Assembly: GCF_027359675.1 (NCBI RefSeq) | Contig: NZ_CP114786.1 | Coordinates: 4,810,501 to 4,874,500 of the forward strand | Source: Roseibium sp. Sym1 | Lineage (GTDB): Bacteria > Pseudomonadota > Alphaproteobacteria > Rhizobiales > Stappiaceae | Reading direction: 5' to 3' | DNA: 64,000 nucleotides | Shown: piece by piece, positions 1 to 64,000 of the stretch | How positions within the stretch are numbered: position 1 is the stretch's first letter | Layout: each line of letters starts with the position of its first letter | The notes under the pieces: model-generated | What the model saw: the letters and a program-made list of their open reading frames with translations, nothing else | Database searches by the model: none | Told to the model about the DNA's origin: nothing | Program-made: the position numbers and the translations under genes

Positions 1-815
1 TGAGCCAGGCTGCGATGGGCGATATTCTGTCCGACGCACAGGATTTCCTGTCGACGCTGGTCGCACTGAGGGAAAACGACGGCAGTGCCGATATCGTCAA
101 GGCAGATGCCGTCGGCAATCTGGAACTGCTGACGTCCCGGCTCAACACGCAGCTCAACGGCAATTTCGTCTTTGCAGGTATCAACTCCGACCAGGAACCC
201 CTTGCGGACTATGCCGATCCGGCTGCGGCCAACAAGGTCGCCGCGGACGCCGCCTTCCTCACCGAATTCGGCATTCCCCTGACCAGTCCCGGCGTAGCGG
301 CGATCACGCCGGCTGCCATGGACACCTACCTGAACGGTGCCTTTGACGCCATGTTCCAGGATCCGGCCTGGGGAGCAACCTGGTCGAGTGCGTCCAGCAA
401 CGTGATGGTGAGCCGTATCTCGGCAAGTGAAACGGTGTCGAGCTCGGTAAGTGCCAACGAGCAGGCGTTCCGCGATCTGGCCGCTGCCTACACGATGATG
501 TCGGATCTCGGCAACGAGGACCTCGACGGGGAAACCTGGAAGGTTGTCGTCAACAAGGCCATCGAGAAGCTCGGCGGCGGCATCGCCGGCGTCACCAGTC
601 AGATGGGCAAGCTCGGCAATGTCCAGGAGCAGGTCAAGCTCGCCAGCGAACGCCTGACCGTCCAGACGGACATCCTCAACCGACGTGTCAACGATCTCGA
701 GAACGTCAATCTGGAGGAAACCTCCGTGCGGCTCAACACCGCCTTGACCCAGCTGGAAACCAGCTACGCGGTGACCGCCCGCATGCAGGGGCTGAGCATC
801 CTCAACTACCTCTGA
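1..815 (+). CDS. flgL: Flagellar hook-associated protein 3 (FlgL), 5' truncated
   Basis: FlgL is the hook-filament junction protein that caps FlgK and joins the hook to flagellin; it is exported by the flagellar type III apparatus. The reading frame is open from the first base, so the N-terminus lies outside the window. The visible part ends in a flagellin-like C-terminal helix (about residues 200-266, heptad-like, ending ARMQGLSILNYL) typical of FlgL/flagellin D0 domains. It is followed by flaF and flbT, as in rhizobial flagellar clusters. FlgL is preferred over flagellin because of this neighbourhood and the closing sequence. Confidence 0.85.
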   Translation, partial: SQAAMGDILSDAQDFLSTLVALRENDGSADIVKADAVGNLELLTSRLNTQLNGNFVFAGINSDQEPLADYADPAAANKVAADAAFLTEFGIPLTSPGVAAITPAAMDTYLNGAFDAMFQDPAWGATWSSASSNVMVSRISASETVSSSVSANEQAFRDLAAAYTMMSDLGNEDLDGETWKVVVNKAIEKLGGGIAGVTSQMGKLGNVQEQVKLASERLTVQTDILNRRVNDLENVNLEETSVRLNTALTQLETSYAVTARMQGLSILNYL

Positions 816-866
816 CCCTAACCACCTGTCCAACCTTCTGGATCAAACACAAGCTTGAGAGGGCCC

Positions 867-1217
867 ATGTACAATCTGTCCTATGCCGAGGTCATGGATG
901 ATCTCTGCTCCGACCAGCGGCTCAACGAACATGAGGCGATGTCGATCGTGATCGACAAGCTGGGCGTGGCCCGGGAGCAGGGGGTCAAGTCGCCCGAAGC
1001 GGTCGACGCCCTGTTCTATACCAGACGCCTGTGGAGCTATTTCCTGGAACAGCTGGCCGACGATGCCAACGAGTTGCCCATCGAGACAAGGGCCAACCTG
1101 ATCTCGGTCGGCATCTGGATCCTGAAGGAAGTCGAAGCCCTGCGCCAATGGGAGCAGGAGGATTTTTCCGACATCATCCAGATCAATTCCATCATCCGCG
1201 ACAGCCTGGACGGGTAA
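867..1217 (+). CDS. flaF: Flagellar biosynthesis regulator FlaF
   Basis: This 116-residue protein matches the FlaF family, which in Caulobacter and rhizobia is needed for flagellin production and works opposite FlbT. The central and C-terminal part (RRLWSYFLEQL, then NLISVGIWILKEVE) is the recognisable FlaF core. The ATG at 867 is chosen because GAGAGGG sits just upstream; a TTG at 855 would add four residues and has no better site. flbT starts 3 bases after the stop, so the two genes are very likely co-transcribed and translationally coupled. Confidence 0.9.
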   Translation: MYNLSYAEVMDDLCSDQRLNEHEAMSIVIDKLGVAREQGVKSPEAVDALFYTRRLWSYFLEQLADDANELPIETRANLISVGIWILKEVEALRQWEQEDFSDIIQINSIIRDSLDG

Positions 1218-1220
1218 CTC

Positions 1221-1700
1221 ATGAAAATCGGACTGAAAGCGGGCGAACGCCTGTTCATCAACGGCGCGGTGATCCGGGCCGACAAGAAAACCAACATCGA
1301 ACTCATGAATGACGCCGTGTTCCTGCTCGAAGCCCATGTGCTGCAGCCGGAAGAGGCGACAACGCCCTTGCGGCAACTCTATTTCATTCTGCAGACGATC
1401 ATCATGGATCCGGCCTCCGCAGGCACGGTTCAGGACATGTTCCACCTGGTTCTGGGGTCGGTGAAGTCCGCCTTCACGACCCGGGAAATCCTGATGCGCC
1501 TCGACGAGGTCGAGGATCTGGCCCGGTCCGAACGCTGGTTCGAGGCCATGAAGGTGGTGCGTGCGCTCTACCCGATCGAGGCGAACCTGATGGTGTCGGA
1601 AAAAAGCAAGGGGACACCGGACGGGCGGAAGGAACAGCCGGCATCCCGGCCCGCTGCCCAAGGCAGGTTTGACATCGAACCGCGGTTTGCCGCCGTTTAA
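1221..1700 (+). CDS. flbT: Flagellin translational repressor FlbT
   Basis: FlbT binds the 5' untranslated region of flagellin mRNA and links flagellin translation to completion of the hook. The 159-residue product has the family's start (MKIGLKAGERLFINGAVIR) and a helical C-terminal half including the YPIEANLM segment. The last about 30 residues are a low-complexity tail (KGTPDGRKEQPAS...) not expected in the core fold. It lies between flaF and flgD with short spacers, in the usual rhizobial order. Confidence 0.92.
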   Translation: MKIGLKAGERLFINGAVIRADKKTNIELMNDAVFLLEAHVLQPEEATTPLRQLYFILQTIIMDPASAGTVQDMFHLVLGSVKSAFTTREILMRLDEVEDLARSERWFEAMKVVRALYPIEANLMVSEKSKGTPDGRKEQPASRPAAQGRFDIEPRFAAV

Positions 1701-1710
1701 GGAGACTGAC

Positions 1711-2106
1711 ATGACCAGTGTAGAAGGCGTTGCCGCCACCCAGACCGCCGGAGCCGCCTCGACGGCCCAGAAACAGCTGACCGTCGACTACGACGCGTTT
1801 CTCCAGCTGATGATGGCCCAGATGCAGAACCAGGACCCGACGCAGCCGATGGATGCCTCGGAACAGCTGTCCCAGCTCGCAAGCTTCAGTCAAGTCGAGC
1901 AGTCTATTCAGATGAATTCCAAGCTGGAGACCCTGCTGACCAACATGTCCTTCGGACAGGTGGACGATCTCATCGGCCGCACCGTCACGGACCCGAACGG
2001 CACCACCGGTGTGGTTGAGCGCGTCGAGGTCTATTCGGACGGAACCGTGCTCGCACTCGACAACGGCGAGGGCATCCTGCTTGGGCCTGGTGTGGTCATT
2101 TCCTGA
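1711..2106 (+). CDS. flgD: Flagellar hook assembly scaffold FlgD
   Basis: FlgD forms the temporary cap on which FlgE hook subunits assemble. At 131 residues this is the short alphaproteobacterial form, lacking the larger C-terminal Tudor/FnIII region of enteric FlgD. The diagnostic block is DAFLQLMMAQMQNQDPTQP followed by SEQLSQLASFSQVEQS (about residues 28-70). The start is the ATG at 1711, preceded by AAGGAGAC; a frame continuing upstream into flbT has no comparable site. Confidence 0.93.
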   Translation: MTSVEGVAATQTAGAASTAQKQLTVDYDAFLQLMMAQMQNQDPTQPMDASEQLSQLASFSQVEQSIQMNSKLETLLTNMSFGQVDDLIGRTVTDPNGTTGVVERVEVYSDGTVLALDNGEGILLGPGVVIS

Positions 2107-2120
2107 GGGATCCGAGCCTG

Positions 2121-2387
2121 ATGAATGAAGTTGATGCCCTGGACCTGGTCAGGTCCGCCATCTGGACGATCCTGGTCGGGTCCGCTCCCGCGATCGTGCC
2201 GGCCATGATCGTCGGTATCGGCATTGCGCTTATGCAGGCGCTGACCCAGGTCCAGGAAATCACGCTGACCTTCATCCCGAAGATCGTCGCCATACTGGTG
2301 ATGATCGTGGTTGCCGGTCCGTTCATCGGCGGCCAGATCTACACGCTGACGACATTGATCTACAGCCGGATCGAGACCGGCTTCTAG
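2121..2387 (+). CDS. fliQ: Flagellar export apparatus protein FliQ
   Basis: FliQ is one of the small membrane proteins (with FliP and FliR) of the export gate of the flagellar type III secretion system. The 88-residue product has two hydrophobic helices (about residues 17-42 and 51-75) and the family pattern AIVPAMIVGIGIALMQALTQVQE. It starts 14 bases after flgD. A palindromic repeat separates it from flhA, so transcription may be attenuated or the mRNA processed between the two. Confidence 0.95.
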   Translation: MNEVDALDLVRSAIWTILVGSAPAIVPAMIVGIGIALMQALTQVQEITLTFIPKIVAILVMIVVAGPFIGGQIYTLTTLIYSRIETGF

Positions 2388-2475
2388 CGTTTCGGTTCAC
2401 TGTTGACCAAATTGCGTTCGGTCGAAACTTCTGGTCCGCGGTCCACCCGACGTGCCGATGTTTGCCTTCGGAGTT

Positions 2476-2585
2476 ACCTCTCCCATTGGGAGAGGTCGGC
2501 GCAAGGCGCCGGGTGAGGGGGCAGACCTTTCGTGGATACGGACCAGTTTACCCCTCACCCTAACCCTCTCCCCATGGGAGAGGGG
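2476..2585. repeat. REP-like palindromic repeat element
   Basis: The spacer between fliQ and flhA holds a nested palindromic element. A 10-bp inverted repeat (ACCTCTCCCA, 2476-2485, with 2487-2496) and a second hairpin (CCCTCTCCC, 2564-2572, with 2576-2584) flank a longer-range pairing of GGGTGAGGGG (2511-2520) with CCCCTCACCC (2551-2560). A small GGCGC/GCGCC hairpin lies inside. Motifs of the type CCCTCACCCTAACCCTCTCCC are dispersed repeats in many proteobacterial genomes, which makes a REP/BIME-like mobile repeat the best reading. The rest of 2388-2735 shows no gene. Confidence 0.8.
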
Positions 2586-2735
2586 ACTAGGCCTGATTTC
2601 AATTACTTCGTTACGCAGACTGTTTCCCTATCAGCATGCGCAAGCTGTCATTCCTGATTTCCCACTTCTCAAAAAGCCTCGCGCAAGCTTCGGAGGCGAC
2701 TTTGCCTCACAGTTGAGACGCAGCAGAGGAACGGC

Positions 2736-4826
2736 ATGACAGACACATCCCTTTCGCCGGTCGCGGACGGAACACCGGACAGCCGCCGGGACGTCGCATT
2801 TGCGCTCGGTATCGTGGTCATCCTGGCGGTGCTGTTCCTGCCGATCCCGACCTTCCTGATCGATATCGGCCTGGCCATGTCGATCGCGCTCAGCGTGTTG
2901 ATCCTGATGGTGGCCCTGTGGATCCAGAAGCCGCTGGACTTCTCCTCCTTTCCGACGATCCTCCTGATCGCCACCATGCTGCGGCTGTCGCTGAACATCG
3001 CGACCACGCGTGTGATCCTGGCCAACGGTCACGAGGGGCTGAACGCCGCCGGATATGTCATCAACGGGTTCTCCCAGTTCGTGATGAGCGGCGACTTCGT
3101 CATCGGCCTGATCGTGTTCGCGATCCTGATCACCGTGAATTTCCTGGTGATCACCAAGGGGGCCACCCGTATTGCCGAAGTCGGTGCGCGGTTCACCCTC
3201 GACGCCATTCCCGGAAAGCAGATGGCCATCGATGCGGACCTGTCCGCAGGGCTCATCGACGAGAAGGAAGCCCAGCATCGCCGGAAGGAACTGGAGGAGG
3301 AAAGCTCGTTCTTCGGTGCCATGGACGGTGCGTCGAAATTCGTGCGCGGCGATGCCATCGCCGGCCTGATCATTACGGCCGTCAACATTCTGGGCGGCAT
3401 TGTCATCGGTGTCACCCGCTACGACATGACGGTCGCCAGCGCCTCCGATGTGTTCACCAAGCTGTCCGTCGGCGACGGCCTAGTCTCGCAGATCCCGGCG
3501 CTGATCGTGTCGCTTGCCGCGGGCCTGCTCGTCTCCAAGGGTGGCACCAGAGGCTCTGCTGACAAGGCCGTGCTCGGCCAGCTTGGCGGATACCCGCGTG
3601 CGCTGTTTGTCGCCGCGGTGCTGATGGCGGTCTTCGGCCTGATGCCCGGCCTGCCGATGCTGCCGTTTCTCCTGCTCGCCGGTCTGATGGGGTTCATCGG
3701 TTACACAATTCCGCGGCGGATCGCGGCGCAGAAGAAGGTGGAAGAAGACAGGAAACGCGCCGCGGACGAACAGGCGAAGCTTGAGGAAAAGGATTCCGTC
3801 AAGGAAACGCTGAAGTCCGCGGAGGTCGAGCTGGTGCTCGGCAAGCAGCTTTCCGCCGACCTGATGACCAAGACGGGCGAACTGTCGCGCCGGGTCGCCA
3901 AGATGCGCCGGAAATTTGCCGAGCAATACGGCTTCGTCGTGCCGGACATCAGGGTCACCGACAGTCTGACCCTCGACCCGAAAAGCTACCAGATCAAGAT
4001 CCACGGCACGATCATCACCTCCCAGCAGATCAAGGTGGGGGAACTCCTGGTGATTCCGAACAATGACGCGCCGCTGCCGGTGCCGGCGGACGAGACCCGC
4101 GAGCCGGCCTTCGGCATGCCGGCCTACTGGGTGCCGCAGGCCTACCGGGACGAATTGAAGCGCCGCGGACTGATGCCGGCGGAGAACATCACCGTGATCC
4201 TGACCCACCTGAGCGAGGTGATCCGCAACAACCTGCCGCAGCTCCTGTCCTACAAGGACATGCGCAAGCTGTTCGACCGGCTCGATCCCGAGTACCAGAA
4301 GCTGCTCGACGACATCTGTCCTGCGCACACGTCCTTCTCAGGCCTGCAGGCGGTGCTCAAGCTGCTGCTCGCCGAACGGGTCTCGATCCGGAACCTGAAC
4401 CTGATCCTGGAAGCCGTTGCCGAGATCGTGCCGCATGTGCGCCGGTCCGAGCAGGTGGTCGAACATGTGCGCATGCGCATTGCCCAGCAGATCTGCGGCG
4501 ACCTGGCCGAAGGCGGTCCGCTCAGGGTGCTTCGGCTCGGCAACCGCTGGGACCTTGCTTTCCACAACGCCCTGAAACGCGATCCCAAGGGGGACGTCAT
4601 CGAGTTCGACATCGAGCCGCAGCTGGTGGAGGAGTTCGGAACGCAGATGTCGGAAGCGGTCAGGAAGCAGATGAAGGAGGGCAGCCGATTTGCCATCGTC
4701 GCCGCACCCGATGCCCGGCCGTATGTGCGCATGATCGTCGAGCGCATGTTCCCGACCTTGCCGGTCCTGTCGCATCTCGAGATCGCCCGCGGTGTCGACG
4801 TCGCGGCACTCGGAAGCGTGTCGTGA
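2736..4826 (+). CDS. flhA: Flagellar biosynthesis protein FlhA
   Basis: FlhA is the main export-gate protein of the flagellar type III system; its cytoplasmic domain docks FliI and substrate-chaperone complexes. The 696-residue product has an N-terminal membrane region with about eight helices (residues 25-330), the conserved FHIPEP signatures ([29 protein letters not shown] near residue 150; [20 protein letters not shown]) and a soluble C-terminal domain of about 350 residues. The stop codon overlaps the fliR start, which indicates translational coupling. Confidence 0.98.
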
Positions 4827-5599
4827 CCGCCGGCGGGCTATTCTTCAGCACGTATGGCGCGTCGCTGCTTCTGGCGGTGTTCCTCCTGTTCTGCCGGATC
4901 GGGGCCTGCCTGATGATCATACCGGGCTTCGGCAGCAACAGGATCCCGGCGCGCGTGCGCCTGTTCGTGGCGTTGTCCGTCTCGCTGGCCCTGTCGCCGC
5001 TTCTGGCGCCGGGCGTGCAGGCGGCGCTTCCGGACGAACAGCCGGGAACGGTTGCCTGGTTCATCGGAACGGAACTTCTGACCGGCGCCTTCATCGGTTT
5101 CCTCGGCCGGATCTTCCTGGCCGCGCTGGAGACCCTGACAACGCTGGTTTCCATGGCGATCGGACTGTCAAACATGCCGGGGATGCCGATCGACGGCACG
5201 GACACGCTGCCGCCGGTGGCAAGCCTTTTTACCGTTACCGCAACCGCAATGGTGTTCATCACCAACCAGCATTGGGAAATCCTGAGGGGGCTGGCGGCGT
5301 CCTACGAGGCGATCCCGCCGGGGCAACCGCTTGCGGCGGTGACCGGTCTGGAGCAGTTTGCCGAACAGCTCGGCCGCACCTTCCTGCTGGCCCTGCGGGT
5401 CTGCAGCCCGTTCGTCGTGTACACGGTCGTGGTCAATTTCGCCGTCGGTCTGATCAACAAGCTGACGCCCCAGATCCCGGTTTATTTCATCTCCATGCCG
5501 TTCGTCATCGCCGGCGGTCTCTACTTCCTCTACCTGGTCATCGCGGAAGCCATCATGATCTTCCTCGACGGCTACTTCCATTGGCTTCAGTTAGGTTAA
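4823..5599 (+). CDS. fliR: Flagellar export apparatus protein FliR
   Basis: FliR forms part of the FliPQR export channel. The 258-residue protein is almost entirely hydrophobic, with about six membrane segments, and has the family start [23 protein letters not shown] and the later [16 protein letters not shown] segment. Translation starts at a GTG (4823) that overlaps the flhA TGA (GTGA arrangement). A small coiled-coil gene starts 4 bases downstream. Confidence 0.95.
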
Positions 5600-5603
5600 A
5601 CCC

Positions 5604-5984
5604 ATGGCACGCAACAGTCAGGAAATCGAACGCCTGTTCCGGATGCAGAAGCAGATCTTTCTGTTCTCCTCGTGGCTCCTGCAGAAACTCGACGCCCAGG
5701 TCTACCAGCTCAGCGAAAAGGAACGGCGTATCCTGCTGGCCCTGTCCAACGGTGACCTGGCCCAGCATGACCGCTTCATCGCGAACGCGGCGGAGCGTCT
5801 GCGCCGGATCATCGAGGACATGGCGCGCCTGTCGGAAGCGCGCGCCAAGGTCAATTCCGAATATGACCGCCAGCGCCTGATGCTGAAACTTATGGCGGAG
5901 CGCCTCGCCAGGATGCGCGGCGAGGAACAGCGCGCCGACGAGGAGCGCGACCTGCAGGAGTTTCTCGACCGGCGCTACGGATGA
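5604..5984 (+). CDS. FliJ-like coiled-coil flagellar protein (hypothetical)
   Basis: The 126-residue product is charged, almost wholly helical, without membrane segments, and reads as one long coiled coil (heptad-like runs at about residues 30-120, ending DLQEFLDRRYG). It begins 4 bases after fliR, so it belongs to the flagellar operon. Size and helix pattern fit FliJ-type export chaperone/stalk proteins or another small export factor. Sequence identity to FliJ is not evident by eye, so the call rests on position and structure. Confidence 0.5.
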   Translation: MARNSQEIERLFRMQKQIFLFSSWLLQKLDAQVYQLSEKERRILLALSNGDLAQHDRFIANAAERLRRIIEDMARLSEARAKVNSEYDRQRLMLKLMAERLARMRGEEQRADEERDLQEFLDRRYG

Positions 5985-6123
5985 GGCATGACGCAAGCCT
6001 CCCGCAAGCTGGGCACGCTACTCCTGAAGCCGCAAACAAGGTCCGGCAGAGCTTCTTGCTTGCCTTACCTGTCGCCCGCCGGATCTTGTTTGCGCCCATG
6101 AAATCGACGAACGGAGCCCGAGA

Positions 6124-6564
6124 ATGGCAATCTCGCCACCTTCAGACCTGATCCTGGATGTTGCCAAGGCCGCCGATCCGGCCGGCCTGAAGGAAGCAAC
6201 CAGCCGCCTCCGCTCGATTGGCGCCGGAGGTTCCGGGGAGGGGTTCTCGCTGGCCTTTCAGGGGGCTTCAAACCGGGTCTCTTCGGCCGACAACAGTTTC
6301 CGCACGGCAGGCTCCGAAGTGGCCAGCAAGGCCAGGTCGCCGGGGGAAAAATTCGAAGCGATGATCCTGACCCAGTTTGTCGAGACGATGCTGCCCGATG
6401 ACGCCGAGATGGTGTTCGGCAAGGGTTCTGCCGGCGAAATCTGGAAATCGATGCTGGCCGAACAGGTTGCCACGCAATTGGCGGCGAGCGGCGGTGTCGG
6501 CATCGCCGACATCATCAAGGACAGTCTGAACCAGGCAACGGTTGAGCACGGAGAAAAAGCATAA
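6124..6564 (+). CDS. Rod-binding domain protein (FlgJ N-terminal type)
   Basis: The 146-residue protein carries a rod-binding domain in its second half (KFEAMILTQFVETMLP..., then IWKSMLAEQVATQLAASGG; about residues 75-130). This is the N-terminal domain of FlgJ, which caps the growing rod. The muramidase domain of enteric FlgJ is absent, as usual in Alphaproteobacteria, where such proteins are sometimes called CheL. The stop overlaps the next start (TAATG), which couples it to the FlgN-like gene. Confidence 0.85.
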   Translation: MAISPPSDLILDVAKAADPAGLKEATSRLRSIGAGGSGEGFSLAFQGASNRVSSADNSFRTAGSEVASKARSPGEKFEAMILTQFVETMLPDDAEMVFGKGSAGEIWKSMLAEQVATQLAASGGVGIADIIKDSLNQATVEHGEKA

Positions 6565-7007
6565 TGGACGCCAGCCCGGATATTGCCGTTTCCCAAAACA
6601 CGGATTCTGATGCCGGCCCGACCGGGATCGTCGTGCAAACCAGTCAGCCGGATCCGCTCCGTTGCACACCCTTGAACGTGGCGGTCCGGCGCGCGATCGA
6701 TGCCGTCCGCGATGAAACCCGGGCCTTGCGCGCCGATCCGACCACGGACCTGAAAACGTTCGAATACGGCAAGAGCCAGGCTCTCCTGGATCTGATGCGT
6801 GCCCGGGCGCTGGTGGCGCCCGTCAACTACTCCAATGACCTCAAGGCGGATTTGGCCGTGTTCAAATCCGCGCTGGAGGAAAATGTCGCTCTCCTGAAAC
6901 TGCACCTGAATGCGGTGTCCGAGGTGGTACAGCTGATGTCGCGGACCATGATCGACTTCGATTCGGACGGTACCTACCAGGCGCCGTTTCCGGAGCCGGC
7001 GCGATGA
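6564..7007 (+). CDS. FlgN-like flagellar chaperone
   Basis: The 147-residue helical protein sits directly after the rod-binding gene and overlaps it by one base. It has a disordered N-terminus (to about residue 38) and a helical core (VRRAIDAVRDETRALR..., FKSALEENVALLKLHLNAVSEVVQLM). The position and helix pattern match the small FlgN-type proteins annotated here in rhizobial clusters, which act as export chaperones for the hook-associated proteins FlgK and FlgL. The family call is moderately supported; no unique motif decides it. Confidence 0.6.
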   Translation: MDASPDIAVSQNTDSDAGPTGIVVQTSQPDPLRCTPLNVAVRRAIDAVRDETRALRADPTTDLKTFEYGKSQALLDLMRARALVAPVNYSNDLKADLAVFKSALEENVALLKLHLNAVSEVVQLMSRTMIDFDSDGTYQAPFPEPAR

Positions 7008-7459
7008 TCAAGATCGTTGCCGCAGGTCTGTGGATGTCCGCGACGATGCTGGCGTCGGGCTATGGAACCACGCAATACCTTGCCGCCCAGAAACGGGTCG
7101 GCGACACGGAGCCGTCCTTTGTCGGGCTCGACTACGAAACAGTTGACCCGGTCAACGTGCCGATTCTCGCCGACGGCGTGCTGCAGGGCTATGTCGTCAT
7201 CAAGATGGTTTTCACCGCCGACGGCGACACGCTGCGCCGGCTGCCGGTTCCCCCGCACCCCTTCCTGATCGACGAGGCCTTCCGGGTGCTCTATTCCGAC
7301 GAGACCTTGGATTTCCGCGGTCTGGAACGCTATGACCTGGAGACGTTCAAGAACCGCCTGAAACAGTCGACCAACGCCCGGCTCGGTCAGGACATCGTGC
7401 ATGATGTTCTGGTTGAAGAGTTCAACTATTTCGACAAGGCCGACGTCATCACCCACTAG
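7004..7459 (+). CDS. Conserved membrane-anchored protein of the flagellar cluster
   Basis: This 151-residue protein overlaps the FlgN-like gene (ATGA) and ends the first flagellar run. Residues 1-20 form a hydrophobic signal or anchor (KIVAAGLWMSATMLASGYGT) and the rest is probably periplasmic (GYVVIKMVFTADGDTLRRLPVP...). The architecture recalls a FliL-like periplasmic protein, but no FliL motif is visible, so the function is open. A rho-independent terminator follows about 50 bases later. Confidence 0.6.
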   Translation: MIKIVAAGLWMSATMLASGYGTTQYLAAQKRVGDTEPSFVGLDYETVDPVNVPILADGVLQGYVVIKMVFTADGDTLRRLPVPPHPFLIDEAFRVLYSDETLDFRGLERYDLETFKNRLKQSTNARLGQDIVHDVLVEEFNYFDKADVITH

Positions 7460-7507
7460 GCGTAGCCTTGCCACAGCATGTCCCCTCCTGCCGCCTCCCA
7501 GGCCATT

Positions 7508-7539
7508 GGCGTCCAGCTCCGGTTGGGCGCCCCTTTTTT
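7508..7539 (+). terminator. Rho-independent terminator after the first flagellar run
   Basis: GGCGTCCA (7508-7515) pairs with TGGGCGCC (7524-7531) with one G-T wobble and an 8-base loop; CC and six T residues follow. It closes the flgL-to-7459 transcription unit. Confidence 0.75.
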
Positions 7540-7630
7540 ATTGAAGGGTGACTTTCGGTCTCGTCACTGACTTGCTTGAATGGCGGTCAGCTGCCGGAAA
7601 AGTCCAGTGCGCATTCAGGAGAACAAAGCG

Positions 7631-7858
7631 ATGTCGGAGGATGACCATCCGCCCGAGCCTGTCAAATCGGTCAGGTTGGCTTCAGGGAGCGCCACAGCCG
7701 AGCTGACGAGCGTCGATATTCAGCTGATGGAAACAGCGGTCGAGATCCTGATCTATGCCGATATCGAGGAAGGGGAACAGGCCAGGGAAATGCGGCATGT
7801 GGGCAAGGAGCTGCATGCGCTCATGGAGCGGCTTTCGCCACTACTGGAGGACGATTGA
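7631..7858 (+). CDS. Hypothetical small acidic protein
   Basis: The 75-residue product is acidic and mainly helical (DIQLMETAVEILIYADIEEGEQAREMRHVGKEL...), without signal or membrane segment. The ATG at 7631 is preferred because AGGAG lies about 10 bases upstream; a start at 7580 would add 17 residues without such a site. It follows the flagellar terminator and heads a short islet of unrelated small genes. No family is recognised. Confidence 0.55.
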   Translation: MSEDDHPPEPVKSVRLASGSATAELTSVDIQLMETAVEILIYADIEEGEQAREMRHVGKELHALMERLSPLLEDD

Positions 7859-7919
7859 GGGCCGGCAGTTGCCGAGCGGGATGCCGCCGGTGCCGGTCTT
7901 GCCGGGTATCGGCAGAATG

Positions 7920-8177
7920 TCACTCGTCCGCGTCGAAAATCGTCTCGATCGCCTGGAAGATGGTCTTGTAGACGCCAATCTCATCCCTGGCGAAATCTCC
8001 CTGCGGCACGGCCCTCTTGGCCTCCCGGATCAGGTCCGCCTTGACCGTATCAAGATCGACGCCCGGTCCGCCCGCCAGATTGGACATTTCCATGTGCAGC
8101 CGCTTGGCGATCCCGGCATAGGCGACAATCGCTGTGACCATGTGGGCGGGGTCGTCCGGGATGGGGATCTTTTTCAT
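7920..8177 (-). CDS. Hypothetical small protein
   Basis: The 85-residue acidic protein (starts MKKIPIPDDPAHMVTAIVAY, ends IFQAIETIFDADE) is predicted soluble and mostly helical. It is encoded convergently with the preceding small gene inside the islet that separates two flagellar gene runs. It has no recognised family or motif. Confidence 0.55.
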   Translation of the reverse strand: MKKIPIPDDPAHMVTAIVAYAGIAKRLHMEMSNLAGGPGVDLDTVKADLIREAKRAVPQGDFARDEIGVYKTIFQAIETIFDADE

Positions 8178-8425
8178 TCCATAGCCTTCGGAACACTGCT
8201 CGCGCTGGGGTGATGGGTCTGATCGTGCATGAGGTATTTAGCATGATCAGCGCCTCTCGCCCTTGCTCATTTCACTTTTCCAATTGTCCCACAAAGAAAT
8301 TGCAGCTTTTACGATTGTTAAAAATATCAGATAAATGGTCGATATGAATCGTCTGAAGTGGTCGATCGCTGAACTTGCCGCGACCGAACCGGTGGAAAGT
8401 GATGTCTCGAGAAATCCTGTAGATC

Positions 8426-8731
8426 ATGGGGTGCTTTTTGTCAGTAAATGTGTTCAAGACCGCAATACTCGTTGTGCTTTTTGCCGCCCAGGCTGGGTGT
8501 CAATCGACTGGATCAACCTCTTCGTCAGGTTCAAGCGTTCCCGAAAATCGTTGTGAAGCTTTGAAACGTGAGGGGTTCTACCACACGTACACGGGCCGGG
8601 CGGTCGCCAATGCCACTTGCAAGGGCATCTTTGAAAAGATGTCCAGAAAGGATTCGAACCAGTGGCTTCATCGCGAGGCTGCCCGCCAGCGCGCCTGTCA
8701 GGCAAGCACGGGTAAACTTTGTGAGGACTGA
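8426..8731 (+). CDS. Putative small lipoprotein
   Basis: The 101-residue product begins with a hydrophobic segment (VFKTAILVVLFAAQAGC) ending in a lipobox-like AQAGC, followed by a serine-rich linker and a charged domain with three further cysteines. This fits an outer- or inner-membrane lipoprotein. The region upstream is AT-rich and lacks a strong ribosome-binding site, so the exact start is uncertain. It lies in the islet within the flagellar cluster, and no family is recognised. Confidence 0.6.
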   Translation: MGCFLSVNVFKTAILVVLFAAQAGCQSTGSTSSSGSSVPENRCEALKREGFYHTYTGRAVANATCKGIFEKMSRKDSNQWLHREAARQRACQASTGKLCED

Positions 8732-8801
8732 AACAAAAGCTTCGCATGAGGCAAGCAAATGTTCACCCTTAATCCTGCCGTTGAATACCGGAGATGTATT
8801 T

Positions 8802-9257
8802 ATGCCGAAACTTTTTTTGAGGTTGGTCTTGCTGACACCCTTGATGTGTCTTCTCCCAGCAGGTCCGTCGCTCGCAGTGACAGATGTCTATGATTTTTGC
8901 GACACGCGGCAGGACTACAAGAAAATATTGAAATACTACAAGAATTATCGGGATCCATCCGATCAGATGATCGATTACATGCGAAAGAGGCTGCCGAAGG
9001 GAAAATCCGCTTTGAAGCTTTCGAAGCAGGAATTTAAAGACCTGTCGAAAGGCTTCAAGCCCGCTCCGGTAAACCCGCCGAAAACGGCCTGCCAGAAAAT
9101 ACCGGGCAACAAGCTCGTGATCGACAAGTCGGGTCCATTCACGGACATGACATGCGTCAGACCCCCGTCCTGGACCTCCTGCAAGTGGATCGACAAGCGT
9201 GCCCTGAAAAGCCGTTGGAAGTTGAGTGCCGACAGAAAATACTGGACCCGTCGCTGA
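8802..9257 (+). CDS. Putative secreted cysteine-containing protein
   Basis: The 151-residue product has a Sec-type signal peptide (MPKLFLRLVLLTPLMCLLPAG, cleavage probably after SLA) and a basic mature part with four or five cysteines, suggesting disulfides in the periplasm. The start at 8802 is set by the signal peptide; the frame extends upstream without one. Lysine-rich composition and AAA/TTT codons differ from the neighbouring flagellar genes, consistent with horizontal acquisition. Function is unknown. Confidence 0.6.
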   Translation: MPKLFLRLVLLTPLMCLLPAGPSLAVTDVYDFCDTRQDYKKILKYYKNYRDPSDQMIDYMRKRLPKGKSALKLSKQEFKDLSKGFKPAPVNPPKTACQKIPGNKLVIDKSGPFTDMTCVRPPSWTSCKWIDKRALKSRWKLSADRKYWTRR

Positions 9258-9322
9258 CAGACCCTTTGTCCCGCGTGTCGCCGGGTCTGCGTTTGGGTGA
9301 GGGCAGTTGAAACACGCTCTCC

Positions 9323-9769
9323 CTACCTCAGCCGCGCATCCTTCAGCGCCTCCAGCAGCATCTCCGTTTCCCTGGCCTTGTTGCCGCCGGCATCCGGCAC
9401 TTCGACATAGGAGACGTTGACCGCGTTGTCCGGAGAGGCGAGCACCACGGTGAAATAGATCCAGACGCCCTTGTTGAAGAACTCAAGGTCGAGGGAGACC
9501 TTGGGGGCTTTTTCCCAGTCCAGGTCCGCCTGGGCGGCCATGGAGTAGCGCAGCGACCCTTCCTTGAAAAAGAGCTCCGCAGAGGTCTTGACCAGTTCCT
9601 CGATGTTGCCGTGACGGTCGGAGCGGATATAGGCGATGAAATCTATCGCATCGACGAGTTTCAGGTCCTCGATGAAATCGGTGAGGGCGGCGGCGATGGC
9701 GACCTGGCGCTGTCGGTCGTTTTCCAAGGGTGACGGCTTTCCGCCTTTGCCTTCAGGCATATCGTGCAT
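9323..9769 (-). CDS. Hypothetical protein downstream of flhB
   Basis: The 148-residue soluble protein starts at the ATG at 9769, which has GGAGG about 8 bases upstream; a longer frame would run into flhB. The central part looks alpha/beta (DWEKAPKVSLDLEFFNKGVWIYFTVVLAS). It lies just after flhB on the same strand and may be the last gene of that operon. It is not recognised. Confidence 0.6.
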   Translation of the reverse strand: MHDMPEGKGGKPSPLENDRQRQVAIAAALTDFIEDLKLVDAIDFIAYIRSDRHGNIEELVKTSAELFFKEGSLRYSMAAQADLDWEKAPKVSLDLEFFNKGVWIYFTVVLASPDNAVNVSYVEVPDAGGNKARETEMLLEALKDARLR

Positions 9770-9794
9770 TCCCCGGACCTCCAAATACATAAAA

Positions 9795-10868
9795 TTATAC
9801 AGAAGTATTGGACTGGCGTGAGTACACGTAGCAAATGATTTCCGCAACTGCCCTGTAGAATTCCGGCGGGATCATTTTCTCCAACTCAGTGGCCGCAAAC
9901 AGGGACCGGGCCAACTGGCGGTCTTCGATCACGGGAATGTCATTCGCCTCCGCGATTTCCCGGATCTTGAGCGCAATCAGGTCCTGCCCCTTTGCTACAA
10001 CAGTCGGGGCGGGGTTTTGATCCCCGTCATAACGCAGTGCGACGGCGAAGTGTGTCGGATTGGCAACAACCAGCGTTGCCTGGGGCACCGCGGCGATCAT
10101 GCGGTTGCGGGCGCGGTCACGGGCCAGGGATTTCTGACGTGCCTTGACGATCGGGTCGCCCTCCATCTGCTTGTGCTCGTCCTTGATCTCCTGCTTGCTC
10201 ATGCGCAGGTTCTTGCGCCAATGGGCGCGTGACCACAGGATATCGACGGTGACGAGCAGGATGGTGACGATGCAGACACCTGCGATCAGCTTCATGGAGA
10301 TCTGCAGGATCACTTCCGGCAGGGCACTTGGGTCGGTGAACATGGCGTTGATCAATTCCGCTTCATTCGCCCGGAACTGGCCATAGACAATGGCGCTGAC
10401 CGCGGAGAACTTGAAAACCGCCTTGAGGAATTCCACGAGACCCTGGGCTCCGAAAATCCGGTTCCAGCCCTTGATGAGCGAGAGTTTCGAGAAGTCCGGC
10501 TTGATCCGGTGAAGGACAAAGCGGGGCGTGTTCTGGAGAAAGGCCGACGTGAGGCCGGCCGCCGCGAGCAGGGCGACGATCGGCGCCAGGAAGGTAAGCA
10601 CCTCGACGGAGACCACGTGAGTGAGCAGAAGTGCGTCGGCGCTGTTTCCAAGATCCACTCCTCCTGAAATGTCCAGGAGATGCGTCAGCTTTTCAATCAG
10701 CTGACGCACCGCCGCGGTCAGAACAAAACTTCCGATCAGAAGCGTCGCGACAAAGGTTGCCAGGACCGGGGCTTCCCGGGAGACCGGCGTGTTGCCCTTC
10801 TCAACGGCGTCGTTGATCTTCTTCTCGGTCGGTTCCTCTGTTTTTGAGTCCTTGTCTTCTTCCGACAT
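9795..10868 (-). CDS. flhB: Flagellar export switch protein FlhB
   Basis: FlhB controls the switch of export specificity from hook to filament proteins. The 357-residue protein has four membrane helices (about residues 33-210) and a cytoplasmic domain with the autocleavage motif NPTH at residues 270-273. The N-terminal EEPTEKKINDAVEKGNTP segment is typical. It lies downstream of fliG in the leftward motA-fliM-fliN-fliG-flhB run. Confidence 0.97.
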   Translation of the reverse strand: MSEEDKDSKTEEPTEKKINDAVEKGNTPVSREAPVLATFVATLLIGSFVLTAAVRQLIEKLTHLLDISGGVDLGNSADALLLTHVVSVEVLTFLAPIVALLAAAGLTSAFLQNTPRFVLHRIKPDFSKLSLIKGWNRIFGAQGLVEFLKAVFKFSAVSAIVYGQFRANEAELINAMFTDPSALPEVILQISMKLIAGVCIVTILLVTVDILWSRAHWRKNLRMSKQEIKDEHKQMEGDPIVKARQKSLARDRARNRMIAAVPQATLVVANPTHFAVALRYDGDQNPAPTVVAKGQDLIALKIREIAEANDIPVIEDRQLARSLFAATELEKMIPPEFYRAVAEIICYVYSRQSNTSV

Positions 10869-10920
10869 CGGCCCGCCCGCTTACCCGTCCCGGTGCGAGG
10901 TCAACAACAGGCAGGTCCGG

Positions 10921-11985
10921 TCAGGCAAAATAGGCCCCTTCGTCCTGCTTCGGGTTGAGTTCGATCTCGCCCCGGCCGGCCATTTCCAGGGCCAGGTTGG
11001 TGATCGCGCTGCGGGCATCGAGCACGTCGCGCTGCGCCGCCGGTTCTCCGGCCGCCAGCTCGTGCTCTGCGATGCGCCGTGCGCGCGACGTCAGCGATGA
11101 CAGGATCACTTCCCGGAAGCTGCCGTCGGTGCCCTTGAGCGCCATGACAATCCGGTCCGTCGGGATCTGGTCGAAGATGGCCATGCGCGTGCGGGCATTG
11201 AGATTGGTGATGTCGTCGAAAGTGAACAGGAGCCCCTTCAGGAGTTCCGCCGTTTTAGGACGGACTTCGTTCAGGTTGTCCAGCGCGTCCTCCATGTGCT
11301 CGCGGTCCATCTTGTTGAGGATGTCGGCCATGCGGGCGTGGCTGTCGGCCTCCAGCGTGCCCGACAGGTTGAGCATGAAATCCTCGTGCATGGTCTTTTC
11401 CACGTCGCGCATGATTTCCGGCACCACCGCCTTGATGGAAAGCATGCGGCGGACCAGCGAATTGCGGGTCTCGACATTGATCTGGCCGAGTACCTTGGCC
11501 GCCGCGCTCGGCTTGATCTTGGTCAGGATCAGAGCCGCGGTCTGGGGATGCTCCTTGAGCAGGTAATTGGCGAAGACGGTCTCGGAAACCGTTGTGAGCC
11601 GGTCCCAGATGGACCGGTTCGAATTGCCGAGCACGTCCGACATGATGTCGGCGAGCTGGTCCTCCGGCAGCACGCCCTCGAGCATCTTTTCCACTTCGTT
11701 GGCCGAGCCGTACAGGGTCGTGCCGGTGGAGAACTGTTCGATGAATTCCTCCGCCAGCTTGTCGAGTTCCTCCGACGCCACCGTGCCGAGCTGGGCGGCG
11801 GTCACCGTGATCATGCGGATTTCTTCCTGGTCGAAGTGGCTCAACAGCTTTTGCGAACTGGTCTTTCCCAGCGACAGCAGCAGGGCGGCCACGCGCTGTA
11901 CGCCATTCAGGCGGCGGGCCGGCGGAGCCGGTGGCCTGGCCAGGGAAGCCGCGGTTGCGGCGGCAGCATTGGCGGTGCTCGTCAT
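10921..11985 (-). CDS. fliG: Flagellar motor switch protein FliG
   Basis: FliG couples torque from the stator (MotA) to the MS ring. The 354-residue product has the three FliG domains: N-terminal (NGVQRVAALLLSLG, about residue 27), middle (EHPQTAALILTKIKPSAAAKVLGQ, about residue 145, the EHPQ motif) and C-terminal with charged residues facing MotA (EVILSSLTSRARRIAEHEL). An alanine/proline-rich N-terminal leader of about 25 residues is extra. Confidence 0.97.
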   Translation of the reverse strand: MTSTANAAAATAASLARPPAPPARRLNGVQRVAALLLSLGKTSSQKLLSHFDQEEIRMITVTAAQLGTVASEELDKLAEEFIEQFSTGTTLYGSANEVEKMLEGVLPEDQLADIMSDVLGNSNRSIWDRLTTVSETVFANYLLKEHPQTAALILTKIKPSAAAKVLGQINVETRNSLVRRMLSIKAVVPEIMRDVEKTMHEDFMLNLSGTLEADSHARMADILNKMDREHMEDALDNLNEVRPKTAELLKGLLFTFDDITNLNARTRMAIFDQIPTDRIVMALKGTDGSFREVILSSLTSRARRIAEHELAAGEPAAQRDVLDARSAITNLALEMAGRGEIELNPKQDEGAYFA

Positions 11986-12050
11986 ACTCTCTATACCTTA
12001 AGGTGTCTGCCTGATCGGGGACGGCGGGAAGGGGGGGGCAACGGCCCTCG

Positions 12051-12443
12051 TCACATTTCAAGGGCGCCGTTCTGGCCGCTGATGATTTCGGTCAGCGACA
12101 CGCCGAAGCGGGAATTGTCGTCCTCCACGACCACCACTTCCCCCCGGGCGATGACCCGGCCGTTGACGACAATGTCGATCGGCTCGCCGACACGGTGGTT
12201 GAGCGGAATGACCGCGCCGCGGCCAAGTTTCAGGAGGTTCGAGACAAGCATGGTCGCCGAACCCAGGACCACCTGGATGTTCACCGGGATGCCGAGAATG
12301 GTGTCCAGGTTGCGGTCGTCGCCGATGGTTTCCGCACCCTGGTCCTTGTCCGGCGCTTCCACCTTGGCGAAATTGGTGGCGTCGGCAGGTTTTGCTTTCG
12401 GGCCGGCTTCGGCATCGACGTGATCTATGATGGTGTCGGACAT
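12051..12443 (-). CDS. fliN: Flagellar motor switch protein FliN
   Basis: FliN is a C-ring component. The 130-residue product has a disordered N-terminal third and a C-terminal SpoA (CheC-like) domain, about residues 48-125, with ILGIPVNIQVVLG and LGRGAVIPLNHRVGEPIDIVVNG. Its start codon overlaps the stop of the upstream DUF6468 gene by one base, which implies coupled translation. Confidence 0.97.
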   Translation of the reverse strand: MSDTIIDHVDAEAGPKAKPADATNFAKVEAPDKDQGAETIGDDRNLDTILGIPVNIQVVLGSATMLVSNLLKLGRGAVIPLNHRVGEPIDIVVNGRVIARGEVVVVEDDNSRFGVSLTEIISGQNGALEM

Positions 12444-13021
12444 TACATCTTATCCTTCTGAGACATGGAGACGGTGCGGAACGGGCTTTGCAACGAGTTG
12501 TCGATCCGGTGGATCCGCGTCGGGGCCGGTTCCGTCGCCGGTGCGCGATGAATGGTTGCGGGTTTGCGGCCAATGGTGGCCGCCGGCACGGTTTTGGCTG
12601 AGACACCGGCAGACCGGTCGGTCACCGTGTCGTCTATGAACAGGTCAAGATCGTCCCGGTCCGGCGCGTGCCGCTTGGGGGCGCCCATCAGGGCGGTGGC
12701 GCGCGACAGTTCCTTGAGTTCGGCCTTGAGGACCGACTGCTGGCGCTTGGCTTCACGCGTCAGGCCGTCGATCTCGGCGATCAGGTCGCGCGCATCATCC
12801 ATGCGGCTGCCCAGCGCGTTGAGCAGTTGGGCGCTCTTGACATTGATTTCCTGGATCGACACCTCGATGCCGTCGAGCGCCAGCGCGGTCTGCTCGAAAA
12901 TGCGCTGGTAGTCGTCATGATAGTTTCCGAGCCGGCGCAGTTCCCGGTGCATGGTGAGCATCCGGACCGTGGTCGCGACCAGCGCGACCAGCAGGACGCC
13001 ATCAACGATTGCGGAGATCAT
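12443..13021 (-). CDS. DUF6468-type flagellar-cluster membrane protein
   Basis: The 192-residue protein has one N-terminal membrane helix (residues 1-20, SAIVDGVLLVALVATTVRML), a coiled-coil region (about residues 30-110) and a disordered tail. It overlaps fliM by 20 bases and fliN by one base, so it is part of the motor-switch operon. It fits the alphaproteobacterial DUF6468 family found between fliM and fliN. The biochemical role is unknown; the single membrane anchor suggests a motor- or stator-associated accessory protein. Confidence 0.75.
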   Translation of the reverse strand: MISAIVDGVLLVALVATTVRMLTMHRELRRLGNYHDDYQRIFEQTALALDGIEVSIQEINVKSAQLLNALGSRMDDARDLIAEIDGLTREAKRQQSVLKAELKELSRATALMGAPKRHAPDRDDLDLFIDDTVTDRSAGVSAKTVPAATIGRKPATIHRAPATEPAPTRIHRIDNSLQSPFRTVSMSQKDKM

Positions 13022-13961
13022 CGAACAGATCCTTTTCTTCCTCGTGGATGAGTTCCTCGATCTGCAGCGTGTAGGAGCCGTTCAACTGACCGAGTTGGCA
13101 GGTGAAGACCGGCTGTTCGTTGCAGGCGAGCGTGACGGGCGAACGCGCGGTGGCCTGAAGCTCGATCACCTGGCCAACCCTGAGATCGGAGAGTTCTCCC
13201 AGGGACATTTCACGTTCTTCCAGAATGGCTTCCAGCTTGACTTCGGTTCGCTGGATCTCGTTATGAAAGTGCTGGGTCCACTGCTTGTCGCGGCCGGACA
13301 TTTCCCCGGAAAGCACCTGGGAGAGGCGTTGACGCAGCGGGTTGAGGGTCGAGTGCGGCATGACCACGAAGACCTCGCCGCCCCGGCCGATGGCCTGCTG
13401 AAGAAGCCGGGCCACGACGGCCGGATTGTTGCGTCGGCCGACGACGGCAAAATCCATCCGGCTTTCGATCCGTTCGATCTTCAGGGTCGTTTCAGCGATC
13501 GGCGCAAAGCTCTCCGCGAGTGATTTCGCGGCGACCTCGAACATGGTGCGGGCGATCCGGGTCTCGATGTTGGAGAACGGCCGTTCGTCGTCGATCGGCG
13601 GCTCGATGCCGTCGGCACCGAACAACACGTCCACCAGTGTGAAGATGAAGTCCCGGTCGAAGCCGACCAGGACACGTGCGTCCCATTCCGGCGAATAAAG
13701 CACGGCGACAAGTGCGTTGGATTCAAACTCGTCAAGCACGTCGCCGATGCGGTTGTTTTCCACGTAGCTCACCGAAATGTAGGACGGCGAGGGGGACTTC
13801 TGGCGCATCGCGTCGGCCATCAGGCGGGCCATGCGGTCGAACACAACCGGGAGCATCGGGAGACGGTCGACGGAGATGCCGGCGGCGTCCAACAGGCGGT
13901 CGGCGATTTTCGCCCGTTCGGAATTGGAGGCGCTGGAACTGGCGGTCGCTGCTTCGATCAT
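13002..13961 (-). CDS. fliM: Flagellar motor switch protein FliM
   Basis: FliM is the C-ring protein that binds phospho-CheY and FliG. The 319-residue product has a CheC-like middle domain (about residues 40-225) and a C-terminal SpoA domain (about 245-310, ...LGELSDLRVGQVIELQ). The usual N-terminal CheY-binding LSQxEIDALL motif is not evident at the start (MIEAATASSSASNSERAKIADRLL), as in many rhizobial FliM proteins. The stop lies within the next gene. Confidence 0.92.
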   Translation of the reverse strand: MIEAATASSSASNSERAKIADRLLDAAGISVDRLPMLPVVFDRMARLMADAMRQKSPSPSYISVSYVENNRIGDVLDEFESNALVAVLYSPEWDARVLVGFDRDFIFTLVDVLFGADGIEPPIDDERPFSNIETRIARTMFEVAAKSLAESFAPIAETTLKIERIESRMDFAVVGRRNNPAVVARLLQQAIGRGGEVFVVMPHSTLNPLRQRLSQVLSGEMSGRDKQWTQHFHNEIQRTEVKLEAILEEREMSLGELSDLRVGQVIELQATARSPVTLACNEQPVFTCQLGQLNGSYTLQIEELIHEEEKDLFDDLRNR

Positions 13962-13964
13962 GGC

Positions 13965-14864
13965 TTAGGCGGCTCCCTGGAGGTCCTGGACAGTGTCCGT
14001 GTTGGCGGCGGAGCCGGCGCTCATGGTCTCGTTCTCGACCTCGTCGATGGTCGGCCGGTCGACATCGGAGATGGTCTTGCGGCCGTGTTCCAGCGCGATT
14101 TGCGGGTCGGCACCGTTCATGAAGGCAAGCAGGGTCTGTTTGACCACGATGTAGGTCCTCAGGCGGCTTTCCCTGACGGTGCGGATCTTTGCCGCCAGCG
14201 GACCGAACAGCGAATAGGAAAAGAAGATCCCGACAAAGGTCCCCACAAGGGCGGCGCCGATCAGGCTGCCGAGAAGTTGCGGCGACTGGTCGATCGCGGC
14301 CATTGCCTTGATGACGCCGAGCACGGCGGCGATGATGCCGATGGCCGGCAGCGCGTCGGCAATGCTCGACATGGCGTGAAACGGCTTCATCTGGTCCCGA
14401 TGGATGGTATGAAGTTCCTCGTCGACAAGTGCCTCGATTTCATGGGCTCTCGCATTGCCGACGATGATCAGCCGGAAATAGTCGCATATGAACGTGGTCA
14501 GGTTGGCGTTGCGCAGGACCGAGGGATACTTCTGGAAGATCGGCGAGGTGTTCGGATCCTCGATGTGCGGTTCGACCTGGTTGCGGCCCTTGGCCCGCAA
14601 TTCACGCATCAGGCCGTAAAGCAGCGCCAGAACGTCGAGATATTCCCGTTTGTCAGGCACGGCGTTGCGCAGGGCATCGGAGACGGCAACCACCGTTCCC
14701 TTGATCACTTTCATCGGGTTGGCGACAACAAAGGCACCGATGGCGACGCCCAGGATGATGAGAAGCTCCCATGGCTGCCAGAGAACGGAGACCTTGCCTC
14801 CAAGCGCGGCGAAGCCGCCGATAAGGGATGCGCCCGCAATGATCAGGCCGATTAATATTGTCAC
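13965..14864 (-). CDS. motA: Flagellar motor stator protein MotA
   Basis: MotA and MotB form the proton-driven stator. The 299-residue product starts at a GTG (14864) preceded by GGGAGC; the frame continues upstream without a good start. It has four membrane helices and the family block DALPAIGIIAAVLGVIKAM plus GALVGTFVGIFFSYSLFGPL. Motor residues that contact FliG lie in the loop near LRAKGRNQVEPHIE. motB is not next to it and must be elsewhere. Confidence 0.95.
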   Translation of the reverse strand: MTILIGLIIAGASLIGGFAALGGKVSVLWQPWELLIILGVAIGAFVVANPMKVIKGTVVAVSDALRNAVPDKREYLDVLALLYGLMRELRAKGRNQVEPHIEDPNTSPIFQKYPSVLRNANLTTFICDYFRLIIVGNARAHEIEALVDEELHTIHRDQMKPFHAMSSIADALPAIGIIAAVLGVIKAMAAIDQSPQLLGSLIGAALVGTFVGIFFSYSLFGPLAAKIRTVRESRLRTYIVVKQTLLAFMNGADPQIALEHGRKTISDVDRPTIDEVENETMSAGSAANTDTVQDLQGAA

Positions 14865-15049
14865 CGAACAGCTCCCAACTGGTTTGGCATTCAACTCAGA
14901 CTGGGCAGACGCTAGAGGCCGAGACTTGTCCGAAGCTGACCCGGGAGCGCGGTTGGCCGACGGTATTGTCGTCAGCCTGGCGTAAGCTTTGACCGCAACA
15001 GTTCCCCGCAAGCCTGCCCGTAATCCGGGCGCAACGGGAACAAAAGACA

Positions 15050-15838
15050 ATGATCAATACCCTGACGCAGGTTCAGCTGGTCAGAACCAACATGGAGCGC
15101 TCGTTGAAGACGGTGGCGGCTGATCCGACCGTCGAGCGGCAGAGCGAGTACTATCTGGAGAACATCCGCAACATTAAGTCGATCGACGAGTTCCTCGCCG
15201 ACGACCGGATCTTCAATTACGCGATGACGGCCATGGGGCTGGAAGACATGACCTATGCGAAGGCGTTCATGCGCAAGGTTCTGGAAGAAGGCACGGACGA
15301 TCGCACCGCCTTTGCCAATCAGCTCGCCGACACGAAATACAAGACTTTCGCCGAGACCTTCAATTTCAAGCGTTACGGGGAAACGGCCACGTCCTTTTCG
15401 CGCACCCAGGACGGGATCGTCGCCAAATTTCACCGGCAGACCCTGGAGGTTCGCGAGGGGGAGCAGAACCAGGGCGTGCGCCTGGCGCTCTATTTCGAAC
15501 GCAGGGCGCCTGACATCACGAATGCCTATGATGTCCTGGCCGACCGGGCCCTGGCGGAAGCGGTCTATACCTCGCTCGGCCTGCCGCAGGAATTCGCCAT
15601 GACCGACATCGACAAGCAGGCGGCCTACCTGGAGGAGCATCTCGACTTCGACATGTTCGGCGATGCTGATTACCTGTCGAAATTCCTGAGCCGCTTTTCC
15701 GCGCTGTACGATCTCGCCAATGGTCCGGTGGCGGTGAATTCTCCGGTGCTCAGCCTGTACGGCAACTCCAACGGCATCATTCCAATGGGCGAGGGGCTTC
15801 TCGCCAGTATCCAGAAATTTCGCCTGGGAGGCTTTTGA
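15050..15838 (+). CDS. DUF1217 flagellar-cluster protein
   Basis: The 262-residue soluble protein belongs to the DUF1217 family, present in rhizobial flagellar clusters between motA and flgF. Repeated features include an N-terminal helical region with NIRNIKSIDEFLADDRIFNYAM and a C-terminal block DMFGDADYLSKFLSRFSALYDL. It starts a rightward run divergent from motA, and flgF follows 3 bases after its stop. Its role in motility is not defined. Confidence 0.85.
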   Translation: MINTLTQVQLVRTNMERSLKTVAADPTVERQSEYYLENIRNIKSIDEFLADDRIFNYAMTAMGLEDMTYAKAFMRKVLEEGTDDRTAFANQLADTKYKTFAETFNFKRYGETATSFSRTQDGIVAKFHRQTLEVREGEQNQGVRLALYFERRAPDITNAYDVLADRALAEAVYTSLGLPQEFAMTDIDKQAAYLEEHLDFDMFGDADYLSKFLSRFSALYDLANGPVAVNSPVLSLYGNSNGIIPMGEGLLASIQKFRLGGF

Positions 15839-15841
15839 TCC

Positions 15842-16573
15842 ATGCAATCCGCTCTCTATGTGGCCCTGTCGGCCCAGGTCGCCCTGTCGAACCGTCTGGA
15901 AACGGTCGCCCGCAACGTCGCCAACATGAACACGGCCGGGTACCGGGCCGACGAAGTCAAGTTCGCCGAACTGATTTCGAAGGCCGGCCAGGACCAGGTG
16001 AGTTTCGCCACCGGCGGCGAAAAATACATCTCGCGGCAGACAGGCGGTCTCAACAAGACCGACAATCCGTTGGACCTTGCCATCGAGGGGGATGCCTGGT
16101 TCGCGATCCGCGACCGGAACGGTGTCATGTCCTATACCCGTGACGGACGGCTGCAAATTGCAGAAGACGGAACCTTGCGGACGCTGACCGGTCAGCAGAT
16201 CCTTGGCTCGGGCGGTCAGCCGATCTCGCTGGACCCGGAGGCGGGGCCGCCCCTGATCACGCAGTCCGGTGAAATCCGGCAGGACGATTTCGGTGTGATC
16301 GGCCAGATCGGCCTGTTCCTGATCCCGAATGATGCGGCACTGACCCGGGCGGAAAACTCCGCGGTCATTCCCGACAAGCCGGTGATCCCGGTGCAGATCT
16401 ACGATCAGCACGGGATCCGCCAGGGCTATGTCGAAGGGGCGAATATCAATCCCGTCCGGGAAATGACCAAGATGATCATGATTTCGCGCGCCTTTGAAAG
16501 CGCGACAAAAATGATCGATACCAGCAATGAAAGCCAGGAAAAGGCCATTCGCGAACTGGGGGCAACCTCATGA
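15842..16573 (+). CDS. flgF: Flagellar basal-body rod protein FlgF
   Basis: FlgF is a proximal rod subunit. The 243-residue protein has the rod/hook N-terminal signature (QSALYVALSAQVALSNRLETVARNVANMNTAGYR), the central FlgE/F/G domain with the A-IEGDAWFAI segment, and the C-terminal helix. It ends in an ATGA overlap with the next gene. Confidence 0.95.
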   Translation: MQSALYVALSAQVALSNRLETVARNVANMNTAGYRADEVKFAELISKAGQDQVSFATGGEKYISRQTGGLNKTDNPLDLAIEGDAWFAIRDRNGVMSYTRDGRLQIAEDGTLRTLTGQQILGSGGQPISLDPEAGPPLITQSGEIRQDDFGVIGQIGLFLIPNDAALTRAENSAVIPDKPVIPVQIYDQHGIRQGYVEGANINPVREMTKMIMISRAFESATKMIDTSNESQEKAIRELGATS

Positions 16574-17328
16574 CCGCCGTGGACCTGACAGCCCCGGTCG
16601 GCCGCCCGCTCGACCTTGACGCAGTTGCGAACAGACCGGATGCAGGTTCCCTGCGGCCCGAGCTTCCCAATTCCGACCGCGCCGGGTTCAGCTTCGGCGA
16701 CTTCATCGATGTCATCAATCCCCTGCAGCATATTCCCGGTGTCGCGGAACTCTACCGCTCCGTGACCAATGACCAGATTTCCGACCAGGCCCGAAAGACC
16801 GGCAATGCTCTCTATGGCTTTGCCCTTGGCGGACCGGTCGGTCTGGGCGCCATGCTGGCCTACAATGCCCTTGGCGACCGGTTGGACGGCGGGGTTGATC
16901 CGTCGCCGGCGCCGGTACAGCGCCTGGCCGAAACCGCAAAAGAAGCCGCTGGACAGAATCCGGAGCCGGTTCCGGTGCCGCAGCGCAAACCCGAGACGGG
17001 TCCGGGTGAAGTTCCTGGGCTTGCCGCCGGGACCGCGCTGCTTGGCGATACAGTGGTGTCGACCGGGCGTGACGTCGCGGCCGTGCCCTCCCTGACCCAG
17101 GTTATCAATCGGGAGATGGCTCCTGACGAAAGGGCAGACGCCGCCACCGCGGCCTCTTCGGTTGCCTATCTGGATGTGCACGAAACGGCCGACCAGCCGG
17201 TCTTGGCGATCCCGAATGAAAGCGGCCTCAACCGGCTTGCCACCCACCAGTCGAACCATCTTCCGCTCGATGTCTTGAAGGCCCTCCAGGAACGCCATGC
17301 CCAACGCACCGCATCTGAACACTCTTGA
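16570..17328 (+). CDS. Unknown protein between flgF and fliI
   Basis: The 252-residue product overlaps flgF (ATGA) and runs 32 bases into fliI, so it is firmly part of the operon. Residues 40-110 hold a glycine/alanine-rich hydrophobic stretch (ALYGFALGGPVGLGAMLAYNAL) that could be a membrane hairpin. The rest is proline/alanine-rich and probably disordered. No family is recognised; a length-control or export-related accessory role is only a guess from position. Confidence 0.65.
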   Translation: MTAVDLTAPVGRPLDLDAVANRPDAGSLRPELPNSDRAGFSFGDFIDVINPLQHIPGVAELYRSVTNDQISDQARKTGNALYGFALGGPVGLGAMLAYNALGDRLDGGVDPSPAPVQRLAETAKEAAGQNPEPVPVPQRKPETGPGEVPGLAAGTALLGDTVVSTGRDVAAVPSLTQVINREMAPDERADAATAASSVAYLDVHETADQPVLAIPNESGLNRLATHQSNHLPLDVLKALQERHAQRTASEHS

Positions 17329-18643
17329 TCAATTGTCGGCGTCGCTTGCAGCGCTTCAAACGGAAGTCGGTCCGGTCAAGCTGAGTGGCTGTGTCACTCA
17401 GGTTTCTTCCGAAGCGATACGGGTGTCCGGGCTTTCGCGGATCGTCTGCCTGGGCGATCTGGTGGAATTCGAGGGCCGTTCGGGCATCCGCCAAGGCGAG
17501 ATCATCCGGCTTGACGAGAAAGATGTAGTGATCAAACCACTGGAGCGTGTGACCGATATCGGTATCGGCAGCGTCGCCTCCGTCATGGGCGGGTTGGCTA
17601 TACACCCGGACATGAGCTGGAGAGGCCGGATCATAAATGCCCTGGGTGAACCGATCGACGGGGCGGGGAGCCTCAGCCACGGCGTGGAGGCCTTTCTGCT
17701 GGACAGGGCACCGCCTCCGGCGATGAACCGCAGCAAGATTTCAGATGGTGTGAAAACCGGTGTGCGTGTGATCGACCTGTTCACGCCGCTCTGCGTCGGC
17801 CAGCGTGTCGGCGTGTTTGCCGGCTCGGGCGTCGGCAAGTCCACGCTCCTCGGCATGCTCGCCGGATTTGGTGAATTCGACACTGTGGTTGTCGGGCTGG
17901 TCGGGGAGCGGGGACGTGAAGTCCGGGAATTCATCGACGACATTCTCGGCGAGACCCTGGCGAATTCCGTCGTGGTCGCGTCCACTGGTGATGAAAGCGC
18001 GATGCAACGCCGGCTGGCACCGAAGACAGCAATGAGCGTGGCGGAGTATTTCAGGGGACAGGGACACAAGGTTCTCCTCATTCTCGATTCCGCCACCCGG
18101 TTCGCCCATGCGGCCCGGGACGTCGCGCTGGCCGCCGGAGAACCGCCGGTCGCGCGCGGTTATCCGCCGAGCGTTTTTGCCGACCTGGCTCGACTGATCG
18201 AACGTGCGGGCCCGGGAAGTTGCGGGGAGGGGTCCATCACCGGAATTTTTTCGGTCCTGGTGGATGGTGACGATCACAACGATCCGGTTTCGGATGCGAT
18301 CCGGGGGCTCCTTGATGGTCATATCGTTCTTGACCGGCAAATTGCCGAGGCCGGCCGGTATCCTCCGGTCAATGTGCTCCGGTCGACTTCCCGCCTTGCG
18401 GACCGTGCCTGGACCTCCGACCAGCAGGATCTGATCCATAGCATCAAGGGGCTGATTTCCCATTTCGAGGACACCAAGGACCTGCGCCTGATGGGTGGTT
18501 TTCAGGCGGCAGGTGACGAAAAACTCGAGAAAGCGTGCCGGCTGGTGCCGAAGATTTATGAGGCCCTTCGCCAGCGGTCTGACCAGGTGGTGCCTTCAGA
18601 TCCGTTCGCCGACCTCGCTCAGGCGCTGGCTGCCGACGGGTAA
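17297..18643 (+). CDS. fliI: Flagellum-specific ATPase FliI
   Basis: FliI energises substrate unloading at the flagellar export gate. The 448-residue protein has a Walker A motif (AGSGVGKST, residues 175-183), a Walker B (VLLILDSATR) and the F1/T3SS ATPase signature region PPSVFADLARLIERAG. It starts inside the preceding gene. No fliJ follows; a perfect-stem terminator lies 29 bases after the stop, so fliI ends this operon here rather than leading into flgB-flgC as in Rhizobium. Confidence 0.97.
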   Translation: MPNAPHLNTLDQLSASLAALQTEVGPVKLSGCVTQVSSEAIRVSGLSRIVCLGDLVEFEGRSGIRQGEIIRLDEKDVVIKPLERVTDIGIGSVASVMGGLAIHPDMSWRGRIINALGEPIDGAGSLSHGVEAFLLDRAPPPAMNRSKISDGVKTGVRVIDLFTPLCVGQRVGVFAGSGVGKSTLLGMLAGFGEFDTVVVGLVGERGREVREFIDDILGETLANSVVVASTGDESAMQRRLAPKTAMSVAEYFRGQGHKVLLILDSATRFAHAARDVALAAGEPPVARGYPPSVFADLARLIERAGPGSCGEGSITGIFSVLVDGDDHNDPVSDAIRGLLDGHIVLDRQIAEAGRYPPVNVLRSTSRLADRAWTSDQQDLIHSIKGLISHFEDTKDLRLMGGFQAAGDEKLEKACRLVPKIYEALRQRSDQVVPSDPFADLAQALAADG

Positions 18644-18672
18644 CTATAGTTTGTGACAGCAGTAGAAAACGG

Positions 18673-18702
18673 AAATTGCCGCTTTTAATAGCGGCAATTT
18701 TT
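18673..18702 (+). terminator. Rho-independent terminator after fliI
   Basis: AAATTGCCGCT (18673-18683) and AGCGGCAATTT (18690-18700) form a perfect 11-bp stem with a 6-base loop, running into TT. The AT-rich remainder of the gap up to 18941 probably carries the promoter of the following regulator; no clear -35/-10 pair was picked out. Confidence 0.85.
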
Positions 18703-18941
18703 GTATATGTGTGCAGTGTCTTCTTAATAATTTTCCCGATTTACGGCGAACATTCCTATTTAAATCAAATTTTCTCTCAAGTTGTTCGCAATGTCTGAGA
18801 GTTTTGATTTATATTTCTATGTGCATGTAAGAATTTCCACCACCTTAAGTTTGGAAATAGTTTCCGAAACAGGGAAGAAATGTTGACCTTGTGAACCGTC
18901 AATTCTACGGATTCAGTATTGGAAAAATCCAAGGGGCTGAC

Positions 18942-19745
18942 ATGTTCATTATAGTTGATTCACGAGAGATAGTGACCGCAGGCTATGCCTCGGCCTTCGA
19001 GAGGGAAGGCTATGCCTCCCTGGAACTGCAACCGTCCGAATTGCTTGATTGGCTCGAGATTACCTGTGCACAGGATCTGGGGTCTGTCGATGCGATCCTG
19101 CTGGGGGAATGCGCGGAACGCTGCGGCTATGTCGCCTCAATTCGGTCGCGCTGTCCCGAAGCGCAGATCGTTGCGCTCGAGGACACCGCCACCCTTGATA
19201 GCACGCTTGAGCTGTTTTCGTCGGGGATGGACGATGTCCTGAAAAAACCGGTTCATGTCCGGGAAATCATCGCTCGTGTCGGTGCCTTCCGGCGCCGGAT
19301 AACCTCTCGCAACAATTCCGCAGGAACGGGGGCGATCGAGGTTTTTTTCGACGGGCGTGATCCGCTCGTGGGCGGCGATGTCATGGAACTTCCTCGTCGG
19401 GAGCGCCGGATCCTCGAATATCTCGTCAAGAACAAGGGGCGCCGCGTCACGAAAACGCAGATTTTCAATGCGGTCTACGGTGTCATGAATGACGGTGTCG
19501 ATGAATGCGTGGTGGAGAGCCACATCTCAAAATTGCGCAAAAAGCTGCGCAAGAAGCTTGGTTTTGATGCAATCGAATCCACGCGCTACATCGGTTACAT
19601 GCTCAAGGACGGGTCCGGAGCCAAGCAAAAGGTGAGTGACAGCCGTCGGCCGGTGCAGGCAACTGCCGCGACGTCTCAGCCCGTCGAAACGCCCGCGGAT
19701 ACATGTGTACAAGGAAAGCCGTTTCTGTCCGTGGTGAACGCGTGA
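18942..19745 (+). CDS. ftcR: FtcR/Rem-type flagellar transcriptional regulator
   Basis: The 267-residue protein resembles FtcR of Brucella and Rem of Sinorhizobium, OmpR-like activators of flagellar genes. It has a receiver-like domain (residues 1-105; REIVTAGYASAFEREGYAS, then LELFSSGMDDVLKKPVHVREIIARV) and a winged-helix domain (about 125-225; ELPRRERRILEYLVKNKGRRVTK, VVESHISKLRKKLRKKLGF). The usual phosphoacceptor Asp is replaced in DAILLGECAERC, so it is probably phosphorylation-independent. A 40-residue tail after the DNA-binding domain is unusual. The ATG at 18942 has AAGGGG upstream. Confidence 0.88.
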   Translation: MFIIVDSREIVTAGYASAFEREGYASLELQPSELLDWLEITCAQDLGSVDAILLGECAERCGYVASIRSRCPEAQIVALEDTATLDSTLELFSSGMDDVLKKPVHVREIIARVGAFRRRITSRNNSAGTGAIEVFFDGRDPLVGGDVMELPRRERRILEYLVKNKGRRVTKTQIFNAVYGVMNDGVDECVVESHISKLRKKLRKKLGFDAIESTRYIGYMLKDGSGAKQKVSDSRRPVQATAATSQPVETPADTCVQGKPFLSVVNA

Positions 19746-20234
19746 TCAAAATAGCTTCGTGTTTTGAAAGGCTTGCGGGGACAGGATAAGAAACAGGTTG
19801 CGCCGGAGCGGATTGGCATGAGTGTTTTGCCAGGAAAAATCGCATGACGCGATGCCGCTCGATCGTTACGTGGCTCGAATTCCGCGGAAGCTGAAGTTTT
19901 TCCTTTTTGTTGTCGTGCAACGCCTGTTTCTATTTACAATTGATTTTTATGGAAAATTTAGAAAACCTTGCCACAATGATCAGCACACTGACGCTCTTAT
20001 CAAACGGTGCCTAACAGGCGCGCCGGAGGATGGGGCAAGGGGCAATGTAGATGTGTCTGTGATGGACGTGAAAAAACCAACGGCCCGCTCGGAAGGTTCG
20101 GGATCCGCTTGTCGGCGGGTGCTGTCGAGGCGGGGCGTTTGCCGGATTTTCAATCTGGGGAGCAGGCACTCGGGATCAGGGTGGGCGTCTTGAGTATTAG
20201 CGGCAGTACGTCGTTGCCATATGCTCCCAGGGAG
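19746..20234 (+). other. Gap upstream of the sensor kinase
   Basis: No convincing gene is seen. The first half is AT-rich and likely holds promoter sequence. The second half stays open in the kinase frame, so an upstream start for the kinase (TTG or GTG near 20180-20190) cannot be excluded. Confidence 0.5.
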
Positions 20235-21791
20235 ATGGGCCGCTCCAGCCTGTCGCGTACCTTTATTCTCTATACGCTCGGCCTGTTTGCCATTCTCGGC
20301 GTCATCTTCATTGGCATTCTCACCAAAATCACCTGGGATGCTTCGCATGCCCGTGCAATTGGTGTGACCGAGGCGTTTTTCCAGGCCACCAAGCGTCCGT
20401 TCGAACGAGCTATCTGGACAGTGAACGCGGATGCGACCCTGCAGCTCATTCGTGGTCTGGAAAGCCTGGAGGTGGTCGAAAAGGTCTGGGTCGAGACACC
20501 TGATACGGGCAATTTCGGTGAGCCCGTGACCGGCGCGCGCGCCAGGGAGGCGCTCCAGTATACGCTGAATTCGCCCAGCACGATCCTGCACAAGGATGCA
20601 ATCGGGCAGGTTTTCATTCTGATCGACAGGAATGCGATATCCTACGAAATCGTGTCGACAGTCGGTTTCATCGTGACGGCGATCATTATTTATCTGTTGC
20701 TTCTGGCCATTGTCATTCGGACCGTTTTCCGAAAACTGATCGGCCAGCCGCTGTCGGCTGTTGTCGATTACCTGTCGACGCCACGGCTCATTGAGGACCC
20801 GCCAAAGGCAGAGTTGATGCCGGGCCGTGCCGACGAAATCGGCATTCTCGCATCAAGCCTGCAATCCATGGTGCAGCGGCGTCATCTGGATCTGCAAAAA
20901 ATTCAGGAATACCAGACCAATCTCGAGGATCTGGTTGCGCATCGGACGGAACAATTGAAGCTGGTTCAGGAAGAACTCATCCAGGCGGACAATCTGGCGG
21001 CGCTCGGCGCCCTTGTCGCCGGCGTGTCGCACGAGCTGAACACCCCTCTTGGCAATGCACTCATGGCCGCGACGACAATCAAGGATTCAACGGGGTATCT
21101 GCGCAAGGAACTCGAAGAGCAGAGTTTGAGCAAGGAGGCGCTGGAAAGCGAGGTCGAGCGCATTTCAGACACGGCAAATATCATCGAGAAGACGCTTGGA
21201 CGGGCACGTGAGCTGGTTGGCAATTTCCGCCAGGTGGCCGTCGACAGGCAGAGCGAGAAGAAGCGCTCCTTCAATTTCGACCATATCATTCGCGAGACCC
21301 TGGCCACGCTCCAGCCGACTTTGAAGAAAACACCTTTTACGATCGAGATGGATCTGCACGCCGACGTGGTCGTAGAAAGCTTTCCCGGCGCGGTGAGCCA
21401 GCTTGTCTCAAACCTTGTCGAAAACGCCATCAAACACGGCTACGAAGGCCGGAGCGAAGGGAAGATCAAAGTGACTTCTCGCGTCATTGTCCCCAAGGAA
21501 AAGGGGCGTGCAACGCCAGAAGGCAAAAGGATCGCATTCACGTGCCAGGATTTTGGTGTAGGGATTCCGGAAAAGAACCTCAAGAAAGTTTTCGAGCCCT
21601 TTTTCACGACGAAGTTCGGTAAAGGCGGCTCAGGATTGGGAATGGCAATTTGCTACCAGCTGGTGACAGAGGCATTGAACGGAACCATATCCGTCGTATC
21701 GAATGTTGGGGCCGGAACCGAGTTCACGATCGAGTTCCCCGCGCTGATGCCGGCGGATACATCCGGTCGTCACAGGTCGAAGGTGCATTGA
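20235..21791 (+). CDS. Membrane sensor histidine kinase
   Basis: The product of about 518 residues has two membrane helices (about residues 12-32 and 140-165) flanking a short periplasmic sensor, a HAMP-like linker, a coiled coil (EDLVAHRTEQLKLVQEEL), an H-box (VSHELNTPLGNAL, about residue 263), an N-box (NLVENAIKHGYEG) and G-boxes (DFGVGIPEKN, GKGGSGLGMAIC). The ATG at 20235 leaves about 10 residues before the first helix and is preferred, although the frame is open further upstream. The next gene starts one base after its stop, so the two form a signalling pair. Confidence 0.85.
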   Translation: MGRSSLSRTFILYTLGLFAILGVIFIGILTKITWDASHARAIGVTEAFFQATKRPFERAIWTVNADATLQLIRGLESLEVVEKVWVETPDTGNFGEPVTGARAREALQYTLNSPSTILHKDAIGQVFILIDRNAISYEIVSTVGFIVTAIIIYLLLLAIVIRTVFRKLIGQPLSAVVDYLSTPRLIEDPPKAELMPGRADEIGILASSLQSMVQRRHLDLQKIQEYQTNLEDLVAHRTEQLKLVQEELIQADNLAALGALVAGVSHELNTPLGNALMAATTIKDSTGYLRKELEEQSLSKEALESEVERISDTANIIEKTLGRARELVGNFRQVAVDRQSEKKRSFNFDHIIRETLATLQPTLKKTPFTIEMDLHADVVVESFPGAVSQLVSNLVENAIKHGYEGRSEGKIKVTSRVIVPKEKGRATPEGKRIAFTCQDFGVGIPEKNLKKVFEPFFTTKFGKGGSGLGMAICYQLVTEALNGTISVVSNVGAGTEFTIEFPALMPADTSGRHRSKVH

Positions 21792-21792
21792 C

Positions 21793-24036
21793 ATGGTGAT
21801 GGACTTTCTCGCTCCTTCGGAACCCGACATCAAGACGCCGCGCAAAGCGCCGTGGAAGATCCTTATCGTCGACGACGATCCGGATGTGCACGAGGTGACC
21901 AAAATTGCGGTTGCCGGATGTGTGTTCGAAAACCGCAGTTTCGAACTTCTTCATGCCCTTTCCGCACAGGAGGCGCGCGATCTCCTGCAGAAGGAGACCG
22001 ACATAGCGGTTGCGCTAGTCGATGTGGTCATGGAGAGCGATACCGCCGGTCTGAGCCTCGTCAGCTGGATCCGTTCGGAGCTCAACAACCACTTCACACG
22101 CCTGATCCTGCGCACGGGCCAGCCGGGCTATGCGCCGCAGACCGACGTGATCATGAAGTTCGATATCGACGGCTACACGGAAAAGGCCGAGCTTTCGCGG
22201 ACCAAGCTGATCACGGCAATCATCACCGCCTTGCGCGGTTACAAGCTTGTGATGTCTCTTGAAACCAACCGGAAGAAGCTGCAACAGCTCAACGAGCAAT
22301 TTTCGGCAATCGTTGAAAAGAATGCGCTCAGCGAATTCGCTTCGACCGTGCTTGTCCATTTTTCCGACCTCGTCGGTCAACCGGTCGACTGCCTGTTGTG
22401 CGGCCTTGACACGATGCCGGATTACGGCGTTCTGGACCGGTCCAACATCCGCGTTCTGGCGGCAACCGGAAATTTCGAGGACAAGGTCGACCTCCCTGTT
22501 GACGTCATCAGCGACGACACCATCCGCAGTTGCGTGGCGCGGTGCATCGATACGCAGGAAAGCTACGCAATCGGGACCGGCGTTTCCCTGCCGCTGGTAA
22601 CCCGAAACGGAATGACCGGAGCACTCTATATCGGCATGTCCATGGACACGCTGGAGGAGCTGGTCGGTTCGGAAGTCGTCAAGCTGTTCGTGTCGAACGT
22701 TGCCCTTGGTTACGAAAAGACCGGGCTTTTGGAGCACATCCGCAACCTTGCCTATGTTGACCGGGTCACCGGTCTGTCGACCTATTCCGGTTTTGTCGAA
22801 ACCTTCCAGCGCAACGCCGCCAGTCATGCGTCGCTGCTTGTCGTGCATGCAGACGTTCAGCGGTATCGGGTAATCGTGGACGGGATAGGTGACGAAAAGG
22901 CCGGTGCGGTTCTCAAGAGAACCGGCCATCGCCTGTCTCAGACATTCCCGGATGCATTGACCATTGCCCGGAAGGAACGGGACGAGTTCCTCATCCTCCT
23001 GAAGGGCGGTGACGCCAACAAGGTTCAGGACGTTGTGACGAGGATCGAGGAAGCGTTCCAGGAGCCGATCACACTTGAGGACAACCAGATCACGTTGCGT
23101 CTGCGACTCGGTTTCGCGTCGGATGAGTCGGACAGCCAAAACGCGGAAGAACTTGTGCGATTTGCCTCGATTGCGCTCAATGATGTCCGGCAAAAGGGGC
23201 TGACCAACCACGCGGTTTTCCATCCCTTGATGCAGGAGGCGGCCTTTGAGCGGCTGCGGCTGGCTTCGCTTTTGACCAGCACAAGCAACCAGACAGAGTT
23301 TTCGTTGCATTACCAGCCGGTCATGCATGCAAAGGACGAATCCATTGCCGCGTTCGAGGCCCTGATGCGGTTCCGGACACCATCGGGAACCTTTCTCAAT
23401 ACGGCGCGCATGATTGAAGCGGCTGAGGCCAGTGGCCTGATCTCCGAGATCGGTGCATGGATGTTCAAGAACGCGTTTTCGCAATTCAGCCGCATGAGCG
23501 GCCTGTCCGGGGATGTGCGATTGAACGTGAACCTGTCGCCCCGGCAGGTCCAGACCAACCGGATCTACAAGGACATCGAGGATGCCATCTCGGAGGCTGA
23601 ATTGCCCATGGACAGACTGGTGTTCGAGGTCACCGAAGGCCTTTTCCTCAGCAATGACCAGGTGACGCTGTCCCTGCTCACATGGCTGCGCAACAAGGGG
23701 GCCAAGGTCGTGATCGACGATTTCGGGACCGGCTATTCCTCGTTCAGCTATTTGAGAAAACTGCCTGTTGACGGGATCAAGATCGACCGCAGCTTCATCA
23801 TGAACATGGATCAGGACGCCGACGCGCTTGCGGTTGTGAAATCCATTATCGCGGTGGCACAGGCACTTGATCTGAGTGTGACGGCGGAAGGCGTGGAAAC
23901 CGCTGCCCAACGGCAGCTCATGCAGGACCTGCATTGCGATTACCTGCAGGGTTACTTCTATTCCAAGCCTCTCAGCGTGGACGATCTGAACACCTTCATC
24001 TCCAAAGCGGTGGTACCGGGCGTGGCTTTCGGCTAG
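21793..24036 (+). CDS. Response regulator with DUF3369, degenerate GGDEF and EAL domains
   Basis: The 747-residue protein has a receiver domain (about residues 22-150, acidic ILIVDDDPDVHE and Asp in VALVDVVMES), a DUF3369-like sensor region (about 165-320), a GGDEF-type domain whose active site reads ERDEF instead of GGDEF (about residue 397), and an EAL domain (about 500-740) with EAL at about 520 and IDDFGTGYSS near 639. The sequence predicts a cyclic-di-GMP phosphodiesterase controlled by the preceding kinase, with an inactive cyclase domain. Its place beside flagellar genes suits control of motility versus attachment. Confidence 0.87.
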   Translation: MVMDFLAPSEPDIKTPRKAPWKILIVDDDPDVHEVTKIAVAGCVFENRSFELLHALSAQEARDLLQKETDIAVALVDVVMESDTAGLSLVSWIRSELNNHFTRLILRTGQPGYAPQTDVIMKFDIDGYTEKAELSRTKLITAIITALRGYKLVMSLETNRKKLQQLNEQFSAIVEKNALSEFASTVLVHFSDLVGQPVDCLLCGLDTMPDYGVLDRSNIRVLAATGNFEDKVDLPVDVISDDTIRSCVARCIDTQESYAIGTGVSLPLVTRNGMTGALYIGMSMDTLEELVGSEVVKLFVSNVALGYEKTGLLEHIRNLAYVDRVTGLSTYSGFVETFQRNAASHASLLVVHADVQRYRVIVDGIGDEKAGAVLKRTGHRLSQTFPDALTIARKERDEFLILLKGGDANKVQDVVTRIEEAFQEPITLEDNQITLRLRLGFASDESDSQNAEELVRFASIALNDVRQKGLTNHAVFHPLMQEAAFERLRLASLLTSTSNQTEFSLHYQPVMHAKDESIAAFEALMRFRTPSGTFLNTARMIEAAEASGLISEIGAWMFKNAFSQFSRMSGLSGDVRLNVNLSPRQVQTNRIYKDIEDAISEAELPMDRLVFEVTEGLFLSNDQVTLSLLTWLRNKGAKVVIDDFGTGYSSFSYLRKLPVDGIKIDRSFIMNMDQDADALAVVKSIIAVAQALDLSVTAEGVETAAQRQLMQDLHCDYLQGYFYSKPLSVDDLNTFISKAVVPGVAFG

Positions 24037-24231
24037 GGCGCAGGACCATCCATGGTGGTCAAACCCCCGAGCCGCGGTTTTGGAATTGCGGTTCGGACAC
24101 GCTTGCGGCGCGCGGTCAAACGCCGTTCACGCCATTGTGCCTTCAGCGCATCCTGCCAATCTGACGTCTCGCTCATTTAAGCGATTGAAGTTTTGCACGA
24201 AACACGCTCTCATGAAGGGGACGCGTTTTCA

Positions 24232-24259
24232 GGATGTGCGACGACTGCGCCGCACATCC
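24232..24259 (+). promoter_or_regulatory. Stem-loop upstream of coxG
   Basis: GGATGTGCG (24232-24240) and CGCACATCC (24251-24259) form a perfect 9-bp stem with a 10-base loop, 49 bases before the coxG start and without a T-run. It could be a regulator site or an mRNA leader structure. The rest of 24037-24308 shows nothing definite. Confidence 0.4.
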
Positions 24260-24308
24260 CCAATGCCATTTCAAAAAACGCCACAGCGCGATCTGGGGAG
24301 AAAACAAC

Positions 24309-25013
24309 ATGGATATGAGCGGCTCCCATCGGATTCCGGCGAAGCGGGAAAAAGTCTGGGAGGCTTTGAACGATCCGGAAATCCTGAAGGCCTGCATTCC
24401 AGGCTGCGAAAGCCTTGAAAAGACATCGGATACCGAAATGACCGCAGCGGTCACCTCGAAAATCGGCCCGGTCAAGGCGAAGTTCAAAGGCGCGGTTACT
24501 CTGGAGAATATCAATCCGCCGCAAAGCTACACGATCACTGGTGAAGGCAAGGGCGGTGTAGCCGGATTCGCGAAGGGGTCCGCGGATGTTTCGCTTGCGG
24601 AAGAGGGCGAGGAGACCGTGCTGTCCTACGAAGCCAAGGCGCAGGTCGGCGGCAAGCTGGCCCAGCTCGGAAGCCGCCTGATCGATTCCACGGCGAAGAA
24701 GATGGCGGAAGAGTTTTTCACGGCCTTTTCCGAGAAGGTCGGCGGCCAGGACAGCCAGACCTCTTCAAAAGCGGATGACGGTGAAGCTCTCGATCCCGGT
24801 CTTGCCGAAGAAGCCAAGCGCATTGCCATCGAGGAAGCGCCGGGAGAAGTCATGCATGCGATTGAAGAGGCGGAGCATGCGGTTGAGGACCGGATTCACA
24901 AGGCGGAGGAAAACATCGAGGCCGCAGCCGGTCGCAACGCCTATGGCGGTCCGGTGGTCTGGGGTCTCGTTCTGCTCGGCGCCCTGATCGTCGTTCTTGC
25001 TCTTGCGAGTTGA
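24309..25013 (+). CDS. coxG: CoxG-type SRPBCC protein
   Basis: CoxG proteins accompany molybdenum CO dehydrogenase-type enzymes and link them to the membrane electron-transport chain. The 234-residue product has an SRPBCC domain (about residues 1-145; SHRIPAKREKVWEALNDPEILKACIPGCESL is the family start), an acidic linker and one C-terminal membrane helix (about 213-232), so it is membrane-anchored. The ATG at 24309 has GGGGAG upstream. It heads the coxSLM genes but is separated by 130 bases. Confidence 0.88.
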   Translation: MDMSGSHRIPAKREKVWEALNDPEILKACIPGCESLEKTSDTEMTAAVTSKIGPVKAKFKGAVTLENINPPQSYTITGEGKGGVAGFAKGSADVSLAEEGEETVLSYEAKAQVGGKLAQLGSRLIDSTAKKMAEEFFTAFSEKVGGQDSQTSSKADDGEALDPGLAEEAKRIAIEEAPGEVMHAIEEAEHAVEDRIHKAEENIEAAAGRNAYGGPVVWGLVLLGALIVVLALAS

Positions 25014-25143
25014 CCGGGCGGTCCAATTTTTGAAAAGATCGGGGTTTGACGGCCGAAGCGCTTCGGCAGCCCCCACATAACACGGTGGCAAACCGGGATT
25101 TACACGGGCAACGAATACGGAATTTCATGAGGGAGAGAAATTC

Positions 25144-25635
25144 ATGTCGAAAGTAACGATGGTATTGAACGGCAAGACGGTGTCGGCGGATGTCGAAGAC
25201 CGGACGCTGCTCGTATCGTTTATCCGGGACGTTCGTGGACTGACGGGAACGCATGTCGGCTGTGATACGTCGCAATGCGGTGCCTGTGTGGTGCATGTCG
25301 ACGGCAAGGCGGTGAAATCCTGCACCATGCTCGCGGCCCAGGCCGACGGAGCCGATGTCGTCACGCTGGAAGGCATCGGAACGGCGGAGAACCTACATCC
25401 GGTTCAGGCTGCCTTCCGCGAACATCATGGGCTTCAATGCGGGTTCTGCACGCCTGGAATGATCATGAGCGCGGTCGACATGATCAACCGCCACGGTGCG
25501 GGCAATCTTGACGAGGCCACGATCCGCCACGAGCTGGAAGGCAATATCTGCCGCTGCACGGGCTATCACAACATCGTCAAGGCCATCAAGGCAGCCTCCG
25601 ACCAGATGGCCGACATGGCCCAGGCCGCTGAATAG
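25144..25635 (+). CDS. coxS: Molybdenum hydroxylase [2Fe-2S] small subunit (CoxS-like)
   Basis: This 163-residue subunit carries two [2Fe-2S] clusters that pass electrons from the molybdenum site to FAD. The N-terminal plant-ferredoxin-type cysteines are C40, C45, C48 and C60; the C-terminal helical domain has C99, C102, C136 and C138 ([20 protein letters not shown]). All eight ligands are present. Order S-L-M is that of form II enzymes. GGGAGAGAAATTC precedes the start. Confidence 0.95.
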
Positions 25636-25845
25636 GCGGCTTTTCCCAGATTTGTCGCGCGGATTGCGCCGCGCCCAGACACCAAAAGACCTTTGCGCCA
25701 CCGAGATGCCGGGAGGAAACGGGCAGGAGGTGGCGACCCGCCAGGTCTTGATCAATCAGGCGCCCATCGGGCGGACACCGGCAGTGCCGGTCGCAGGAGG
25801 TTTTCCGGTCAAGGCGGAACCGGATCAGATATTGGGAGAGAAAAA

Positions 25846-28206
25846 ATGGCAGTAGAGGGGATTGGCGCCCGCGCCCTGCGCAAGGAAGACAAGCGCTTCA
25901 TTACCGGAAAAGGGCGGTATACCGATGATATGACCATGCCGGGCATGGGCCATGCGGCCTTCGTCCGCTCGCCACATGCCCATGCGAAGGTCACCGGCAT
26001 CGACGCGAGCGCGGCCCTGGCCATGCCCGGGGTGGATGCCGTGCTGACCGGTGACCAGCTGATCGGGGACGGCATCGGCAACCTGATCTGCGGCTGGATG
26101 ATCCATTCGAAGGATGGAACTCCTATGAAAATGGGCGGCTGGCGTGCCCTGGAACCGGAGATCGTGCGCCATGTCGGCCAGGCGGTGGCCGTTGTCGTGG
26201 CCGATACCGCGGCCCAGGCGCGGGACGCGGCCGACGCGGTGGTCGTCGACTACGAGGAACTGCCGGCCGTGATCGATCCGGTGGCTGCTCTTGCGCCGGG
26301 CGCGCCGCAACTCCACCCGGAAGCGGAAGGCAACCTGATCTACGATTGGGAGATCGGAGACGAGGCCGCAACCAACGCGGCTTTCGAGAAGGCGGCCCAT
26401 GTCACCCGAATGGAGATCCACAACAACCGCCTTGTGCCGAACGCGATGGAACCGCGTGCCGCGCTGGCCGGGTATGACGCTGCCGAGGAGCATTACACGC
26501 TCTACACGACGTCCCAGAACCCGCATGTTGCCCGTCTGGTGCTGTCGGCGTTCTACAACGTTGCGCCGGAACACAAACTGCGTGTCATCGCGCCGGATGT
26601 CGGGGGCGGGTTTGGCTCCAAGATCTATATCTATCCGGAAGAAATGGTCTGCCTGTGGGCCGCAAAGCGTGTCGGCCGTCCGGTCAAATGGGTTTCGGAC
26701 CGTACCGAGGCCTTCCTGACCGACGCCCATGGCCGCGATCACCGCTCTGAAGCGGAACTGGCCCTGGACGCGGACAACAAGATTCTCGGCTTCCGGGTCA
26801 AGACGATTGCCAACCTGGGCGCCTACATGTCGCTGTTCTCGTCCTCCGTGCCGACATATCTCTATGCGACACTGCTGTCCGGCCAGTACGACATTCCGGC
26901 GATCCACGCCAACGTGAAGACCGTCTACACCAACACGACACCGGTGGATGCCTATCGCGGGGCCGGCCGGCCCGAGGCGACCTATCTCTTGGAACGCATG
27001 ATGGAAACCGCGGCGCGTGAGGTGGGCCTGTCGCCTGCCGAGTTCCGCCGCAAGAACTTCGTCCGGACGTTCCCGCACCAGACGCCGGTGATCATGTGTT
27101 ACGACGCAGGCGACTATGACGCGACGCTGGATGCGGCGCTGAAGGCTGCGGATTTTGACGGGTTTGCCGCACGCAAGGCGGAGGCTGCCTCTCGCGGCAA
27201 GCTGCGCGGCATCGGCCTGTCCTGCTACATCGAGGCCTGCGGTATTGCACCATCGGCAGCGGTCGGCTCGCTCGGCGCCGGGGTCGGACTTTGGGAATCG
27301 GCGGAAGTTCGCGTGAACCCCGTCGGCACCATCGAGGTCCTGACCGGGTCGCACAGCCACGGACAGGGACATGAAACGACCTTTGCCCAGCTGATCAGCG
27401 AACGCTTCGGCCTCGACAGCGATGCGGTGTCGATCGTTCATGGCGATACGGACAAGGTTCAGTTCGGCATGGGGACCTACGGATCGCGGTCCGGTGCCGT
27501 GGGCATGTCGGCGATCGTCAAGGCCCTCGACAAGGTCGAGGCGAAGGCCAAGAAGATCGCGGCTCACCTGATGGAGGCCGCCGAGGGCGACATCCAGATC
27601 GAGGGCGGCGAGCTGAAGGTGGCCGGTACGGACAAGAAGCTGAGCTTCACCGAAGTGGCGCTTGCGGCCTATACCGCTCACAATCTTCCGGAAGGCATGG
27701 AACCGGGCCTGAAGGAGGGTGCGTTCTACGACCCGACCAACTTCACGTTCCCGGCCGGTACCTATGTCTGCGAGGTGGAAGTCGATCCCGATACCGGAAA
27801 GACCGAGGTCGTCAACTTCGTGGCGGCCGACGACTTCGGCAACATCATCAATCCGATGATCGTGGAAGGCCAGGTTCATGGCGGGATCACGCAGGGCATT
27901 GGCCAGGCGCTGCTCGAAAACGCATCCTATGACGAAACCGGCCAGCTTCTGACGGCGTCCTACATGGACTACTGCATGCCGCGCGCCGACGACGTTCCGT
28001 CCTACCAGCTGTCAACCCATGTGACCGAGTGCCCGGGCAATCCTCTGGGCATGAAGGGCTGCGGGGAGGCCGGAGCGATCGGTTCGCCGCCGGCCGTGAT
28101 CAATGCGATCACCGACGCAATCGGCAACAACGACCTTGCCATGCCGGCCTCGCCGGAGAAGGTCTGGGCACTTTGTCAGGCAAGCCTGAAACAGGCGGCC
28201 GAATAA
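25846..28206 (+). CDS. coxL: Form II molybdenum hydroxylase large subunit (CoxL-like)
   Basis: The 786-residue xanthine-oxidase-family catalytic subunit binds molybdopterin cytosine dinucleotide. Visible motifs are GGGFGSK (residues 253-259) and the conserved glutamate in GCGEAGAIG (E741). The active-site loop reads AYRGAGR (369-375), the form II signature; the AYxCSFR loop with the copper-binding cysteine of true aerobic CO dehydrogenase is absent. The substrate is therefore uncertain and may not be CO. The ATG at 25846 follows GGGAGAG; the 210-base gap after coxS is open in this frame but has no better start. Confidence 0.93.
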
Positions 28207-28267
28207 GGGATCCGGGCGGGGCAACCCGCCCGTCATTGAACACGTTCTTTTTGCGGGGAGACCCAAC

Positions 28268-29068
28268 ATGTATGAAACGACTTATCGCAAGGCGGGATCC
28301 GTGGCCGAGGCCGCGACGCTGATGGCAAACGCTGAAGACGGCAAGTTCCTGGGCGGCGGACAGACGCTGCTGCCGACCATGAAACAGCGGCTTGCCGCGC
28401 CGTCCGACCTGGTCGATGTCACGAAAATAGCCGAAATGAAGGGCATCTGTGCCGACGGCGACGGCGTCGCCATCGGTGCCGCGACAACGCATGCCGAGGT
28501 TGCCTCGTCCGACCTTGTCAAGCAGACGCTGCCTGGGCTTGCATCACTGGCCGGGGGCATCGGCGATCCTGCCGTTCGCCACATGGGAACCATCGGGGGC
28601 TCGATTGCAAACAACGATCCGGCAGCCGACTACCCGGCCGCCCTTGTTGCGCTCGGGGCGACGGTTGTCACCAGCAAGCGCGAACTTGCCGCGGAAGATT
28701 TCTTCACCGGCATGTTCGAGACGGCGCTGGAGGATGATGAAGTGGTCGTGTCTGTGAAGTTCCCGGGCGCGGCGGCCAGTGCCTATGCCAAGTACCCCAA
28801 TCCTGCGTCGCGCTACGCCATGGCGGGTGTGTTCGTGGCGAAAGGCAAGGACGGCAGCGTAAAGGTGGCAGTGACCGGCGCCGGACAGGACGGCGTCTTC
28901 CGCATGCAGGCAATGGAAAGCGCTCTGGCGGGTAATTTCGCACCCGAGGCCGTCGCCGGCATCGCCCCCGACGCGGGCGATCTCCTCTCCGACCTGCATG
29001 GATCTGCGGCCTACAGGGCAAACCTTGTGACCGTCATGGCAAAACGCGCAGTTGCCGCGGCCGGTTGA
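28268..29068 (+). CDS. coxM: Molybdenum hydroxylase FAD subunit (CoxM-like)
   Basis: The 266-residue medium subunit binds FAD and passes electrons out of the complex. The FAD-binding signatures are FLGGGQTLLPTMK near residue 28 and RHMGTIGGSIANNDPAADYPA near residue 105. It begins 61 bases after coxL with GGGGAG upstream. A strong terminator follows, closing the cox operon. No coxD/E/F maturation genes lie in the window. Confidence 0.94.
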   Translation: MYETTYRKAGSVAEAATLMANAEDGKFLGGGQTLLPTMKQRLAAPSDLVDVTKIAEMKGICADGDGVAIGAATTHAEVASSDLVKQTLPGLASLAGGIGDPAVRHMGTIGGSIANNDPAADYPAALVALGATVVTSKRELAAEDFFTGMFETALEDDEVVVSVKFPGAAASAYAKYPNPASRYAMAGVFVAKGKDGSVKVAVTGAGQDGVFRMQAMESALAGNFAPEAVAGIAPDAGDLLSDLHGSAAYRANLVTVMAKRAVAAAG

Positions 29069-29092
29069 CCGGCAACACATGTATGACAGCTT

Positions 29093-29124
29093 GAACCCGG
29101 CCGGCTTCCGGCCGGGTTCTTTTT
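29093..29124 (+). terminator. Rho-independent terminator after coxM
   Basis: GAACCCGGCCGG (29093-29104) pairs perfectly with CCGGCCGGGTTC (29108-29119) over 12 bp, 3-base loop, followed by five T residues. Confidence 0.92.
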
Positions 29125-29360
29125 GATGGATTGCCGTCACGACTTTCAGGAACAAACCCGGTTCACAGGCTATCGGCAGGCGACGGCAGATCGGGACACT
29201 GCGGACGTCCGCCACCCGGGAACGGGTCATTGGCAATTTTGCCGCAATCCCGGTACAGGTAGACTGAGAAAGCAGCTTTTGTGACTGGTGGCACATGCGC
29301 TCGGGCCGCGGCAGGGTATTGCTGGACGACACACGCCACATAGGGATCGACGAGGGGCCG

Positions 29361-31106
29361 ATGGCTGGAACGAAACAACAGACTGCAAGAGGCGGACAAA
29401 GCGCCAATCCGGTATCCATGGCGTTCCGGCCCGTGCGCACCGCTTTCTGGGGTGTTGCGGTCGTCAGTTTTGTCATCAACGTGCTGATGCTTACCGGCCC
29501 TGTCTTCATGCTGCAGGTCTATGACCGGGTTCTGGCGAGCGGATCCGTACCGACGCTTGTGGCGATCGGATCGCTCGCAGTGGTCCTATATGCATTTTAC
29601 GGGGTGCTGGAAGGAGTGCGGGGCCGTCTTCTGGCCCGTCTCGGCCAGCGCGTCGATGCCAGACTGTCGGGAATCGTTTACCGGGTCTCGAACAATCTTC
29701 CGGTTCGTCTCGGGCGGAAAGCGGCACGGTTGCGGCCCGTTCAGGATCTGGACACGGTGCGCCAGTTTTTGTCCGGTCCCGGGCCGGCGGCCATTTTCGA
29801 TATTCCCTGGTTGCCGCTTTACCTGGGCATTGTTTTCCTGTTCCACCCCTTGCTCGGTATCGTCGGGCTTGGTGGCGCGGTGATCATCTCGGTCCTGATC
29901 GGCCTGAATGAAATCATGTCGCGCGGTCCGGCCGAAGAGGCGGCGGGACATGCAGGACGACGGTCCGCTGACATCGAAATGGGGCAGCAAAATTCCGAAG
30001 TGCTGACCGCCATGGGCATGCAGGATGCGCTGACCGGAAAATGGAACGCGCAAAACGGCGACTATCTGGCAACCCAGCGCAAGGCCGCGGACCGGACCGG
30101 CCTGTTCGGAACGGCGATCAAGACCATCCGGTTTGTCCTGCAATCGGCTATTCTCGGGGTCGGCGCCTGGCTTGCCATTCAACAGGAAATCACCCCGGGC
30201 GTGATGATCGCCGCATCGATCATGACCTCGCGCGCATTGGCCCCGATCGAACAGGCGGTTGCGCAGTGGCGCGGTTTCGTCGCCAGCCGGCAGGCTCTCA
30301 AGCGTCTGCGTGAAGTCCTGCAGGTGGCTGAGGCGGAGCCGGAAAAGATGGATCTGCCGCTGCCGAAGGAATCGATAACCGTCGAACAGGTGTTTTGCGG
30401 CCCGTTCGGAGAAGCCATGCCTTATGTGCAGAACGTTTCGCTCGACCTGAAGGCGGGCGACGGTCTGGGCATAATCGGTCCGTCCGGCTCAGGCAAGTCG
30501 ACCTTTGCGCGCGCTCTTGTCGGCGCTGCGCCGACCCTCAAGGGCGTCATTCGCTACGACGGCGCCGAACTCGGCCAGTGGCCCAGTGGCAGGCGCGGTG
30601 AGTTCATCGGATATCTGCCGCAGGACCTGCAGTTGTTTGACGGGACAATTGCCGACAACATCGCGCGTTTCAGTCCCGGGGCTTCGCCCGACCTGATCAT
30701 CGAGGCGGCAAAACTTGCAGATGTGCATGACCTGATCGTCGGTCTGCCGGAGGGTTACAACACGGTGATCGGCCGCTCCGGACGGTTGTTGTCCGCCGGT
30801 CAACGGCAGCGCATCGCCCTGGCCAGGGCGCTCTATGGAAATCCGTTCCTGGTTGTGCTCGATGAGCCGAATTCGAACCTGGATGCGGAAGGGGAAGGTG
30901 CGTTGACCAACGCCATCAAGGCGATGCGCGAAAAGGGATCGATCGTGGTGATCATCGCGCACCGGCCAAGTGCGATTGCCACGGTGGACAAGATCCTGTG
31001 CCTCAAGGAAGGCAGGATGGCGGGCTTCGGACCGAAGGAAGAAGTGCTCAGGCAAGTGGTGCAGCCGGTACAGCAGCAACGTGCCGTCGTCGGAACGGGA
31101 CGGTGA
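29361..31106 (+). CDS. Type I secretion ABC transporter (PrsD/PrtD-like)
   Basis: The 581-residue protein fuses a membrane domain (about residues 30-310, MLTGPVFMLQVYDRVLASGS typical of PrtD-type exporters) to an ATPase domain with Walker A GPSGSGKST (about residue 373), the signature LSAGQRQRIALARAL and Walker B VVLDEPNSNLD. The LSAGQ form is usual in PrtD/PrsD. It should export glycine-rich C-terminal-signal proteins together with the next gene and a TolC-type channel. The ATG at 29361 has GAGGGG upstream. No substrate gene is adjacent. Confidence 0.92.
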   Translation: MAGTKQQTARGGQSANPVSMAFRPVRTAFWGVAVVSFVINVLMLTGPVFMLQVYDRVLASGSVPTLVAIGSLAVVLYAFYGVLEGVRGRLLARLGQRVDARLSGIVYRVSNNLPVRLGRKAARLRPVQDLDTVRQFLSGPGPAAIFDIPWLPLYLGIVFLFHPLLGIVGLGGAVIISVLIGLNEIMSRGPAEEAAGHAGRRSADIEMGQQNSEVLTAMGMQDALTGKWNAQNGDYLATQRKAADRTGLFGTAIKTIRFVLQSAILGVGAWLAIQQEITPGVMIAASIMTSRALAPIEQAVAQWRGFVASRQALKRLREVLQVAEAEPEKMDLPLPKESITVEQVFCGPFGEAMPYVQNVSLDLKAGDGLGIIGPSGSGKSTFARALVGAAPTLKGVIRYDGAELGQWPSGRRGEFIGYLPQDLQLFDGTIADNIARFSPGASPDLIIEAAKLADVHDLIVGLPEGYNTVIGRSGRLLSAGQRQRIALARALYGNPFLVVLDEPNSNLDAEGEGALTNAIKAMREKGSIVVIIAHRPSAIATVDKILCLKEGRMAGFGPKEEVLRQVVQPVQQQRAVVGTGR

Positions 31107-31108
31107 CC

Positions 31109-32440
31109 ATGTCAGCAAGCAATGGCAATGAGACGGGAAAGAACCAGGTTACGGACACCGATCAGGAGCTCCGCAAGACCGTGCGCAATCATCTCCTGTT
31201 CGCGCTTTTCACTGCTTTGGTGGTGGTTGGCGGCATCGGTGGCTGGGCAACCTTCACGGAGATTTCCGGGGCCGTCGTTTCCTCCGGCACGATCGTGGTG
31301 GAAACCAGCACCAAGCTCGTCCAGCACCGGGAAGGCGGCATCGTGCGCGATATTCGGGTGAAGGACGGAGATGTCGTTGAAGCCGGCGATCTCCTGATCA
31401 GCCTGGACGACACGGTTACCCGGGCCAACCTCTCCGTGATTACCAAGCAGTTGACGGAGCTGACGGCGCAGGAGCTCCGGCTCGAAGCCGAACGCGACGA
31501 CTTGAGTAATATCGAATGGCCGGAAAACCGCAAGGCTCAGCTGGGCGATATCGAACGCGGCCAGCAATTGTTGCTCGATGCGCGCCGCAACTCCAAGGAA
31601 GGCCGCAAGAACCAGCTCGAGGAGCAGATTCGCCAGTTCGACCGGCAGACGCAGGGGCTGGAAGCACAGGTCGAAGCCAAGGATTCCGAAATCGAACTGA
31701 TCGAGGAGGAACTGGCGGATCTTGGCGGACTGTTGAACAAGCAGCTTGTTTCCAAGAGCCGCGTCACGGCACTCAAGCGGGAAAAGGCGCGGCTGTCTGG
31801 TGAATATGGCGACCTGATTGCGCAGATCGCAAGGACCCGGGAAGCCATCAGCGAGCGCAGGATCCAGATCCTGCAGATCGAGGAATCCTATCGCGCCGAG
31901 GTTCTGGAGCAGTTGCAGGAAGTACGTTCGCGCATCGCCCAGCTCGAAGAACAGAAAATTGCCGCGGAGGACGAGCTGACCAGGGTCGATATCCTGGCCT
32001 CTCGCAACGGCTATGTGCACAACTTGTCCGTTCACACGATCGGAGGTGTCATAGCTCCGGGGGAAACGGTCATGCAGATCGTGCCGCGGGAGGACCAGCT
32101 GATTGTCGAGGCCCAGGTGCGACCGGTCGATATCGACCAGATGTCCCCGGGGCAAAGAGCGCGCGTCCGCTTTCCGAGTTTCGACCAGCGCACGACGCCG
32201 GAATTGAATGCCGAACTCCTGACGGTCTCTGCCGATCTCAACGAGGACGAACGGACAGGCAACAGCTACTACGTGGCAAGGCTGGTGATCGCCGAAGAGG
32301 AACTTGCCAAGCTTGGGGACAAGGCACTTGTTCCCGGCATGCCCGTGGAGACATTTCTGCAAACGGGGGACCGGACCGTACTGAGTTATCTGGTCAAACC
32401 CGTCACCGACCAGATTGCCCATGCGCTCAGGGAGCGCTGA
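31109..32440 (+). CDS. Type I secretion membrane-fusion protein (PrsE/HlyD-like)
   Basis: The 443-residue periplasmic adaptor starts 2 bases after the ABC gene. It has one N-terminal membrane helix (about residues 28-48), a biotinyl-lipoyl half-motif (QHREGGIVRDIRVKDGDVVEAGDLL), long coiled-coil hairpins (about 110-290) and a C-terminal beta domain (LIVEAQVRPVDIDQMSPGQ). It bridges the inner-membrane ABC transporter to an outer-membrane channel. It ends convergently with moeA, 18 bases apart. Confidence 0.93.
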   Translation: MSASNGNETGKNQVTDTDQELRKTVRNHLLFALFTALVVVGGIGGWATFTEISGAVVSSGTIVVETSTKLVQHREGGIVRDIRVKDGDVVEAGDLLISLDDTVTRANLSVITKQLTELTAQELRLEAERDDLSNIEWPENRKAQLGDIERGQQLLLDARRNSKEGRKNQLEEQIRQFDRQTQGLEAQVEAKDSEIELIEEELADLGGLLNKQLVSKSRVTALKREKARLSGEYGDLIAQIARTREAISERRIQILQIEESYRAEVLEQLQEVRSRIAQLEEQKIAAEDELTRVDILASRNGYVHNLSVHTIGGVIAPGETVMQIVPREDQLIVEAQVRPVDIDQMSPGQRARVRFPSFDQRTTPELNAELLTVSADLNEDERTGNSYYVARLVIAEEELAKLGDKALVPGMPVETFLQTGDRTVLSYLVKPVTDQIAHALRER

Positions 32441-32458
32441 CAGCCGGCGGCATGCGGT

Positions 32459-33664
32459 TCACAGGATCAGGACGGGAACATCCGTGCCCGCGTCAACGGC
32501 GGGGGCGTGTGGAGGCCGGATGATCAGGGCGCCGGAACGGGCGAGAAGGTTCAGCATCGAACTGTCCTGACGGCCAAATGGCGTGACGTGCAGGCGCCCT
32601 TCGGCATCTTCCGACAAGGTCGCCCGGACGTAATCCTGACGGCGGTCGTTCTGCGGCAGCGGCGCGGACAGAACCGCCATGTGGGCACCATCCGTCTCGA
32701 CGTCCTGCGCGAGCATCCTGCCGATCAGCGGTTTCAGGAACAAGAGGCCGCAGACCAGGCTGGAGACCGGGTTGCCAGGCAGGCCCAGCACCTTGGTCCG
32801 GCCGAGCCGGCCCGCCATGAGCGGCTTGCCGGGCCGCATGGCGATGCGCCAGAAGGCGAGATCCATGCCCTCCTGTCCAAGGACGTCCTGGACGATGTCG
32901 TGATCACCGACGGACGCACCGCCCAGGGTGACCAGGATGTCGGCGTTGGCCGTAATGGCGTTGCGCACATGTTTGGCCAGGACCACCGGGTCGTCCGGCG
33001 AAATTCCGAGATCCAGCGGTTCGCCGCCGCAGTCCTCGACCAGCGCGGCAATGCCGGCGTGATTGGAGGCAATGATCTGATCCGGACCGGGTTCGGTGCC
33101 TGGCCGGACGAGTTCGTCCCCTGTGGCCAGAATCGCCACCACGGGACGCCTGTGGACGGGCAGCTGCGCATGATTCATGGCGGCGGCGAGAGCCAGGTGT
33201 CGATATGCCAGCCTGAGCGGAGGGGCCAGCAGCACGTCACCTTCCGAAAAATCGAGTCCCGCAGGACGCACGAAAGCGCCTGGTGCGGGCCGCTCCAGCA
33301 CGGTGATCCGGTCACCGTCGCGCTTGGCGTCTTCCTGGATCAGGATCGTGTCGGCGCCATCCGGCACCGGCGCGCCGGTGAAGATGCGTACGGTCTGGCC
33401 CTCGGATACAGAGCCCGAAAAGCCGTGACCCGCAGGGGCTTCGCCGATCACTTCCAGCGTGGTGACACCGTCACTCAGGTCCGCGTGCCGGATGGCATAG
33501 CCGTCCATGGCGGAAGCGGCAAAGGGAGGCTGGGTCCGGGTCGAGGCAAGCGGCTGCGACAGGATGCGGCCATTCGCCTGTGCCAGCGGCACATGTTCGG
33601 TCTCTGTTGGAACGACGTCCGCAAGGAGTTTCTGTAGCGCTTCGGAAACGGGCATCAGGCTCAT
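32459..33664 (-). CDS. moeA: Molybdopterin molybdenumtransferase MoeA
   Basis: MoeA inserts molybdate into adenylylated molybdopterin. The 401-residue protein has the full MoeA layout: N-terminal domain (RILSQPLASTRTQPPFAASAMDGYA), the MoCF-binding domain with VTLGGASVGDHDIV and GLPGNPVSS, and a C-terminal beta domain. The start overlaps the moaC stop (TGATG). Together with moaC it supplies cofactor for enzymes such as the nearby CoxL-like protein. The lexA gene that often follows moeA in related genomes is absent. Confidence 0.95.
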   Translation of the reverse strand: MSLMPVSEALQKLLADVVPTETEHVPLAQANGRILSQPLASTRTQPPFAASAMDGYAIRHADLSDGVTTLEVIGEAPAGHGFSGSVSEGQTVRIFTGAPVPDGADTILIQEDAKRDGDRITVLERPAPGAFVRPAGLDFSEGDVLLAPPLRLAYRHLALAAAMNHAQLPVHRRPVVAILATGDELVRPGTEPGPDQIIASNHAGIAALVEDCGGEPLDLGISPDDPVVLAKHVRNAITANADILVTLGGASVGDHDIVQDVLGQEGMDLAFWRIAMRPGKPLMAGRLGRTKVLGLPGNPVSSLVCGLLFLKPLIGRMLAQDVETDGAHMAVLSAPLPQNDRRQDYVRATLSEDAEGRLHVTPFGRQDSSMLNLLARSGALIIRPPHAPAVDAGTDVPVLIL

Positions 33665-34176
33665 CAGGTTCCGCCCTGGCTGCCGTCATTTTCAATCGTC
33701 CAGTGACCCGACTTGCCGCCGGCCTTCTCCAGAAGGCGTATGTCACCGATGACCATGCCGCGGTCGACCGCCTTGGCCATGTCATAGATGGTCAGGCAGG
33801 CAAGGGAGCAGGCTGTCAGTGCTTCCATTTCCACCCCCGTCTGGCCGCTGACCTTGGTCGTGGCGGTGACCACGAGACCGGGCAGGCTTTCGTCCGCCTC
33901 GATGTCGACCGTCACCTTCGACAGCATCAACGGATGACAAAGCGGGATCAGCTCGTGTGTCTTCTTCGCCGCAAGGATCCCGGCGATACGCGCCGTGCCG
34001 ACAACGTCGCCTTTCTTGGCATTGCCGGAGCGGATCAGTTCCAGCGTCTCCGCCCGCATGGTGACGGTGCCCCGGGCGACGGCAATCCTGTGGGTGACGT
34101 CCTTTGCCGAGACGTCCACCATGTTGGCGGCGCCGGCTTCGTCCAGATGCGTCAGTTTAGGGGTTTGCTCGCCCAT
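33664..34176 (-). CDS. moaC: Cyclic pyranopterin monophosphate synthase MoaC
   Basis: MoaC makes cyclic pyranopterin monophosphate in molybdenum cofactor synthesis. The 170-residue protein shows the family motifs [35 protein letters not shown] (catalytic region), [12 protein letters not shown] and GGKSGHW near the end. The ATG at 34176 is chosen because the family start ([15 protein letters not shown]) follows it closely. It lies 7 bases after trpC. Confidence 0.96.
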
Positions 34177-34183
34177 GCCTGTC

Positions 34184-34996
34184 CTAGACCGCCTGAGACA
34201 AGGGCGGGCGCGCCAGCAGCGACCGCGTGGCGGTGGCGACATCGTCCTGGCGCATGAGGCTCTCGCCGATCAGGAAGGTCGATATCCCGACCTTGTTCAT
34301 CCGTGCCAGATCGGCAGGCGTAAACAGGCCGGATTCGCCAACGGATATCCGGTCATCCGGGATGCGGGGCGCCAGCTCCTCGCTGGTTTCCAGTTTCGTT
34401 TCGAAGGTCTTGAGATTGCGGTTGTTGATCCCGAGAAGAGGTGAGGAGAGCTTGAGAGCCCGGTCGAGTTCCTCGCCGTCATGCACTTCCAGAAGCACGT
34501 CCATGCCGAGTTCGAAGGCTGTGTCCTCAAGACCCTTGGCGGTGTCGTCGTCGACCGCGGCCAGAATGATCAGGATACAGTCCCCGCCCCAGGCGCGCGC
34601 CTCGAAGACCTGGTACGGGTCATAGAGGAAATCCTTGCGCAGAGCAGGCAGGCTCACGGCAGCACGGGCCGCAGTCAGATAGTCCGGCTTGCCCTGGAAG
34701 GAAGGCGTGTCGGTCAGAACCGAAAGACAGGCGGCACCGCCTTCTTCATAGGCCTTGGCCAGAAGAGGCGGGTCGAAGTCCTCGCGGATCAGGCCCTTGG
34801 ACGGGCTCGCCTTCTTGATTTCCGCGATAAGCGCATAGTCACCGGCAGCGTGTTTGGCCTCGATGGCCCTGCGAAACCCGCGGGGTTGCGCGACATCCTC
34901 GATCCGGGCCTTGAGCTCGCCGAGCGGCACCGCCGATTTGGCGGCGGCGATTTCCTCGCGCTTGTAGGCTTCGATTTTCTGGAGAATGTCGGCCAT
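34184..34996 (-). CDS. trpC: Indole-3-glycerol phosphate synthase TrpC
   Basis: TrpC closes the indole ring in tryptophan synthesis. The 270-residue TIM-barrel protein has [56 protein letters not shown] and the phosphate-binding [12 protein letters not shown]. It is monofunctional (no TrpF fusion) and starts 3 bases after trpD. Confidence 0.97.
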
Positions 34997-34999
34997 GTC

Positions 35000-36013
35000 T
35001 TATCCGTTCGAAGCTGCGACCAGCTTTTCAAGTGTGTCCGCAGCCGAGCCGTTGTCAATGGAGTTCGCGGCCATATCGACGCCGTCCTTCAGACTGGTCA
35101 CCTTGTCCGCGATCATCAGCGAAGCGGCGGCGTTGAACAGGACAATATCACGATAGGCGTTCTTCGCCCCGGCCAGAACCTCGCGCAATGCCCGGGCATT
35201 TTCAGATGGCAGGCCACCTTTCAGATCCTTCGGATCGGCGATGGGAAGGCCGACATCCTCGGGAGAAATCTCGAAGGAGCGAAGAGAACCGTCCTTCAGT
35301 TCGGTCACATAGGTCGTGCCGGTGGTTGTTATCTCGTCCATGCCGTCGGACCCATGCGCCACCCAGGCGCGCTCGGATCCGAGTTCCTTGAGCGCCTCGG
35401 CGACCGGTTCGACCCATTGGCGGGCAAAAACGCCGACCATCTGCCGCTTCACGCTGGCAGGATTGGAAAGGGGGCCAAGCAGGTTGAAGATCGTCCTGGT
35501 GCCCAGTTCCATCCGGGTCGGACCGACATGTTTCATCGCCGCGTGATGGAGCGGAGCGAACATGAAACCGATGTTGGCCTTGCGGATGCATTCGGCAATC
35601 TGCTCCGGCCCGATGTCGATATTGACCCCGAGTTCCGCCAGGGCTTCCGAGGCACCGGACTTCGAGGACAGCGAACGGTTGCCGTGCTTGGCCACGGGGA
35701 CACCGCAGCTCGCGACCACGATCGAGGTACAGGTGGAGATGTTGTAGCTGCCGGAATTGTCGCCACCCGTGCCAACGATATCCATGGCACCGGCCGGTGC
35801 CTTCACCGGCAGCATCTTCGCACGCATGGTGGCAACCGCACCGGTGACTTCGGCAATGCTTTCACCCCGGACACGCAGGGCCATCAGGAAGCCGCCAAGC
35901 TGTGAGGGCGTGGCGGACCCGGACAGGATCACCTCGAACGCGTCCCGGGCTTCCTCAGGGCTCAAGGCATGACCGTCCGCAACCTTGGCAATGAGGTCCT
36001 TGAATGTGCTCAT
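35000..36013 (-). CDS. trpD: Anthranilate phosphoribosyltransferase TrpD
   Basis: TrpD transfers phosphoribose to anthranilate. The 337-residue protein has the phosphoribosyl-pyrophosphate loop [17 protein letters not shown], the [12 protein letters not shown] segment and [18 protein letters not shown]. It is not fused to TrpG. It is followed by trpC, moaC and moeA in one leftward operon. Confidence 0.97.
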
Positions 36014-36036
36014 GTCGTCATCCCACCCAATTCAGA

Positions 36037-37929
36037 TCAGTTTCTGTCCAGTCCGAGGACCTGGCTGACGCCGGCGTTGTTGACGGTGACGCCCGCCTTG
36101 TCTTCCTGGTCAGTGATAAACTGGCCGAGCAATGTGTCCTGGAGTTGCTGGGAGACCTGAGTGCCCAGTGCCGCCACCTGTTGTGCGGATGGATCGAAAT
36201 CAGGCACGGAAGATTCGGTGACTTTCAGGACGAGCCGGTTGCCTCCGCTTTCCGTCCCCGCTTCGGCAGCAGTGCCGACGGGGCCGCCGAAGATTGCGGC
36301 GAGGGCGTCCCGTCCGAGATCTCCGGACGGCGTGTTCCGGGTCAGTCCCTGGGCGTTTTTCACCTCAAGCCCGGTCTCGATCGCCAGCGCCATGAACGGC
36401 GTGCCGTTTTGAACCTTGGCGAGAAGATCGGCGGCAGCGTCGGAAAGCCGCTTGTCGAGCTCGTCCTTCTTCCAGGCTTCGATCACCTTTTCGCGAACCT
36501 CGTCCAGCGTCCGGTCGCGGGCAGGGGTAACGTCGGCAACTTCAAACCAGAGGAAACCCTGGTCGCCCACCTGAAGGACGTCGTTCTCGATGCCGATATC
36601 GCTTTCGAAGGTTTCACCCACGAGGCCTTCTGCGTCGGGCAGGTTGACCGCTTGACCGTCTATACCGTTGCCGGAGGCGTCAAAAGCCGCCGGTGTTTCC
36701 ACCTTGAGAGAGAAGCGTTCGCCGACTTCTTCGAGCAGAGCACCGCCGGCGCGGGCATCTTCGATCTCGTCGAGAAGATCAAGAATTTCCCGTTCGGCCT
36801 GTTCCTTGGCAAGATCTTCGACGAGCTGGTCCCTGACCTCTTCGAAAGGACGGGTGCTTTCCGGCAGGATTTCCTCGACATTGACGATGACCGTCGAGAA
36901 GCGGCCGTCGACGGTGCCGCTGGTCGCACCTTCCTCTAGGGAAAAGGCAGCGTCGCCGATCGCTTCGTCCAGGAAGTCCGCCTTGGCCATGATGCCGAGC
37001 TCCACGTCGTTGCTCGACAGGTTGCGCTCGGCCATCAGGTCGTCGAAAGACTTGCCTTCGGCGAGCGCCGCCGCGGCTTCGCTGGCCGCGTCCTCGGACG
37101 GGAAAGACATCTGGCGGACCTTGCGGCGTTCCGGCTGGAAGAAATCTTCCATGCGACGATCGTATTCCGCGCGGGCATCGGCTTCAGCGATGTCCTCAGG
37201 ACGGGCAAGGCTGGCCGGTGTCAGTTCCACATACCTGATCGTACGGTATTCCGGTGCACGGAAATCCGCCAGTTTCTCATCGAAATAGCTGGTCAGCACG
37301 TCTTCGGCCGGTGCTTCGATTTCACCGATATATTCCGGTGTGATCAGCATGTAGTCTACGGAACGGCTTTCGCGCTGATAGGCATCAAAAGCCTGCAGAT
37401 AGGCAGACGGCGCCTTCATGCCACCGGTAAGGCCCTCCGCCAGCTGGCCGCGTTCGGCGACCTTGCGGCGCTCGACCACATATTCGTCTTCCCGGTAACC
37501 ATTTGCCTGCAGGACCTGCTGCAGACGATTCTTGTCATAGCGTCCGCCGACGCCCTGGAACGCCGAATCGCTCTGGATGATCTGGGCAAGCCGGACATCG
37601 GAGACGCCGAGTTGCATGGCCCTGGCGGTGTCGTTCAGGGCCGCCTCGGCGATGAGTTTGCCGAGCGTCTGTTGCGGAATACCGAGCGCAGCTCCCTCGG
37701 CCGGGGTCAGCGGGCGGCCGAACTGCTGGCTGAAGCGGTTGAGGTCCTGACGGTAGGTCCGGTCAAGATCGACAAGCGTGACCTCCGTATCGCCAACCTT
37801 GGCCGCGGTGTTTTGCCCGACGCCGGTAAGAAAGCCGCTAACGCCCCAGACGGCGAAGCTCAAGATCAACAGGGCGATAAACAGTTTGGCAACCCAGGTG
37901 CCAGCGCCCTTGCGCAGCGCGTCAAGCAT
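36037..37929 (-). CDS. ppiD: SurA/PpiD-type periplasmic folding chaperone
   Basis: The 630-residue protein has one N-terminal membrane helix (about residues 13-34), a SurA-type N-terminal domain and a parvulin-like region (about 240-350), followed by a second rotamase-like segment. This is the PpiD layout: a membrane-anchored chaperone for proteins leaving the Sec channel. The ATG at 37929 has GGGAGAC upstream; a longer frame adds an implausible leader. Catalytic parvulin residues are not obvious, as often in PpiD. It is divergent from tpiA. Confidence 0.9.
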   Translation of the reverse strand: MLDALRKGAGTWVAKLFIALLILSFAVWGVSGFLTGVGQNTAAKVGDTEVTLVDLDRTYRQDLNRFSQQFGRPLTPAEGAALGIPQQTLGKLIAEAALNDTARAMQLGVSDVRLAQIIQSDSAFQGVGGRYDKNRLQQVLQANGYREDEYVVERRKVAERGQLAEGLTGGMKAPSAYLQAFDAYQRESRSVDYMLITPEYIGEIEAPAEDVLTSYFDEKLADFRAPEYRTIRYVELTPASLARPEDIAEADARAEYDRRMEDFFQPERRKVRQMSFPSEDAASEAAAALAEGKSFDDLMAERNLSSNDVELGIMAKADFLDEAIGDAAFSLEEGATSGTVDGRFSTVIVNVEEILPESTRPFEEVRDQLVEDLAKEQAEREILDLLDEIEDARAGGALLEEVGERFSLKVETPAAFDASGNGIDGQAVNLPDAEGLVGETFESDIGIENDVLQVGDQGFLWFEVADVTPARDRTLDEVREKVIEAWKKDELDKRLSDAAADLLAKVQNGTPFMALAIETGLEVKNAQGLTRNTPSGDLGRDALAAIFGGPVGTAAEAGTESGGNRLVLKVTESSVPDFDPSAQQVAALGTQVSQQLQDTLLGQFITDQEDKAGVTVNNAGVSQVLGLDRN

Positions 37930-38158
37930 GACGTCTCCCGTATTCTTTTCATTCCCGCAGCCGTTGGACAGGCTGACCCGAGGCCCGGCCCTGGCCGGAG
38001 CGGGCGGATCATAAAGACGAGGCGCCCAGGCCGCAAGGCAGGCATTGACAAAGTTCCAGTACGAAATGTGTTTTCCCGCTTTCTGGAAGATTGCAAGGTA
38101 TCGGCGCATCTGCTCTATAGGCGGCGACTGATGAAAATTGCTGCGGGAGACACCGAAT

Positions 38159-38917
38159 ATGAGCGCTAGGATCAAGCCGCTGGTGGCCGGAAACTGGAAA
38201 ATGAACGGCCTCAAATCCAACCAGGCGGAATTCTACAAGATGATTGCCGGGATCTCCGATGATCTGGCGGACGCTGTAGACACCATGATCTGCGCACCGG
38301 CCACCCTGATTTCGGCGCTGGCCGAAAGGGCCGGGAGTGGCGCGATGTCCGTTGGCGGCCAGGATTGCCATGCTGCGGTCTCCGGTGCCCATACCGGTGA
38401 TATTTCTGCGGAGATGCTGGCCGACGCCGGTGCCGATGCGGTGATTACCGGTCATTCGGAACGGCGCACCGATCATGGTGAAAGCGATGCCGATGTGAAT
38501 GCCAAGACGCAGGCCGCCTGGCGTGCCGGTCTTGTTGCCATCGTGTGCGTCGGAGAAACGGAGGCGGAACGCAAGGCCGGACAGGCGATCGAGGTGGTCG
38601 CGCGCCAGCTGAACGGATCCGTTCCGGACGGTGCGACGGCTGAAAACACCGTGATCGCCTATGAACCTGTGTGGGCGATCGGAACCGGTCTGACGCCGAC
38701 CGCGGCTGATGTAGAGGAAATGCACAAGGCCATGCGGGACAATCTGGAAGCCCGCTTCGGCGCGGAAGGGGCGGCCATGCGCCTTTTGTACGGCGGATCC
38801 GTCAAGCCGGCCAATGCCGCGGAACTCATGGCGGTTGCCAATGTAAACGGCGCGCTCGTGGGCGGCGCCAGCCTCAAGGCGGACGACTTCCTCGGGATAT
38901 TGGACGCCTATTCGTGA
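38159..38917 (+). CDS. tpiA: Triosephosphate isomerase
   Basis: Interconverts dihydroxyacetone phosphate and glyceraldehyde 3-phosphate. The 252-residue barrel has AGNWKMNG at the N-terminus (catalytic Lys), TGHSERR (catalytic His), [11 protein letters not shown] (catalytic Glu and mobile loop) and [11 protein letters not shown] (phosphate binding). The ATG at 38159 has GGGAGA upstream; a TTG at 38138 is less likely. Confidence 0.98.
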
Positions 38918-39025
38918 GCGGTGTCCTTGAAGGTTCTGTTGCGAAGGCGCAATTGAAGGGTGGAAAGCGGGCGGCGTCTGGTGTAGAAGGCCGCCAATCT
39001 TGAATTCATTACAGAATGGCGTTCG

Positions 39026-39403
39026 ATGGAAACCGTAGTCATCGTAATCCACCTGATGGTCGTGCTGGCCCTGGTGCTTGTTGTCCTCCTGCAGCGTTCC
39101 GAAGGCGGCGCGCTCGGCATTGGCGGCGGCGGAGGCGGTGGCCTCATGTCCAGCCGAGGCACGGCAAACATCCTGACCCGCGCGACGGCCATTCTCGCGG
39201 TTGCTTTTTTCGTGACATCGCTGGCACTCAGCCTGATCGCGAAGAATCAGGACCGTCCCGGATCGATCCTCGACGCGGCGCCTGCCGCAACCGATGGGGC
39301 GACCACGCCGGCCGGAACCCCGGCAGAAGGCGGCTCCGGCGGCATCCTCGATTCGCTGAAGCCTCAGGAACCCTCCGGACCCCAGGTCCCGGCCGCGCAG
39401 TAA
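39026..39403 (+). CDS. secG: Preprotein translocase subunit SecG
   Basis: SecG assists SecYE-mediated export. The 125-residue protein has two membrane helices (about residues 3-23 and 53-75) around a glycine-rich loop (GGALGIGGGGGGGLMSSRGTAN), and an alanine/proline-rich C-terminal tail longer than in E. coli, common in Alphaproteobacteria. It sits between tpiA and pyrG, the usual arrangement. Confidence 0.95.
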   Translation: METVVIVIHLMVVLALVLVVLLQRSEGGALGIGGGGGGGLMSSRGTANILTRATAILAVAFFVTSLALSLIAKNQDRPGSILDAAPAATDGATTPAGTPAEGGSGGILDSLKPQEPSGPQVPAAQ

Positions 39404-39441
39404 GGCGGCCACACGGGCCGTTCGGCCCATTCACCTGACAT

Positions 39442-39473
39442 ATGCCCTGCGGCTGATTTCGCAGGGCATTTTT
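39442..39473 (+). terminator. Rho-independent terminator between secG and pyrG
   Basis: ATGCCCTGCG (39442-39451) and CGCAGGGCAT (39460-39469) form a perfect 10-bp stem with an 8-base loop, followed by four T residues. pyrG therefore needs its own promoter in the 60 bases that follow. Confidence 0.88.
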
Positions 39474-39482
39474 ATGTGTTGA

Positions 39483-41165
<1,683 letters not shown>

Positions 41166-41189
41166 AGTCGCTCTAACAAAGGATTGTCC

Positions 41190-42041
41190 ATGCTGCGCGG
41201 ACTTGATCACCTCGTCGTTGCGGTGAAGGATCTTGACGCGGCGGCCAAGGCCTATTCCGCGCTTGGCTTTACCGTCACGCCCGAAAACCGGCATTCCTGG
41301 GGAACGGCAAACCGGCTTGTACAGCTGGACGGCTTTTTCATCGAACTGCTGACCGTGGCGGAGCCGGACAAAATCCCGGAAGCATCCGGCGACACGTTTT
41401 CCTTCGGTGCTTTCAACCGGGATTTCCTGGCGAAGCGGGAAGGGGCCAGCATGCTGGTTCTCGACAGCGCCGGGCCGGATCTTGATCGTGCCGATTTCGA
41501 AAAGGCCGGTTTGAGGATCTATGAACCGTTTTCCTTCGAACGCGTTGCCAACCTTGCCGACGGGACGACCGCAAAGGTCGGTTTCGACCTGACCATTGTA
41601 GGCGATCCCCTCAGCCCGGGAATCGGCTACTTCACGTGTTACAACAGGTATCCGGAAAATTTCTGGAAACCCGAGTTCCAGAGCCATGCAAACGGGGCAA
41701 CCGGCCCCAGGGCCGTATACCTGGTCGCCGAAGACCCTTCCGACCATCATGAGTTTCTTGGCGGGTTCGCCGGGCAGCGGGAAATGCGGGCAACGAGCCT
41801 GGGTCTTGAAGTGACCACCGCGCGGGGAAAGATCGTCGTTCTGAACCCGCTCGCGTACGAGGCGCTTGCCGGTTCGAACGCCATGAGCGAAGTGATCGGC
41901 GCTTTGCCGCAGATCGCGGCATTGGAGATTGCCTGCGAGGGACTTGAGGAACGCAGCGTCGTGCGTGCCTCCGAGCTTTTTGGCCTGACCTTGATCCTCT
42001 CGCCTGCCGCCCAGGGCAGCGCCCCGCACGGGACGGCATGA
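41190..42041 (+). CDS. VOC superfamily (glyoxalase-like) protein
   Basis: The 283-residue protein has two vicinal-oxygen-chelate modules, the first starting GLDHLVVAVKDLDAAAKAYSALGFTVTP (about residues 4-31). It fits the Glyoxalase_3-type family of two-module VOC proteins. Metal-ligand candidates are His7 and glutamate in the FIELLTV strand. The substrate is unknown. It starts 24 bases after pyrG with AAAGGA upstream and may be read through from it. Confidence 0.85.
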   Translation: MLRGLDHLVVAVKDLDAAAKAYSALGFTVTPENRHSWGTANRLVQLDGFFIELLTVAEPDKIPEASGDTFSFGAFNRDFLAKREGASMLVLDSAGPDLDRADFEKAGLRIYEPFSFERVANLADGTTAKVGFDLTIVGDPLSPGIGYFTCYNRYPENFWKPEFQSHANGATGPRAVYLVAEDPSDHHEFLGGFAGQREMRATSLGLEVTTARGKIVVLNPLAYEALAGSNAMSEVIGALPQIAALEIACEGLEERSVVRASELFGLTLILSPAAQGSAPHGTA

Positions 42042-42207
42042 CTGCCGAAAGTCAGTTGTGCCGTCTACACGAATTGAAAACGCTGAGGAATTTTTCTTTT
42101 CGCGCAGCGTGCGTGCCTGCAATCTTCCCTTGTTGAATCACCAAGTCCTTTTATAGTGAACTCCGGCCACATGCCTCGACCCGGCGGTCTGCCTGCGGAG
42201 TTTCTAG

Positions 42208-43371
42208 ATGCCCTTTGTTCGTTTTTCCCCTTTTTCCCGATCCTTTGCGCTTGCTGTGGTGACGTCGGCTCTGCTGGTCGGTTGTTCCGACGACAGCAAG
42301 AAGCAGGCCGCGCCCGCAGCACCGCCGCCATCTGTCTCCGTTGCGAAAGTGGTCAAGCAGGACATTCGCCAGAGCGCCCGTTTCGTTGGCCAGATTGCGG
42401 CCGTCGATCAGGTCGACCTCGTTGCCCGCGTGAGCGGGTTCCTGGAAGAGAAGGCCGTCCCGGACGGGTCGATCGTCAAGAAGGACGACCTGCTTTTCAC
42501 GATCGAGAAGGCCCAGTATCAGGCGGCGCTGACCAAGGCCAAGGCCGATCTTGCCAGCGCCAAGGCCGATGCCGCGCTGAAAGCCGCCGACGAGAAGCGC
42601 GACAAGGACCTGCTCGAAAAGGGACACGTGTCCGAAGCCGCATACGAGGCGACGCTGGCACAGAAGCAACAGGCCGAGGCGTCGGTTGAAGCCGCGCAAT
42701 CAGGGTTGCAGCAGGCGGAACTCAACCTCAGCTACACCGATGTCAAGGCTCCGTTTCCGGGGCAGATCGGCAAGACCACCTATAGTGTGGGAGAAGTTGT
42801 CGGTCCGACCACCGACGCCCTGGCAAAGTTGATCAGACTTGCACCGGTCTATGTCAATTTTTCCGTCAGCGAGGCCCAGTATCTCAATGCGGTGAAAACG
42901 CACGGGCTCAATCCGGCGGACATCTCGGCGGATGAATCGCCCGACATCAGCCTGGTTCTGCCGAATGGCCAGACCTACGGCGAAAAGGGAAAGATCGTCT
43001 ATATCGACAACCAGGTGGACGCGACCACCGGGACCATTTCCTTCCGCGGCCAGTTCGCAAACAGCGACACGAAGCTGTTGTCGGGCACCTATGTGACGGT
43101 CGTGCTCGAGGCTCCGCAAACGGAAACTGCCCTGGTCGTGCCCCAGGCTGCCATTCAGCGCGATCAGCAGGGTGCCTTTGCGCTGTCCGTTACCGCCGAC
43201 AAGAAGGTGCAGCAGACTTACGTTGAACTCGGCCAGCAGATCGACACGAATTTTGTCGTCAACAAGGGCCTGGATGAAGGCACGGAAGTCATTGTCGAGG
43301 GGCTGCAGAAAGTACGCCCGGGCGTCGAGGTGGACCCGGTTCTTGCTTCCAAGCCGGCGGAGAAAAGCTAA
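42208..43371 (+). CDS. RND efflux membrane-fusion lipoprotein (AcrA/MexA-like)
   Basis: The 387-residue periplasmic adaptor has a lipoprotein signal ending ALLVGC (Cys26), lipoyl halves (AAVDQVDLVARVSGFLEEKAVPDGSIVKKDDLL and LNLSYTDVKAPFPGQIGKT), a coiled-coil hairpin between them and beta-barrel and MP domains. It pairs with the RND transporter that begins immediately after its stop. No TetR-type regulator or TolC-type channel gene is next to it. Confidence 0.94.
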   Translation: MPFVRFSPFSRSFALAVVTSALLVGCSDDSKKQAAPAAPPPSVSVAKVVKQDIRQSARFVGQIAAVDQVDLVARVSGFLEEKAVPDGSIVKKDDLLFTIEKAQYQAALTKAKADLASAKADAALKAADEKRDKDLLEKGHVSEAAYEATLAQKQQAEASVEAAQSGLQQAELNLSYTDVKAPFPGQIGKTTYSVGEVVGPTTDALAKLIRLAPVYVNFSVSEAQYLNAVKTHGLNPADISADESPDISLVLPNGQTYGEKGKIVYIDNQVDATTGTISFRGQFANSDTKLLSGTYVTVVLEAPQTETALVVPQAAIQRDQQGAFALSVTADKKVQQTYVELGQQIDTNFVVNKGLDEGTEVIVEGLQKVRPGVEVDPVLASKPAEKS

Positions 43372-46300
43372 ATGTTTTCAAGCTTTTTTATCTACCGGCC
43401 GAAATTCGCGCTGGTCATTTCCATTGTGATTACCATTGCCGGGATCCTCGGCTATGTGGCTTTGCCGGTCGAGCAGTTCCCCAACATCACGCCGCCCGTG
43501 GTGAACGTCTCTGCGACCTATACAGGCGCGAACGCCGAGGTTCTCGAGGAAACCGTTGCCGCGCCGATCGAAGGCCAGGTCAACGGTGTCGACGACATGA
43601 TCTACATGCAGTCGACCAGCAACGACAGCGGCAATTATTCCCTGAACGTGACTTTCTCGGTCGGAACTGACCCGGACATCGCCACGGTCAACACGCAGAA
43701 CCGCGTCAGCCAGGCAACCAGCCAGTTGCCGAGCGTCGTGACAAGCAATGGCGTGACTGTCCAGAAGGCCAGCACCAACATGCTGCTTGTGGTCACGCTC
43801 TATTCGCCGAACGGCACCTATGATCCGGTGTTCCTGTCCAACTACGCCTCGATCAACCTGAAGGATCCGCTTGCGCGTGTTCAGGGAGTCGGCCGCGCGG
43901 ATGTCATGACCGATTTCGCCTATGGCATGCGGATCTGGCTGGATCCGGACCGGTTGACCAGCCTGGGCATGACACCGACGGATTTCATCAATGCCGTTCA
44001 GGATCAGAACATTCAGGTGGCCGCCGGCCAGATCGGTGCGCCACCCGTTCCGGACGGGCAGCAGTTCCAGTACACGATCAAGGCCAAGGGCCGGCTGTCG
44101 AGCAAGGAAGAGTTCGAACAGATTGTGCTGAGGACCGGTGAGGACGGCGCGGTCGTCAAGATCGGCGACGTGGCCCGGGTCGAGCTCGGTGCGCAGTTCT
44201 ACAACGCCTCCGGTGAATACAACAGTCAGCCCGCCACGGTGCTAGCCATCTACCAGGCACCGGGCGCCAATGCGCTCCAGGTGTCTCAGAACGTGTTGGC
44301 GCGTCTTGAAACCCTGTCCAAGAACTTTCCGGACGACATGAAATACGGGGTGCCTTTCAACACCACCGATTTCGTGCAGGCATCGCTCGATGATGTGGTC
44401 ACCACGTTGTTCCTGACCTTCCTGCTTGTGGTCTCGGTGGTGTTCGTCTTTCTCGGAAACTGGCGTGCGACGATCATTCCGACCGTTGCCATTCCCGTTT
44501 CGCTGATCGGTACATTCGCCATTCTGCTTGCACTCGGCATGACGCTCAACACGATCTCGCTGTTTGCCCTGGTGCTGGCGATCGGCATCGTCGTCGATGA
44601 CGCCATTGTTGTCGTCGAGAACGTGGAACGCATCATTTCCGATGAAGGCCTGCCCCCCAAGGAAGCGACGGCAAAGGCCATGGAGCAGATCACCAGTCCG
44701 GTGATCGCGACGACCCTCGTGCTGCTGGCCGTGTTTGTGCCGACGATCTTCATGCCGGGGATCACGGGCAGGCTCTATTCCCAGTTCGCGGCAACGATCT
44801 CCATTTCCGTGGTGATTTCCTCGATCAACGCCCTGACCCTGTCACCGGCCCTGTGCGGCCTGATCCTCAAGGCCCGTTCCGGTCCGCCGCGCGGGATCAT
44901 GGGCCTGTTCGACAAGGGGATCACGGGGGTTCGCAACGGTTACACCGCGATCGTCCGCCGCCTAGTCAGGGTGGCCTTTATCGGGCTCGTCGTGGTCGGC
45001 GGCGCCATCGCCGTCATCATGACACTCGGCAGCTCGCTGCCTCAGGGCTTCCTGCCATCGGAGGACCAGGGCTATCTGATGGTGGACGTACAGCTGCCCG
45101 ACGGCGCCGCGCTCGGAAGGACCGAGCAGGTTACCGCGCAAGTGGTCGATCTGGCGTCGAAGACTGCCGGCGTGAAGGACATCGTCATCGTTAACGGCTA
45201 TTCCATCCTGAACGGTGCCACGTCCTCCAACGCGGCGCTCGTGATCGCGACCATGTCCAACTGGTCCGAACGCCAGGCTCCGGATCTGCGGATCGATGCG
45301 ATCCTCGCCAAGTTCTGGGCGGAATTCTCCACGATCCCCGGAGCCAACATCATCGCCTTCAACCCACCGCCGATTCCGGGGCTTGGCACCACGGGCGGCG
45401 TTCAGATGATGTTGCAGCAGAGCGACGGAACACCTCAGGACCTGGCGTCGGCTGTCGGCTCGATGGTCTATTCGGCCAACCAGAGCCCGGATATCGGCAG
45501 GGCCTATTCGACCTTCCGGGCAAACGTGCCGCAGGTCTTTGTCGATCTTGACCGCGAAAAGGCCAAGACACTCGGCATTGATGTCTCCAACGTCTTCACG
45601 ACGCTGCAGGCCTATCTGGGGTCCTACTATATCAACGACTTCAACATTTTCGGCCGTGTCTACAAGGTCATGATCCAGGCCGAGGGCAAGTATCGCGACA
45701 AGATCGAGGACATCGGCGAACTCTATGTCCGCTCTTCGGACGGCACCATGGTGCCGCTGCGCAGTATCCTGACGACACAGAACGTGCTCGGCCCGCAAAT
45801 CCTGACGCGCTACAACATGTTCCGGTCCGCCGCCGTGATGGCCGATCCGGCACCGGGAGCGTCCACGGGTGTCGTCATCAACGAGGTTCAGACAGCGGCC
45901 CAGGAAGCGCTTCCGCCTGGCTACACCTACGAGTGGACCGGCACGGCCCTGCAGCAGCTCGGGTCCGGCAACATCGTGCTGTTCATCCTGCTCCTGTCGA
46001 TCCTGTTCACCTATCTGTTTTTGGTGGCGCAATACGAGAGCTGGACGATGCCGGTCGCGATCCTGATGTCGGTGTCCTTTGCGATCATGGGGGCTCTGGT
46101 TGCCGTCTTCGTGACGGGAGGCGATGTCAATCTCTATACGCAGATCGGGATGATCATGCTGGTCGGCATGGGGGCCAAGAACGCGATCCTGATCGTGGAA
46201 TTCGCCATGGAACAGCGCGACGGCGGCAAATCCATCCGGGATGCCGCCGTGGAGGCCGGGCATCTGCGTTTCCGAGCGGTGATGATGACCGCATTGTCGT

Positions 46301-46518
46301 TCCTGCTCGGGGTGGTGCCGCTGATGACGGCCTCCAGCGCGGGCGCGGCCAGCCAGAAGGCCATCGGCTTTGCCGTCTTCGGCGGCATGCTGTTCGCCAC
46401 CTGTATCGGTGTTCTGATGATCCCGATCCTCTATGTCTGCCTGCAGGCGACCCGCGAGACGGTCAAGGGCTGGCTCGGAGGCGGCAAGAAGGATGCCGCG
46501 GCGGTTCCGGCGGAATAG
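43372..46518 (+). CDS. RND multidrug efflux transporter (AcrB-like)
   Basis: The 1048-residue inner-membrane pump has full length for the HAE1 RND family, with twelve membrane helices. The N-terminal MFSSFFIYRPKFALVISIVITIAGILGYVALPVEQFP, the proton-relay aspartates in ALVLAIGIVVDDAIVVVENVER (helix 4) and the GMGAKNAILIVEFA segment (helix 10) are all present. It uses the proton gradient to export lipophilic compounds with the adjacent fusion protein. A terminator follows. Confidence 0.96.
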   Translation: MFSSFFIYRPKFALVISIVITIAGILGYVALPVEQFPNITPPVVNVSATYTGANAEVLEETVAAPIEGQVNGVDDMIYMQSTSNDSGNYSLNVTFSVGTDPDIATVNTQNRVSQATSQLPSVVTSNGVTVQKASTNMLLVVTLYSPNGTYDPVFLSNYASINLKDPLARVQGVGRADVMTDFAYGMRIWLDPDRLTSLGMTPTDFINAVQDQNIQVAAGQIGAPPVPDGQQFQYTIKAKGRLSSKEEFEQIVLRTGEDGAVVKIGDVARVELGAQFYNASGEYNSQPATVLAIYQAPGANALQVSQNVLARLETLSKNFPDDMKYGVPFNTTDFVQASLDDVVTTLFLTFLLVVSVVFVFLGNWRATIIPTVAIPVSLIGTFAILLALGMTLNTISLFALVLAIGIVVDDAIVVVENVERIISDEGLPPKEATAKAMEQITSPVIATTLVLLAVFVPTIFMPGITGRLYSQFAATISISVVISSINALTLSPALCGLILKARSGPPRGIMGLFDKGITGVRNGYTAIVRRLVRVAFIGLVVVGGAIAVIMTLGSSLPQGFLPSEDQGYLMVDVQLPDGAALGRTEQVTAQVVDLASKTAGVKDIVIVNGYSILNGATSSNAALVIATMSNWSERQAPDLRIDAILAKFWAEFSTIPGANIIAFNPPPIPGLGTTGGVQMMLQQSDGTPQDLASAVGSMVYSANQSPDIGRAYSTFRANVPQVFVDLDREKAKTLGIDVSNVFTTLQAYLGSYYINDFNIFGRVYKVMIQAEGKYRDKIEDIGELYVRSSDGTMVPLRSILTTQNVLGPQILTRYNMFRSAAVMADPAPGASTGVVINEVQTAAQEALPPGYTYEWTGTALQQLGSGNIVLFILLLSILFTYLFLVAQYESWTMPVAILMSVSFAIMGALVAVFVTGGDVNLYTQIGMIMLVGMGAKNAILIVEFAMEQRDGGKSIRDAAVEAGHLRFRAVMMTALSFLLGVVPLMTASSAGAASQKAIGFAVFGGMLFATCIGVLMIPILYVCLQATRETVKGWLGGGKKDAAAVPAE

Positions 46519-46575
46519 GACGCAGGCTAATCGGCTGGGCTTGACCCGGCCGTTAGATACTCAAGAACAAACAGA

Positions 46576-46608
46576 CGGGGCGGTTCGCAAGGGCCGCCTC
46601 GTTTTTTT
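46576..46608 (+). terminator. Rho-independent terminator after the RND operon
   Basis: CGGGGCGG (46576-46583) pairs with CCGCCTCG (46594-46601) with one G-T wobble and a 10-base loop, followed by seven T residues. Confidence 0.9.
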
Positions 46609-46756
46609 GGACATTGCAAGTCTATGGGACGACAGCGATTTCGACCACCAAATGCTGAGCTGGATCAGGCGCGGCCGACATGGACCGTCATTCGCGGGGC
46701 AACTCGCCCACGCATCCTCAGACTGTCGAATGTAAGGAAAAGATCTTCGGAAAGTT

Positions 46757-46832
46757 TGGTGAGCCGACAGGGGTTCGAACCCTGGACCTACTGATTAAAA
46801 GTCAGTTGCTCTACCAGCTGAGCTATCGGCTC
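46757..46832 (-). tRNA. tRNA-Lys (anticodon UUU)
   Basis: On the minus strand a 76-base cloverleaf is complete: acceptor GAGCCGA/TCGGCTC, D arm GCTC/GAGC, anticodon arm ACTGA/TCAGT with loop CTTTTAA (anticodon TTT), T arm CAGGG/CCCTG with TTCGAAC, discriminator A and encoded CCA (46757-46759). It marks the last clearly host feature before the foreign small-gene region, which begins on its 5' side. Confidence 0.97.
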
Positions 46833-46986
46833 TCACCACGTGCTGGAATGAACTGTTGTCTAATAGTTCCGGGCACTTAACGCAACCCTAAAAATCGGAA
46901 AAATTGACCCTGTGGAAATCAAATTTACAGCAAAAATATTGGAATTTACAATCTTGTTCGCGAATGTTCCTTATTTCCATTTCGCT

Positions 46987-47271
46987 CTACGTCTTGAGAG
47001 CGCGGATGGCAGCGGTGATTTGGTTCAATGCAATAGACGCTCCATCTACAATACCAACCGCGAGCGGCAAGGTAATGCCATGATCTTCTGCCGCCTTCGC
47101 AGCTTCCTCCAGTGCCTGGTTACGGGCTTTCGCGTGTTCATTCTCCAACCACCTGCGAAAGTCACCTTCGCTCTGCCAAGCTTTCCAGCAAAGTCCATCA
47201 ACGAAACGGTTCACGACCTTCCGGTCACCTGTCTCCACCACCTCTACTACGTCTGTCTTGGTCTTGGACAT
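46987..47271 (-). CDS. Hypothetical element protein, 94 aa
   Basis: Last gene of the leftward array. The product is helical with a KARNQALEEAAKAAEDHG coiled-coil-like segment and a C-terminal alanine-rich helix. The ATG at 47271 is set by GAGGAG in the cassette GAGTCCTGAC just upstream. It resembles the small Ala/Glu-rich proteins common in Rhizobiales prophages; no function is known. The 154-base gap between it and the tRNA is AT-rich and shows nothing definite. Confidence 0.6.
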   Translation of the reverse strand: MSKTKTDVVEVVETGDRKVVNRFVDGLCWKAWQSEGDFRRWLENEHAKARNQALEEAAKAAEDHGITLPLAVGIVDGASIALNQITAAIRALKT

Positions 47272-47272
47272 G

Positions 47273-47440
47273 TCAGGACTCCTCGGAGCTTTCAAACGTG
47301 CGGAGCTGGTCATCCCAATCGCCCGGCTCCATCTCGGCTGGAAAGTGCTCTCTGTTCTCGCCTTGCTGCTGCGTTTGCCAGAAGCGATAAAAGCGGTTCA
47401 CAGCCTCATGCTGCTCGAAAATGAATTCTTCCAAGGTCAT
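47273..47440 (-). CDS. Hypothetical element protein, 55 aa
   Basis: Small acidic, aromatic-rich protein (MTLEEFIFEQHEAVNRFYRFW...). It starts after the cassette GAGTCCTGAG and ends in -ES because the next copy of the cassette encodes its last codons and stop. It is one base from the next start. Not recognised. Confidence 0.6.
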   Translation of the reverse strand: MTLEEFIFEQHEAVNRFYRFWQTQQQGENREHFPAEMEPGDWDDQLRTFESSEES

Positions 47441-47441
47441 C

Positions 47442-47588
47442 TCAGGACTCTTGCTGATACCAGGGCGCATGTTTCTGTTCGGTCTTTTTGACGTGTTTGC
47501 AGCTTGAGCACTTCAGGTCTTTGTGCTCCTCGCAATCTTCCTTGCCGCACTCACCGACCCACGCCAGAATGAATTTGCATTTACTCAT
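47442..47588 (-). CDS. Cysteine-rich microprotein, 48 aa
   Basis: A 48-residue product (MSKCKFILAWVGECGKEDC...) with six cysteines including a CSSC pair, likely a small zinc-binding fold. Both ends are defined by GAGTCCTGAG cassettes, and the protein ends in -ES like its two neighbours. Coding is supported by the exact cassette spacing and the tight tiling with adjacent genes. Confidence 0.6.
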   Translation of the reverse strand: MSKCKFILAWVGECGKEDCEEHKDLKCSSCKHVKKTEQKHAPWYQQES

Positions 47589-47589
47589 C

Positions 47590-47826
47590 TCAGGACTCCA
47601 AATCCTTCAGGGCGAACCGGCGCCAGACTTCCTTGACAAGCTGGTCCATCCAAGTAGTCAAAGCGGCGCTATCCGCATGATTGATCGTCTGAAGAAAGGC
47701 ATTCGTGGTCTTTCGAAGCGCTCCGTCTCCGATCATTCCTTTCTTCTCAAATTCGCAATAATCCTCGTGAATTGCGCAGCACTCTTCCCTTGAGAGTTGC
47801 GCAACAAATTTTCTGAGCGTGTTCAT
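47590..47826 (-). CDS. Hypothetical element protein, 78 aa
   Basis: Helical, soluble protein (MNTLRKFVAQLSREECCAIHEDY...) ending -LES within a GAGTCCTGAG cassette. The start has GGAGGAATGAG directly upstream. It lies one base from the next start. No family recognised. Confidence 0.6.
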   Translation of the reverse strand: MNTLRKFVAQLSREECCAIHEDYCEFEKKGMIGDGALRKTTNAFLQTINHADSAALTTWMDQLVKEVWRRFALKDLES

Positions 47827-47827
47827 C

Positions 47828-48082
47828 TCATTCCTCCTGAGCTGCTTGGAGCATGGCGCGGAGTTCGTCGGCTACTTCTTCATGTGCCCAACCGCCTGCA
47901 CCAATAGCCAAGTCGTTTATACAATTGGCGGCAGTCTTAAGGACATGTGTGGGCACCATCACCACCCCTGCTTCTTTGCAGTAAGCATGGATGGCGGCTT
48001 CGAGATTGGCCTTGGACGGTTGAAACATGCGATTTCCCCAAACGGCTTGCGCCGCCTCTATGGCCTTGGGATCAAGTTTCAT
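47828..48082 (-). CDS. Hypothetical element protein, 84 aa
   Basis: The product (MKLDPKAIEAAQAVWGNRMF...) has the layout of short phage proteins seen in Rhizobiales: an N-terminal helix, a central AYCKEAGVVMVP segment and an acidic C-terminal helix. The ATG overlaps the upstream stop (ATGA); an in-frame upstream start would intrude on that gene. Confidence 0.6.
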   Translation of the reverse strand: MKLDPKAIEAAQAVWGNRMFQPSKANLEAAIHAYCKEAGVVMVPTHVLKTAANCINDLAIGAGGWAHEEVADELRAMLQAAQEE

Positions 48083-48447
48083 GATCTGTCTCTTTCTAAA
48101 ATCTCGGTGTGGCAATCGATCATCTCGTAAGGATCTTCAAAGCCATTGCCATCGGGTTTGAAGCCTTCCTGCTCGTATTGTTCTTCACTGGCATTCTCTG
48201 CCATCTGAAGCGTTTTGAAGCCGTGACAGGTGAGGGACTTTTCACCGCGCACATAAGAAGTACCGCCGCCCTCATAGTCGTCTTCGACTTCAACCGCCGT
48301 CTTGTGGCAGGGAAAATCCGAATATGGACTGGATGCCATGAAGGCAAAGTCCGCGGCGCGATCAGGGTGAAGTGCGAGGGTGCCGGTATGAGCAAACGGA
48401 CACAGACCGCAACACTCTTTCATCCATGTCCTCTTTATCTCGGCCAT
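48079..48447 (-). CDS. Cysteine-containing element protein, 122 aa
   Basis: The N-terminus holds a CCGLCPF cluster followed by a later CH and CHGFK, which suggests a metal-binding domain. The C-terminal half is acidic. It overlaps the next gene by ATGA. A GTG at 48450 would add one residue. No family is recognised. Confidence 0.6.
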   Translation of the reverse strand: MAEIKRTWMKECCGLCPFAHTGTLALHPDRAADFAFMASSPYSDFPCHKTAVEVEDDYEGGGTSYVRGEKSLTCHGFKTLQMAENASEEQYEQEGFKPDGNGFEDPYEMIDCHTEILERDRS

Positions 48448-48461
48448 CACGCTTCCACTCG

Positions 48462-48722
48462 TTAATTCGATACTGTGAAGCCGGTCGCCATTCGCTGCAG
48501 CGGGGATGGTTTTGCGCCGGCCGGGCAGATCGCAAGACGTACTTCTTGCCCATCAATACTCACCGTCGCTCCATTGAGGTTCAGTCCAGGCTCGATGCCG
48601 AGGAACTGGAATGGCTCACCACACTGCGCGCACTTGATTGTGACGTCAGCCATGAACCGGCCGCTGTCCTTCAAGCGGTAAACATCGACGTTTGCGGAAA
48701 AATCTTCATGTTTGCAGGTCAC
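48462..48722 (-). CDS. Zinc-ribbon-like phage protein, 86 aa
   Basis: Contains CKH near the start and a CAQCGEPFQFLGIEPGLNLNG segment followed by GATVSIDGQEVRLAICPAG. This pattern recurs in small hypothetical proteins of Rhizobiales prophages. It probably binds zinc through the CxxC pair. Function unknown. Confidence 0.65.
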   Translation of the reverse strand: MTCKHEDFSANVDVYRLKDSGRFMADVTIKCAQCGEPFQFLGIEPGLNLNGATVSIDGQEVRLAICPAGAKPSPLQRMATGFTVSN

Positions 48723-48732
48723 GCGCTTAATC

Positions 48733-48945
48733 CTAGTCGAGAATTTGTTGGCGGAGAATTGTGCGGAGCTCGTCCGCAGTGATGGTCAGCTTGGCGCCTA
48801 TATCGATTGGTAGTTTTTGATCCTGCAGGCTGCAGACCTCATCAACGACGCCATCAATGATTGCCTCAATGAAATCAAGTGCCGCTTCCTCGCTCTCTTC
48901 CTTGAGATCGCCAAGACCGTATACAGTGAGTTCTGTTGGCTTCAT
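48733..48945 (-). CDS. Hypothetical acidic element protein, 70 aa
   Basis: Strongly acidic product (GLGDLKEESEEAALDFIEAIIDGVVDEV...), probably helical. GGAGGCACTC precedes the ATG. Such acidic microproteins can be DNA mimics or anti-regulators in phages, but nothing in the sequence proves this. Confidence 0.6.
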   Translation of the reverse strand: MKPTELTVYGLGDLKEESEEAALDFIEAIIDGVVDEVCSLQDQKLPIDIGAKLTITADELRTILRQQILD

Positions 48946-48981
48946 GAGTGCCTCCGTTTTTATGACTGGAATCGAACCTCT

Positions 48982-49566
48982 TTAGAGATCCATCGACACA
49001 GAAAGTTTGAAGCCGCCTGTTGGTTCGAATTCAGACCAGATCCTTTGTGTTGATTCCCATGGCTGTTTTTTTCGTATTTCGTTCTCGAGCATGATCAAAC
49101 TGAAGTGGCCGTTGATCAATCGCCGGCGAATACTATTTAAGAGAGCGTCGATCTCTTCAACTCGTTCTTGCGATCCGGGTTTCGAGGACGTAACCGTCCT
49201 ACCTTCGACCATTTCTCCGCCATGTCCGGCGCCGCTGTCGCTATCTGAACAGCATGGCACACCCTTGTTCGCCTGGACGCGCACCGCGCGGTCGTCCCAT
49301 AGCTCGATCATGCCGAAGTCTTTGGTGCAGGTGACAGCAAGGCGAGCGCCAATGTGCCTTTCTGCCCAGTCTTGAATGAACGAGATTTCTTCAGGATCAG
49401 CCCGCCAGGCTCTGGCGGTGAAGATGCGCACCTCGATACCTTTCGAGATCCATTCTTTGACCCGTTCAACCATAGGCGCGATCGGTTCGCCGATATGACC
49501 GGCACCAAGCCAACCTCCGTAGTGAGCGAGCGTTCCATCCAAATCGACACCTATCCATCCGGCCAT
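48982..49566 (-). CDS. HAD-superfamily phosphatase-like protein
   Basis: The 194-residue protein has HAD motif I DLDGTLA (residues 8-14) with both catalytic aspartates, a motif II-type threonine in IFTAR (about residue 50) and a late acidic pair in ELWDDRAV (about 88-95). The HAD core covers about residues 1-100, as in small phage HAD phosphatases. The remaining about 95 residues, with a cysteine pair and a helical tail, look like an added domain. A nucleotide or sugar-phosphate substrate is possible. Confidence 0.75.
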   Translation of the reverse strand: MAGWIGVDLDGTLAHYGGWLGAGHIGEPIAPMVERVKEWISKGIEVRIFTARAWRADPEEISFIQDWAERHIGARLAVTCTKDFGMIELWDDRAVRVQANKGVPCCSDSDSGAGHGGEMVEGRTVTSSKPGSQERVEEIDALLNSIRRRLINGHFSLIMLENEIRKKQPWESTQRIWSEFEPTGGFKLSVSMDL

Positions 49567-49587
49567 TTTTCAGGTTCCTTTTGTTGG

Positions 49588-49830
49588 TCACACTTTCCGC
49601 AACGAGAAAAACTCATCGGCTGCAACAATTGCGTGGCCAAGACTTTCAGCGAGGACGGGCGCCCACTCCTTCACTGGCTTGCGTGAATAGGTGTCTGCCA
49701 TGTGGCAGGCGGCAGTGAGCAGCAACATGGTGCCTTCCGCCGGATCGGTCCCCTCGCGCTCGCAGATTTCGCGGACCTTTTCCTCGATATCTAGGACTGC
49801 TTTGTGAGGATCAGAAATGAATGAAGTCAT
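49588..49830 (-). CDS. Hypothetical element protein, 80 aa
   Basis: Helical soluble protein (DPHKAVLDIEEKVREICEREGTDPAEGTMLLLTAACHMAD...). GGGGAT lies upstream of the start. It precedes the HAD gene's start by 21 bases on the same strand. Not recognised. Confidence 0.6.
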   Translation of the reverse strand: MTSFISDPHKAVLDIEEKVREICEREGTDPAEGTMLLLTAACHMADTYSRKPVKEWAPVLAESLGHAIVAADEFFSLRKV

Positions 49831-49842
49831 CAGATCAATCCC

Positions 49843-50052
49843 CTATTGAGCGACAAAAAACGCACCGAGATACGCCGCGTTGACCACGGAAACAATCCAA
49901 AGGAATATGCCCAAGACATACCCTGTTATGTCGCCACGTGGATTATTTTCGATATGGGCTTGCCAACCGGACGCTCGCCCAACTCCAACAGCCCCAGCGC
50001 CCATAATCAGGAAGATTATAGCTGGTACCACCCATTCAGAACTCACGGACAT
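49843..50052 (-). CDS. Membrane microprotein, 69 aa
   Basis: Two predicted membrane helices (about residues 8-28 and 46-66; VVPAIIFLIMGAGAVGVG and GYVLGIFLWIVSVVNAAYLGAFF) joined by a polar loop. The ATG at 50052 is preferred over longer frames because AAGGAGATGGCCT precedes it. Holin-like in size and topology, but no lysis genes are near. Confidence 0.6.
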   Translation of the reverse strand: MSVSSEWVVPAIIFLIMGAGAVGVGRASGWQAHIENNPRGDITGYVLGIFLWIVSVVNAAYLGAFFVAQ

Positions 50053-50066
50053 AGGCCATCTCCTTG

Positions 50067-50342
50067 TTAAGCCGCACGCAGCGTCGATAGATCGAAGTCG
50101 ACCACCTTGAAGTCGCGTTCCACCGCTCTCTCGAGGTCGATTGCTTTCAACATCAAGCCAGGATCCGTATGCCATTCGGTTGCTCCATGCCAAATATGGA
50201 GAACACGCAGGTGTCGTTCTGCCGTTTCGCCGCGCCAATTGGTGTAGTCGCAGCGGATATCGATCGGTGACTTGAGCAGGATCAGGATGTTGGCGAAAGC
50301 GATCTCTTCGTCGGCAAAAACTGGTTCTGGCATCTCTTCCAT
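50067..50342 (-). CDS. Conserved phage-type protein, 91 aa
   Basis: The sequence has DIRCDYTNWRGETAERHLRV, then HIWHGATEWH and AVERDFKVVDFD. This matches a small conserved protein often seen in Rhizobiales phages and plasmids, with pattern Y-NxRGE...R...I-xG-TEWH...ERDF. Its function is unknown. AAGGAGCGACAA precedes the start. Confidence 0.68.
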   Translation of the reverse strand: MEEMPEPVFADEEIAFANILILLKSPIDIRCDYTNWRGETAERHLRVLHIWHGATEWHTDPGLMLKAIDLERAVERDFKVVDFDLSTLRAA

Positions 50343-50352
50343 TTGTCGCTCC

Positions 50353-50847
50353 TTATCGAAGCATAGCGCGCGCCGGAAATTCCGGATGCGCGGCAATAAT
50401 GTCTTCCAGGAGCTCCTCTGTGATCCCTGCGGCAGATAGGCCGGCTTTCTCGCACATGGTCCGAAGAACCCTGAGCCCCAGGAAGGACCGGAAAAGCAGA
50501 TCGGTCTCAGCCGTTGTCGCCGGCAAGGTATCATTCAGCGCGTTGCGTACCTGCTGCGCTTCCATTTGCGTGAGCACGTTCTCTGGGATCGAACTTGGAC
50601 CTTCGACCGCGATCGTAATTTCCCGGTCGTGTTCGTTGACGAATTGCCGGACGACAGGCGCCGGCTCAGCACCTTGGATATCGCTCAAGTAGGGAACCCA
50701 GCCGGTGCATTCGTCAACCGACCGGCACATACTGCAACAGCCGTGCTCCATGTCGATGTGTGTAGCTTTCGAGCAGTCGGCGAAGCATGCCAATTTGGCG
50801 GCATGCTCTTCTTCAGGATTTCTCGCGACAAGGGGACTTATAGGCAT
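50353..50847 (-). CDS. Hypothetical element protein with cysteine cluster, 164 aa
   Basis: Residues 20-50 carry a cysteine cluster (CFADC, HGCCSMCRSVDEC) suggesting zinc binding. The C-terminal half is helical (EAQQVRNALNDTLPATTAETDLL...). GAGGAGCAC lies upstream. No family is recognised. Confidence 0.6.
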   Translation of the reverse strand: MPISPLVARNPEEEHAAKLACFADCSKATHIDMEHGCCSMCRSVDECTGWVPYLSDIQGAEPAPVVRQFVNEHDREITIAVEGPSSIPENVLTQMEAQQVRNALNDTLPATTAETDLLFRSFLGLRVLRTMCEKAGLSAAGITEELLEDIIAAHPEFPARAMLR

Positions 50848-50855
50848 AGTGCTCC

Positions 50856-51167
50856 TCAGATATCGATCTCTTCTTCCGCCGGTTCATCGAGCTCGGCTAG
50901 AGCCTCCAGACCGCGGATAAGGTCCGCCGCACGATCAGCGGCTAAGTCCGGAAAGAGCATCAGGAGTGTCTCGGACCTTGTAGGAGGAGATTCATCATCT
51001 CTGTTTTCGTCGATATAATGCAGGAACATCGACGCTTCTCCGTGAATGAAACTGGGGGAAGCCGGTTGAGTGTCTTCGTAGTACTCGATCCAATCCTCGG
51101 GGCTCATGTCGCACGGATCGATCCCGTTCTCTTCAGCCCACAAAGCAGCATCAGCGATTTCACCCAT
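50856..51167 (-). CDS. Hypothetical acidic element protein, 103 aa
   Basis: Very acidic protein starting MGEIADAALWAEENGIDPCDMSPEDWIEYY and ending in an acidic helix. The start at 51167 is set by GGGAGC; the longer frame runs antisense to nothing useful and lacks a site. Not recognised. Confidence 0.58.
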   Translation of the reverse strand: MGEIADAALWAEENGIDPCDMSPEDWIEYYEDTQPASPSFIHGEASMFLHYIDENRDDESPPTRSETLLMLFPDLAADRAADLIRGLEALAELDEPAEEEIDI

Positions 51168-51183
51168 TATCAGCTCCCATGAT

Positions 51184-51558
51184 CTAAGTAATCTCGAAGA
51201 CTTCAACACCAGCCTTGCGGGCACGGCGAACCATATCGGCTGTGCCATCACCACCAGGAAATGCAATAACGAGATCGATTCCCTTACCGAGCATCTTCTG
51301 GTTTCTAAGCGGCCCGGCTCGGCGGCCGTGCATCGACCACTTCGCCGGAACCGGATGAACACTAACTTCGCGTTTCCTATTCATTCCCCAGACGTGGGCG
51401 CAGGTGTCCGCGCCGCGGGAATTGCCGTGCCACAGATGTTGGATTGGGCGTTCCGCGTGTATCCTGTCCAGAGCCGCAAATACCGCGTCGTAGTCGTTGT
51501 AGTCCCGGCCACCGCAGACAATGACCCTAAGCCCGGAACTAGTGGTCTCTGCGGTCAT
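51184..51558 (-). CDS. DUF2493 (YspA/YpsA-like SLOG) nucleotide-binding protein
   Basis: The 124-residue Rossmann-like protein has the DUF2493 motifs: VIVCGGRDYNDY (about residues 12-23), HGNSRGADTCAHVW (about 44-57), the AGPLRNQKML block and the phosphate-binding AFPGGDGTADMVRRA near the end. SLOG proteins bind nucleotides or nucleotide-derived ligands; several serve in phage or defence systems. It overlaps the upstream gene (ATGA). Confidence 0.85.
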   Translation of the reverse strand: MTAETTSSGLRVIVCGGRDYNDYDAVFAALDRIHAERPIQHLWHGNSRGADTCAHVWGMNRKREVSVHPVPAKWSMHGRRAGPLRNQKMLGKGIDLVIAFPGGDGTADMVRRARKAGVEVFEIT

Positions 51559-52133
51559 GTATCGACACCAAGCGCTTTGCGTGCGTCAACCTGCCACCAG
51601 AGCAGATCGGTGGACTGCGTTAGGCAGGCGATTTTCTCCAGCGCTGACTGCATGCGTTTGTACCCAGATATCAGCGCCTGATGTTCATCTATTCCGTTGA
51701 TGTCAGTAGTGAACAACTGATCGATCAGCCTGCTCTCTTCAAAGTCGCGCGCGATATGGATTTCTCGGCCGTCAGCAAGTGCGATGCAGCCAGGACGAAA
51801 GCCATGTCCGCAACAAGAAGCTCGCGTCTTGATCCCGGACGATTGAAGGGCGTGGACGATCGACTCTATGCAGGGGTCGCAGCATCCCCCATCAGAAAGT
51901 GGCCGCATTTTCTTCTCGCGATCGTTTTGACAATTTGTGTCGCCACAGCCTGGCATGCGCAGACGGAATTTATTCGCTTCGGTCAAAAGCTCAGCTTCAA
52001 TTGCTGAAGCAATCTTCTCAGCCACAGCCTCAGATGAGATCGTAATTTGCCCCACGAACCGCCTTGCGATGGCAGCAGCTTGACGGACGACTTCGTTGTC
52101 GTTCGTGGTATTGGGTGAGGTTCCAGACTGCAT
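51555..52133 (-). CDS. Cysteine-rich element protein, 192 aa
   Basis: First gene of the distal leftward unit, about 170 bases downstream of a promoter-like sequence. Residues 60-120 contain paired cysteines (GCGDTNC, GGCCDPC, ASCCGHG) suggesting metal binding; the end (STDLLWWQVDARKALGVD) is a helix. GGAGGTCGA precedes the ATG at 52133; in-frame upstream residues have no site. Function unknown. Confidence 0.6.
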   Translation of the reverse strand: MQSGTSPNTTNDNEVVRQAAAIARRFVGQITISSEAVAEKIASAIEAELLTEANKFRLRMPGCGDTNCQNDREKKMRPLSDGGCCDPCIESIVHALQSSGIKTRASCCGHGFRPGCIALADGREIHIARDFEESRLIDQLFTTDINGIDEHQALISGYKRMQSALEKIACLTQSTDLLWWQVDARKALGVDT

Positions 52134-52487
52134 TCGACCTCCATAGGGAGCTACCACCTGTCGGTCTCTAACCGACCTATATCCCGCGTCCGGGAACCGT
52201 CTGGATTTAGGTGACGGCCTGCGAGGCGTTTCTAGTCTTGTCACAGTTCGAGGTGGCAACAACGGCGACCGACGAACCGGCCGATATCATTGATGTGAAT
52301 TAACGTTAGTGTAAAACGCAAAAAACGTCAATCTGCATTGGGTCGAAAAATCATCAGTGTCGTAAGCAATTTTAGAAACCTGATTTTGCAGCTGTCGCGA
52401 TAGGATATAATTCTCCGGAAGGTTGTTGTAATTCTTCTTTCGTGTCCGCCCCGGAGGTTTGAGTTTTGAGTTAGGTTGTCCTGCTAC
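52134..52487 (-). other. AT-rich gap splitting the leftward array
   Basis: No gene fits here. The gap contains the second leftward promoter candidate (52303-52331) and separates two blocks with different gene-junction cassettes. No clear terminator for the upstream block was found. Confidence 0.6.
52303..52331 (-). promoter_or_regulatory. Candidate leftward promoter 2 of the element
   Basis: Read on the minus strand: TTGACG (52331-52326), exactly 17 bases, TAACGT (52308-52303), then TAATTCA. The same layout, TTGACG-N17-TARCGTnnATTCA, occurs upstream of the repressor at 59494-59522. The preceding base pair AT is also shared (ATTGACG). It would drive the genes from 52133 leftward. Confidence 0.6.
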
Positions 52488-52907
52488 TTAGCGCTTTTCG
52501 CGCATCTCTTTCACACGCGCCAAAGCCTCTTCCTGCGGGTCACAAGGGTAGCCGGAATAAGGGCAGGTACCGTTCTCATCCGCGCAATCACGGCACATAG
52601 GAGACGGTCCGCCCTGGATCGCTTCACGCAGGGCTGAAAGCTCCTGCCAATGTCGCTTGCTCCGGTCTTCGACCTCGTCCAATGCCAGACGCAAACGCCT
52701 GATTTCTCGTGTCGCCCATGCGCCGGCTTCACCGCAGTTGTTCCAAAGTTCAGCCTCGAGAACCGCCTCCTGTGCGATCTTTTCCGCTGTTACGGCGGGG
52801 ATGTGATGCCGCTCTAGTCGAGCTTGGAATTCCGTTTTGTCGATTGGTACTGTCGGTAACTTTCCCAATACGATGACCTTTCTCAGCACGGGTTTCAGTC
52901 TGGCCAT
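52488..52907 (-). CDS. Hypothetical element protein, 139 aa
   Basis: Last gene of the proximal leftward block. It has a basic N-terminus, a helical centre (ALDEVEDRSKRHWQELSALREAI) and a cysteine-containing tail (CRDCADENGTCPYSGYPC). The ATG at 52907 overlaps the end of the upstream gene by 13 bases. Not recognised. Confidence 0.58.
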   Translation of the reverse strand: MARLKPVLRKVIVLGKLPTVPIDKTEFQARLERHHIPAVTAEKIAQEAVLEAELWNNCGEAGAWATREIRRLRLALDEVEDRSKRHWQELSALREAIQGGPSPMCRDCADENGTCPYSGYPCDPQEEALARVKEMREKR

Positions 52908-53092
52908 TCGATGCGGACCGTGTGACCGCATTTCAGGCACTTGTAATCGTCACAACAGCCTTCCAAGCAACCGCCGTCATCGACCATCTTTTCACCGCAG
53001 CACTTTGGCCCAACACATTTTCCGTCGATGACCGCCGCGGGCTCGTAGCTTGGTGGAGCAGACTTGATTTCGCTGTTTGAGAAAAACGGCAT
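52895..53092 (-). CDS. Zinc-ribbon microprotein, 65 aa
   Basis: The C-terminal two thirds are dense in cysteine (CVGPKCCGEKM, CLEGCCDDYKCLKCGHTVR), giving enough ligands for one or two zinc ions. AGAGG lies 7 bases before the ATG at 53092; a start at 53110 would add six residues. Function unknown. Confidence 0.6.
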   Translation of the reverse strand: MPFFSNSEIKSAPPSYEPAAVIDGKCVGPKCCGEKMVDDGGCLEGCCDDYKCLKCGHTVRIEWPD

Positions 53093-53102
53093 AACTGTGC
53101 CT

Positions 53103-53456
53103 CTATTCATTGGTTTGGGCGAACCGGCCTTTACGGTTCCACCAGTTGTAAAAATGGGTTGGGCCGGTCGTGCACTGCCAGCCGTTGTCCCGGAGCGTTG
53201 CGAAGAACTTCTTTGCCTCGTCGCGTGTCATCGCGTACCGGTTCCAACACCAGTTTCCGACCCAATCTTTTGACGCTTCAATCTGGAAACGGCGACGGTG
53301 GATGCGGATGCCTCCCGAAAGCTCGGTGAAGCGGACGCCAAGGTATCGCTCAAGCTCGATTTCCCCGTCCATGAGTTGGATGTACTCCGCCCGGCTGGCG
53401 AACAATCCGCTGTCAGGATCGTTGCAGGCAACGTCTATGCAGGTGGTCGCTTTCAC
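53103..53456 (-). CDS. Hypothetical element protein, 117 aa
   Basis: Tryptophan/aromatic-rich protein (IHRRRFQIEASKDWVGNWCWNRYAM..., FYNWWNRKGRFAQ) beginning at a GTG preceded by GAAAGGCC, a variant of the leftward cassette. Probably an alpha/beta fold. No family recognised. Confidence 0.58.
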   Translation of the reverse strand: MKATTCIDVACNDPDSGLFASRAEYIQLMDGEIELERYLGVRFTELSGGIRIHRRRFQIEASKDWVGNWCWNRYAMTRDEAKKFFATLRDNGWQCTTGPTHFYNWWNRKGRFAQTNE

Positions 53457-53471
53457 AGGATTGGCCTTTCT

Positions 53472-53879
53472 TCATAAGGTATCGACGTCGGCGCATGTTC
53501 CTCGAGCCCAACCGTTTTCCCGGTAGATCAGAATGGTCGGCTGTCGACCTTCAACTTCAACAGTAGCAACGCCATTCCGGACCATCTTCCCGTCGGTGAC
53601 ACGCTGAAGATATGCGGCTATTTCTTCAACGTCGTCATAGTCTCGGAGATCTCCCCATATTGTAACGGTATAGGCTGCTAATTGGTGTTCTTGTGGGTTC
53701 TCCCAGAGATGCGTCATGAGACTACCTTCAGAGCCGCACGGGACATCGCATTTTCCCCAATCACCGTCTTCGCTGTAATAGTCGCAGGTATTACCAAGAT
53801 CCGGTTTCATGGAGGGAATTCCTGGAAGCCTGAGTGCATCGAAGCGGATGCAGGCTGCGACGTGCGTCCAAACGCTCAT
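53472..53879 (-). CDS. Hypothetical element protein, 135 aa
   Basis: Mixed alpha/beta product with cysteines in CDYYSEDGDWGKCDVPC (about residues 32-48) and a strand-rich end (VATVEVEGRQPTILIYRENG). GAGAGG precedes the ATG. Not recognised. Confidence 0.58.
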   Translation of the reverse strand: MSVWTHVAACIRFDALRLPGIPSMKPDLGNTCDYYSEDGDWGKCDVPCGSEGSLMTHLWENPQEHQLAAYTVTIWGDLRDYDDVEEIAAYLQRVTDGKMVRNGVATVEVEGRQPTILIYRENGWARGTCADVDTL

Positions 53880-53906
53880 ATAACACCTCTCTGTCCAAAC
53901 TGGCCT

Positions 53907-54383
53907 TTATTTTACTGCTTCTTCCAACTGCTCTTCGGCGTACTTAAGCGCCTTGCGAGCATCATCGACTTTGTTCCGCGCATCGGCGACACGACGCTCT
54001 TTGCCATAGCGTCGACCAGCCTCCACCGGATCGTCCGCGTCGATGACGTGGCTCGGGATCTCATACTCATCGTGCATCGCGCAGCTTCTCACGCTGTAGG
54101 AGGTATGAATCCGAACGGCGCCGCGCTCGAAGTTAATTCGCTCAACACGATCATTGCCAATTTGGCCATTACCCATAACCTTCAATACATCATCGATAGC
54201 CGTGATCGCGGCGTCTATTTCCGGGTCGCGATAGGTTTCGATGACTGCTTGCGCGTCCTCCAAAACTTCGCGGAACGGCTTTGCCGAAAGGTCTTTATTT
54301 GCGCCACAATAGATACAAGCGGCAGCAGCGGCCTCGGAATACGAGCCGCATTCGGCGCACCTGGTTGTGAAGTCGTTACTCAT
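53907..54383 (-). CDS. Zinc-ribbon coiled-coil element protein, 158 aa
   Basis: Residues 9-26 form a zinc ribbon (CAECGSYSEAAAAACIYCG, two CxxC pairs). The C-terminal third is a coiled coil (DARNKVDDARKALKYAEEQLEEAVK). GGAGGCC lies upstream of the start. The combination suggests a small nucleic-acid or protein adaptor; no family is recognised. Confidence 0.62.
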   Translation of the reverse strand: MSNDFTTRCAECGSYSEAAAAACIYCGANKDLSAKPFREVLEDAQAVIETYRDPEIDAAITAIDDVLKVMGNGQIGNDRVERINFERGAVRIHTSYSVRSCAMHDEYEIPSHVIDADDPVEAGRRYGKERRVADARNKVDDARKALKYAEEQLEEAVK

Positions 54384-54396
54384 GTCCTGGCCTCCG

Positions 54397-54660
54397 TTAG
54401 CATGCTTCGAAGATGTGAAAGACCAGTGCTCCGTTCATCATCTGAACGGTGTCGATGAAGCGCAGTGATCCGATTGGCATCAGATGGCCCGTGCCGACGA
54501 CATAGAAGCGCCTCACAACCGTTTTCTTCTCAGGATTGACTTGTGCCCAAAGACACATGGTTTCCCCCTGCACGCCTGCGGAAAGAACAGTGGCACCTTC
54601 CGGCATCTGGATGGACACCTCGTCAGTCGGAGAGATCGTGAATTTCCAGATTGTTTCCAT
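54397..54660 (-). CDS. DUF7352-like phage protein, 87 aa
   Basis: Strand-rich protein (IWKFTISPTDEVSIQMPEGATVLSAGVQGETMCLWAQV..., RRFYVVGTGHLMP) resembling the DUF7352 family of small phage-encoded beta proteins. The family name is given from memory of the pattern. The function is unknown. A weak, non-cassette leader precedes the start. Confidence 0.62.
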   Translation of the reverse strand: METIWKFTISPTDEVSIQMPEGATVLSAGVQGETMCLWAQVNPEKKTVVRRFYVVGTGHLMPIGSLRFIDTVQMMNGALVFHIFEAC

Positions 54661-54671
54661 AGCCGTGGGTC

Positions 54672-54914
54672 TTAATTTGCTGTTTCAGATGTGGGTGGAA
54701 GTTCGCACCATTTGACGGGCTTGCTGGCCCTGTCGAACATGCAGCCATTCCAGAAATACCAACCCTCAGAAATGGGCGGGTGATCTTCGATGTAGTGACC
54801 TACCGGCATGTAGTGGCCGACAAGGCACTTGCCGGGAATTCCGGCGCGCTGCTCGACTTCAAGAAGGACTTCTCGGCCATCTTTCGGGGCGGTGTCCATT
54901 GTCTGCCACTGCAT
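54672..54914 (-). CDS. DUF551-like small phage protein, 80 aa
   Basis: Starts MQWQTMDTAPKDGREVLLEV, the W-xTMDTAPKDGRxILL pattern of DUF551-type proteins common in phages. The rest holds GHY and W residues of a compact fold. The start is fixed by the cassette GGAAAGGCCCCAGAC just upstream. Confidence 0.7.
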   Translation of the reverse strand: MQWQTMDTAPKDGREVLLEVEQRAGIPGKCLVGHYMPVGHYIEDHPPISEGWYFWNGCMFDRASKPVKWCELPPTSETAN

Positions 54915-54931
54915 GTCTGGGGCCTTTCCGA

Positions 54932-55195
54932 TTACAGCGTGAGCTTCTTGATTTTGTCCATTCGACCAAGCAGGCGTTCGATGCAAAACCGTGCGTCCCG
55001 TAAGTGCTGCATGGTCAGCTCTTTTTCTCCGGCTTCGACACTGCGCAATTCCTCCAAAAGGTCTTGCTCATCTGTCTGAATGGCCGTCACGACTGGCGCC
55101 CTAACTTTCGTGCCTGCGAAGTAGAGGTTCACCAGCACTTGAGCATCAGCACGGCCAGCGAGATACGCCGCCTCTTCTCTGGGTGTTTTTTGCAT
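54932..55195 (-). CDS. Hypothetical element protein, 87 aa
   Basis: Helical protein (TPREEAAYLAGRADAQVLVNLYF..., MQHLRDARFCIERLLGRMDKIKK). The ATG at 55195 follows the cassette CGAAAGGCCCGGCAG. Not recognised. Confidence 0.6.
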   Translation of the reverse strand: MQKTPREEAAYLAGRADAQVLVNLYFAGTKVRAPVVTAIQTDEQDLLEELRSVEAGEKELTMQHLRDARFCIERLLGRMDKIKKLTL

Positions 55196-55212
55196 CTGCC
55201 GGGCCTTTCGAG

Positions 55213-55455
55213 TCACGAGTTGTCGTTGCCAAGAAACCAGTCGGCGCTGTGGCTGAAAACTTCCATTGCGGAGCGCAGAACCTTCAGGGAAGGCTCGCTG
55301 CGATTGGCTTCGAGATTGGCGAGTTGAGCACGAGAAATGCCGAGCTGCGGCGCAACCGCTTCTTGGGTCATTCGCGCGTCGTTCCGGGCGGCGCGTAGCC
55401 GTGCACCGAACGTCGCTTCGCAGGTTCCAGAGCCGTTGCAATATGGGCATTTCAT
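55213..55455 (-). CDS. XRE-family regulator with N-terminal zinc knuckle, 80 aa
   Basis: Residues 1-12 form a CPYCNGSGTC knuckle and about 18-72 an XRE/Cro-type helix-turn-helix (GARLRAARNDARMTQEAVAPQLGISRAQLANLEANRSEPS). It is a second, smaller DNA-binding regulator inside the leftward array, in addition to the repressor at 59033-59416. The start is fixed by the cassette GGAAAGGCCCC. Confidence 0.78.
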   Translation of the reverse strand: MKCPYCNGSGTCEATFGARLRAARNDARMTQEAVAPQLGISRAQLANLEANRSEPSLKVLRSAMEVFSHSADWFLGNDNS

Positions 55456-55474
55456 AGCCTTGGGGCCTTTCCGA

Positions 55475-55708
55475 TTATGCTGCCAAGGCAGATTTCACGT
55501 CGTCTAACTGCCGCTGGATAGCGGCACGAATTTTGTCTATCTCGCGAAGACGAGCCTCCACCGCTGCGCGCTTGCGTGTGTGCCTCTCTGGCGGAAGGTA
55601 AGCGCCACGTGGACCGGTGATGCCGTCGCGAATTGAGTTCACGGAGATAAGCGCGCTAGCCAAACCGTCACGGGCGCCAATCATTCGTGTGCGTTCTTCT
55701 TTGGTCAT
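55475..55708 (-). CDS. Hypothetical helical element protein, 77 aa
   Basis: Basic-acidic helical protein (HTRKRAAVEARLREIDKIRAAIQRQLDDVKSAL), probably a coiled coil. CAGAAAGGCCGCC precedes the start. Not recognised. Confidence 0.6.
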   Translation of the reverse strand: MTKEERTRMIGARDGLASALISVNSIRDGITGPRGAYLPPERHTRKRAAVEARLREIDKIRAAIQRQLDDVKSALAA

Positions 55709-55728
55709 TTTGGCGGCCTTTCTGATCG

Positions 55729-55887
55729 TTATTTCTGAAGGTGCGGCAGAACCGTTTCGATTGCCGCGCGAGCGTTGTTCTTTTCCCGGTCGGACGCATT
55801 GCTGCGCAGGGCGTCGTGAGCCTCTTCCAGGGCGGCGTCCCGTTCTGCGATCAGGCGGCGATAAAGCTTCAAGTCTTCCTCGGTCAT
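55729..55887 (-). CDS. Helical microprotein, 52 aa
   Basis: A 52-residue amphipathic helix-rich product (MTEEDLKLYRRLIAERDAAL..., ending TVLPHLQK). It begins after TGAGGCCCGGCAGATC, a copy of the leftward cassette, and its stop TAA begins the next copy. The exact cassette boundaries support coding. Confidence 0.58.
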   Translation of the reverse strand: MTEEDLKLYRRLIAERDAALEEAHDALRSNASDREKNNARAAIETVLPHLQK

Positions 55888-55900
55888 GATCTGCCGGGCC

Positions 55901-56068
55901 TCAATTGTTCAGTTTTTCGATTGCGTCACGAAGTGCGGTGCATGCTCCGATACAGACCGCCATGGCGAGCATGTATTTGCGGTCACCAGACTGCGCCATG
56001 GTCGCCATCTCACTGGTGTACCAATCAAGGTCGTCTTGAAGCTTTGCCTTGAGCACTTTCACGGACAT
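55901..56068 (-). CDS. Microprotein, 55 aa
   Basis: A 55-residue product (MSVKVLKAKLQDDLDWYTSE..., ending ALRDAIEKLNN), mainly helical, with two cysteines. It starts after GTAGAAAGGCACGTC, a diverged cassette, and its stop overlaps the following one. Confidence 0.58.
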   Translation of the reverse strand: MSVKVLKAKLQDDLDWYTSEMATMAQSGDRKYMLAMAVCIGACTALRDAIEKLNN

Positions 56069-56153
56069 GACGTGCCTTTCTACTTCGGTTTAATCCTGCC
56101 TCTGACTTTCAACCAAAATCGGTGTTTGGTTTAAGACAGGGCCTTTCTGATTA
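56069..56153 (-). other. Cassette not followed by a gene
   Basis: A full leftward cassette (TAATCAGAAAGGCCCTGTC on the minus strand) ends the upstream gene, but no start codon follows. About 60 bases with an AACCAAA/TTTGGTT hairpin come next, then a second, diverged cassette that starts the 55-aa gene. This looks like the remains of a lost small gene. Confidence 0.5.
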
Positions 56154-56408
56154 CGCCGCTTCCGGCTCGTCTTCGTGTGAAATATCGCGGCCCTGCTCGG
56201 CGGCTTCGTGCATCCATTCGATCCACATGTCTCGACACTCCCAGCAGGCATACATAGCGCTTGCGCCATCGGGAAAGCAGCCATCGCTTCCCCATGTAAA
56301 GCCCCATTGTGTATTGCCTTCAGGGATGAACTCGCGGCAGCAATAACAGTCTGCGCCATGCTCTCCCATCGGGTCATTTTTGAATGTCGTGGCTGATGCT
56401 TCGCACAT
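56151..56408 (-). CDS. Zinc-finger-like element protein, 85 aa
   Basis: Contains CYCCREF (about residues 21-27) and a later CWEC pair (about 55-58), a likely zinc site in an HNH-like or ribbon-like spacing, though no HNH catalytic histidines are evident. The C-terminus is acidic. The start follows ACGGAGGCCCGTC. Confidence 0.62.
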   Translation of the reverse strand: MCEASATTFKNDPMGEHGADCYCCREFIPEGNTQWGFTWGSDGCFPDGASAMYACWECRDMWIEWMHEAAEQGRDISHEDEPEAA

Positions 56409-56423
56409 GACGGGCCTCCGTGA

Positions 56424-56681
56424 TTACAGATCGAGCAAGCGCTTGAATTCGGTTTTCAAGGACCTCCTGCCCTCCAAGTAGCCGCGATGTCGACCTGCTT
56501 CAAAAACGTCGGCCAGTTCGTCCCGAGCTTCCTGCGTAGCGGCGAGACGTTCCGGTGCGGCGAAGACCGGAGTTTCGGCGTCCCAAAAGATGGCCTTGCC
56601 GTCTTCAAATTCCACCTGGTACTTGCCGCCGGTGAACTCCCGCGGTGTTTCCTCAGCGATCGTTGCAATGGTTTTGGACAT
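56424..56681 (-). CDS. Hypothetical element protein, 85 aa
   Basis: Begins with a disordered stretch, then a strand-rich segment (GGKYQVEFEDGKAIFWDAETPVF) and a helical tail (DVFEAGRHRGYLEGRRSLKTEFKRLL). The start follows CGAAAGGCCCAGACT. Not recognised. Confidence 0.6.
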   Translation of the reverse strand: MSKTIATIAEETPREFTGGKYQVEFEDGKAIFWDAETPVFAAPERLAATQEARDELADVFEAGRHRGYLEGRRSLKTEFKRLLDL

Positions 56682-56704
56682 AGTCTGGGCCTTTCGAATC
56701 AGGT

Positions 56705-56947
56705 TTACGGGATCAGGTCACTGACATCGATATTGTTGTCTGCCAGTCGCTGAAACAGAACGCCCATTGCGGCGTCTTTCTCATGCAGAAGATTCGCCAG
56801 TTTCACGCGTTCGGCATGCTCGTTATAGATTTCGGCCGCAATCCGTTTTGTGAGCCGGTCGCGGGCGTCACCGTCGCCAAAAATGCCGGTCGTTGTGTTC
56901 ACGATACGGTCAGCAGTTGCGATGATTTCCAAAGGGATTTTGGACAT
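56705..56947 (-). CDS. Hypothetical element protein, 80 aa
   Basis: Helical soluble protein (IPLEIIATADRIVNTTTGIFG..., RLTKRIAAEIYNEHAERVKLANLL). The start follows GAAAAGGCCCGTT. Similar helical openings occur in small Rhizobiales phage proteins; no function is known. Confidence 0.6.
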   Translation of the reverse strand: MSKIPLEIIATADRIVNTTTGIFGDGDARDRLTKRIAAEIYNEHAERVKLANLLHEKDAAMGVLFQRLADNNIDVSDLIP

Positions 56948-56962
56948 AACGGGCCTTTTCGA

Positions 56963-57289
56963 TTACGCGGCTTCAACGTCCGCAGGGTGGCTGAAATGTG
57001 TATAGTCTTCGTCGTCGCGGGCGAAGCGCACATAGCCGCTCGGATTTGGATACACGCCAGTCACCAGATAGCCGGGTTGGCCACAGACGATGATCGGTTT
57101 CCCGAAGTCCTCCGGTTCCTGTGCTCGGCGCGCGGAAGCGCGTTTGAGGAACTCTTTGAACGACACGTCATAGGCGTGCGTGTAGTCTCGCCAGGCTGAC
57201 GCGATAGCTTTCCCACGTGAGGCGGCTGCATAGTTCACAGGCGGAAATCCGCTGACGTTCACTTCAAACAGTTTGATGCGAAATGCCAT
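56963..57289 (-). CDS. Hypothetical element protein, 108 aa
   Basis: Alpha/beta protein with MAFRIKLFEVNVSG, a RGKAIASAWRDYTHAYDVSFKEFLKRASARR segment and a GQPGYLVTGV strand. The spacing recalls small phage proteins with RNA- or protein-binding folds, but no family is identified. The ATG at 57289 follows AAGAAAGACCCTGTC, a cassette variant. Confidence 0.6.
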   Translation of the reverse strand: MAFRIKLFEVNVSGFPPVNYAAASRGKAIASAWRDYTHAYDVSFKEFLKRASARRAQEPEDFGKPIIVCGQPGYLVTGVYPNPSGYVRFARDDEDYTHFSHPADVEAA

Positions 57290-57303
57290 GACAGGGTCTT
57301 TCT

Positions 57304-57528
57304 TCACACGGTTTCCGCCTCAAGCTCTTTGAGCTTCTTGGAGGCAGTTGATTTGGCTTCTGGCAGGCTATTTGCCTGTCCTCCTGCATGAGCGTCGCCG
57401 TTTTGTTTCGGCGGCCCGTAGATCGCCCAAGCACCACCCGTGTAGGCAAAGGCAGAGAGCTTCTTTCCGTTCAACTGGTAGGCCCTATGGCCGCCCATGT
57501 CGCCGATCAATCTCCAACGCGCGATCAT
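57304..57528 (-). CDS. Hypothetical element protein, 74 aa
   Basis: Short protein beginning MIARWRLIGDMGGHRAYQLNGKKL with a strand-rich N-terminal part and a lysine-rich C-terminal helix. The start follows TAGAGGCCCGGACG, in which the upstream stop is part of the cassette. Confidence 0.6.
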   Translation of the reverse strand: MIARWRLIGDMGGHRAYQLNGKKLSAFAYTGGAWAIYGPPKQNGDAHAGGQANSLPEAKSTASKKLKELEAETV

Positions 57529-57539
57529 CGTCCGGGCCT

Positions 57540-57686
57540 CTATTTCTGTGTTTCACATTGGCCGTCGTCACGACAGCATTCAACGTAGCTTTCCATGCAT
57601 TCTTGGCACAGCGGCTCACCATCTTCCGTCAGTGTTTCGGCGGGCTGTTTTTTACAGCAGTTGCACATCAAGCCGTAGTCATCCAT
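57540..57686 (-). CDS. Cysteine-rich microprotein, 48 aa
   Basis: A 48-residue product with CNCC, CQEC and two further cysteines (CCRDDGQC), fitting a four- or six-ligand zinc fold. It starts after the cassette TAATCAGAAAGGCCCGGCCG and ends in the next cassette. Length and cysteine spacing resemble the microprotein at 60753-60899 on the other strand. Confidence 0.6.
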   Translation of the reverse strand: MDDYGLMCNCCKKQPAETLTEDGEPLCQECMESYVECCRDDGQCETQK

Positions 57687-57703
57687 CGGCCGGGCCTTTC
57701 TGA

Positions 57704-57964
57704 TTAGTCTTTGACTTCGCCGTAAACCTTGGCTGCGTGACCAAGATCGCTGAACTTGAAATACTGCTTTGCGATGGCGTCTAGATGGCCGACATCCGCA
57801 AATGGTCCAAGGGTCCGTTTCGCAATGTTGTGAGACAAAACGAAAGGGAGCAGGGCAGTGCGCAACTGCTCGATTTCGGCAGCGGCCCTGCGCGCCATCT
57901 GCGTTGAGGGATGCAGCGGGTCTGGTAGGGCGCTGATCGCGTGCAAAACGTCGTCGGTGTCCAT
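57704..57964 (-). CDS. Hypothetical element protein, 86 aa
   Basis: Helical protein (STQMARRAAAEIEQLRTALLPFVLSH is the common phage pattern of an AAxEIExLR helix). The ATG at 57964 follows the cassette CACGGAGGCCCGGCAG. The function is unknown. Confidence 0.62.
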   Translation of the reverse strand: MDTDDVLHAISALPDPLHPSTQMARRAAAEIEQLRTALLPFVLSHNIAKRTLGPFADVGHLDAIAKQYFKFSDLGHAAKVYGEVKD

Positions 57965-57981
57965 CTGCCGGGCCTCCGTGA

Positions 57982-58164
57982 TTACGTTCCGAAGCCGCAA
58001 TAGTGAGCTTCGTCAGAAGCTGCGCGAACCGCGTGCTCTGCCTCTTTCACTTTTGCCTTCAGATCGTCTGAGATTTTCACTGAACTGGATGCTTCCAAAG
58101 CCTCGTGCAGTTCGCGAAGTTTGTGCTGAATTGTCAGCAGTCGTCTGACTGGTTGCACTGCCAT
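57982..58164 (-). CDS. Hypothetical coiled-coil microprotein, 60 aa
   Basis: One long amphipathic helix (LLTIQHKLRELHEALEASSS..., KAKVKEAEHAVRAASDEA), probably a coiled coil. It is bounded by two copies of the TAATCA...GGCCCG cassette. Confidence 0.6.
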   Translation of the reverse strand: MAVQPVRRLLTIQHKLRELHEALEASSSVKISDDLKAKVKEAEHAVRAASDEAHYCGFGT

Positions 58165-58179
58165 GGCGGGCCTTTCTGA

Positions 58180-58383
58180 TTACGTTTCGTAGAATACGCA
58201 TGAAGCGTTGTGCGATCCGCCGATTGGATAGCCACAGCATTGGTGATGCGTCGGGTTCTGCTCCCGCGCGATCTTGTCCATGATCGGGTCTGTCAGGGCG
58301 AAGACGACGGAACCTGGAACCGACCCACGACTGGCTTCAGCGCGAAGCTTATCCATCTGCGATTTCAACCATTCATTCTGCAT
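58180..58383 (-). CDS. Hypothetical element protein, 67 aa
   Basis: Helical N-terminus (MQNEWLKSQMDKLRAEASR) and a C-terminal HHQCCGYPIGGSHNASC cluster that could bind a metal. Its leader TAGAAAGCTTCAGC keeps only part of the cassette. Not recognised. Confidence 0.6.
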   Translation of the reverse strand: MQNEWLKSQMDKLRAEASRGSVPGSVVFALTDPIMDKIAREQNPTHHQCCGYPIGGSHNASCVFYET

Positions 58384-58394
58384 GCTGAAGCTTT

Positions 58395-58487
58395 CTAATT
58401 TAGCACCCTTATGGCGAATTTTATGATGAGCGCGAGCGCAACAACGACCAGCACATAAACCCCGATGGCAGTGAGAAAGGTCGCCAT
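58395..58487 (-). CDS. Single-pass membrane microprotein, 30 aa
   Basis: The product is one membrane helix (MATFLTAIGVYVLVVVALAL...) with a short basic end. Coding is supported by a perfect cassette (TAATCAGAAAGGCCCGGAC) before the ATG and a downstream gene 11 bases after its stop. Confidence 0.55.
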   Translation of the reverse strand: MATFLTAIGVYVLVVVALALIIKFAIRVLN

Positions 58488-58503
58488 GTCCGGGCCTTTC
58501 TGA

Positions 58504-58728
58504 TTACGCGCGCAGGCACCGCAATTTGGGCAGTGCTTTGCGCAGTGAAGTGATGGCGTCAACGCAGTCCGGACAGGTAACCAGGCGGCCGCCTTTCAGC
58601 GCCTTGGAATCCTGGCCCTCTTCCGAGCCGTCGCAGTCGAATGCGTCACCGCAAAAGAAGTATTCGCCCGAGCCAAGGGGTGAAATCGCGCAGATCCGCC
58701 CATCGAGACGTTGATAGAATTCCTGCAT
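58504..58728 (-). CDS. Hypothetical cysteine-containing element protein, 74 aa
   Basis: Short protein with FCGDAFDCDG and a CPDC pair (about residue 55), suggesting a small zinc fold. Bounded by CACAAAGGCCCGGCA upstream and TAATCAGAAAGGCCCGGAC downstream. Confidence 0.62.
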   Translation of the reverse strand: MQEFYQRLDGRICAISPLGSGEYFFCGDAFDCDGSEEGQDSKALKGGRLVTCPDCVDAITSLRKALPKLRCLRA

Positions 58729-58744
58729 TGCCGGGCCTTTGTGG

Positions 58745-58984
58745 TTAGGGTTTCTCAGGACCGCGCAAAGCGGCGTCGATAAGGTCAATTTCGGTCGTCA
58801 CAAAGACCGGCGTGCACGCCCGATTTTCAATATTGAAAATGGATGTCCTCACGCGGTTCAGCGCAGATCGCAGACGATCGATTTCGTCGGCTGCGCTTTC
58901 AAGCTCGTGCGCATCGATCGAAGCAGCCTTGTGCTGGCGCATCGTGTCGGCGCACTGCCGTAATCTCTGAGCGCTGTCGGACAT
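58745..58984 (-). CDS. Hypothetical helical element protein, 79 aa
   Basis: Helical protein (SAQRLRQCADTMRQHKAASIDAHELESAADEIDRLRSAL) in the pattern of small phage coiled-coil proteins. It is the first gene after the repressor on the leftward transcript. The ATG at 58984 follows GGTAGGCCCGTC. Confidence 0.62.
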   Translation of the reverse strand: MSDSAQRLRQCADTMRQHKAASIDAHELESAADEIDRLRSALNRVRTSIFNIENRACTPVFVTTEIDLIDAALRGPEKP

Positions 58985-59032
58985 GACGGGCCTACCCAAG
59001 TTCGTATCAGGCAAAAACTGGTTTGATGCGAA

Positions 59033-59416
59033 CTACGCCGTCGCTTCAATCATGCCTTTGGCTGACTGAAGAAGCGCCTGCCGGCACTTGGGCCCCAAGC
59101 GCTCGAACGATCGGAGTAAATCCAACGCACCTGGCACGTTCGCTGCGTCCATAATCGTCTGGTCTGCGACGGAAACATCGCCGGAAGATGTCAGCCCCTC
59201 GAAGAAAAAACCAGGCTCGACGCCGAACGCGTTCGCGATATCGAAAAGACGACCAGAGCCGATCCGATTGGTGCCTTTCTCATATTTTTGTATCTGCTGG
59301 AAGGTGATGCCGAGATGCTCGCCAAGCTTTTCCTGGCTCATGCCGAGCATAATGCGTTTCATGCGGACACGGCTTCCAACATGGATGTCCGCGGGGTTCG
59401 GTGTTCTATTTGTCAT
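59033..59416 (-). CDS. Cro/CI-family (XRE) transcriptional repressor
   Basis: The 127-residue protein has an N-terminal XRE helix-turn-helix (about residues 16-70; GSRVRMKRIMLGMSQEKLGEHLGITFQQIQKYEKGTNRI) and a helical C-terminal part without an S24/LexA peptidase motif, so it is not expected to self-cleave. The ATG at 59416 has GGAG about 9 bases upstream. It is the first leftward gene beside a divergent operator region and is the likely master repressor of the element. Similar short regulators also occur on chromosomes. Confidence 0.85.
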   Translation of the reverse strand: MTNRTPNPADIHVGSRVRMKRIMLGMSQEKLGEHLGITFQQIQKYEKGTNRIGSGRLFDIANAFGVEPGFFFEGLTSSGDVSVADQTIMDAANVPGALDLLRSFERLGPKCRQALLQSAKGMIEATA

Positions 59417-59493
59417 TGCATGTTTCTCCGTCAAATGAGGTTCAGCTCATGATCTCATGGATTTGTGGGCAACGTTTTTCACGTTATGAATGC

Positions 59494-59522
59494 ACGCTAA
59501 CATTGAAATATGATAACGTCAA
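59494..59522 (-). promoter_or_regulatory. Candidate leftward promoter 1 of the element
   Basis: On the minus strand TTGACG (59522-59517), 17 bases, TAGCGT (59499-59494), then GCATTCA. It should drive the repressor and the leftward array. The -10-like box is poor for sigma-70, so the conserved TARCGTnnATTCA may instead be a regulator site. Confidence 0.6.
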
Positions 59523-59532
59523 TTGCGTTGAC
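59518..59532. promoter_or_regulatory. Inverted repeat GTCAA-N5-TTGAC (putative operator)
   Basis: GTCAA (59518-59522) and TTGAC (59528-59532) form an inverted repeat that overlaps the -35 boxes of the leftward and rightward promoters, placed back to back with 5 bases between. A repressor dimer here would block both. Confidence 0.5.
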
Positions 59533-59556
59533 TTGCATTTTTTGAAAATATATAAG
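59528..59556 (+). promoter_or_regulatory. Rightward sigma-70-like promoter of the element
   Basis: TTGACT (59528-59533), a 17-base spacer and TATAAG (59551-59556) form a near-consensus promoter. The expected transcription start, about 59563, coincides with the ATG at 59562, so the first message may be leaderless. Confidence 0.7.
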
Positions 59557-59561
59557 AAGGC

Positions 59562-60107
59562 ATGCACTATGGATTGATTGCTAAAAGAAAAGACCTACCG
59601 TCTCTCCAAAGTCAACGTGAGGCACTTTCGGAATGCGAACGTATTTTGCCAGAACCTACGGAAGAGACATTGACTGCGATCCGCCCGGGATTCGAGTTGA
59701 CGGTATATTCTCTCAAATGTTTTGCGTTCGAGCGCTCCGCGGACTACCAGCCGCGCAAGGTAGCAATGGCATTGCTCGAAATTGTCGAAAAGCCTGGGGT
59801 GTCGATCAATGTGATCAATACCGCTGAAACATATAGGTTGCTCGAAGACGCTGGTAGATTGTCTCGCGACGTTCTAGACGCATTGGCAGGGGCCAGACAG
59901 GTACAAGCTGGTCGTGGTCGGCCGAAATGGCCGGCGCCCTCTCAGGACAGTATTGATGAAGCCCTGCTTATTTGGATGGACACCGTCAGGTATCGGACTG
60001 ACGAAGACGCTCGCAAGATTGTTAAGGCAAGATGTGCCTACAAATGGTCGAATGCCCGCATTCGTAAGTATCTGGGGCCGTCCGGTCGGAAACCAGGCAG
60101 GAAATAG
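59562..60107 (+). CDS. Degenerate serine-recombinase-like regulator
   Basis: The 181-residue protein can be aligned by eye with small serine resolvases: LQSQREAL for the early LDxQxxAL helix, YSLKCFAFERSADY for the LDRLGR region, EKPGVSINVINTAET for the GVSIRFIDDG strand, and a C-terminal GRGRPKW plus helix-turn-helix-like end. The catalytic serine of the RVS motif is replaced (AKRKDLPS) and the DRLGR motif is lost, so it is probably not a recombinase. Its position opposite the repressor suggests a DNA-binding, Cro-like regulator. This is inference from pattern only. Confidence 0.5.
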   Translation: MHYGLIAKRKDLPSLQSQREALSECERILPEPTEETLTAIRPGFELTVYSLKCFAFERSADYQPRKVAMALLEIVEKPGVSINVINTAETYRLLEDAGRLSRDVLDALAGARQVQAGRGRPKWPAPSQDSIDEALLIWMDTVRYRTDEDARKIVKARCAYKWSNARIRKYLGPSGRKPGRK

Positions 60108-60120
60108 AGGAGCCGAGGCC

Positions 60121-60312
60121 ATGGGCATCACTGATGGAACATACATTTGCAAACTCTGCGGCGAGTGGATGACGGGTTGCTCTCTATGTGGTCAAGCGCC
60201 GCTTATCGACAACAGGGAGAACCTGCGCCGACAGGAACAGGCCGAGCGAGACGGCGAGCGAGAACTGTGGCGGCAAAGCCAAGCCATCCGAAATTCAGCG
60301 AATAGCCGATAA
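60121..60312 (+). CDS. Zinc-ribbon microprotein, 63 aa
   Basis: N-terminal zinc ribbon (CKLCGEWMTGCSLCG, two CxxC pairs) and a charged helix (RENLRRQEQAERDGERELWRQ). The start is set by the right cassette GAGGAGCCGAGGCC just before the ATG. Confidence 0.65.
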   Translation: MGITDGTYICKLCGEWMTGCSLCGQAPLIDNRENLRRQEQAERDGERELWRQSQAIRNSANSR

Positions 60313-60330
60313 AACAAGGGAGCCAAAGCC

Positions 60331-60531
60331 GTGAAAGTGCTAGCATACAACGACCAATCCATGACTTGGCGTGAAGTTGTAAATGACGGTCGAATAGACT
60401 TCTTCGATCAGTTTGGTCGCCGTTATCGGTTGAAAGAGATGAGCAATGGACAACTGACGTTGTCGGCGTCTGATGGGCCTCTGGAAATGAAACCGAGTGG
60501 ATGCCATCGGATTGCATTTAAGACATCGTGA
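60331..60531 (+). CDS. Hypothetical element protein, 66 aa
   Basis: Strand-rich protein (VLAYNDQSMTWREVVNDGRIDFFDQFGRRYRL...) beginning at a GTG directly after the cassette AAGGGAGCCAAAGCC. Not recognised. Confidence 0.6.
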   Translation: MKVLAYNDQSMTWREVVNDGRIDFFDQFGRRYRLKEMSNGQLTLSASDGPLEMKPSGCHRIAFKTS

Positions 60532-60550
60532 TCATAAGGGAGCCGAGGCC

Positions 60551-60742
60551 GTGATTTCAGACCAAGAAATTGACGCTGTTGCCGAGCAGGTCAAGAGCTC
60601 TGTTTGGAGCGCGGCCGATGCCAATCTATCCAAGAACGCAAAAGATGTGGTGACTGCCGGCGAACTGTCAGCCATTGCGAAGGCAGCGTATTCCGCCGCG
60701 TATCAGGCATTGTTTCGTTTGAAAATTAATGAGCGAAAATAG
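60551..60742 (+). CDS. Hypothetical element protein, 63 aa
   Basis: Helical protein (SDQEIDAVAEQVKSSVWSAADANL...) starting at a GTG after AAGGGAGCCGAGGCC, a consensus copy of the right cassette. A longer frame upstream ignores the cassette. Not recognised. Confidence 0.6.
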   Translation: MISDQEIDAVAEQVKSSVWSAADANLSKNAKDVVTAGELSAIAKAAYSAAYQALFRLKINERK

Positions 60743-60752
60743 GAGCGGGCAC

Positions 60753-60899
60753 ATGCGATTGATCTATGACGGCCTCGAAAACTGCGCTTGGTGCGGATGT
60801 TATCTCGGACAGCGCGCGATCAATCAAATCGGCAGCAGCACGACGCAGCGGATTGTCTGTCAGCCTTGCTGGGATTCCAGAAATATCGAACGGAAATAA
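60753..60899 (+). CDS. Cysteine-rich microprotein, 48 aa
   Basis: A 48-residue product with CAWCGC near residue 11 and a CQPC pair near residue 37, a likely zinc knuckle. It starts after TAGGAGCGGGCAC, and its stop TAA is part of the next cassette (TAAGGGAGCCG). Confidence 0.6.
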   Translation: MRLIYDGLENCAWCGCYLGQRAINQIGSSTTQRIVCQPCWDSRNIERK

Positions 60900-60913
60900 G
60901 GGAGCCGAAGGCG

Positions 60914-61060
60914 ATGCGAGAGGGTGTCGATATCGCTGCGATGGTCTTGGTTGGGTGCCTCTTGATCCTGATTTCCTTCGTGCTCGCACCGAACGCCTAC
61001 ACATGCATTGGGTATTGTGACGATAGCGGTTCGTTTAACTTTATTCACGAAACCAAATAG
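60914..61060 (+). CDS. Membrane microprotein, 48 aa
   Basis: One membrane helix (about residues 7-27, DIAAMVLVGCLLILISFVLA) with a short polar, cysteine-containing tail. The ATG follows the cassette AAGGGAGCCGAAGGCG. Confidence 0.6.
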   Translation: MREGVDIAAMVLVGCLLILISFVLAPNAYTCIGYCDDSGSFNFIHETK

Positions 61061-61073
61061 GGAGCCTGAGACG

Positions 61074-61328
61074 ATGAATAAGCCCGTCACTAAATTCGAA
61101 GCTGAACGTGCGGAAGCGGTTCTCGCGCGCCTCCGGATCATCAAGGCCATGGTGCTGGAATGCGTTGAAGTCGTGCCAGTCAGCGAGGATGTTGAGTGCA
61201 GCGTGCACGAGGCTCTTGACGCATTGATTTCGGCCGTCAACGACAAGGCCGCCGATGCGACGTCGAAAGCAGAGGCGCTTGGCCTCGACCTCAACCCCTT
61301 CGATGCATTCGACAAACCAATATCATAA
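61074..61328 (+). CDS. Hypothetical helical element protein, 84 aa
   Basis: Acidic helical protein (KFEAERAEAVLARLRIIKAMVLECVEVVPVSEDVECSVHEALDAL). The ATG follows AGGGAGCCTGAGACG. Not recognised. Confidence 0.6.
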   Translation: MNKPVTKFEAERAEAVLARLRIIKAMVLECVEVVPVSEDVECSVHEALDALISAVNDKAADATSKAEALGLDLNPFDAFDKPIS

Positions 61329-61345
61329 ACAAGGGAGCCGAGATC

Positions 61346-61531
61346 GTGACCACGACGAATAGTATCTTGGACAAAATCACTGGCGGTAAGACATCGCAGA
61401 AAGCTTTCCGCACCATCGACCTTCAGGATGCGCGGACTGGCAAGCTGAAGCAATGTCGGCCCGCGCCGACCGATCCGCCAGCCCCTGAATGCGATTGGCG
61501 GCGCCTTCAGATTTCGAAAACAGAAGAATGA
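61346..61531 (+). CDS. Hypothetical element protein, 61 aa
   Basis: Short basic protein (TNSILDKITGGKTSQKAFRTIDLQ...) with a proline-rich C-terminal part, probably largely disordered. GTG start after the cassette AAGGGAGCCGAGATC. Confidence 0.58.
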   Translation: MTTTNSILDKITGGKTSQKAFRTIDLQDARTGKLKQCRPAPTDPPAPECDWRRLQISKTEE

Positions 61532-61548
61532 ACAAGGGAGCCGAGGCC

Positions 61549-61719
61549 GTGAAAGAGGAACGAGACGGCGGTGCGCCCATGAGTTGGCAATTGGCGTTTG
61601 TCGTTGTTGGTATTTACATTGCTGTTGCCGCCGTGCTGGTGGCTGAAAATATCACCTATGCCGACCGGCTCAGGGCCAAAATTGAAGCGGCTGAGTTTGA
61701 AAAAACGCCAGAGAACTGA
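61549..61719 (+). CDS. Membrane microprotein, 56 aa
   Basis: One membrane helix (about residues 13-33, LAFVVVGIYIAVAAVLVA) and a helical, charged tail. GTG start directly after a consensus cassette AAGGGAGCCGAGGCC. Confidence 0.6.
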   Translation: MKEERDGGAPMSWQLAFVVVGIYIAVAAVLVAENITYADRLRAKIEAAEFEKTPEN

Positions 61720-61731
61720 GGAGCCGAGACG

Positions 61732-61926
61732 ATGGCGAAGTGCGCATATTGCGACGAGCAGGCAATCACAGAGATTGACGGGGACAGCCTGTGCAAGCGT
61801 CACGCCGACGCCTGGTTGAGGGGCGAGGGTGAGGCTGCAGCCGAGTATCGTGACTGCGGCGGCGAGGGCTGGTTCAAGACCGACGATGGTGCGTTGGCGG
61901 TCTGCTACGGCGAAAAATGTCATTGA
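61732..61926 (+). CDS. Zinc-ribbon microprotein, 64 aa
   Basis: Cysteines in AKCAYCDEQAITEIDGDSLCKRHADAW form a likely treble-clef or ribbon (CxxC...CxxH); more cysteines occur at the end. The ATG follows GAGGAGCCGAGACG. Confidence 0.65.
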   Translation: MAKCAYCDEQAITEIDGDSLCKRHADAWLRGEGEAAAEYRDCGGEGWFKTDDGALAVCYGEKCH

Positions 61927-61943
61927 TCATAGGGGGCGAGGCT

Positions 61944-62204
61944 GTGGCTGATATCATTCGCATTGCTCCCCAGCTAACCGATGACGATATCGTCTCGTGG
62001 ATTGGCGACGGGGCGTTTACTTGTGGTGTGGCGATGCGCTTCGGCTGGGATATCAGCGATACGCGCCGCCGGCTGGATCGTTTGGCGCGCGCAGGGCGAT
62101 TGACCCGAAAGAAGATATCGAAGACGGCGTCTTGCCGCGTAACTGGCGGCCAGCATGTCGAGTGGGTGGACGCAACTGTCGCTGAAATTCAGCGTGACTC
62201 ATAG
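61944..62204 (+). CDS. Winged-helix-like element protein, 86 aa
   Basis: Residues about 15-65 read as a small winged helix (LTDDDIVSWIGDGAFTCGVAMRFGWDISDTRRRLDRLARAGRLTRKK), a pattern of phage DNA-binding proteins. The GTG at 61944 follows AGGGGGCGAGGCT; an ATG at 61917 would overlap the upstream gene. Confidence 0.65.
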   Translation: MADIIRIAPQLTDDDIVSWIGDGAFTCGVAMRFGWDISDTRRRLDRLARAGRLTRKKISKTASCRVTGGQHVEWVDATVAEIQRDS

Positions 62205-62215
62205 GGAGCCTGGCC

Positions 62216-62392
62216 GTGGCGACGACGCAAAACCTTGAAAAATTGGCGGCGATCATCGATCCGGATGCGTTTGAACCATTCGTCAAGACAGATGGTGCTG
62301 GTGTCTACTGGGGGCAGCGTCGGAACGATGCGCGCCGGAAGGCCCGCGAAGTTATTGCCGCGTTCAATTCGATAATTCTCGACGGAAACTGA
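62216..62392 (+). CDS. Hypothetical element protein, 58 aa
   Basis: Helical product (TTQNLEKLAAIIDPDAFEPF..., RRNDARRKAREVIAAFNSII) with GTG start after AGGGAGCCTGGCC. The second half resembles short phage helix proteins. The tight cassette spacing supports coding. Confidence 0.58.
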   Translation: MATTQNLEKLAAIIDPDAFEPFVKTDGAGVYWGQRRNDARRKAREVIAAFNSIILDGN

Positions 62393-62407
62393 GGAGCGCC
62401 GTGACGC

Positions 62408-62608
62408 ATGGACGAAGCAAGGCCGGGCATGGCGATAGCAGCTGACCCCAAGTTGGATTGGCCGCATGACACGAGCTACTGGAACAATTGCAGCCAGTGT
62501 GGTGTCCGGTTCATGGGGCCGAAGCGCGCGCCCGCTTGCTGGAAGTGTGTCGCCGACAGCACCAAGTCTTGGTGGAGTTCAAAATTCAATAAACCCAAAT
62601 TGAAATAA
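62408..62608 (+). CDS. Zinc-knuckle element protein, 66 aa
   Basis: Contains CSQCGVRFMGPKRAPACWKC (about residues 28-47), two CxxC pairs. The tail is basic (STKSWWSSKFNKPKLK) and may bind nucleic acid. GAGGAGCGCC lies upstream. Confidence 0.65.
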   Translation: MDEARPGMAIAADPKLDWPHDTSYWNNCSQCGVRFMGPKRAPACWKCVADSTKSWWSSKFNKPKLK

Positions 62609-62620
62609 CGGAGCGATATC

Positions 62621-62881
62621 ATGCATTTAGAAGGAGAAGACCTTAAACGCCTCCTGAATGAAATTCGGTCGCAGCTTCGCGGCGCTGGGTTCAACACTGT
62701 TGATGCGGTTTGCTACGGGTCTGTCGAGTCCGTCCGAAAGGCTCGTAACGAAGAGCAGGCCATTCTGGCGATTTCTGATGCGATCCCGCAGAAGATCTGG
62801 GATGAGTTCCAAGCCGATGAAAAAAGAGCGCAGGCTGATGAACTGCGGCGAAAGGCTTCAGAAATTGAAGCGTCAATCTAA
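62621..62881 (+). CDS. Hypothetical helical element protein, 86 aa
   Basis: Helical protein (EGEDLKRLLNEIRSQLRGAGF..., DEKRAQADELRRKASEIEAS) with a coiled-coil end. ACGGAGCGATATC precedes the ATG. Not recognised. Confidence 0.6.
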   Translation: MHLEGEDLKRLLNEIRSQLRGAGFNTVDAVCYGSVESVRKARNEEQAILAISDAIPQKIWDEFQADEKRAQADELRRKASEIEASI

Positions 62882-62892
62882 GGAGCCGATAC

Positions 62893-63303
62893 ATGAGCGA
62901 TTTGTACTACTCCGCCAAGTGCGGCGCATATTCAAAAAGCGTCTGTGTGGGCGTTGCCGCCCAAGAGCAGTGTGATCTGTGCGGCAACGCCGGTTTGGTG
63001 CTGCAGTGTGATACTTCTGGCGAAGAGTATGCATTCGCTCAGATTTGCAAAAATTGCATCGACCGCGCTTTTTCCTCGGGTGGCTTCAAGACCCCGGCAA
63101 GTGAGATTCAGACAGTGGCCTTCCAAGAGGGCGAAAACTGGATCGTTCAAGGTCTGGAGCGCGATATCTGCACCCAAGGTGTCACCGAGAACGCCGCTCG
63201 TCAGAATTTTGTTAACGCTGTCATTCTGGAAGGTCGGGAAGACGGAGGTCTTGAACGTATCGGACCCGCGCCAGCTCGTTTCTGGAAAATGAACCGAGAC
63301 TAA
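62893..63303 (+). CDS. Zinc-ribbon / HicB-like fusion protein, 136 aa
   Basis: The N-terminal half carries CDLCGNAG and CKNC cysteine pairs (about residues 27-57), a zinc-binding module. The C-terminal half (ENWIVQGLERDICTQGVTENAARQNFVNAV..., ending PAPARFWKM) reads like the HicB-type RNase-H-like fold of antitoxins and small phage proteins. No HicA toxin gene is adjacent. The start follows AAGGAGCCGATAC. Confidence 0.62.
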   Translation: MSDLYYSAKCGAYSKSVCVGVAAQEQCDLCGNAGLVLQCDTSGEEYAFAQICKNCIDRAFSSGGFKTPASEIQTVAFQEGENWIVQGLERDICTQGVTENAARQNFVNAVILEGREDGGLERIGPAPARFWKMNRD

Positions 63304-63317
63304 GGAAGGTGACACCG

Positions 63318-63614
63318 ATGAAAAGCGTTTGTAAGAGGATAGCCGACATGCTGCCGGACATGTCTGTTTGCGGTTTTCAATGGCCCGTGCGCTTTGGCCG
63401 GTTGAAAACCCTGGAAGATCATAATCGCTACAGAGGCTCAGCATTAGAGAAACTGGACGCTGACCGCGCGAGCCCGCAACCGAACGGAATAGCATGTCCG
63501 GAATGCGAGGCTGAATTGGTGGACACCGATCCGACAGGCGTTCTTCTTTCAAACCCGCCTAAGAAAAGGATTTCTTGTCTGGCGTGCGGCTATCTCGGTT
63601 ACCGAATTTATTAG
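63318..63614 (+). CDS. Zinc-ribbon element protein, 98 aa
   Basis: Last gene of the rightward array. A basic N-terminal half is followed by a zinc ribbon (CPECEAELVDTDPTG, then ISCLACGYLGYRIY). AAGGAAGG precedes the ATG at 63318. It ends 12 bases before the end of a convergent gene. Confidence 0.65.
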   Translation: MKSVCKRIADMLPDMSVCGFQWPVRFGRLKTLEDHNRYRGSALEKLDADRASPQPNGIACPECEAELVDTDPTGVLLSNPPKKRISCLACGYLGYRIY

Positions 63615-63625
63615 ATGGCAGGTAT

Positions 63626-64000
63626 TTACGCCGGCCGCCATTCTATGAATGTCGACGCGTTGAACGGGTTCCCGGCGGCGTGGTTGATTTCCAGCGTGTC
63701 GATCGAGATTTTGCCCACCTTCTGTAATTTCTCCAGGATCGGCAGCAGATTGGTGTTGTAGCTTTTGTGGTGGCTCCACCATGCCGAATTGAACGACACC
63801 GGCGCCGCGGCATAGGCGCGGACGGTCGGGTCAAGCGACCAGCGTTCGCGCCAGGTCGGCCGCAGCATCATGTTGCGGCGGACCTTTCGGAAAAAGGCCG
63901 CGTCATCCTTGCTGCGTGCTTCCAGGAGCATCGGGTGTGCCTGCCAGCCGACCGGTTCGCTGTGCGTCACCTTGGCGTCCGGGAAGCCCAAAAGGTTTTC
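63626..64000 (-). CDS. Unknown protein, 5' truncated by the window edge
   Basis: The frame is open to the window end, so only the C-terminal about 124 residues are visible. They include VSFNSAWWSHHKSYNTNLLPIL and HAAGNPFNASTFIEWRPA. Base composition is more GC-rich than in the small-gene arrays. It may be a host gene beside the element or the last gene of a late phage module read leftward. No family was recognised. Confidence 0.55.
   Translation of the reverse strand, partial: ENLLGFPDAKVTHSEPVGWQAHPMLLEARSKDDAAFFRKVRRNMMLRPTWRERWSLDPTVRAYAAAPVSFNSAWWSHHKSYNTNLLPILEKLQKVGKISIDTLEINHAAGNPFNASTFIEWRPA

Follow-up and report, generated by a model that had tools for sequence, protein, structure and literature searches.

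The stretch from 46987 to 63614 of the 64,000-nucleotide window (the whole piece of Roseibium sp. Sym1 DNA that was analysed) is filled with very small genes and forms the left accessory arm of a 114.6-kb siphophage-type prophage, which extends from 46790 to 161373 in window coordinates continued past the window's edge (Table 1). The prophage occupies a tRNA-Lys gene, and its att core is the sole direct repeat of at least 14 bp between 46701-46990 and 47001-325500. The core covers the 5' half of the tRNA gene, so that the DNA upstream of the tRNA is now provided by the element. Candidate arm-type sites of the integrase accompany the ends: AATTTACAG occurs three times in 325 kb, each time no more than about 90 bp from an att core (the further copies, at 161285 and 161337, lie beside attR), and AATTTACA occurs five times, once away from att (119910). 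In 31 of 44 other species of the genus the tRNA-Lys site is uninterrupted; the remaining ones, 13 in number, match at and near the tRNA only and are uninformative on this site. The unbroken site rules out conserved host synteny in related genomes, which an earlier note on the window had named as one finding that would count against a phage origin. With an integrase of its own and att repeats at a site that is unbroken in other species, the element shows the marks of an intact temperate tailed phage.

Table 1. Features of the arm and of the prophage ends, in window coordinates (continued beyond 64,000 where needed).
Feature	Position	Strand	Basis or remark
tRNA-Lys(UUU), integration target	46757..46832	-	ARAGORN and Rfam RF00005; 3' part is host DNA
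attL core, 49 bp over the 5' half of tRNA-Lys	46790..46838	.	direct-repeat search
Candidate integrase arm-type sites AATTTACAG (46922) and AATTTACA (46943)	46922..46950	+	word counts in 325 kb
Leftward array, 40 microgenes (41 with the regulator)	46987..58984	-	gene calls
Sub-block of 3 genes, linker GAGTCCTGA ahead of the start codon	46987..47608	-	all 3 genes of the sub-block, none of the 184 others called
Sub-block of 19 genes (A block), A-linkers of consensus TAATCAGAAAGGCCCG(nn)ATG	54397..59010	-	upstream word counts
Orphan A-linker, no called ORF behind it	56139..56156	-	sequence read-out
Microgene with a paralogue at 143941-144144(+)	58180..58383	-	DNA comparison
XRE regulator	59033..59416	-	PHROG repressor families; a paralogue on the host chromosome is 53% identical
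Two operator-like sites, AACGTTTTTCACGTT (59471-59485) and AACGTCAATTGCGTT (59515-59529)	59471..59529	.	repeat search
Promoter-like TTGACT-N17-TATAAG ahead of the rightward array, overlapping the second operator	59528..59556	+	by eye
Rightward array, 14 microgenes	59562..63614	+	gene calls
338-aa gene closing the arm, no PHROG match	63626..64000 in the window, runs to 64642	-	followed by the integrase
Integrase	64853-65932	-	just past the window edge
attR, identical 49-bp copy of the attL core	161374-161422		beyond the window

Beyond the integrase, RecT, primase-helicase and DnaA are encoded at 67.8-100.9 kb, the terminase, portal and capsid genes follow at 116-123 kb, and the virion set (TerL, portal, protease, capsid, tape measure and tail proteins) is of siphovirus type. 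A tRNA array also lies within the prophage, at 102.3-110.0 kb. The 338-aa gene that closes the arm looks, by eye only, methyltransferase-like. These genes, together with the att pair, bind the arm to the 114.6-kb phage and bear out the earlier proposal of an early or accessory region of a prophage. The same proposal had recognised no replication, integration or packaging gene, and for replication this holds for the arrays among the matches listed; all three kinds are present just outside the window, and the search beyond 64 kb that it had recommended recovered integrase, terminase and capsid genes alike. They had seemed missing because the window edge cut the prophage. Against 50,697 phage records the terminase gave 1445 matches, all below 60% identity (the best among the matches listed is about 31%), and the arm found no near match there.

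Gene calls were made with a purpose-written, self-trained gene finder (two runs pooled, starts approximate), which placed 55 genes in the arm; its 41 leftward genes agree with the earlier count, and its 14 rightward genes compare with the 16 given before. As had been described, most genes are short and few gaps separate them: 44 of the 55 encode fewer than 110 aa (median 80 aa), and coding sequence makes up 86% of the stretch. GC content is 0.52-0.56 in the arm and mostly 0.59-0.64 leftwards, with dips to 0.54-0.58 near 8-10 and 18-24 kb, and it stays low past 63.6 kb, up to about 161 kb; the claim that both flanks are richer in GC thus stands for the left flank, dips aside, and fails for the right. 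When ORFs that reach 40 aa and have a Shine-Dalgarno-like site were compared with 200 dinucleotide shuffles, the left arm held 35 sense ORFs against 7 antisense ones and 12.7 +/- 3.2 in shuffles (maximum 22), and the right arm 17 against 1 and 4.3 +/- 1.8 (maximum 9). Because sense ORFs far exceed both antisense and shuffled counts, the arrays are not a product of chance.

The Pfam matches of the 55 arm proteins fall in seven families, each with one or two arm members; five of the seven are HTH models, and no replication family is found among the matches listed (25 of 27 PHROGs and all seven Pfam families). Defence-gene profiles matched regulator models only (HTH_VI, RmrA, capH), and an IMG/VR search with two arm proteins returned one locus for one and none for the other. 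The one small protein checked in depth, 53103-53456, has homologues in 47 other clusters and differs from its copy in a viral contig (L093) at 15, 20 and 49 sites in codon positions 1, 2 and 3. Its structure, the one predicted among the 55, is a confident fold (pLDDT 88) with no PDB match at E 0.001 or better and a single match, to an uncharacterised phage protein.

Twenty-seven of the 55 arm genes follow one of three start-proximal words, which differ by block and strand (TAATCAGAAAGGCCCG, AAGGGAGCCGAGGCC and GAGTCCTGA), and 28 carry none of the three. AGGCC stands within 24 nt upstream of 15 of the 19 A-block genes and 10 of 168 others (Fisher 2e-12), and GGCCC upstream of 14 of the 19 and 2 of the 168. 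The B-linkers, of consensus AAGGGAGCCGAGGCC(A/G)TG, precede 9 of the 13 rightward genes from 60121 on; GAGCC is found upstream of 9 of 13 rightward genes and 5 of 174 others (Fisher 2e-9). The linkers combine a Shine-Dalgarno-like half (AGAAAGG or AAGGGAG) with a conserved tail (CCCG or CCGAGG). Junction gaps are 11-23 nt long in 15 of the 18 A-block cases and 10-17 nt long in 10 of the 12 right-arm cases, and at 9 of 19 A junctions the stop codon of the preceding gene forms part of the word. The orphan A-linker is possibly the scar of a lost gene. A regular expression for the A-linker matched 12 times in the 16.8 kb of the arm and not once in 79 kb of prophage core; elsewhere it matched five times in 210 kb of host DNA and once at 143-161 kb. 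The B-linker pattern, weak on its own, gave 10 matches in the arm, three in the core, three to four in each relative found by terminase (TerL) and eight in 210 kb of host, and AGGAGCC is start-linked at four genes of a 163-kb host stretch (0.17 expected). The repeated linkers were not part of the earlier note's description.

Three relatives with a 65-66% identical terminase match 51 of the 132 other prophage genes and 19 of the 22 of the structural stretch, and 2 of the 55 arm proteins have a match in any of them, one over a third of its length. The segment at 138-161 kb is variable as well (7 of 44 genes match a relative). No match to the A-linker expression occurs in the 328 kb of these relatives, and inheritance of the A word with the TerL lineage was rejected on this ground. 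A prophage in another species (G031) has unrelated virion genes (P22 portal, E 4e-195; T4-type terminase), its own integrase and an att site in the 5' half of tRNA-Cys; both phages encode RecT. It has the same two-array layout, with A-linkers in the leftward array (12 matches in 9 kb) and related AAGGAGCGCCGG-like linkers in the rightward one, and its arrays hold mostly different genes. Exact words of at least 15 nt common to the two arms gave 8 matches at 7 sites, where 0.2 were expected; six of the seven sites are linkers, the orphan included, and identities of 21 and 20 bp, each spanning a linker and first codons, join genes of different phages that have no detected homology. AGGCCCG ranks high among start-linked 7-mers in the arm and in G031 and is not among the nine top start-linked words of the three TerL relatives or of two host stretches.

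In the viral contig L093, relatives of arm genes stand in changed order, some behind different words; two shared families (53103, 61346) keep a similar word at either place, and the start of the 50067 relative is uncertain, 60 nt off the expected place. Between the 58180 microgene and its paralogue, DNA homology runs from the start codon past the stop into the next linker, and the upstream linkers differ. The linkers seem tied to the array more closely than to the gene they precede. A loose A pattern matched in 190 of 397 genomes of the order, which makes it too loose, and no dense clusters appear among the matches listed. A stricter pattern, applied to 87 genomes of the family, matched in G000, G031 and G092, the last ahead of a 501-aa frame that has no array. 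IMG/VR pattern scans gave 18 loci, of which only L092, L093 and L100 have at least four A-type starts (by a loose expression, some of them chance-like); of the four strict A-linkers in the L092 contig (G474), three lie at the cut end.

Judged from sequence, the locus is probably a variable accessory arm of a 114.6-kb temperate phage, in which the linkers would serve ribosome binding and might also be the joints at which genes are exchanged. The XRE repressor heading the leftward array would probably bind the two central operators and control both arrays, and its release would lead to long mRNAs from which about half of the microgenes (27 of 55) may be translated through the shared linker, by its Shine-Dalgarno-like half and conserved tail. 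The linkers probably double as homologies of 15-21 bp at which phage recombination could swap, duplicate or drop single ORFs, because they are nearly the sole sequence common to two otherwise unrelated arrays. The opposing explanation, to which we give somewhat less than an even chance, is that the linkers are translation signals only, specific to each array and perhaps read by a phage factor; selection would reshape the start of any gene landing in an array, and genes would turn over by illegitimate recombination. The gap lengths fit ribosome-binding sites, and start-associated sequences of Cluster K mycobacteriophages have been proposed, in the available part of PMC3203893, to serve translation initiation. 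However, 21- and 20-bp identities between non-homologous genes exceed what a ribosome-binding site needs, an orphan linker stands where no called ORF follows, and homology of the 58180 and 143941 paralogues stops at the start codon on one side and enters the next linker on the other.

The divergent layout and the two operator-like sites, one of them overlapping a promoter-like sequence, would also suit a canonical lambda-like early region, in which the regulator at 59 kb is the phage CI and the arrays are the PL and PR operons; we regard this as unlikely. The regulator is a putative member of the PraR/CdxA family. AACGTN5RCGTT occurs four times on the forward strand of 325 kb (the two other copies are at 71143 and 143260), and none lies near the host XRE paralogue. 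A CI/Cro switch had been proposed earlier, and of this the XRE regulator on the left and the two operator-like sites hold up; the gene facing it (59562) has no PHROG match, so that in place of a repressor/Cro pair, or of two opposed HTH regulators sharing operators as in lambda, only the left gene matches regulator families. In addition, a repressor of 237 residues, which matches phrog_4 along nearly its full length (residues 3-232), is located at 71546-72700 opposite a small gene whose match to a DNA-binding family is weak, and the matches listed for the arm lack a replication family. The promoter-like sequence at 59528 is absent from the output of a consensus promoter scan, and its -10 element ends only 5 bases ahead of the called start at 59562, so close that probably either the promoter or the start is miscalled or the transcript has no leader. 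Promoter-like sites are fewer in the arm than in shuffles (5 against 9.1), and terminator-like sites across the whole arm are no commoner than in shuffles.

It is very unlikely that the arm and the integrase form a separate mobile element, a satellite or island inserted into or fused with a larger phage, as the earlier note had allowed. The integrase matched none of 10 relative records (in a search run without a positive control), another tyrosine recombinase is present in 3 of 6 such records, and 2 of the 59 genes from 46987 to 66847 match a relative, all of which would fit such an origin. Nevertheless, a single att pair spans the whole 114.6 kb, structural genes included, whereas a phage satellite has its own att pair and no structural genes, and satellite was rejected as the leading reading on this ground. 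The G031 prophage, moreover, keeps the same circular order (160135-like gene, 160416-like gene, leftward array, rightward array, integrase) with attP elsewhere, as for an ordinary phage module. Lastly, that the arm ORFs are mostly spurious is hardly credible: most lack a Pfam match, but the strand bias and shuffle counts reject it for the arrays as a whole, single ORFs aside, as do, for the 53103 protein, its codon-position bias, homologues and predicted fold.

Returning to the reading of an exchangeable accessory arm, we found no report in open-licence papers of this arm, these linkers or such a Roseibium prophage. Start-Associated Sequences are described in the available parts of PMC3203893 (Cluster K mycobacteriophages) and PMC7302621 (Microbacterium Cluster EF phages), with linked 17-bp inverted repeats (ESAS), which do not figure among the repeats listed here; in the latter, right ends that have otherwise diverged retain an inverted repeat linked to starts (Cluster EG). 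As far as these texts go, they too are short, unusually conserved asymmetric words at the position of the ribosome-binding site, in Cluster K mostly in one orientation and at non-structural genes only (PMC3203893), and there is a likeness of GGGATAGGAGCCC and GGGAAAGGACCCC to GGGAGCC. An over-represented asymmetric word upstream of starts is clearly seen in the A word and less cleanly in the B word, which also occurs upstream of host genes. Unlike what those accounts describe, three words are used here by block and strand, on most junctions of a block; the A word includes the preceding stop at 9 of 19 junctions and is common to phages of an alphaproteobacterial host with unrelated structural genes. 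The best reading is that the linkers are a variant of start-associated sequences, new in form.

Work by Arbiol in 2010 and Comeau in 2014 is said to describe PeSL as a promoter joined to a terminator stem-loop, whereas the linkers here are start-proximal words of 15-21 nt. PeSL cassettes of T4-type phages are repeated intergenic motifs said to mediate gene shuffling between phages (PMC4503421, in the part available). The same text describes the S-PM2 ORFanage region, 33 ORFans in one phage that are absent from close relatives; the arm is likewise a block of genes mostly unmatched in its relatives, but S-PM2 is a lytic cyanophage and no linkers are reported in that part of the text. Other elements too are described as using the 5' part of tRNA genes (Zhao and Williams 2002, cited in the accessible text of PMC6563490); compared with these, two prophages here (tRNA-Lys, tRNA-Cys) each have a microgene arm. 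According to the portion available of PMC10688885, XRE proteins such as PraR/CdxA and phage TgrL are common to alphaproteobacteria and their phages, and tgrL is called an early phage gene; the XRE gene here differs from these accounts in heading a microgene array, with a binding site that is predicted only.

It is a long-standing question how the many tiny genes of unknown function enter phage genomes and drop out of them. At this locus the joints themselves can be seen; they vary with array and strand, and two phages that are otherwise unrelated have them in common but differ in most of the genes. Exchange of genes at such defined joints can thereby be tested directly, and where homology fails the linkers can help to locate true start codons and entire microgene arrays. 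The findings also point to a lineage of large temperate Hyphomicrobiales phages (114.6 kb here; viral records up to 113 kb), the terminase of which is only distantly matched in the phage records searched. Tentatively, and with some doubt, we suggest that temperate phages of the genus may share a plug-in microgene bank, made up of two opposed arrays, in which strand-specific linkers are conserved and inherited, single ORFs are interchangeable and RecT-type exchange acts at the linkers between phages with unrelated virions; such a bank would resemble an integron array, with linkers doing the work for which integrons have a dedicated integrase.

The two opposed microgene arrays at 46987-63614, termed here the arm, lie in an element of the 7.26-Mb genome of Roseibium sp. 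Sym1 which, from its gene content, reads as a complete temperate phage. A host protein flanking the element has its best named matches in Roseibium (90%, R. sediminicola). Landmarks of the element are collected in the table, where coordinates past 64000 continue the numbering of the window. In 325 kb there are three copies of AATTTACAG, each adjoining one of the two att cores. Of 44 other species of the genus, 31 have host sequence that passes through the core without a break, the remaining 13 being matched only at and near the tRNA. Elements that integrate into the 5′ part of a tRNA gene have been described and are termed less frequent in PMC6563490.

Landmarks of the prophage
Feature	Position	Strand	Remark
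tRNA-Lys	46757-46832	minus	5′ half covered by att repeat
att repeat	46790-46838 and 161374-161422		49 bp, exact; encloses 114,584 bp of lower GC
Regulator	59033-59416		53% identical chromosomal paralogue
Integrase frame	64853-65932		about 850 bp past window edge
Repressor	71546-72259		phrog_4 match, almost full length
DnaA	99464-100885		L025:4464-5885
Ro60/TROVE	106968-108560		within prophage tRNA array
Sigma-70	109986-110801		directly after tRNA array

One gene-calling run gave 184 genes for the element; counts are based on a pooled set of 187. Among the genes are those for RecT, a PD-(D/E)XK protein, primase-helicase, DnaA, sigma-70 and Ro60, and those for TerL, portal, S78 protease, HK97-type capsid and tape measure. 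The element also has 24 tRNA genes at 102.3-110.0 kb. The phage DnaA has its N-terminal, ATPase and DNA-binding domains all present, and 47 phage records match it, every one below 60% identity (best among the matches listed, about 34%). By eye, 95392-99467 holds what we take to be thymidylate synthase, a DnaJ-like protein and an adenylosuccinate-synthetase-like protein, the last with a possible bearing on modified phage DNA. Upstream of tRNA-Lys (46757-46990), DNA is replaced by integration; because TTGCGT-N17-TAGACA, read by eye, takes the place of the host's TTGCAA-N17-TAAACA, the tRNA promoter may now be one supplied by the phage. Elsewhere on the chromosome, an internal TAG interrupts the integrase-like frame at G000:C1:4663393-4663845, and eight more integrase matches outside the prophage belong to other mobile elements of this genome.

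A self-trained gene finder, with two runs pooled, places 41 leftward and 14 rightward genes in the arm; 44 of these 55 encode proteins below 110 aa, and 86% of the arm is coding. Strand and shuffle controls exclude chance as the origin of the ORF arrays. Pfam matches are limited to HTH domains, one DUF7352 and one YAcAr (SLOG), while 27 PHROG families are matched, with regulator models and unknowns dominating among the 25 shown. A model of the 53103 family (numbers of this kind are gene starts), built with 48 sequences, reached pLDDT 88; it matched one uncharacterised phage protein and nothing in the PDB at E 0.001 or better. For such tiny phage genes, counter-defence or host takeover is the customary guess.

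Between the regulator and 59562 lie two candidate operator sites, AACGT-N5-RCGTT, 44 bp apart; this motif occurs four times on the plus strand of 325 kb and was not found near the host paralogue of the regulator. A promoter-like TTGACT-N17-TATAAG, recognized by eye, overlaps the second site; 5 bases separate its end from the start called for 59562, which casts doubt on that start, on the promoter or on whether a leader is needed. The phrog_4-matching repressor is faced by a weak DNA-binding match at 72389.

Genes in 54.4-59.0 kb are preceded by the A word, TAATCAGAAAGGCCCG or a close form: AGGCC stands upstream of 15/19 genes of this block versus 10/168 elsewhere (Fisher 2e-12), and in 9/19 junctions, by coordinates, the preceding gene's TAA stop supplies the first three letters of the word. 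In 60.1-63.6 kb the rightward array carries the B word AAGGGAGCCGAGGCC, with GAGCC at 9/13 versus 5/174 genes (2e-9), and the last three leftward genes carry GAGTCCTGA (3/3 versus 0/184). Altogether, 27 of the 55 arm genes bear a word, and the 18 genes of 47.6-54.4 kb have no clearly common one. The A pattern matches 12 times in the 16.8-kb arm, never in 79 kb of core, once at 143-161 kb, 5 times in 210 kb of host and 12 times in 9 kb of the prophage of G031, another species of the genus; each of three records with related TerL (328 kb) has 0. Corresponding counts for the B pattern are 10, 3, 1 and 8 (arm, core, 143-161 kb and host), with 4, 4 and 3 in the TerL relatives. Among start-linked 7-mers, compared on the nine top words per source, AGGCCCG is high only in the arm and the G031 prophage, AGGAGCC is start-linked at 4 genes of a 163-kb host stretch (0.17 expected), and the top words of the TerL relatives differ, some not being Shine-Dalgarno-like (GTGGCAC, GGAGATC, CCTAACC). 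By these pattern and 7-mer controls, the A word is specific and the B word less so. Other start-proximal words were seen in the G474 prophage (L141-L144; CCACCACAGAAAGGA before several genes), in G054 (CCTAACCG) and in G051 (GGAGATC).

The strict A-linker pattern was found in 3/87 genomes of the family, G031 being the only other species of the genus. Its prophage occupies about 49.4-104.3 kb of contig 22, between 39-bp att repeats with two mismatches in the 5′ half of a tRNA-Cys gene. With a P22-type portal and a T4-type terminase, its virion genes are, by profile, unrelated to those of the Sym1 prophage. Two arrays stand at its end, the leftward one bearing A-linkers and the rightward one linkers similar to AAGGAGCGCCGG. 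In all, 9/187 Sym1 prophage genes match the 100-kb G031 stretch (E 1e-3), a protein search that may miss short proteins. Two matches, 61346 (43%) and 158464 (68%), fall within the G031 arrays, the latter gene lying at the far end of the Sym1 prophage; 160135 and 160416 (32%) match directly adjoining genes, and the remaining five, part of 59033 included, lie outside the arrays and their neighbours. Both phages share the circular order 160135-like, 160416-like, leftward array, rightward array, integrase; their attP positions differ on this map, and their integrases are 27% identical over 198 residues. The two arms have 8 exact words of 15 nt or more in common, at 7 sites (0.2 expected with uniform letters), with linkers at 6 of the 7, an orphan one among them; the control of Sym1 core against G031 arrays gave 3 (1.0 expected). 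Outside the arm, the 251-aa product of 69971-70726, which has no PHROG match, is 67% identical to G031 C22:63444-64160.

Single cases suggest that genes are exchanged at linker joints. In L093, a viral contig piece from IMG/VR, relatives of 47442, 49843, 50067, 53103 and 150285 were found by search and one of 54672 by eye; they run in a single direction, the arm genes in the order 47442, 53103, 49843, 54672, 50067, against 54672, 53103, 50067, 49843, 47442 in transcription order in Sym1. Relatives of 47442, 49843 and 50067 (the last with an uncertain start) follow A-like words in L093 and other or no words in Sym1. The suggestion also draws on a prophage paralogue pair whose DNA homology runs from start codon through stop to the next linker, with differing upstream linkers, and on the orphan A-linker at 56139-56156, which has no called ORF behind it. 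The word is retained at 53103 (A-like in Sym1 and L093) and 61346 (B-like in Sym1 and G031).

TerL matches 1445 phage records, none of them reaching 60% identity (best among the matches listed, about 31%), and 283 of 5.8 billion proteins; in the 120 listed, 90/119 non-self matches are at 47-71% identity, named Mesorhizobium and Shinella included. It is present in viral records of 101-113 kb; inside the genus, a close TerL occurs only in Sym1, with 25-27% matches in three other species. Genes matching G050, G051 or G054, three records with related TerL, number 51/132 outside the arm, 19/22 in the structural stretch, 7/44 at 138-161 kb and 2/55 in the arm, namely the regulator (38%, G050) and one match over a third of its length. 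Judged by these counts, no other part of the prophage varies as much as the arm, though variation is not confined to it. The integrase had matches in 0/10 relative records, in a search run without a positive control, and 3/6 carry a different tyrosine recombinase.

Start-associated sequences have been described in actinobacterial phages (PMC3203893, PMC7302621), and PeSL shuffling cassettes in T4-type phages (through PMC4503421). A search of open-licence papers found no report that combines opposed arrays, strand-specific linkers common to phages of unrelated virion genes, and near-full gene turnover. Start-proximal words may be common among phages of the order.
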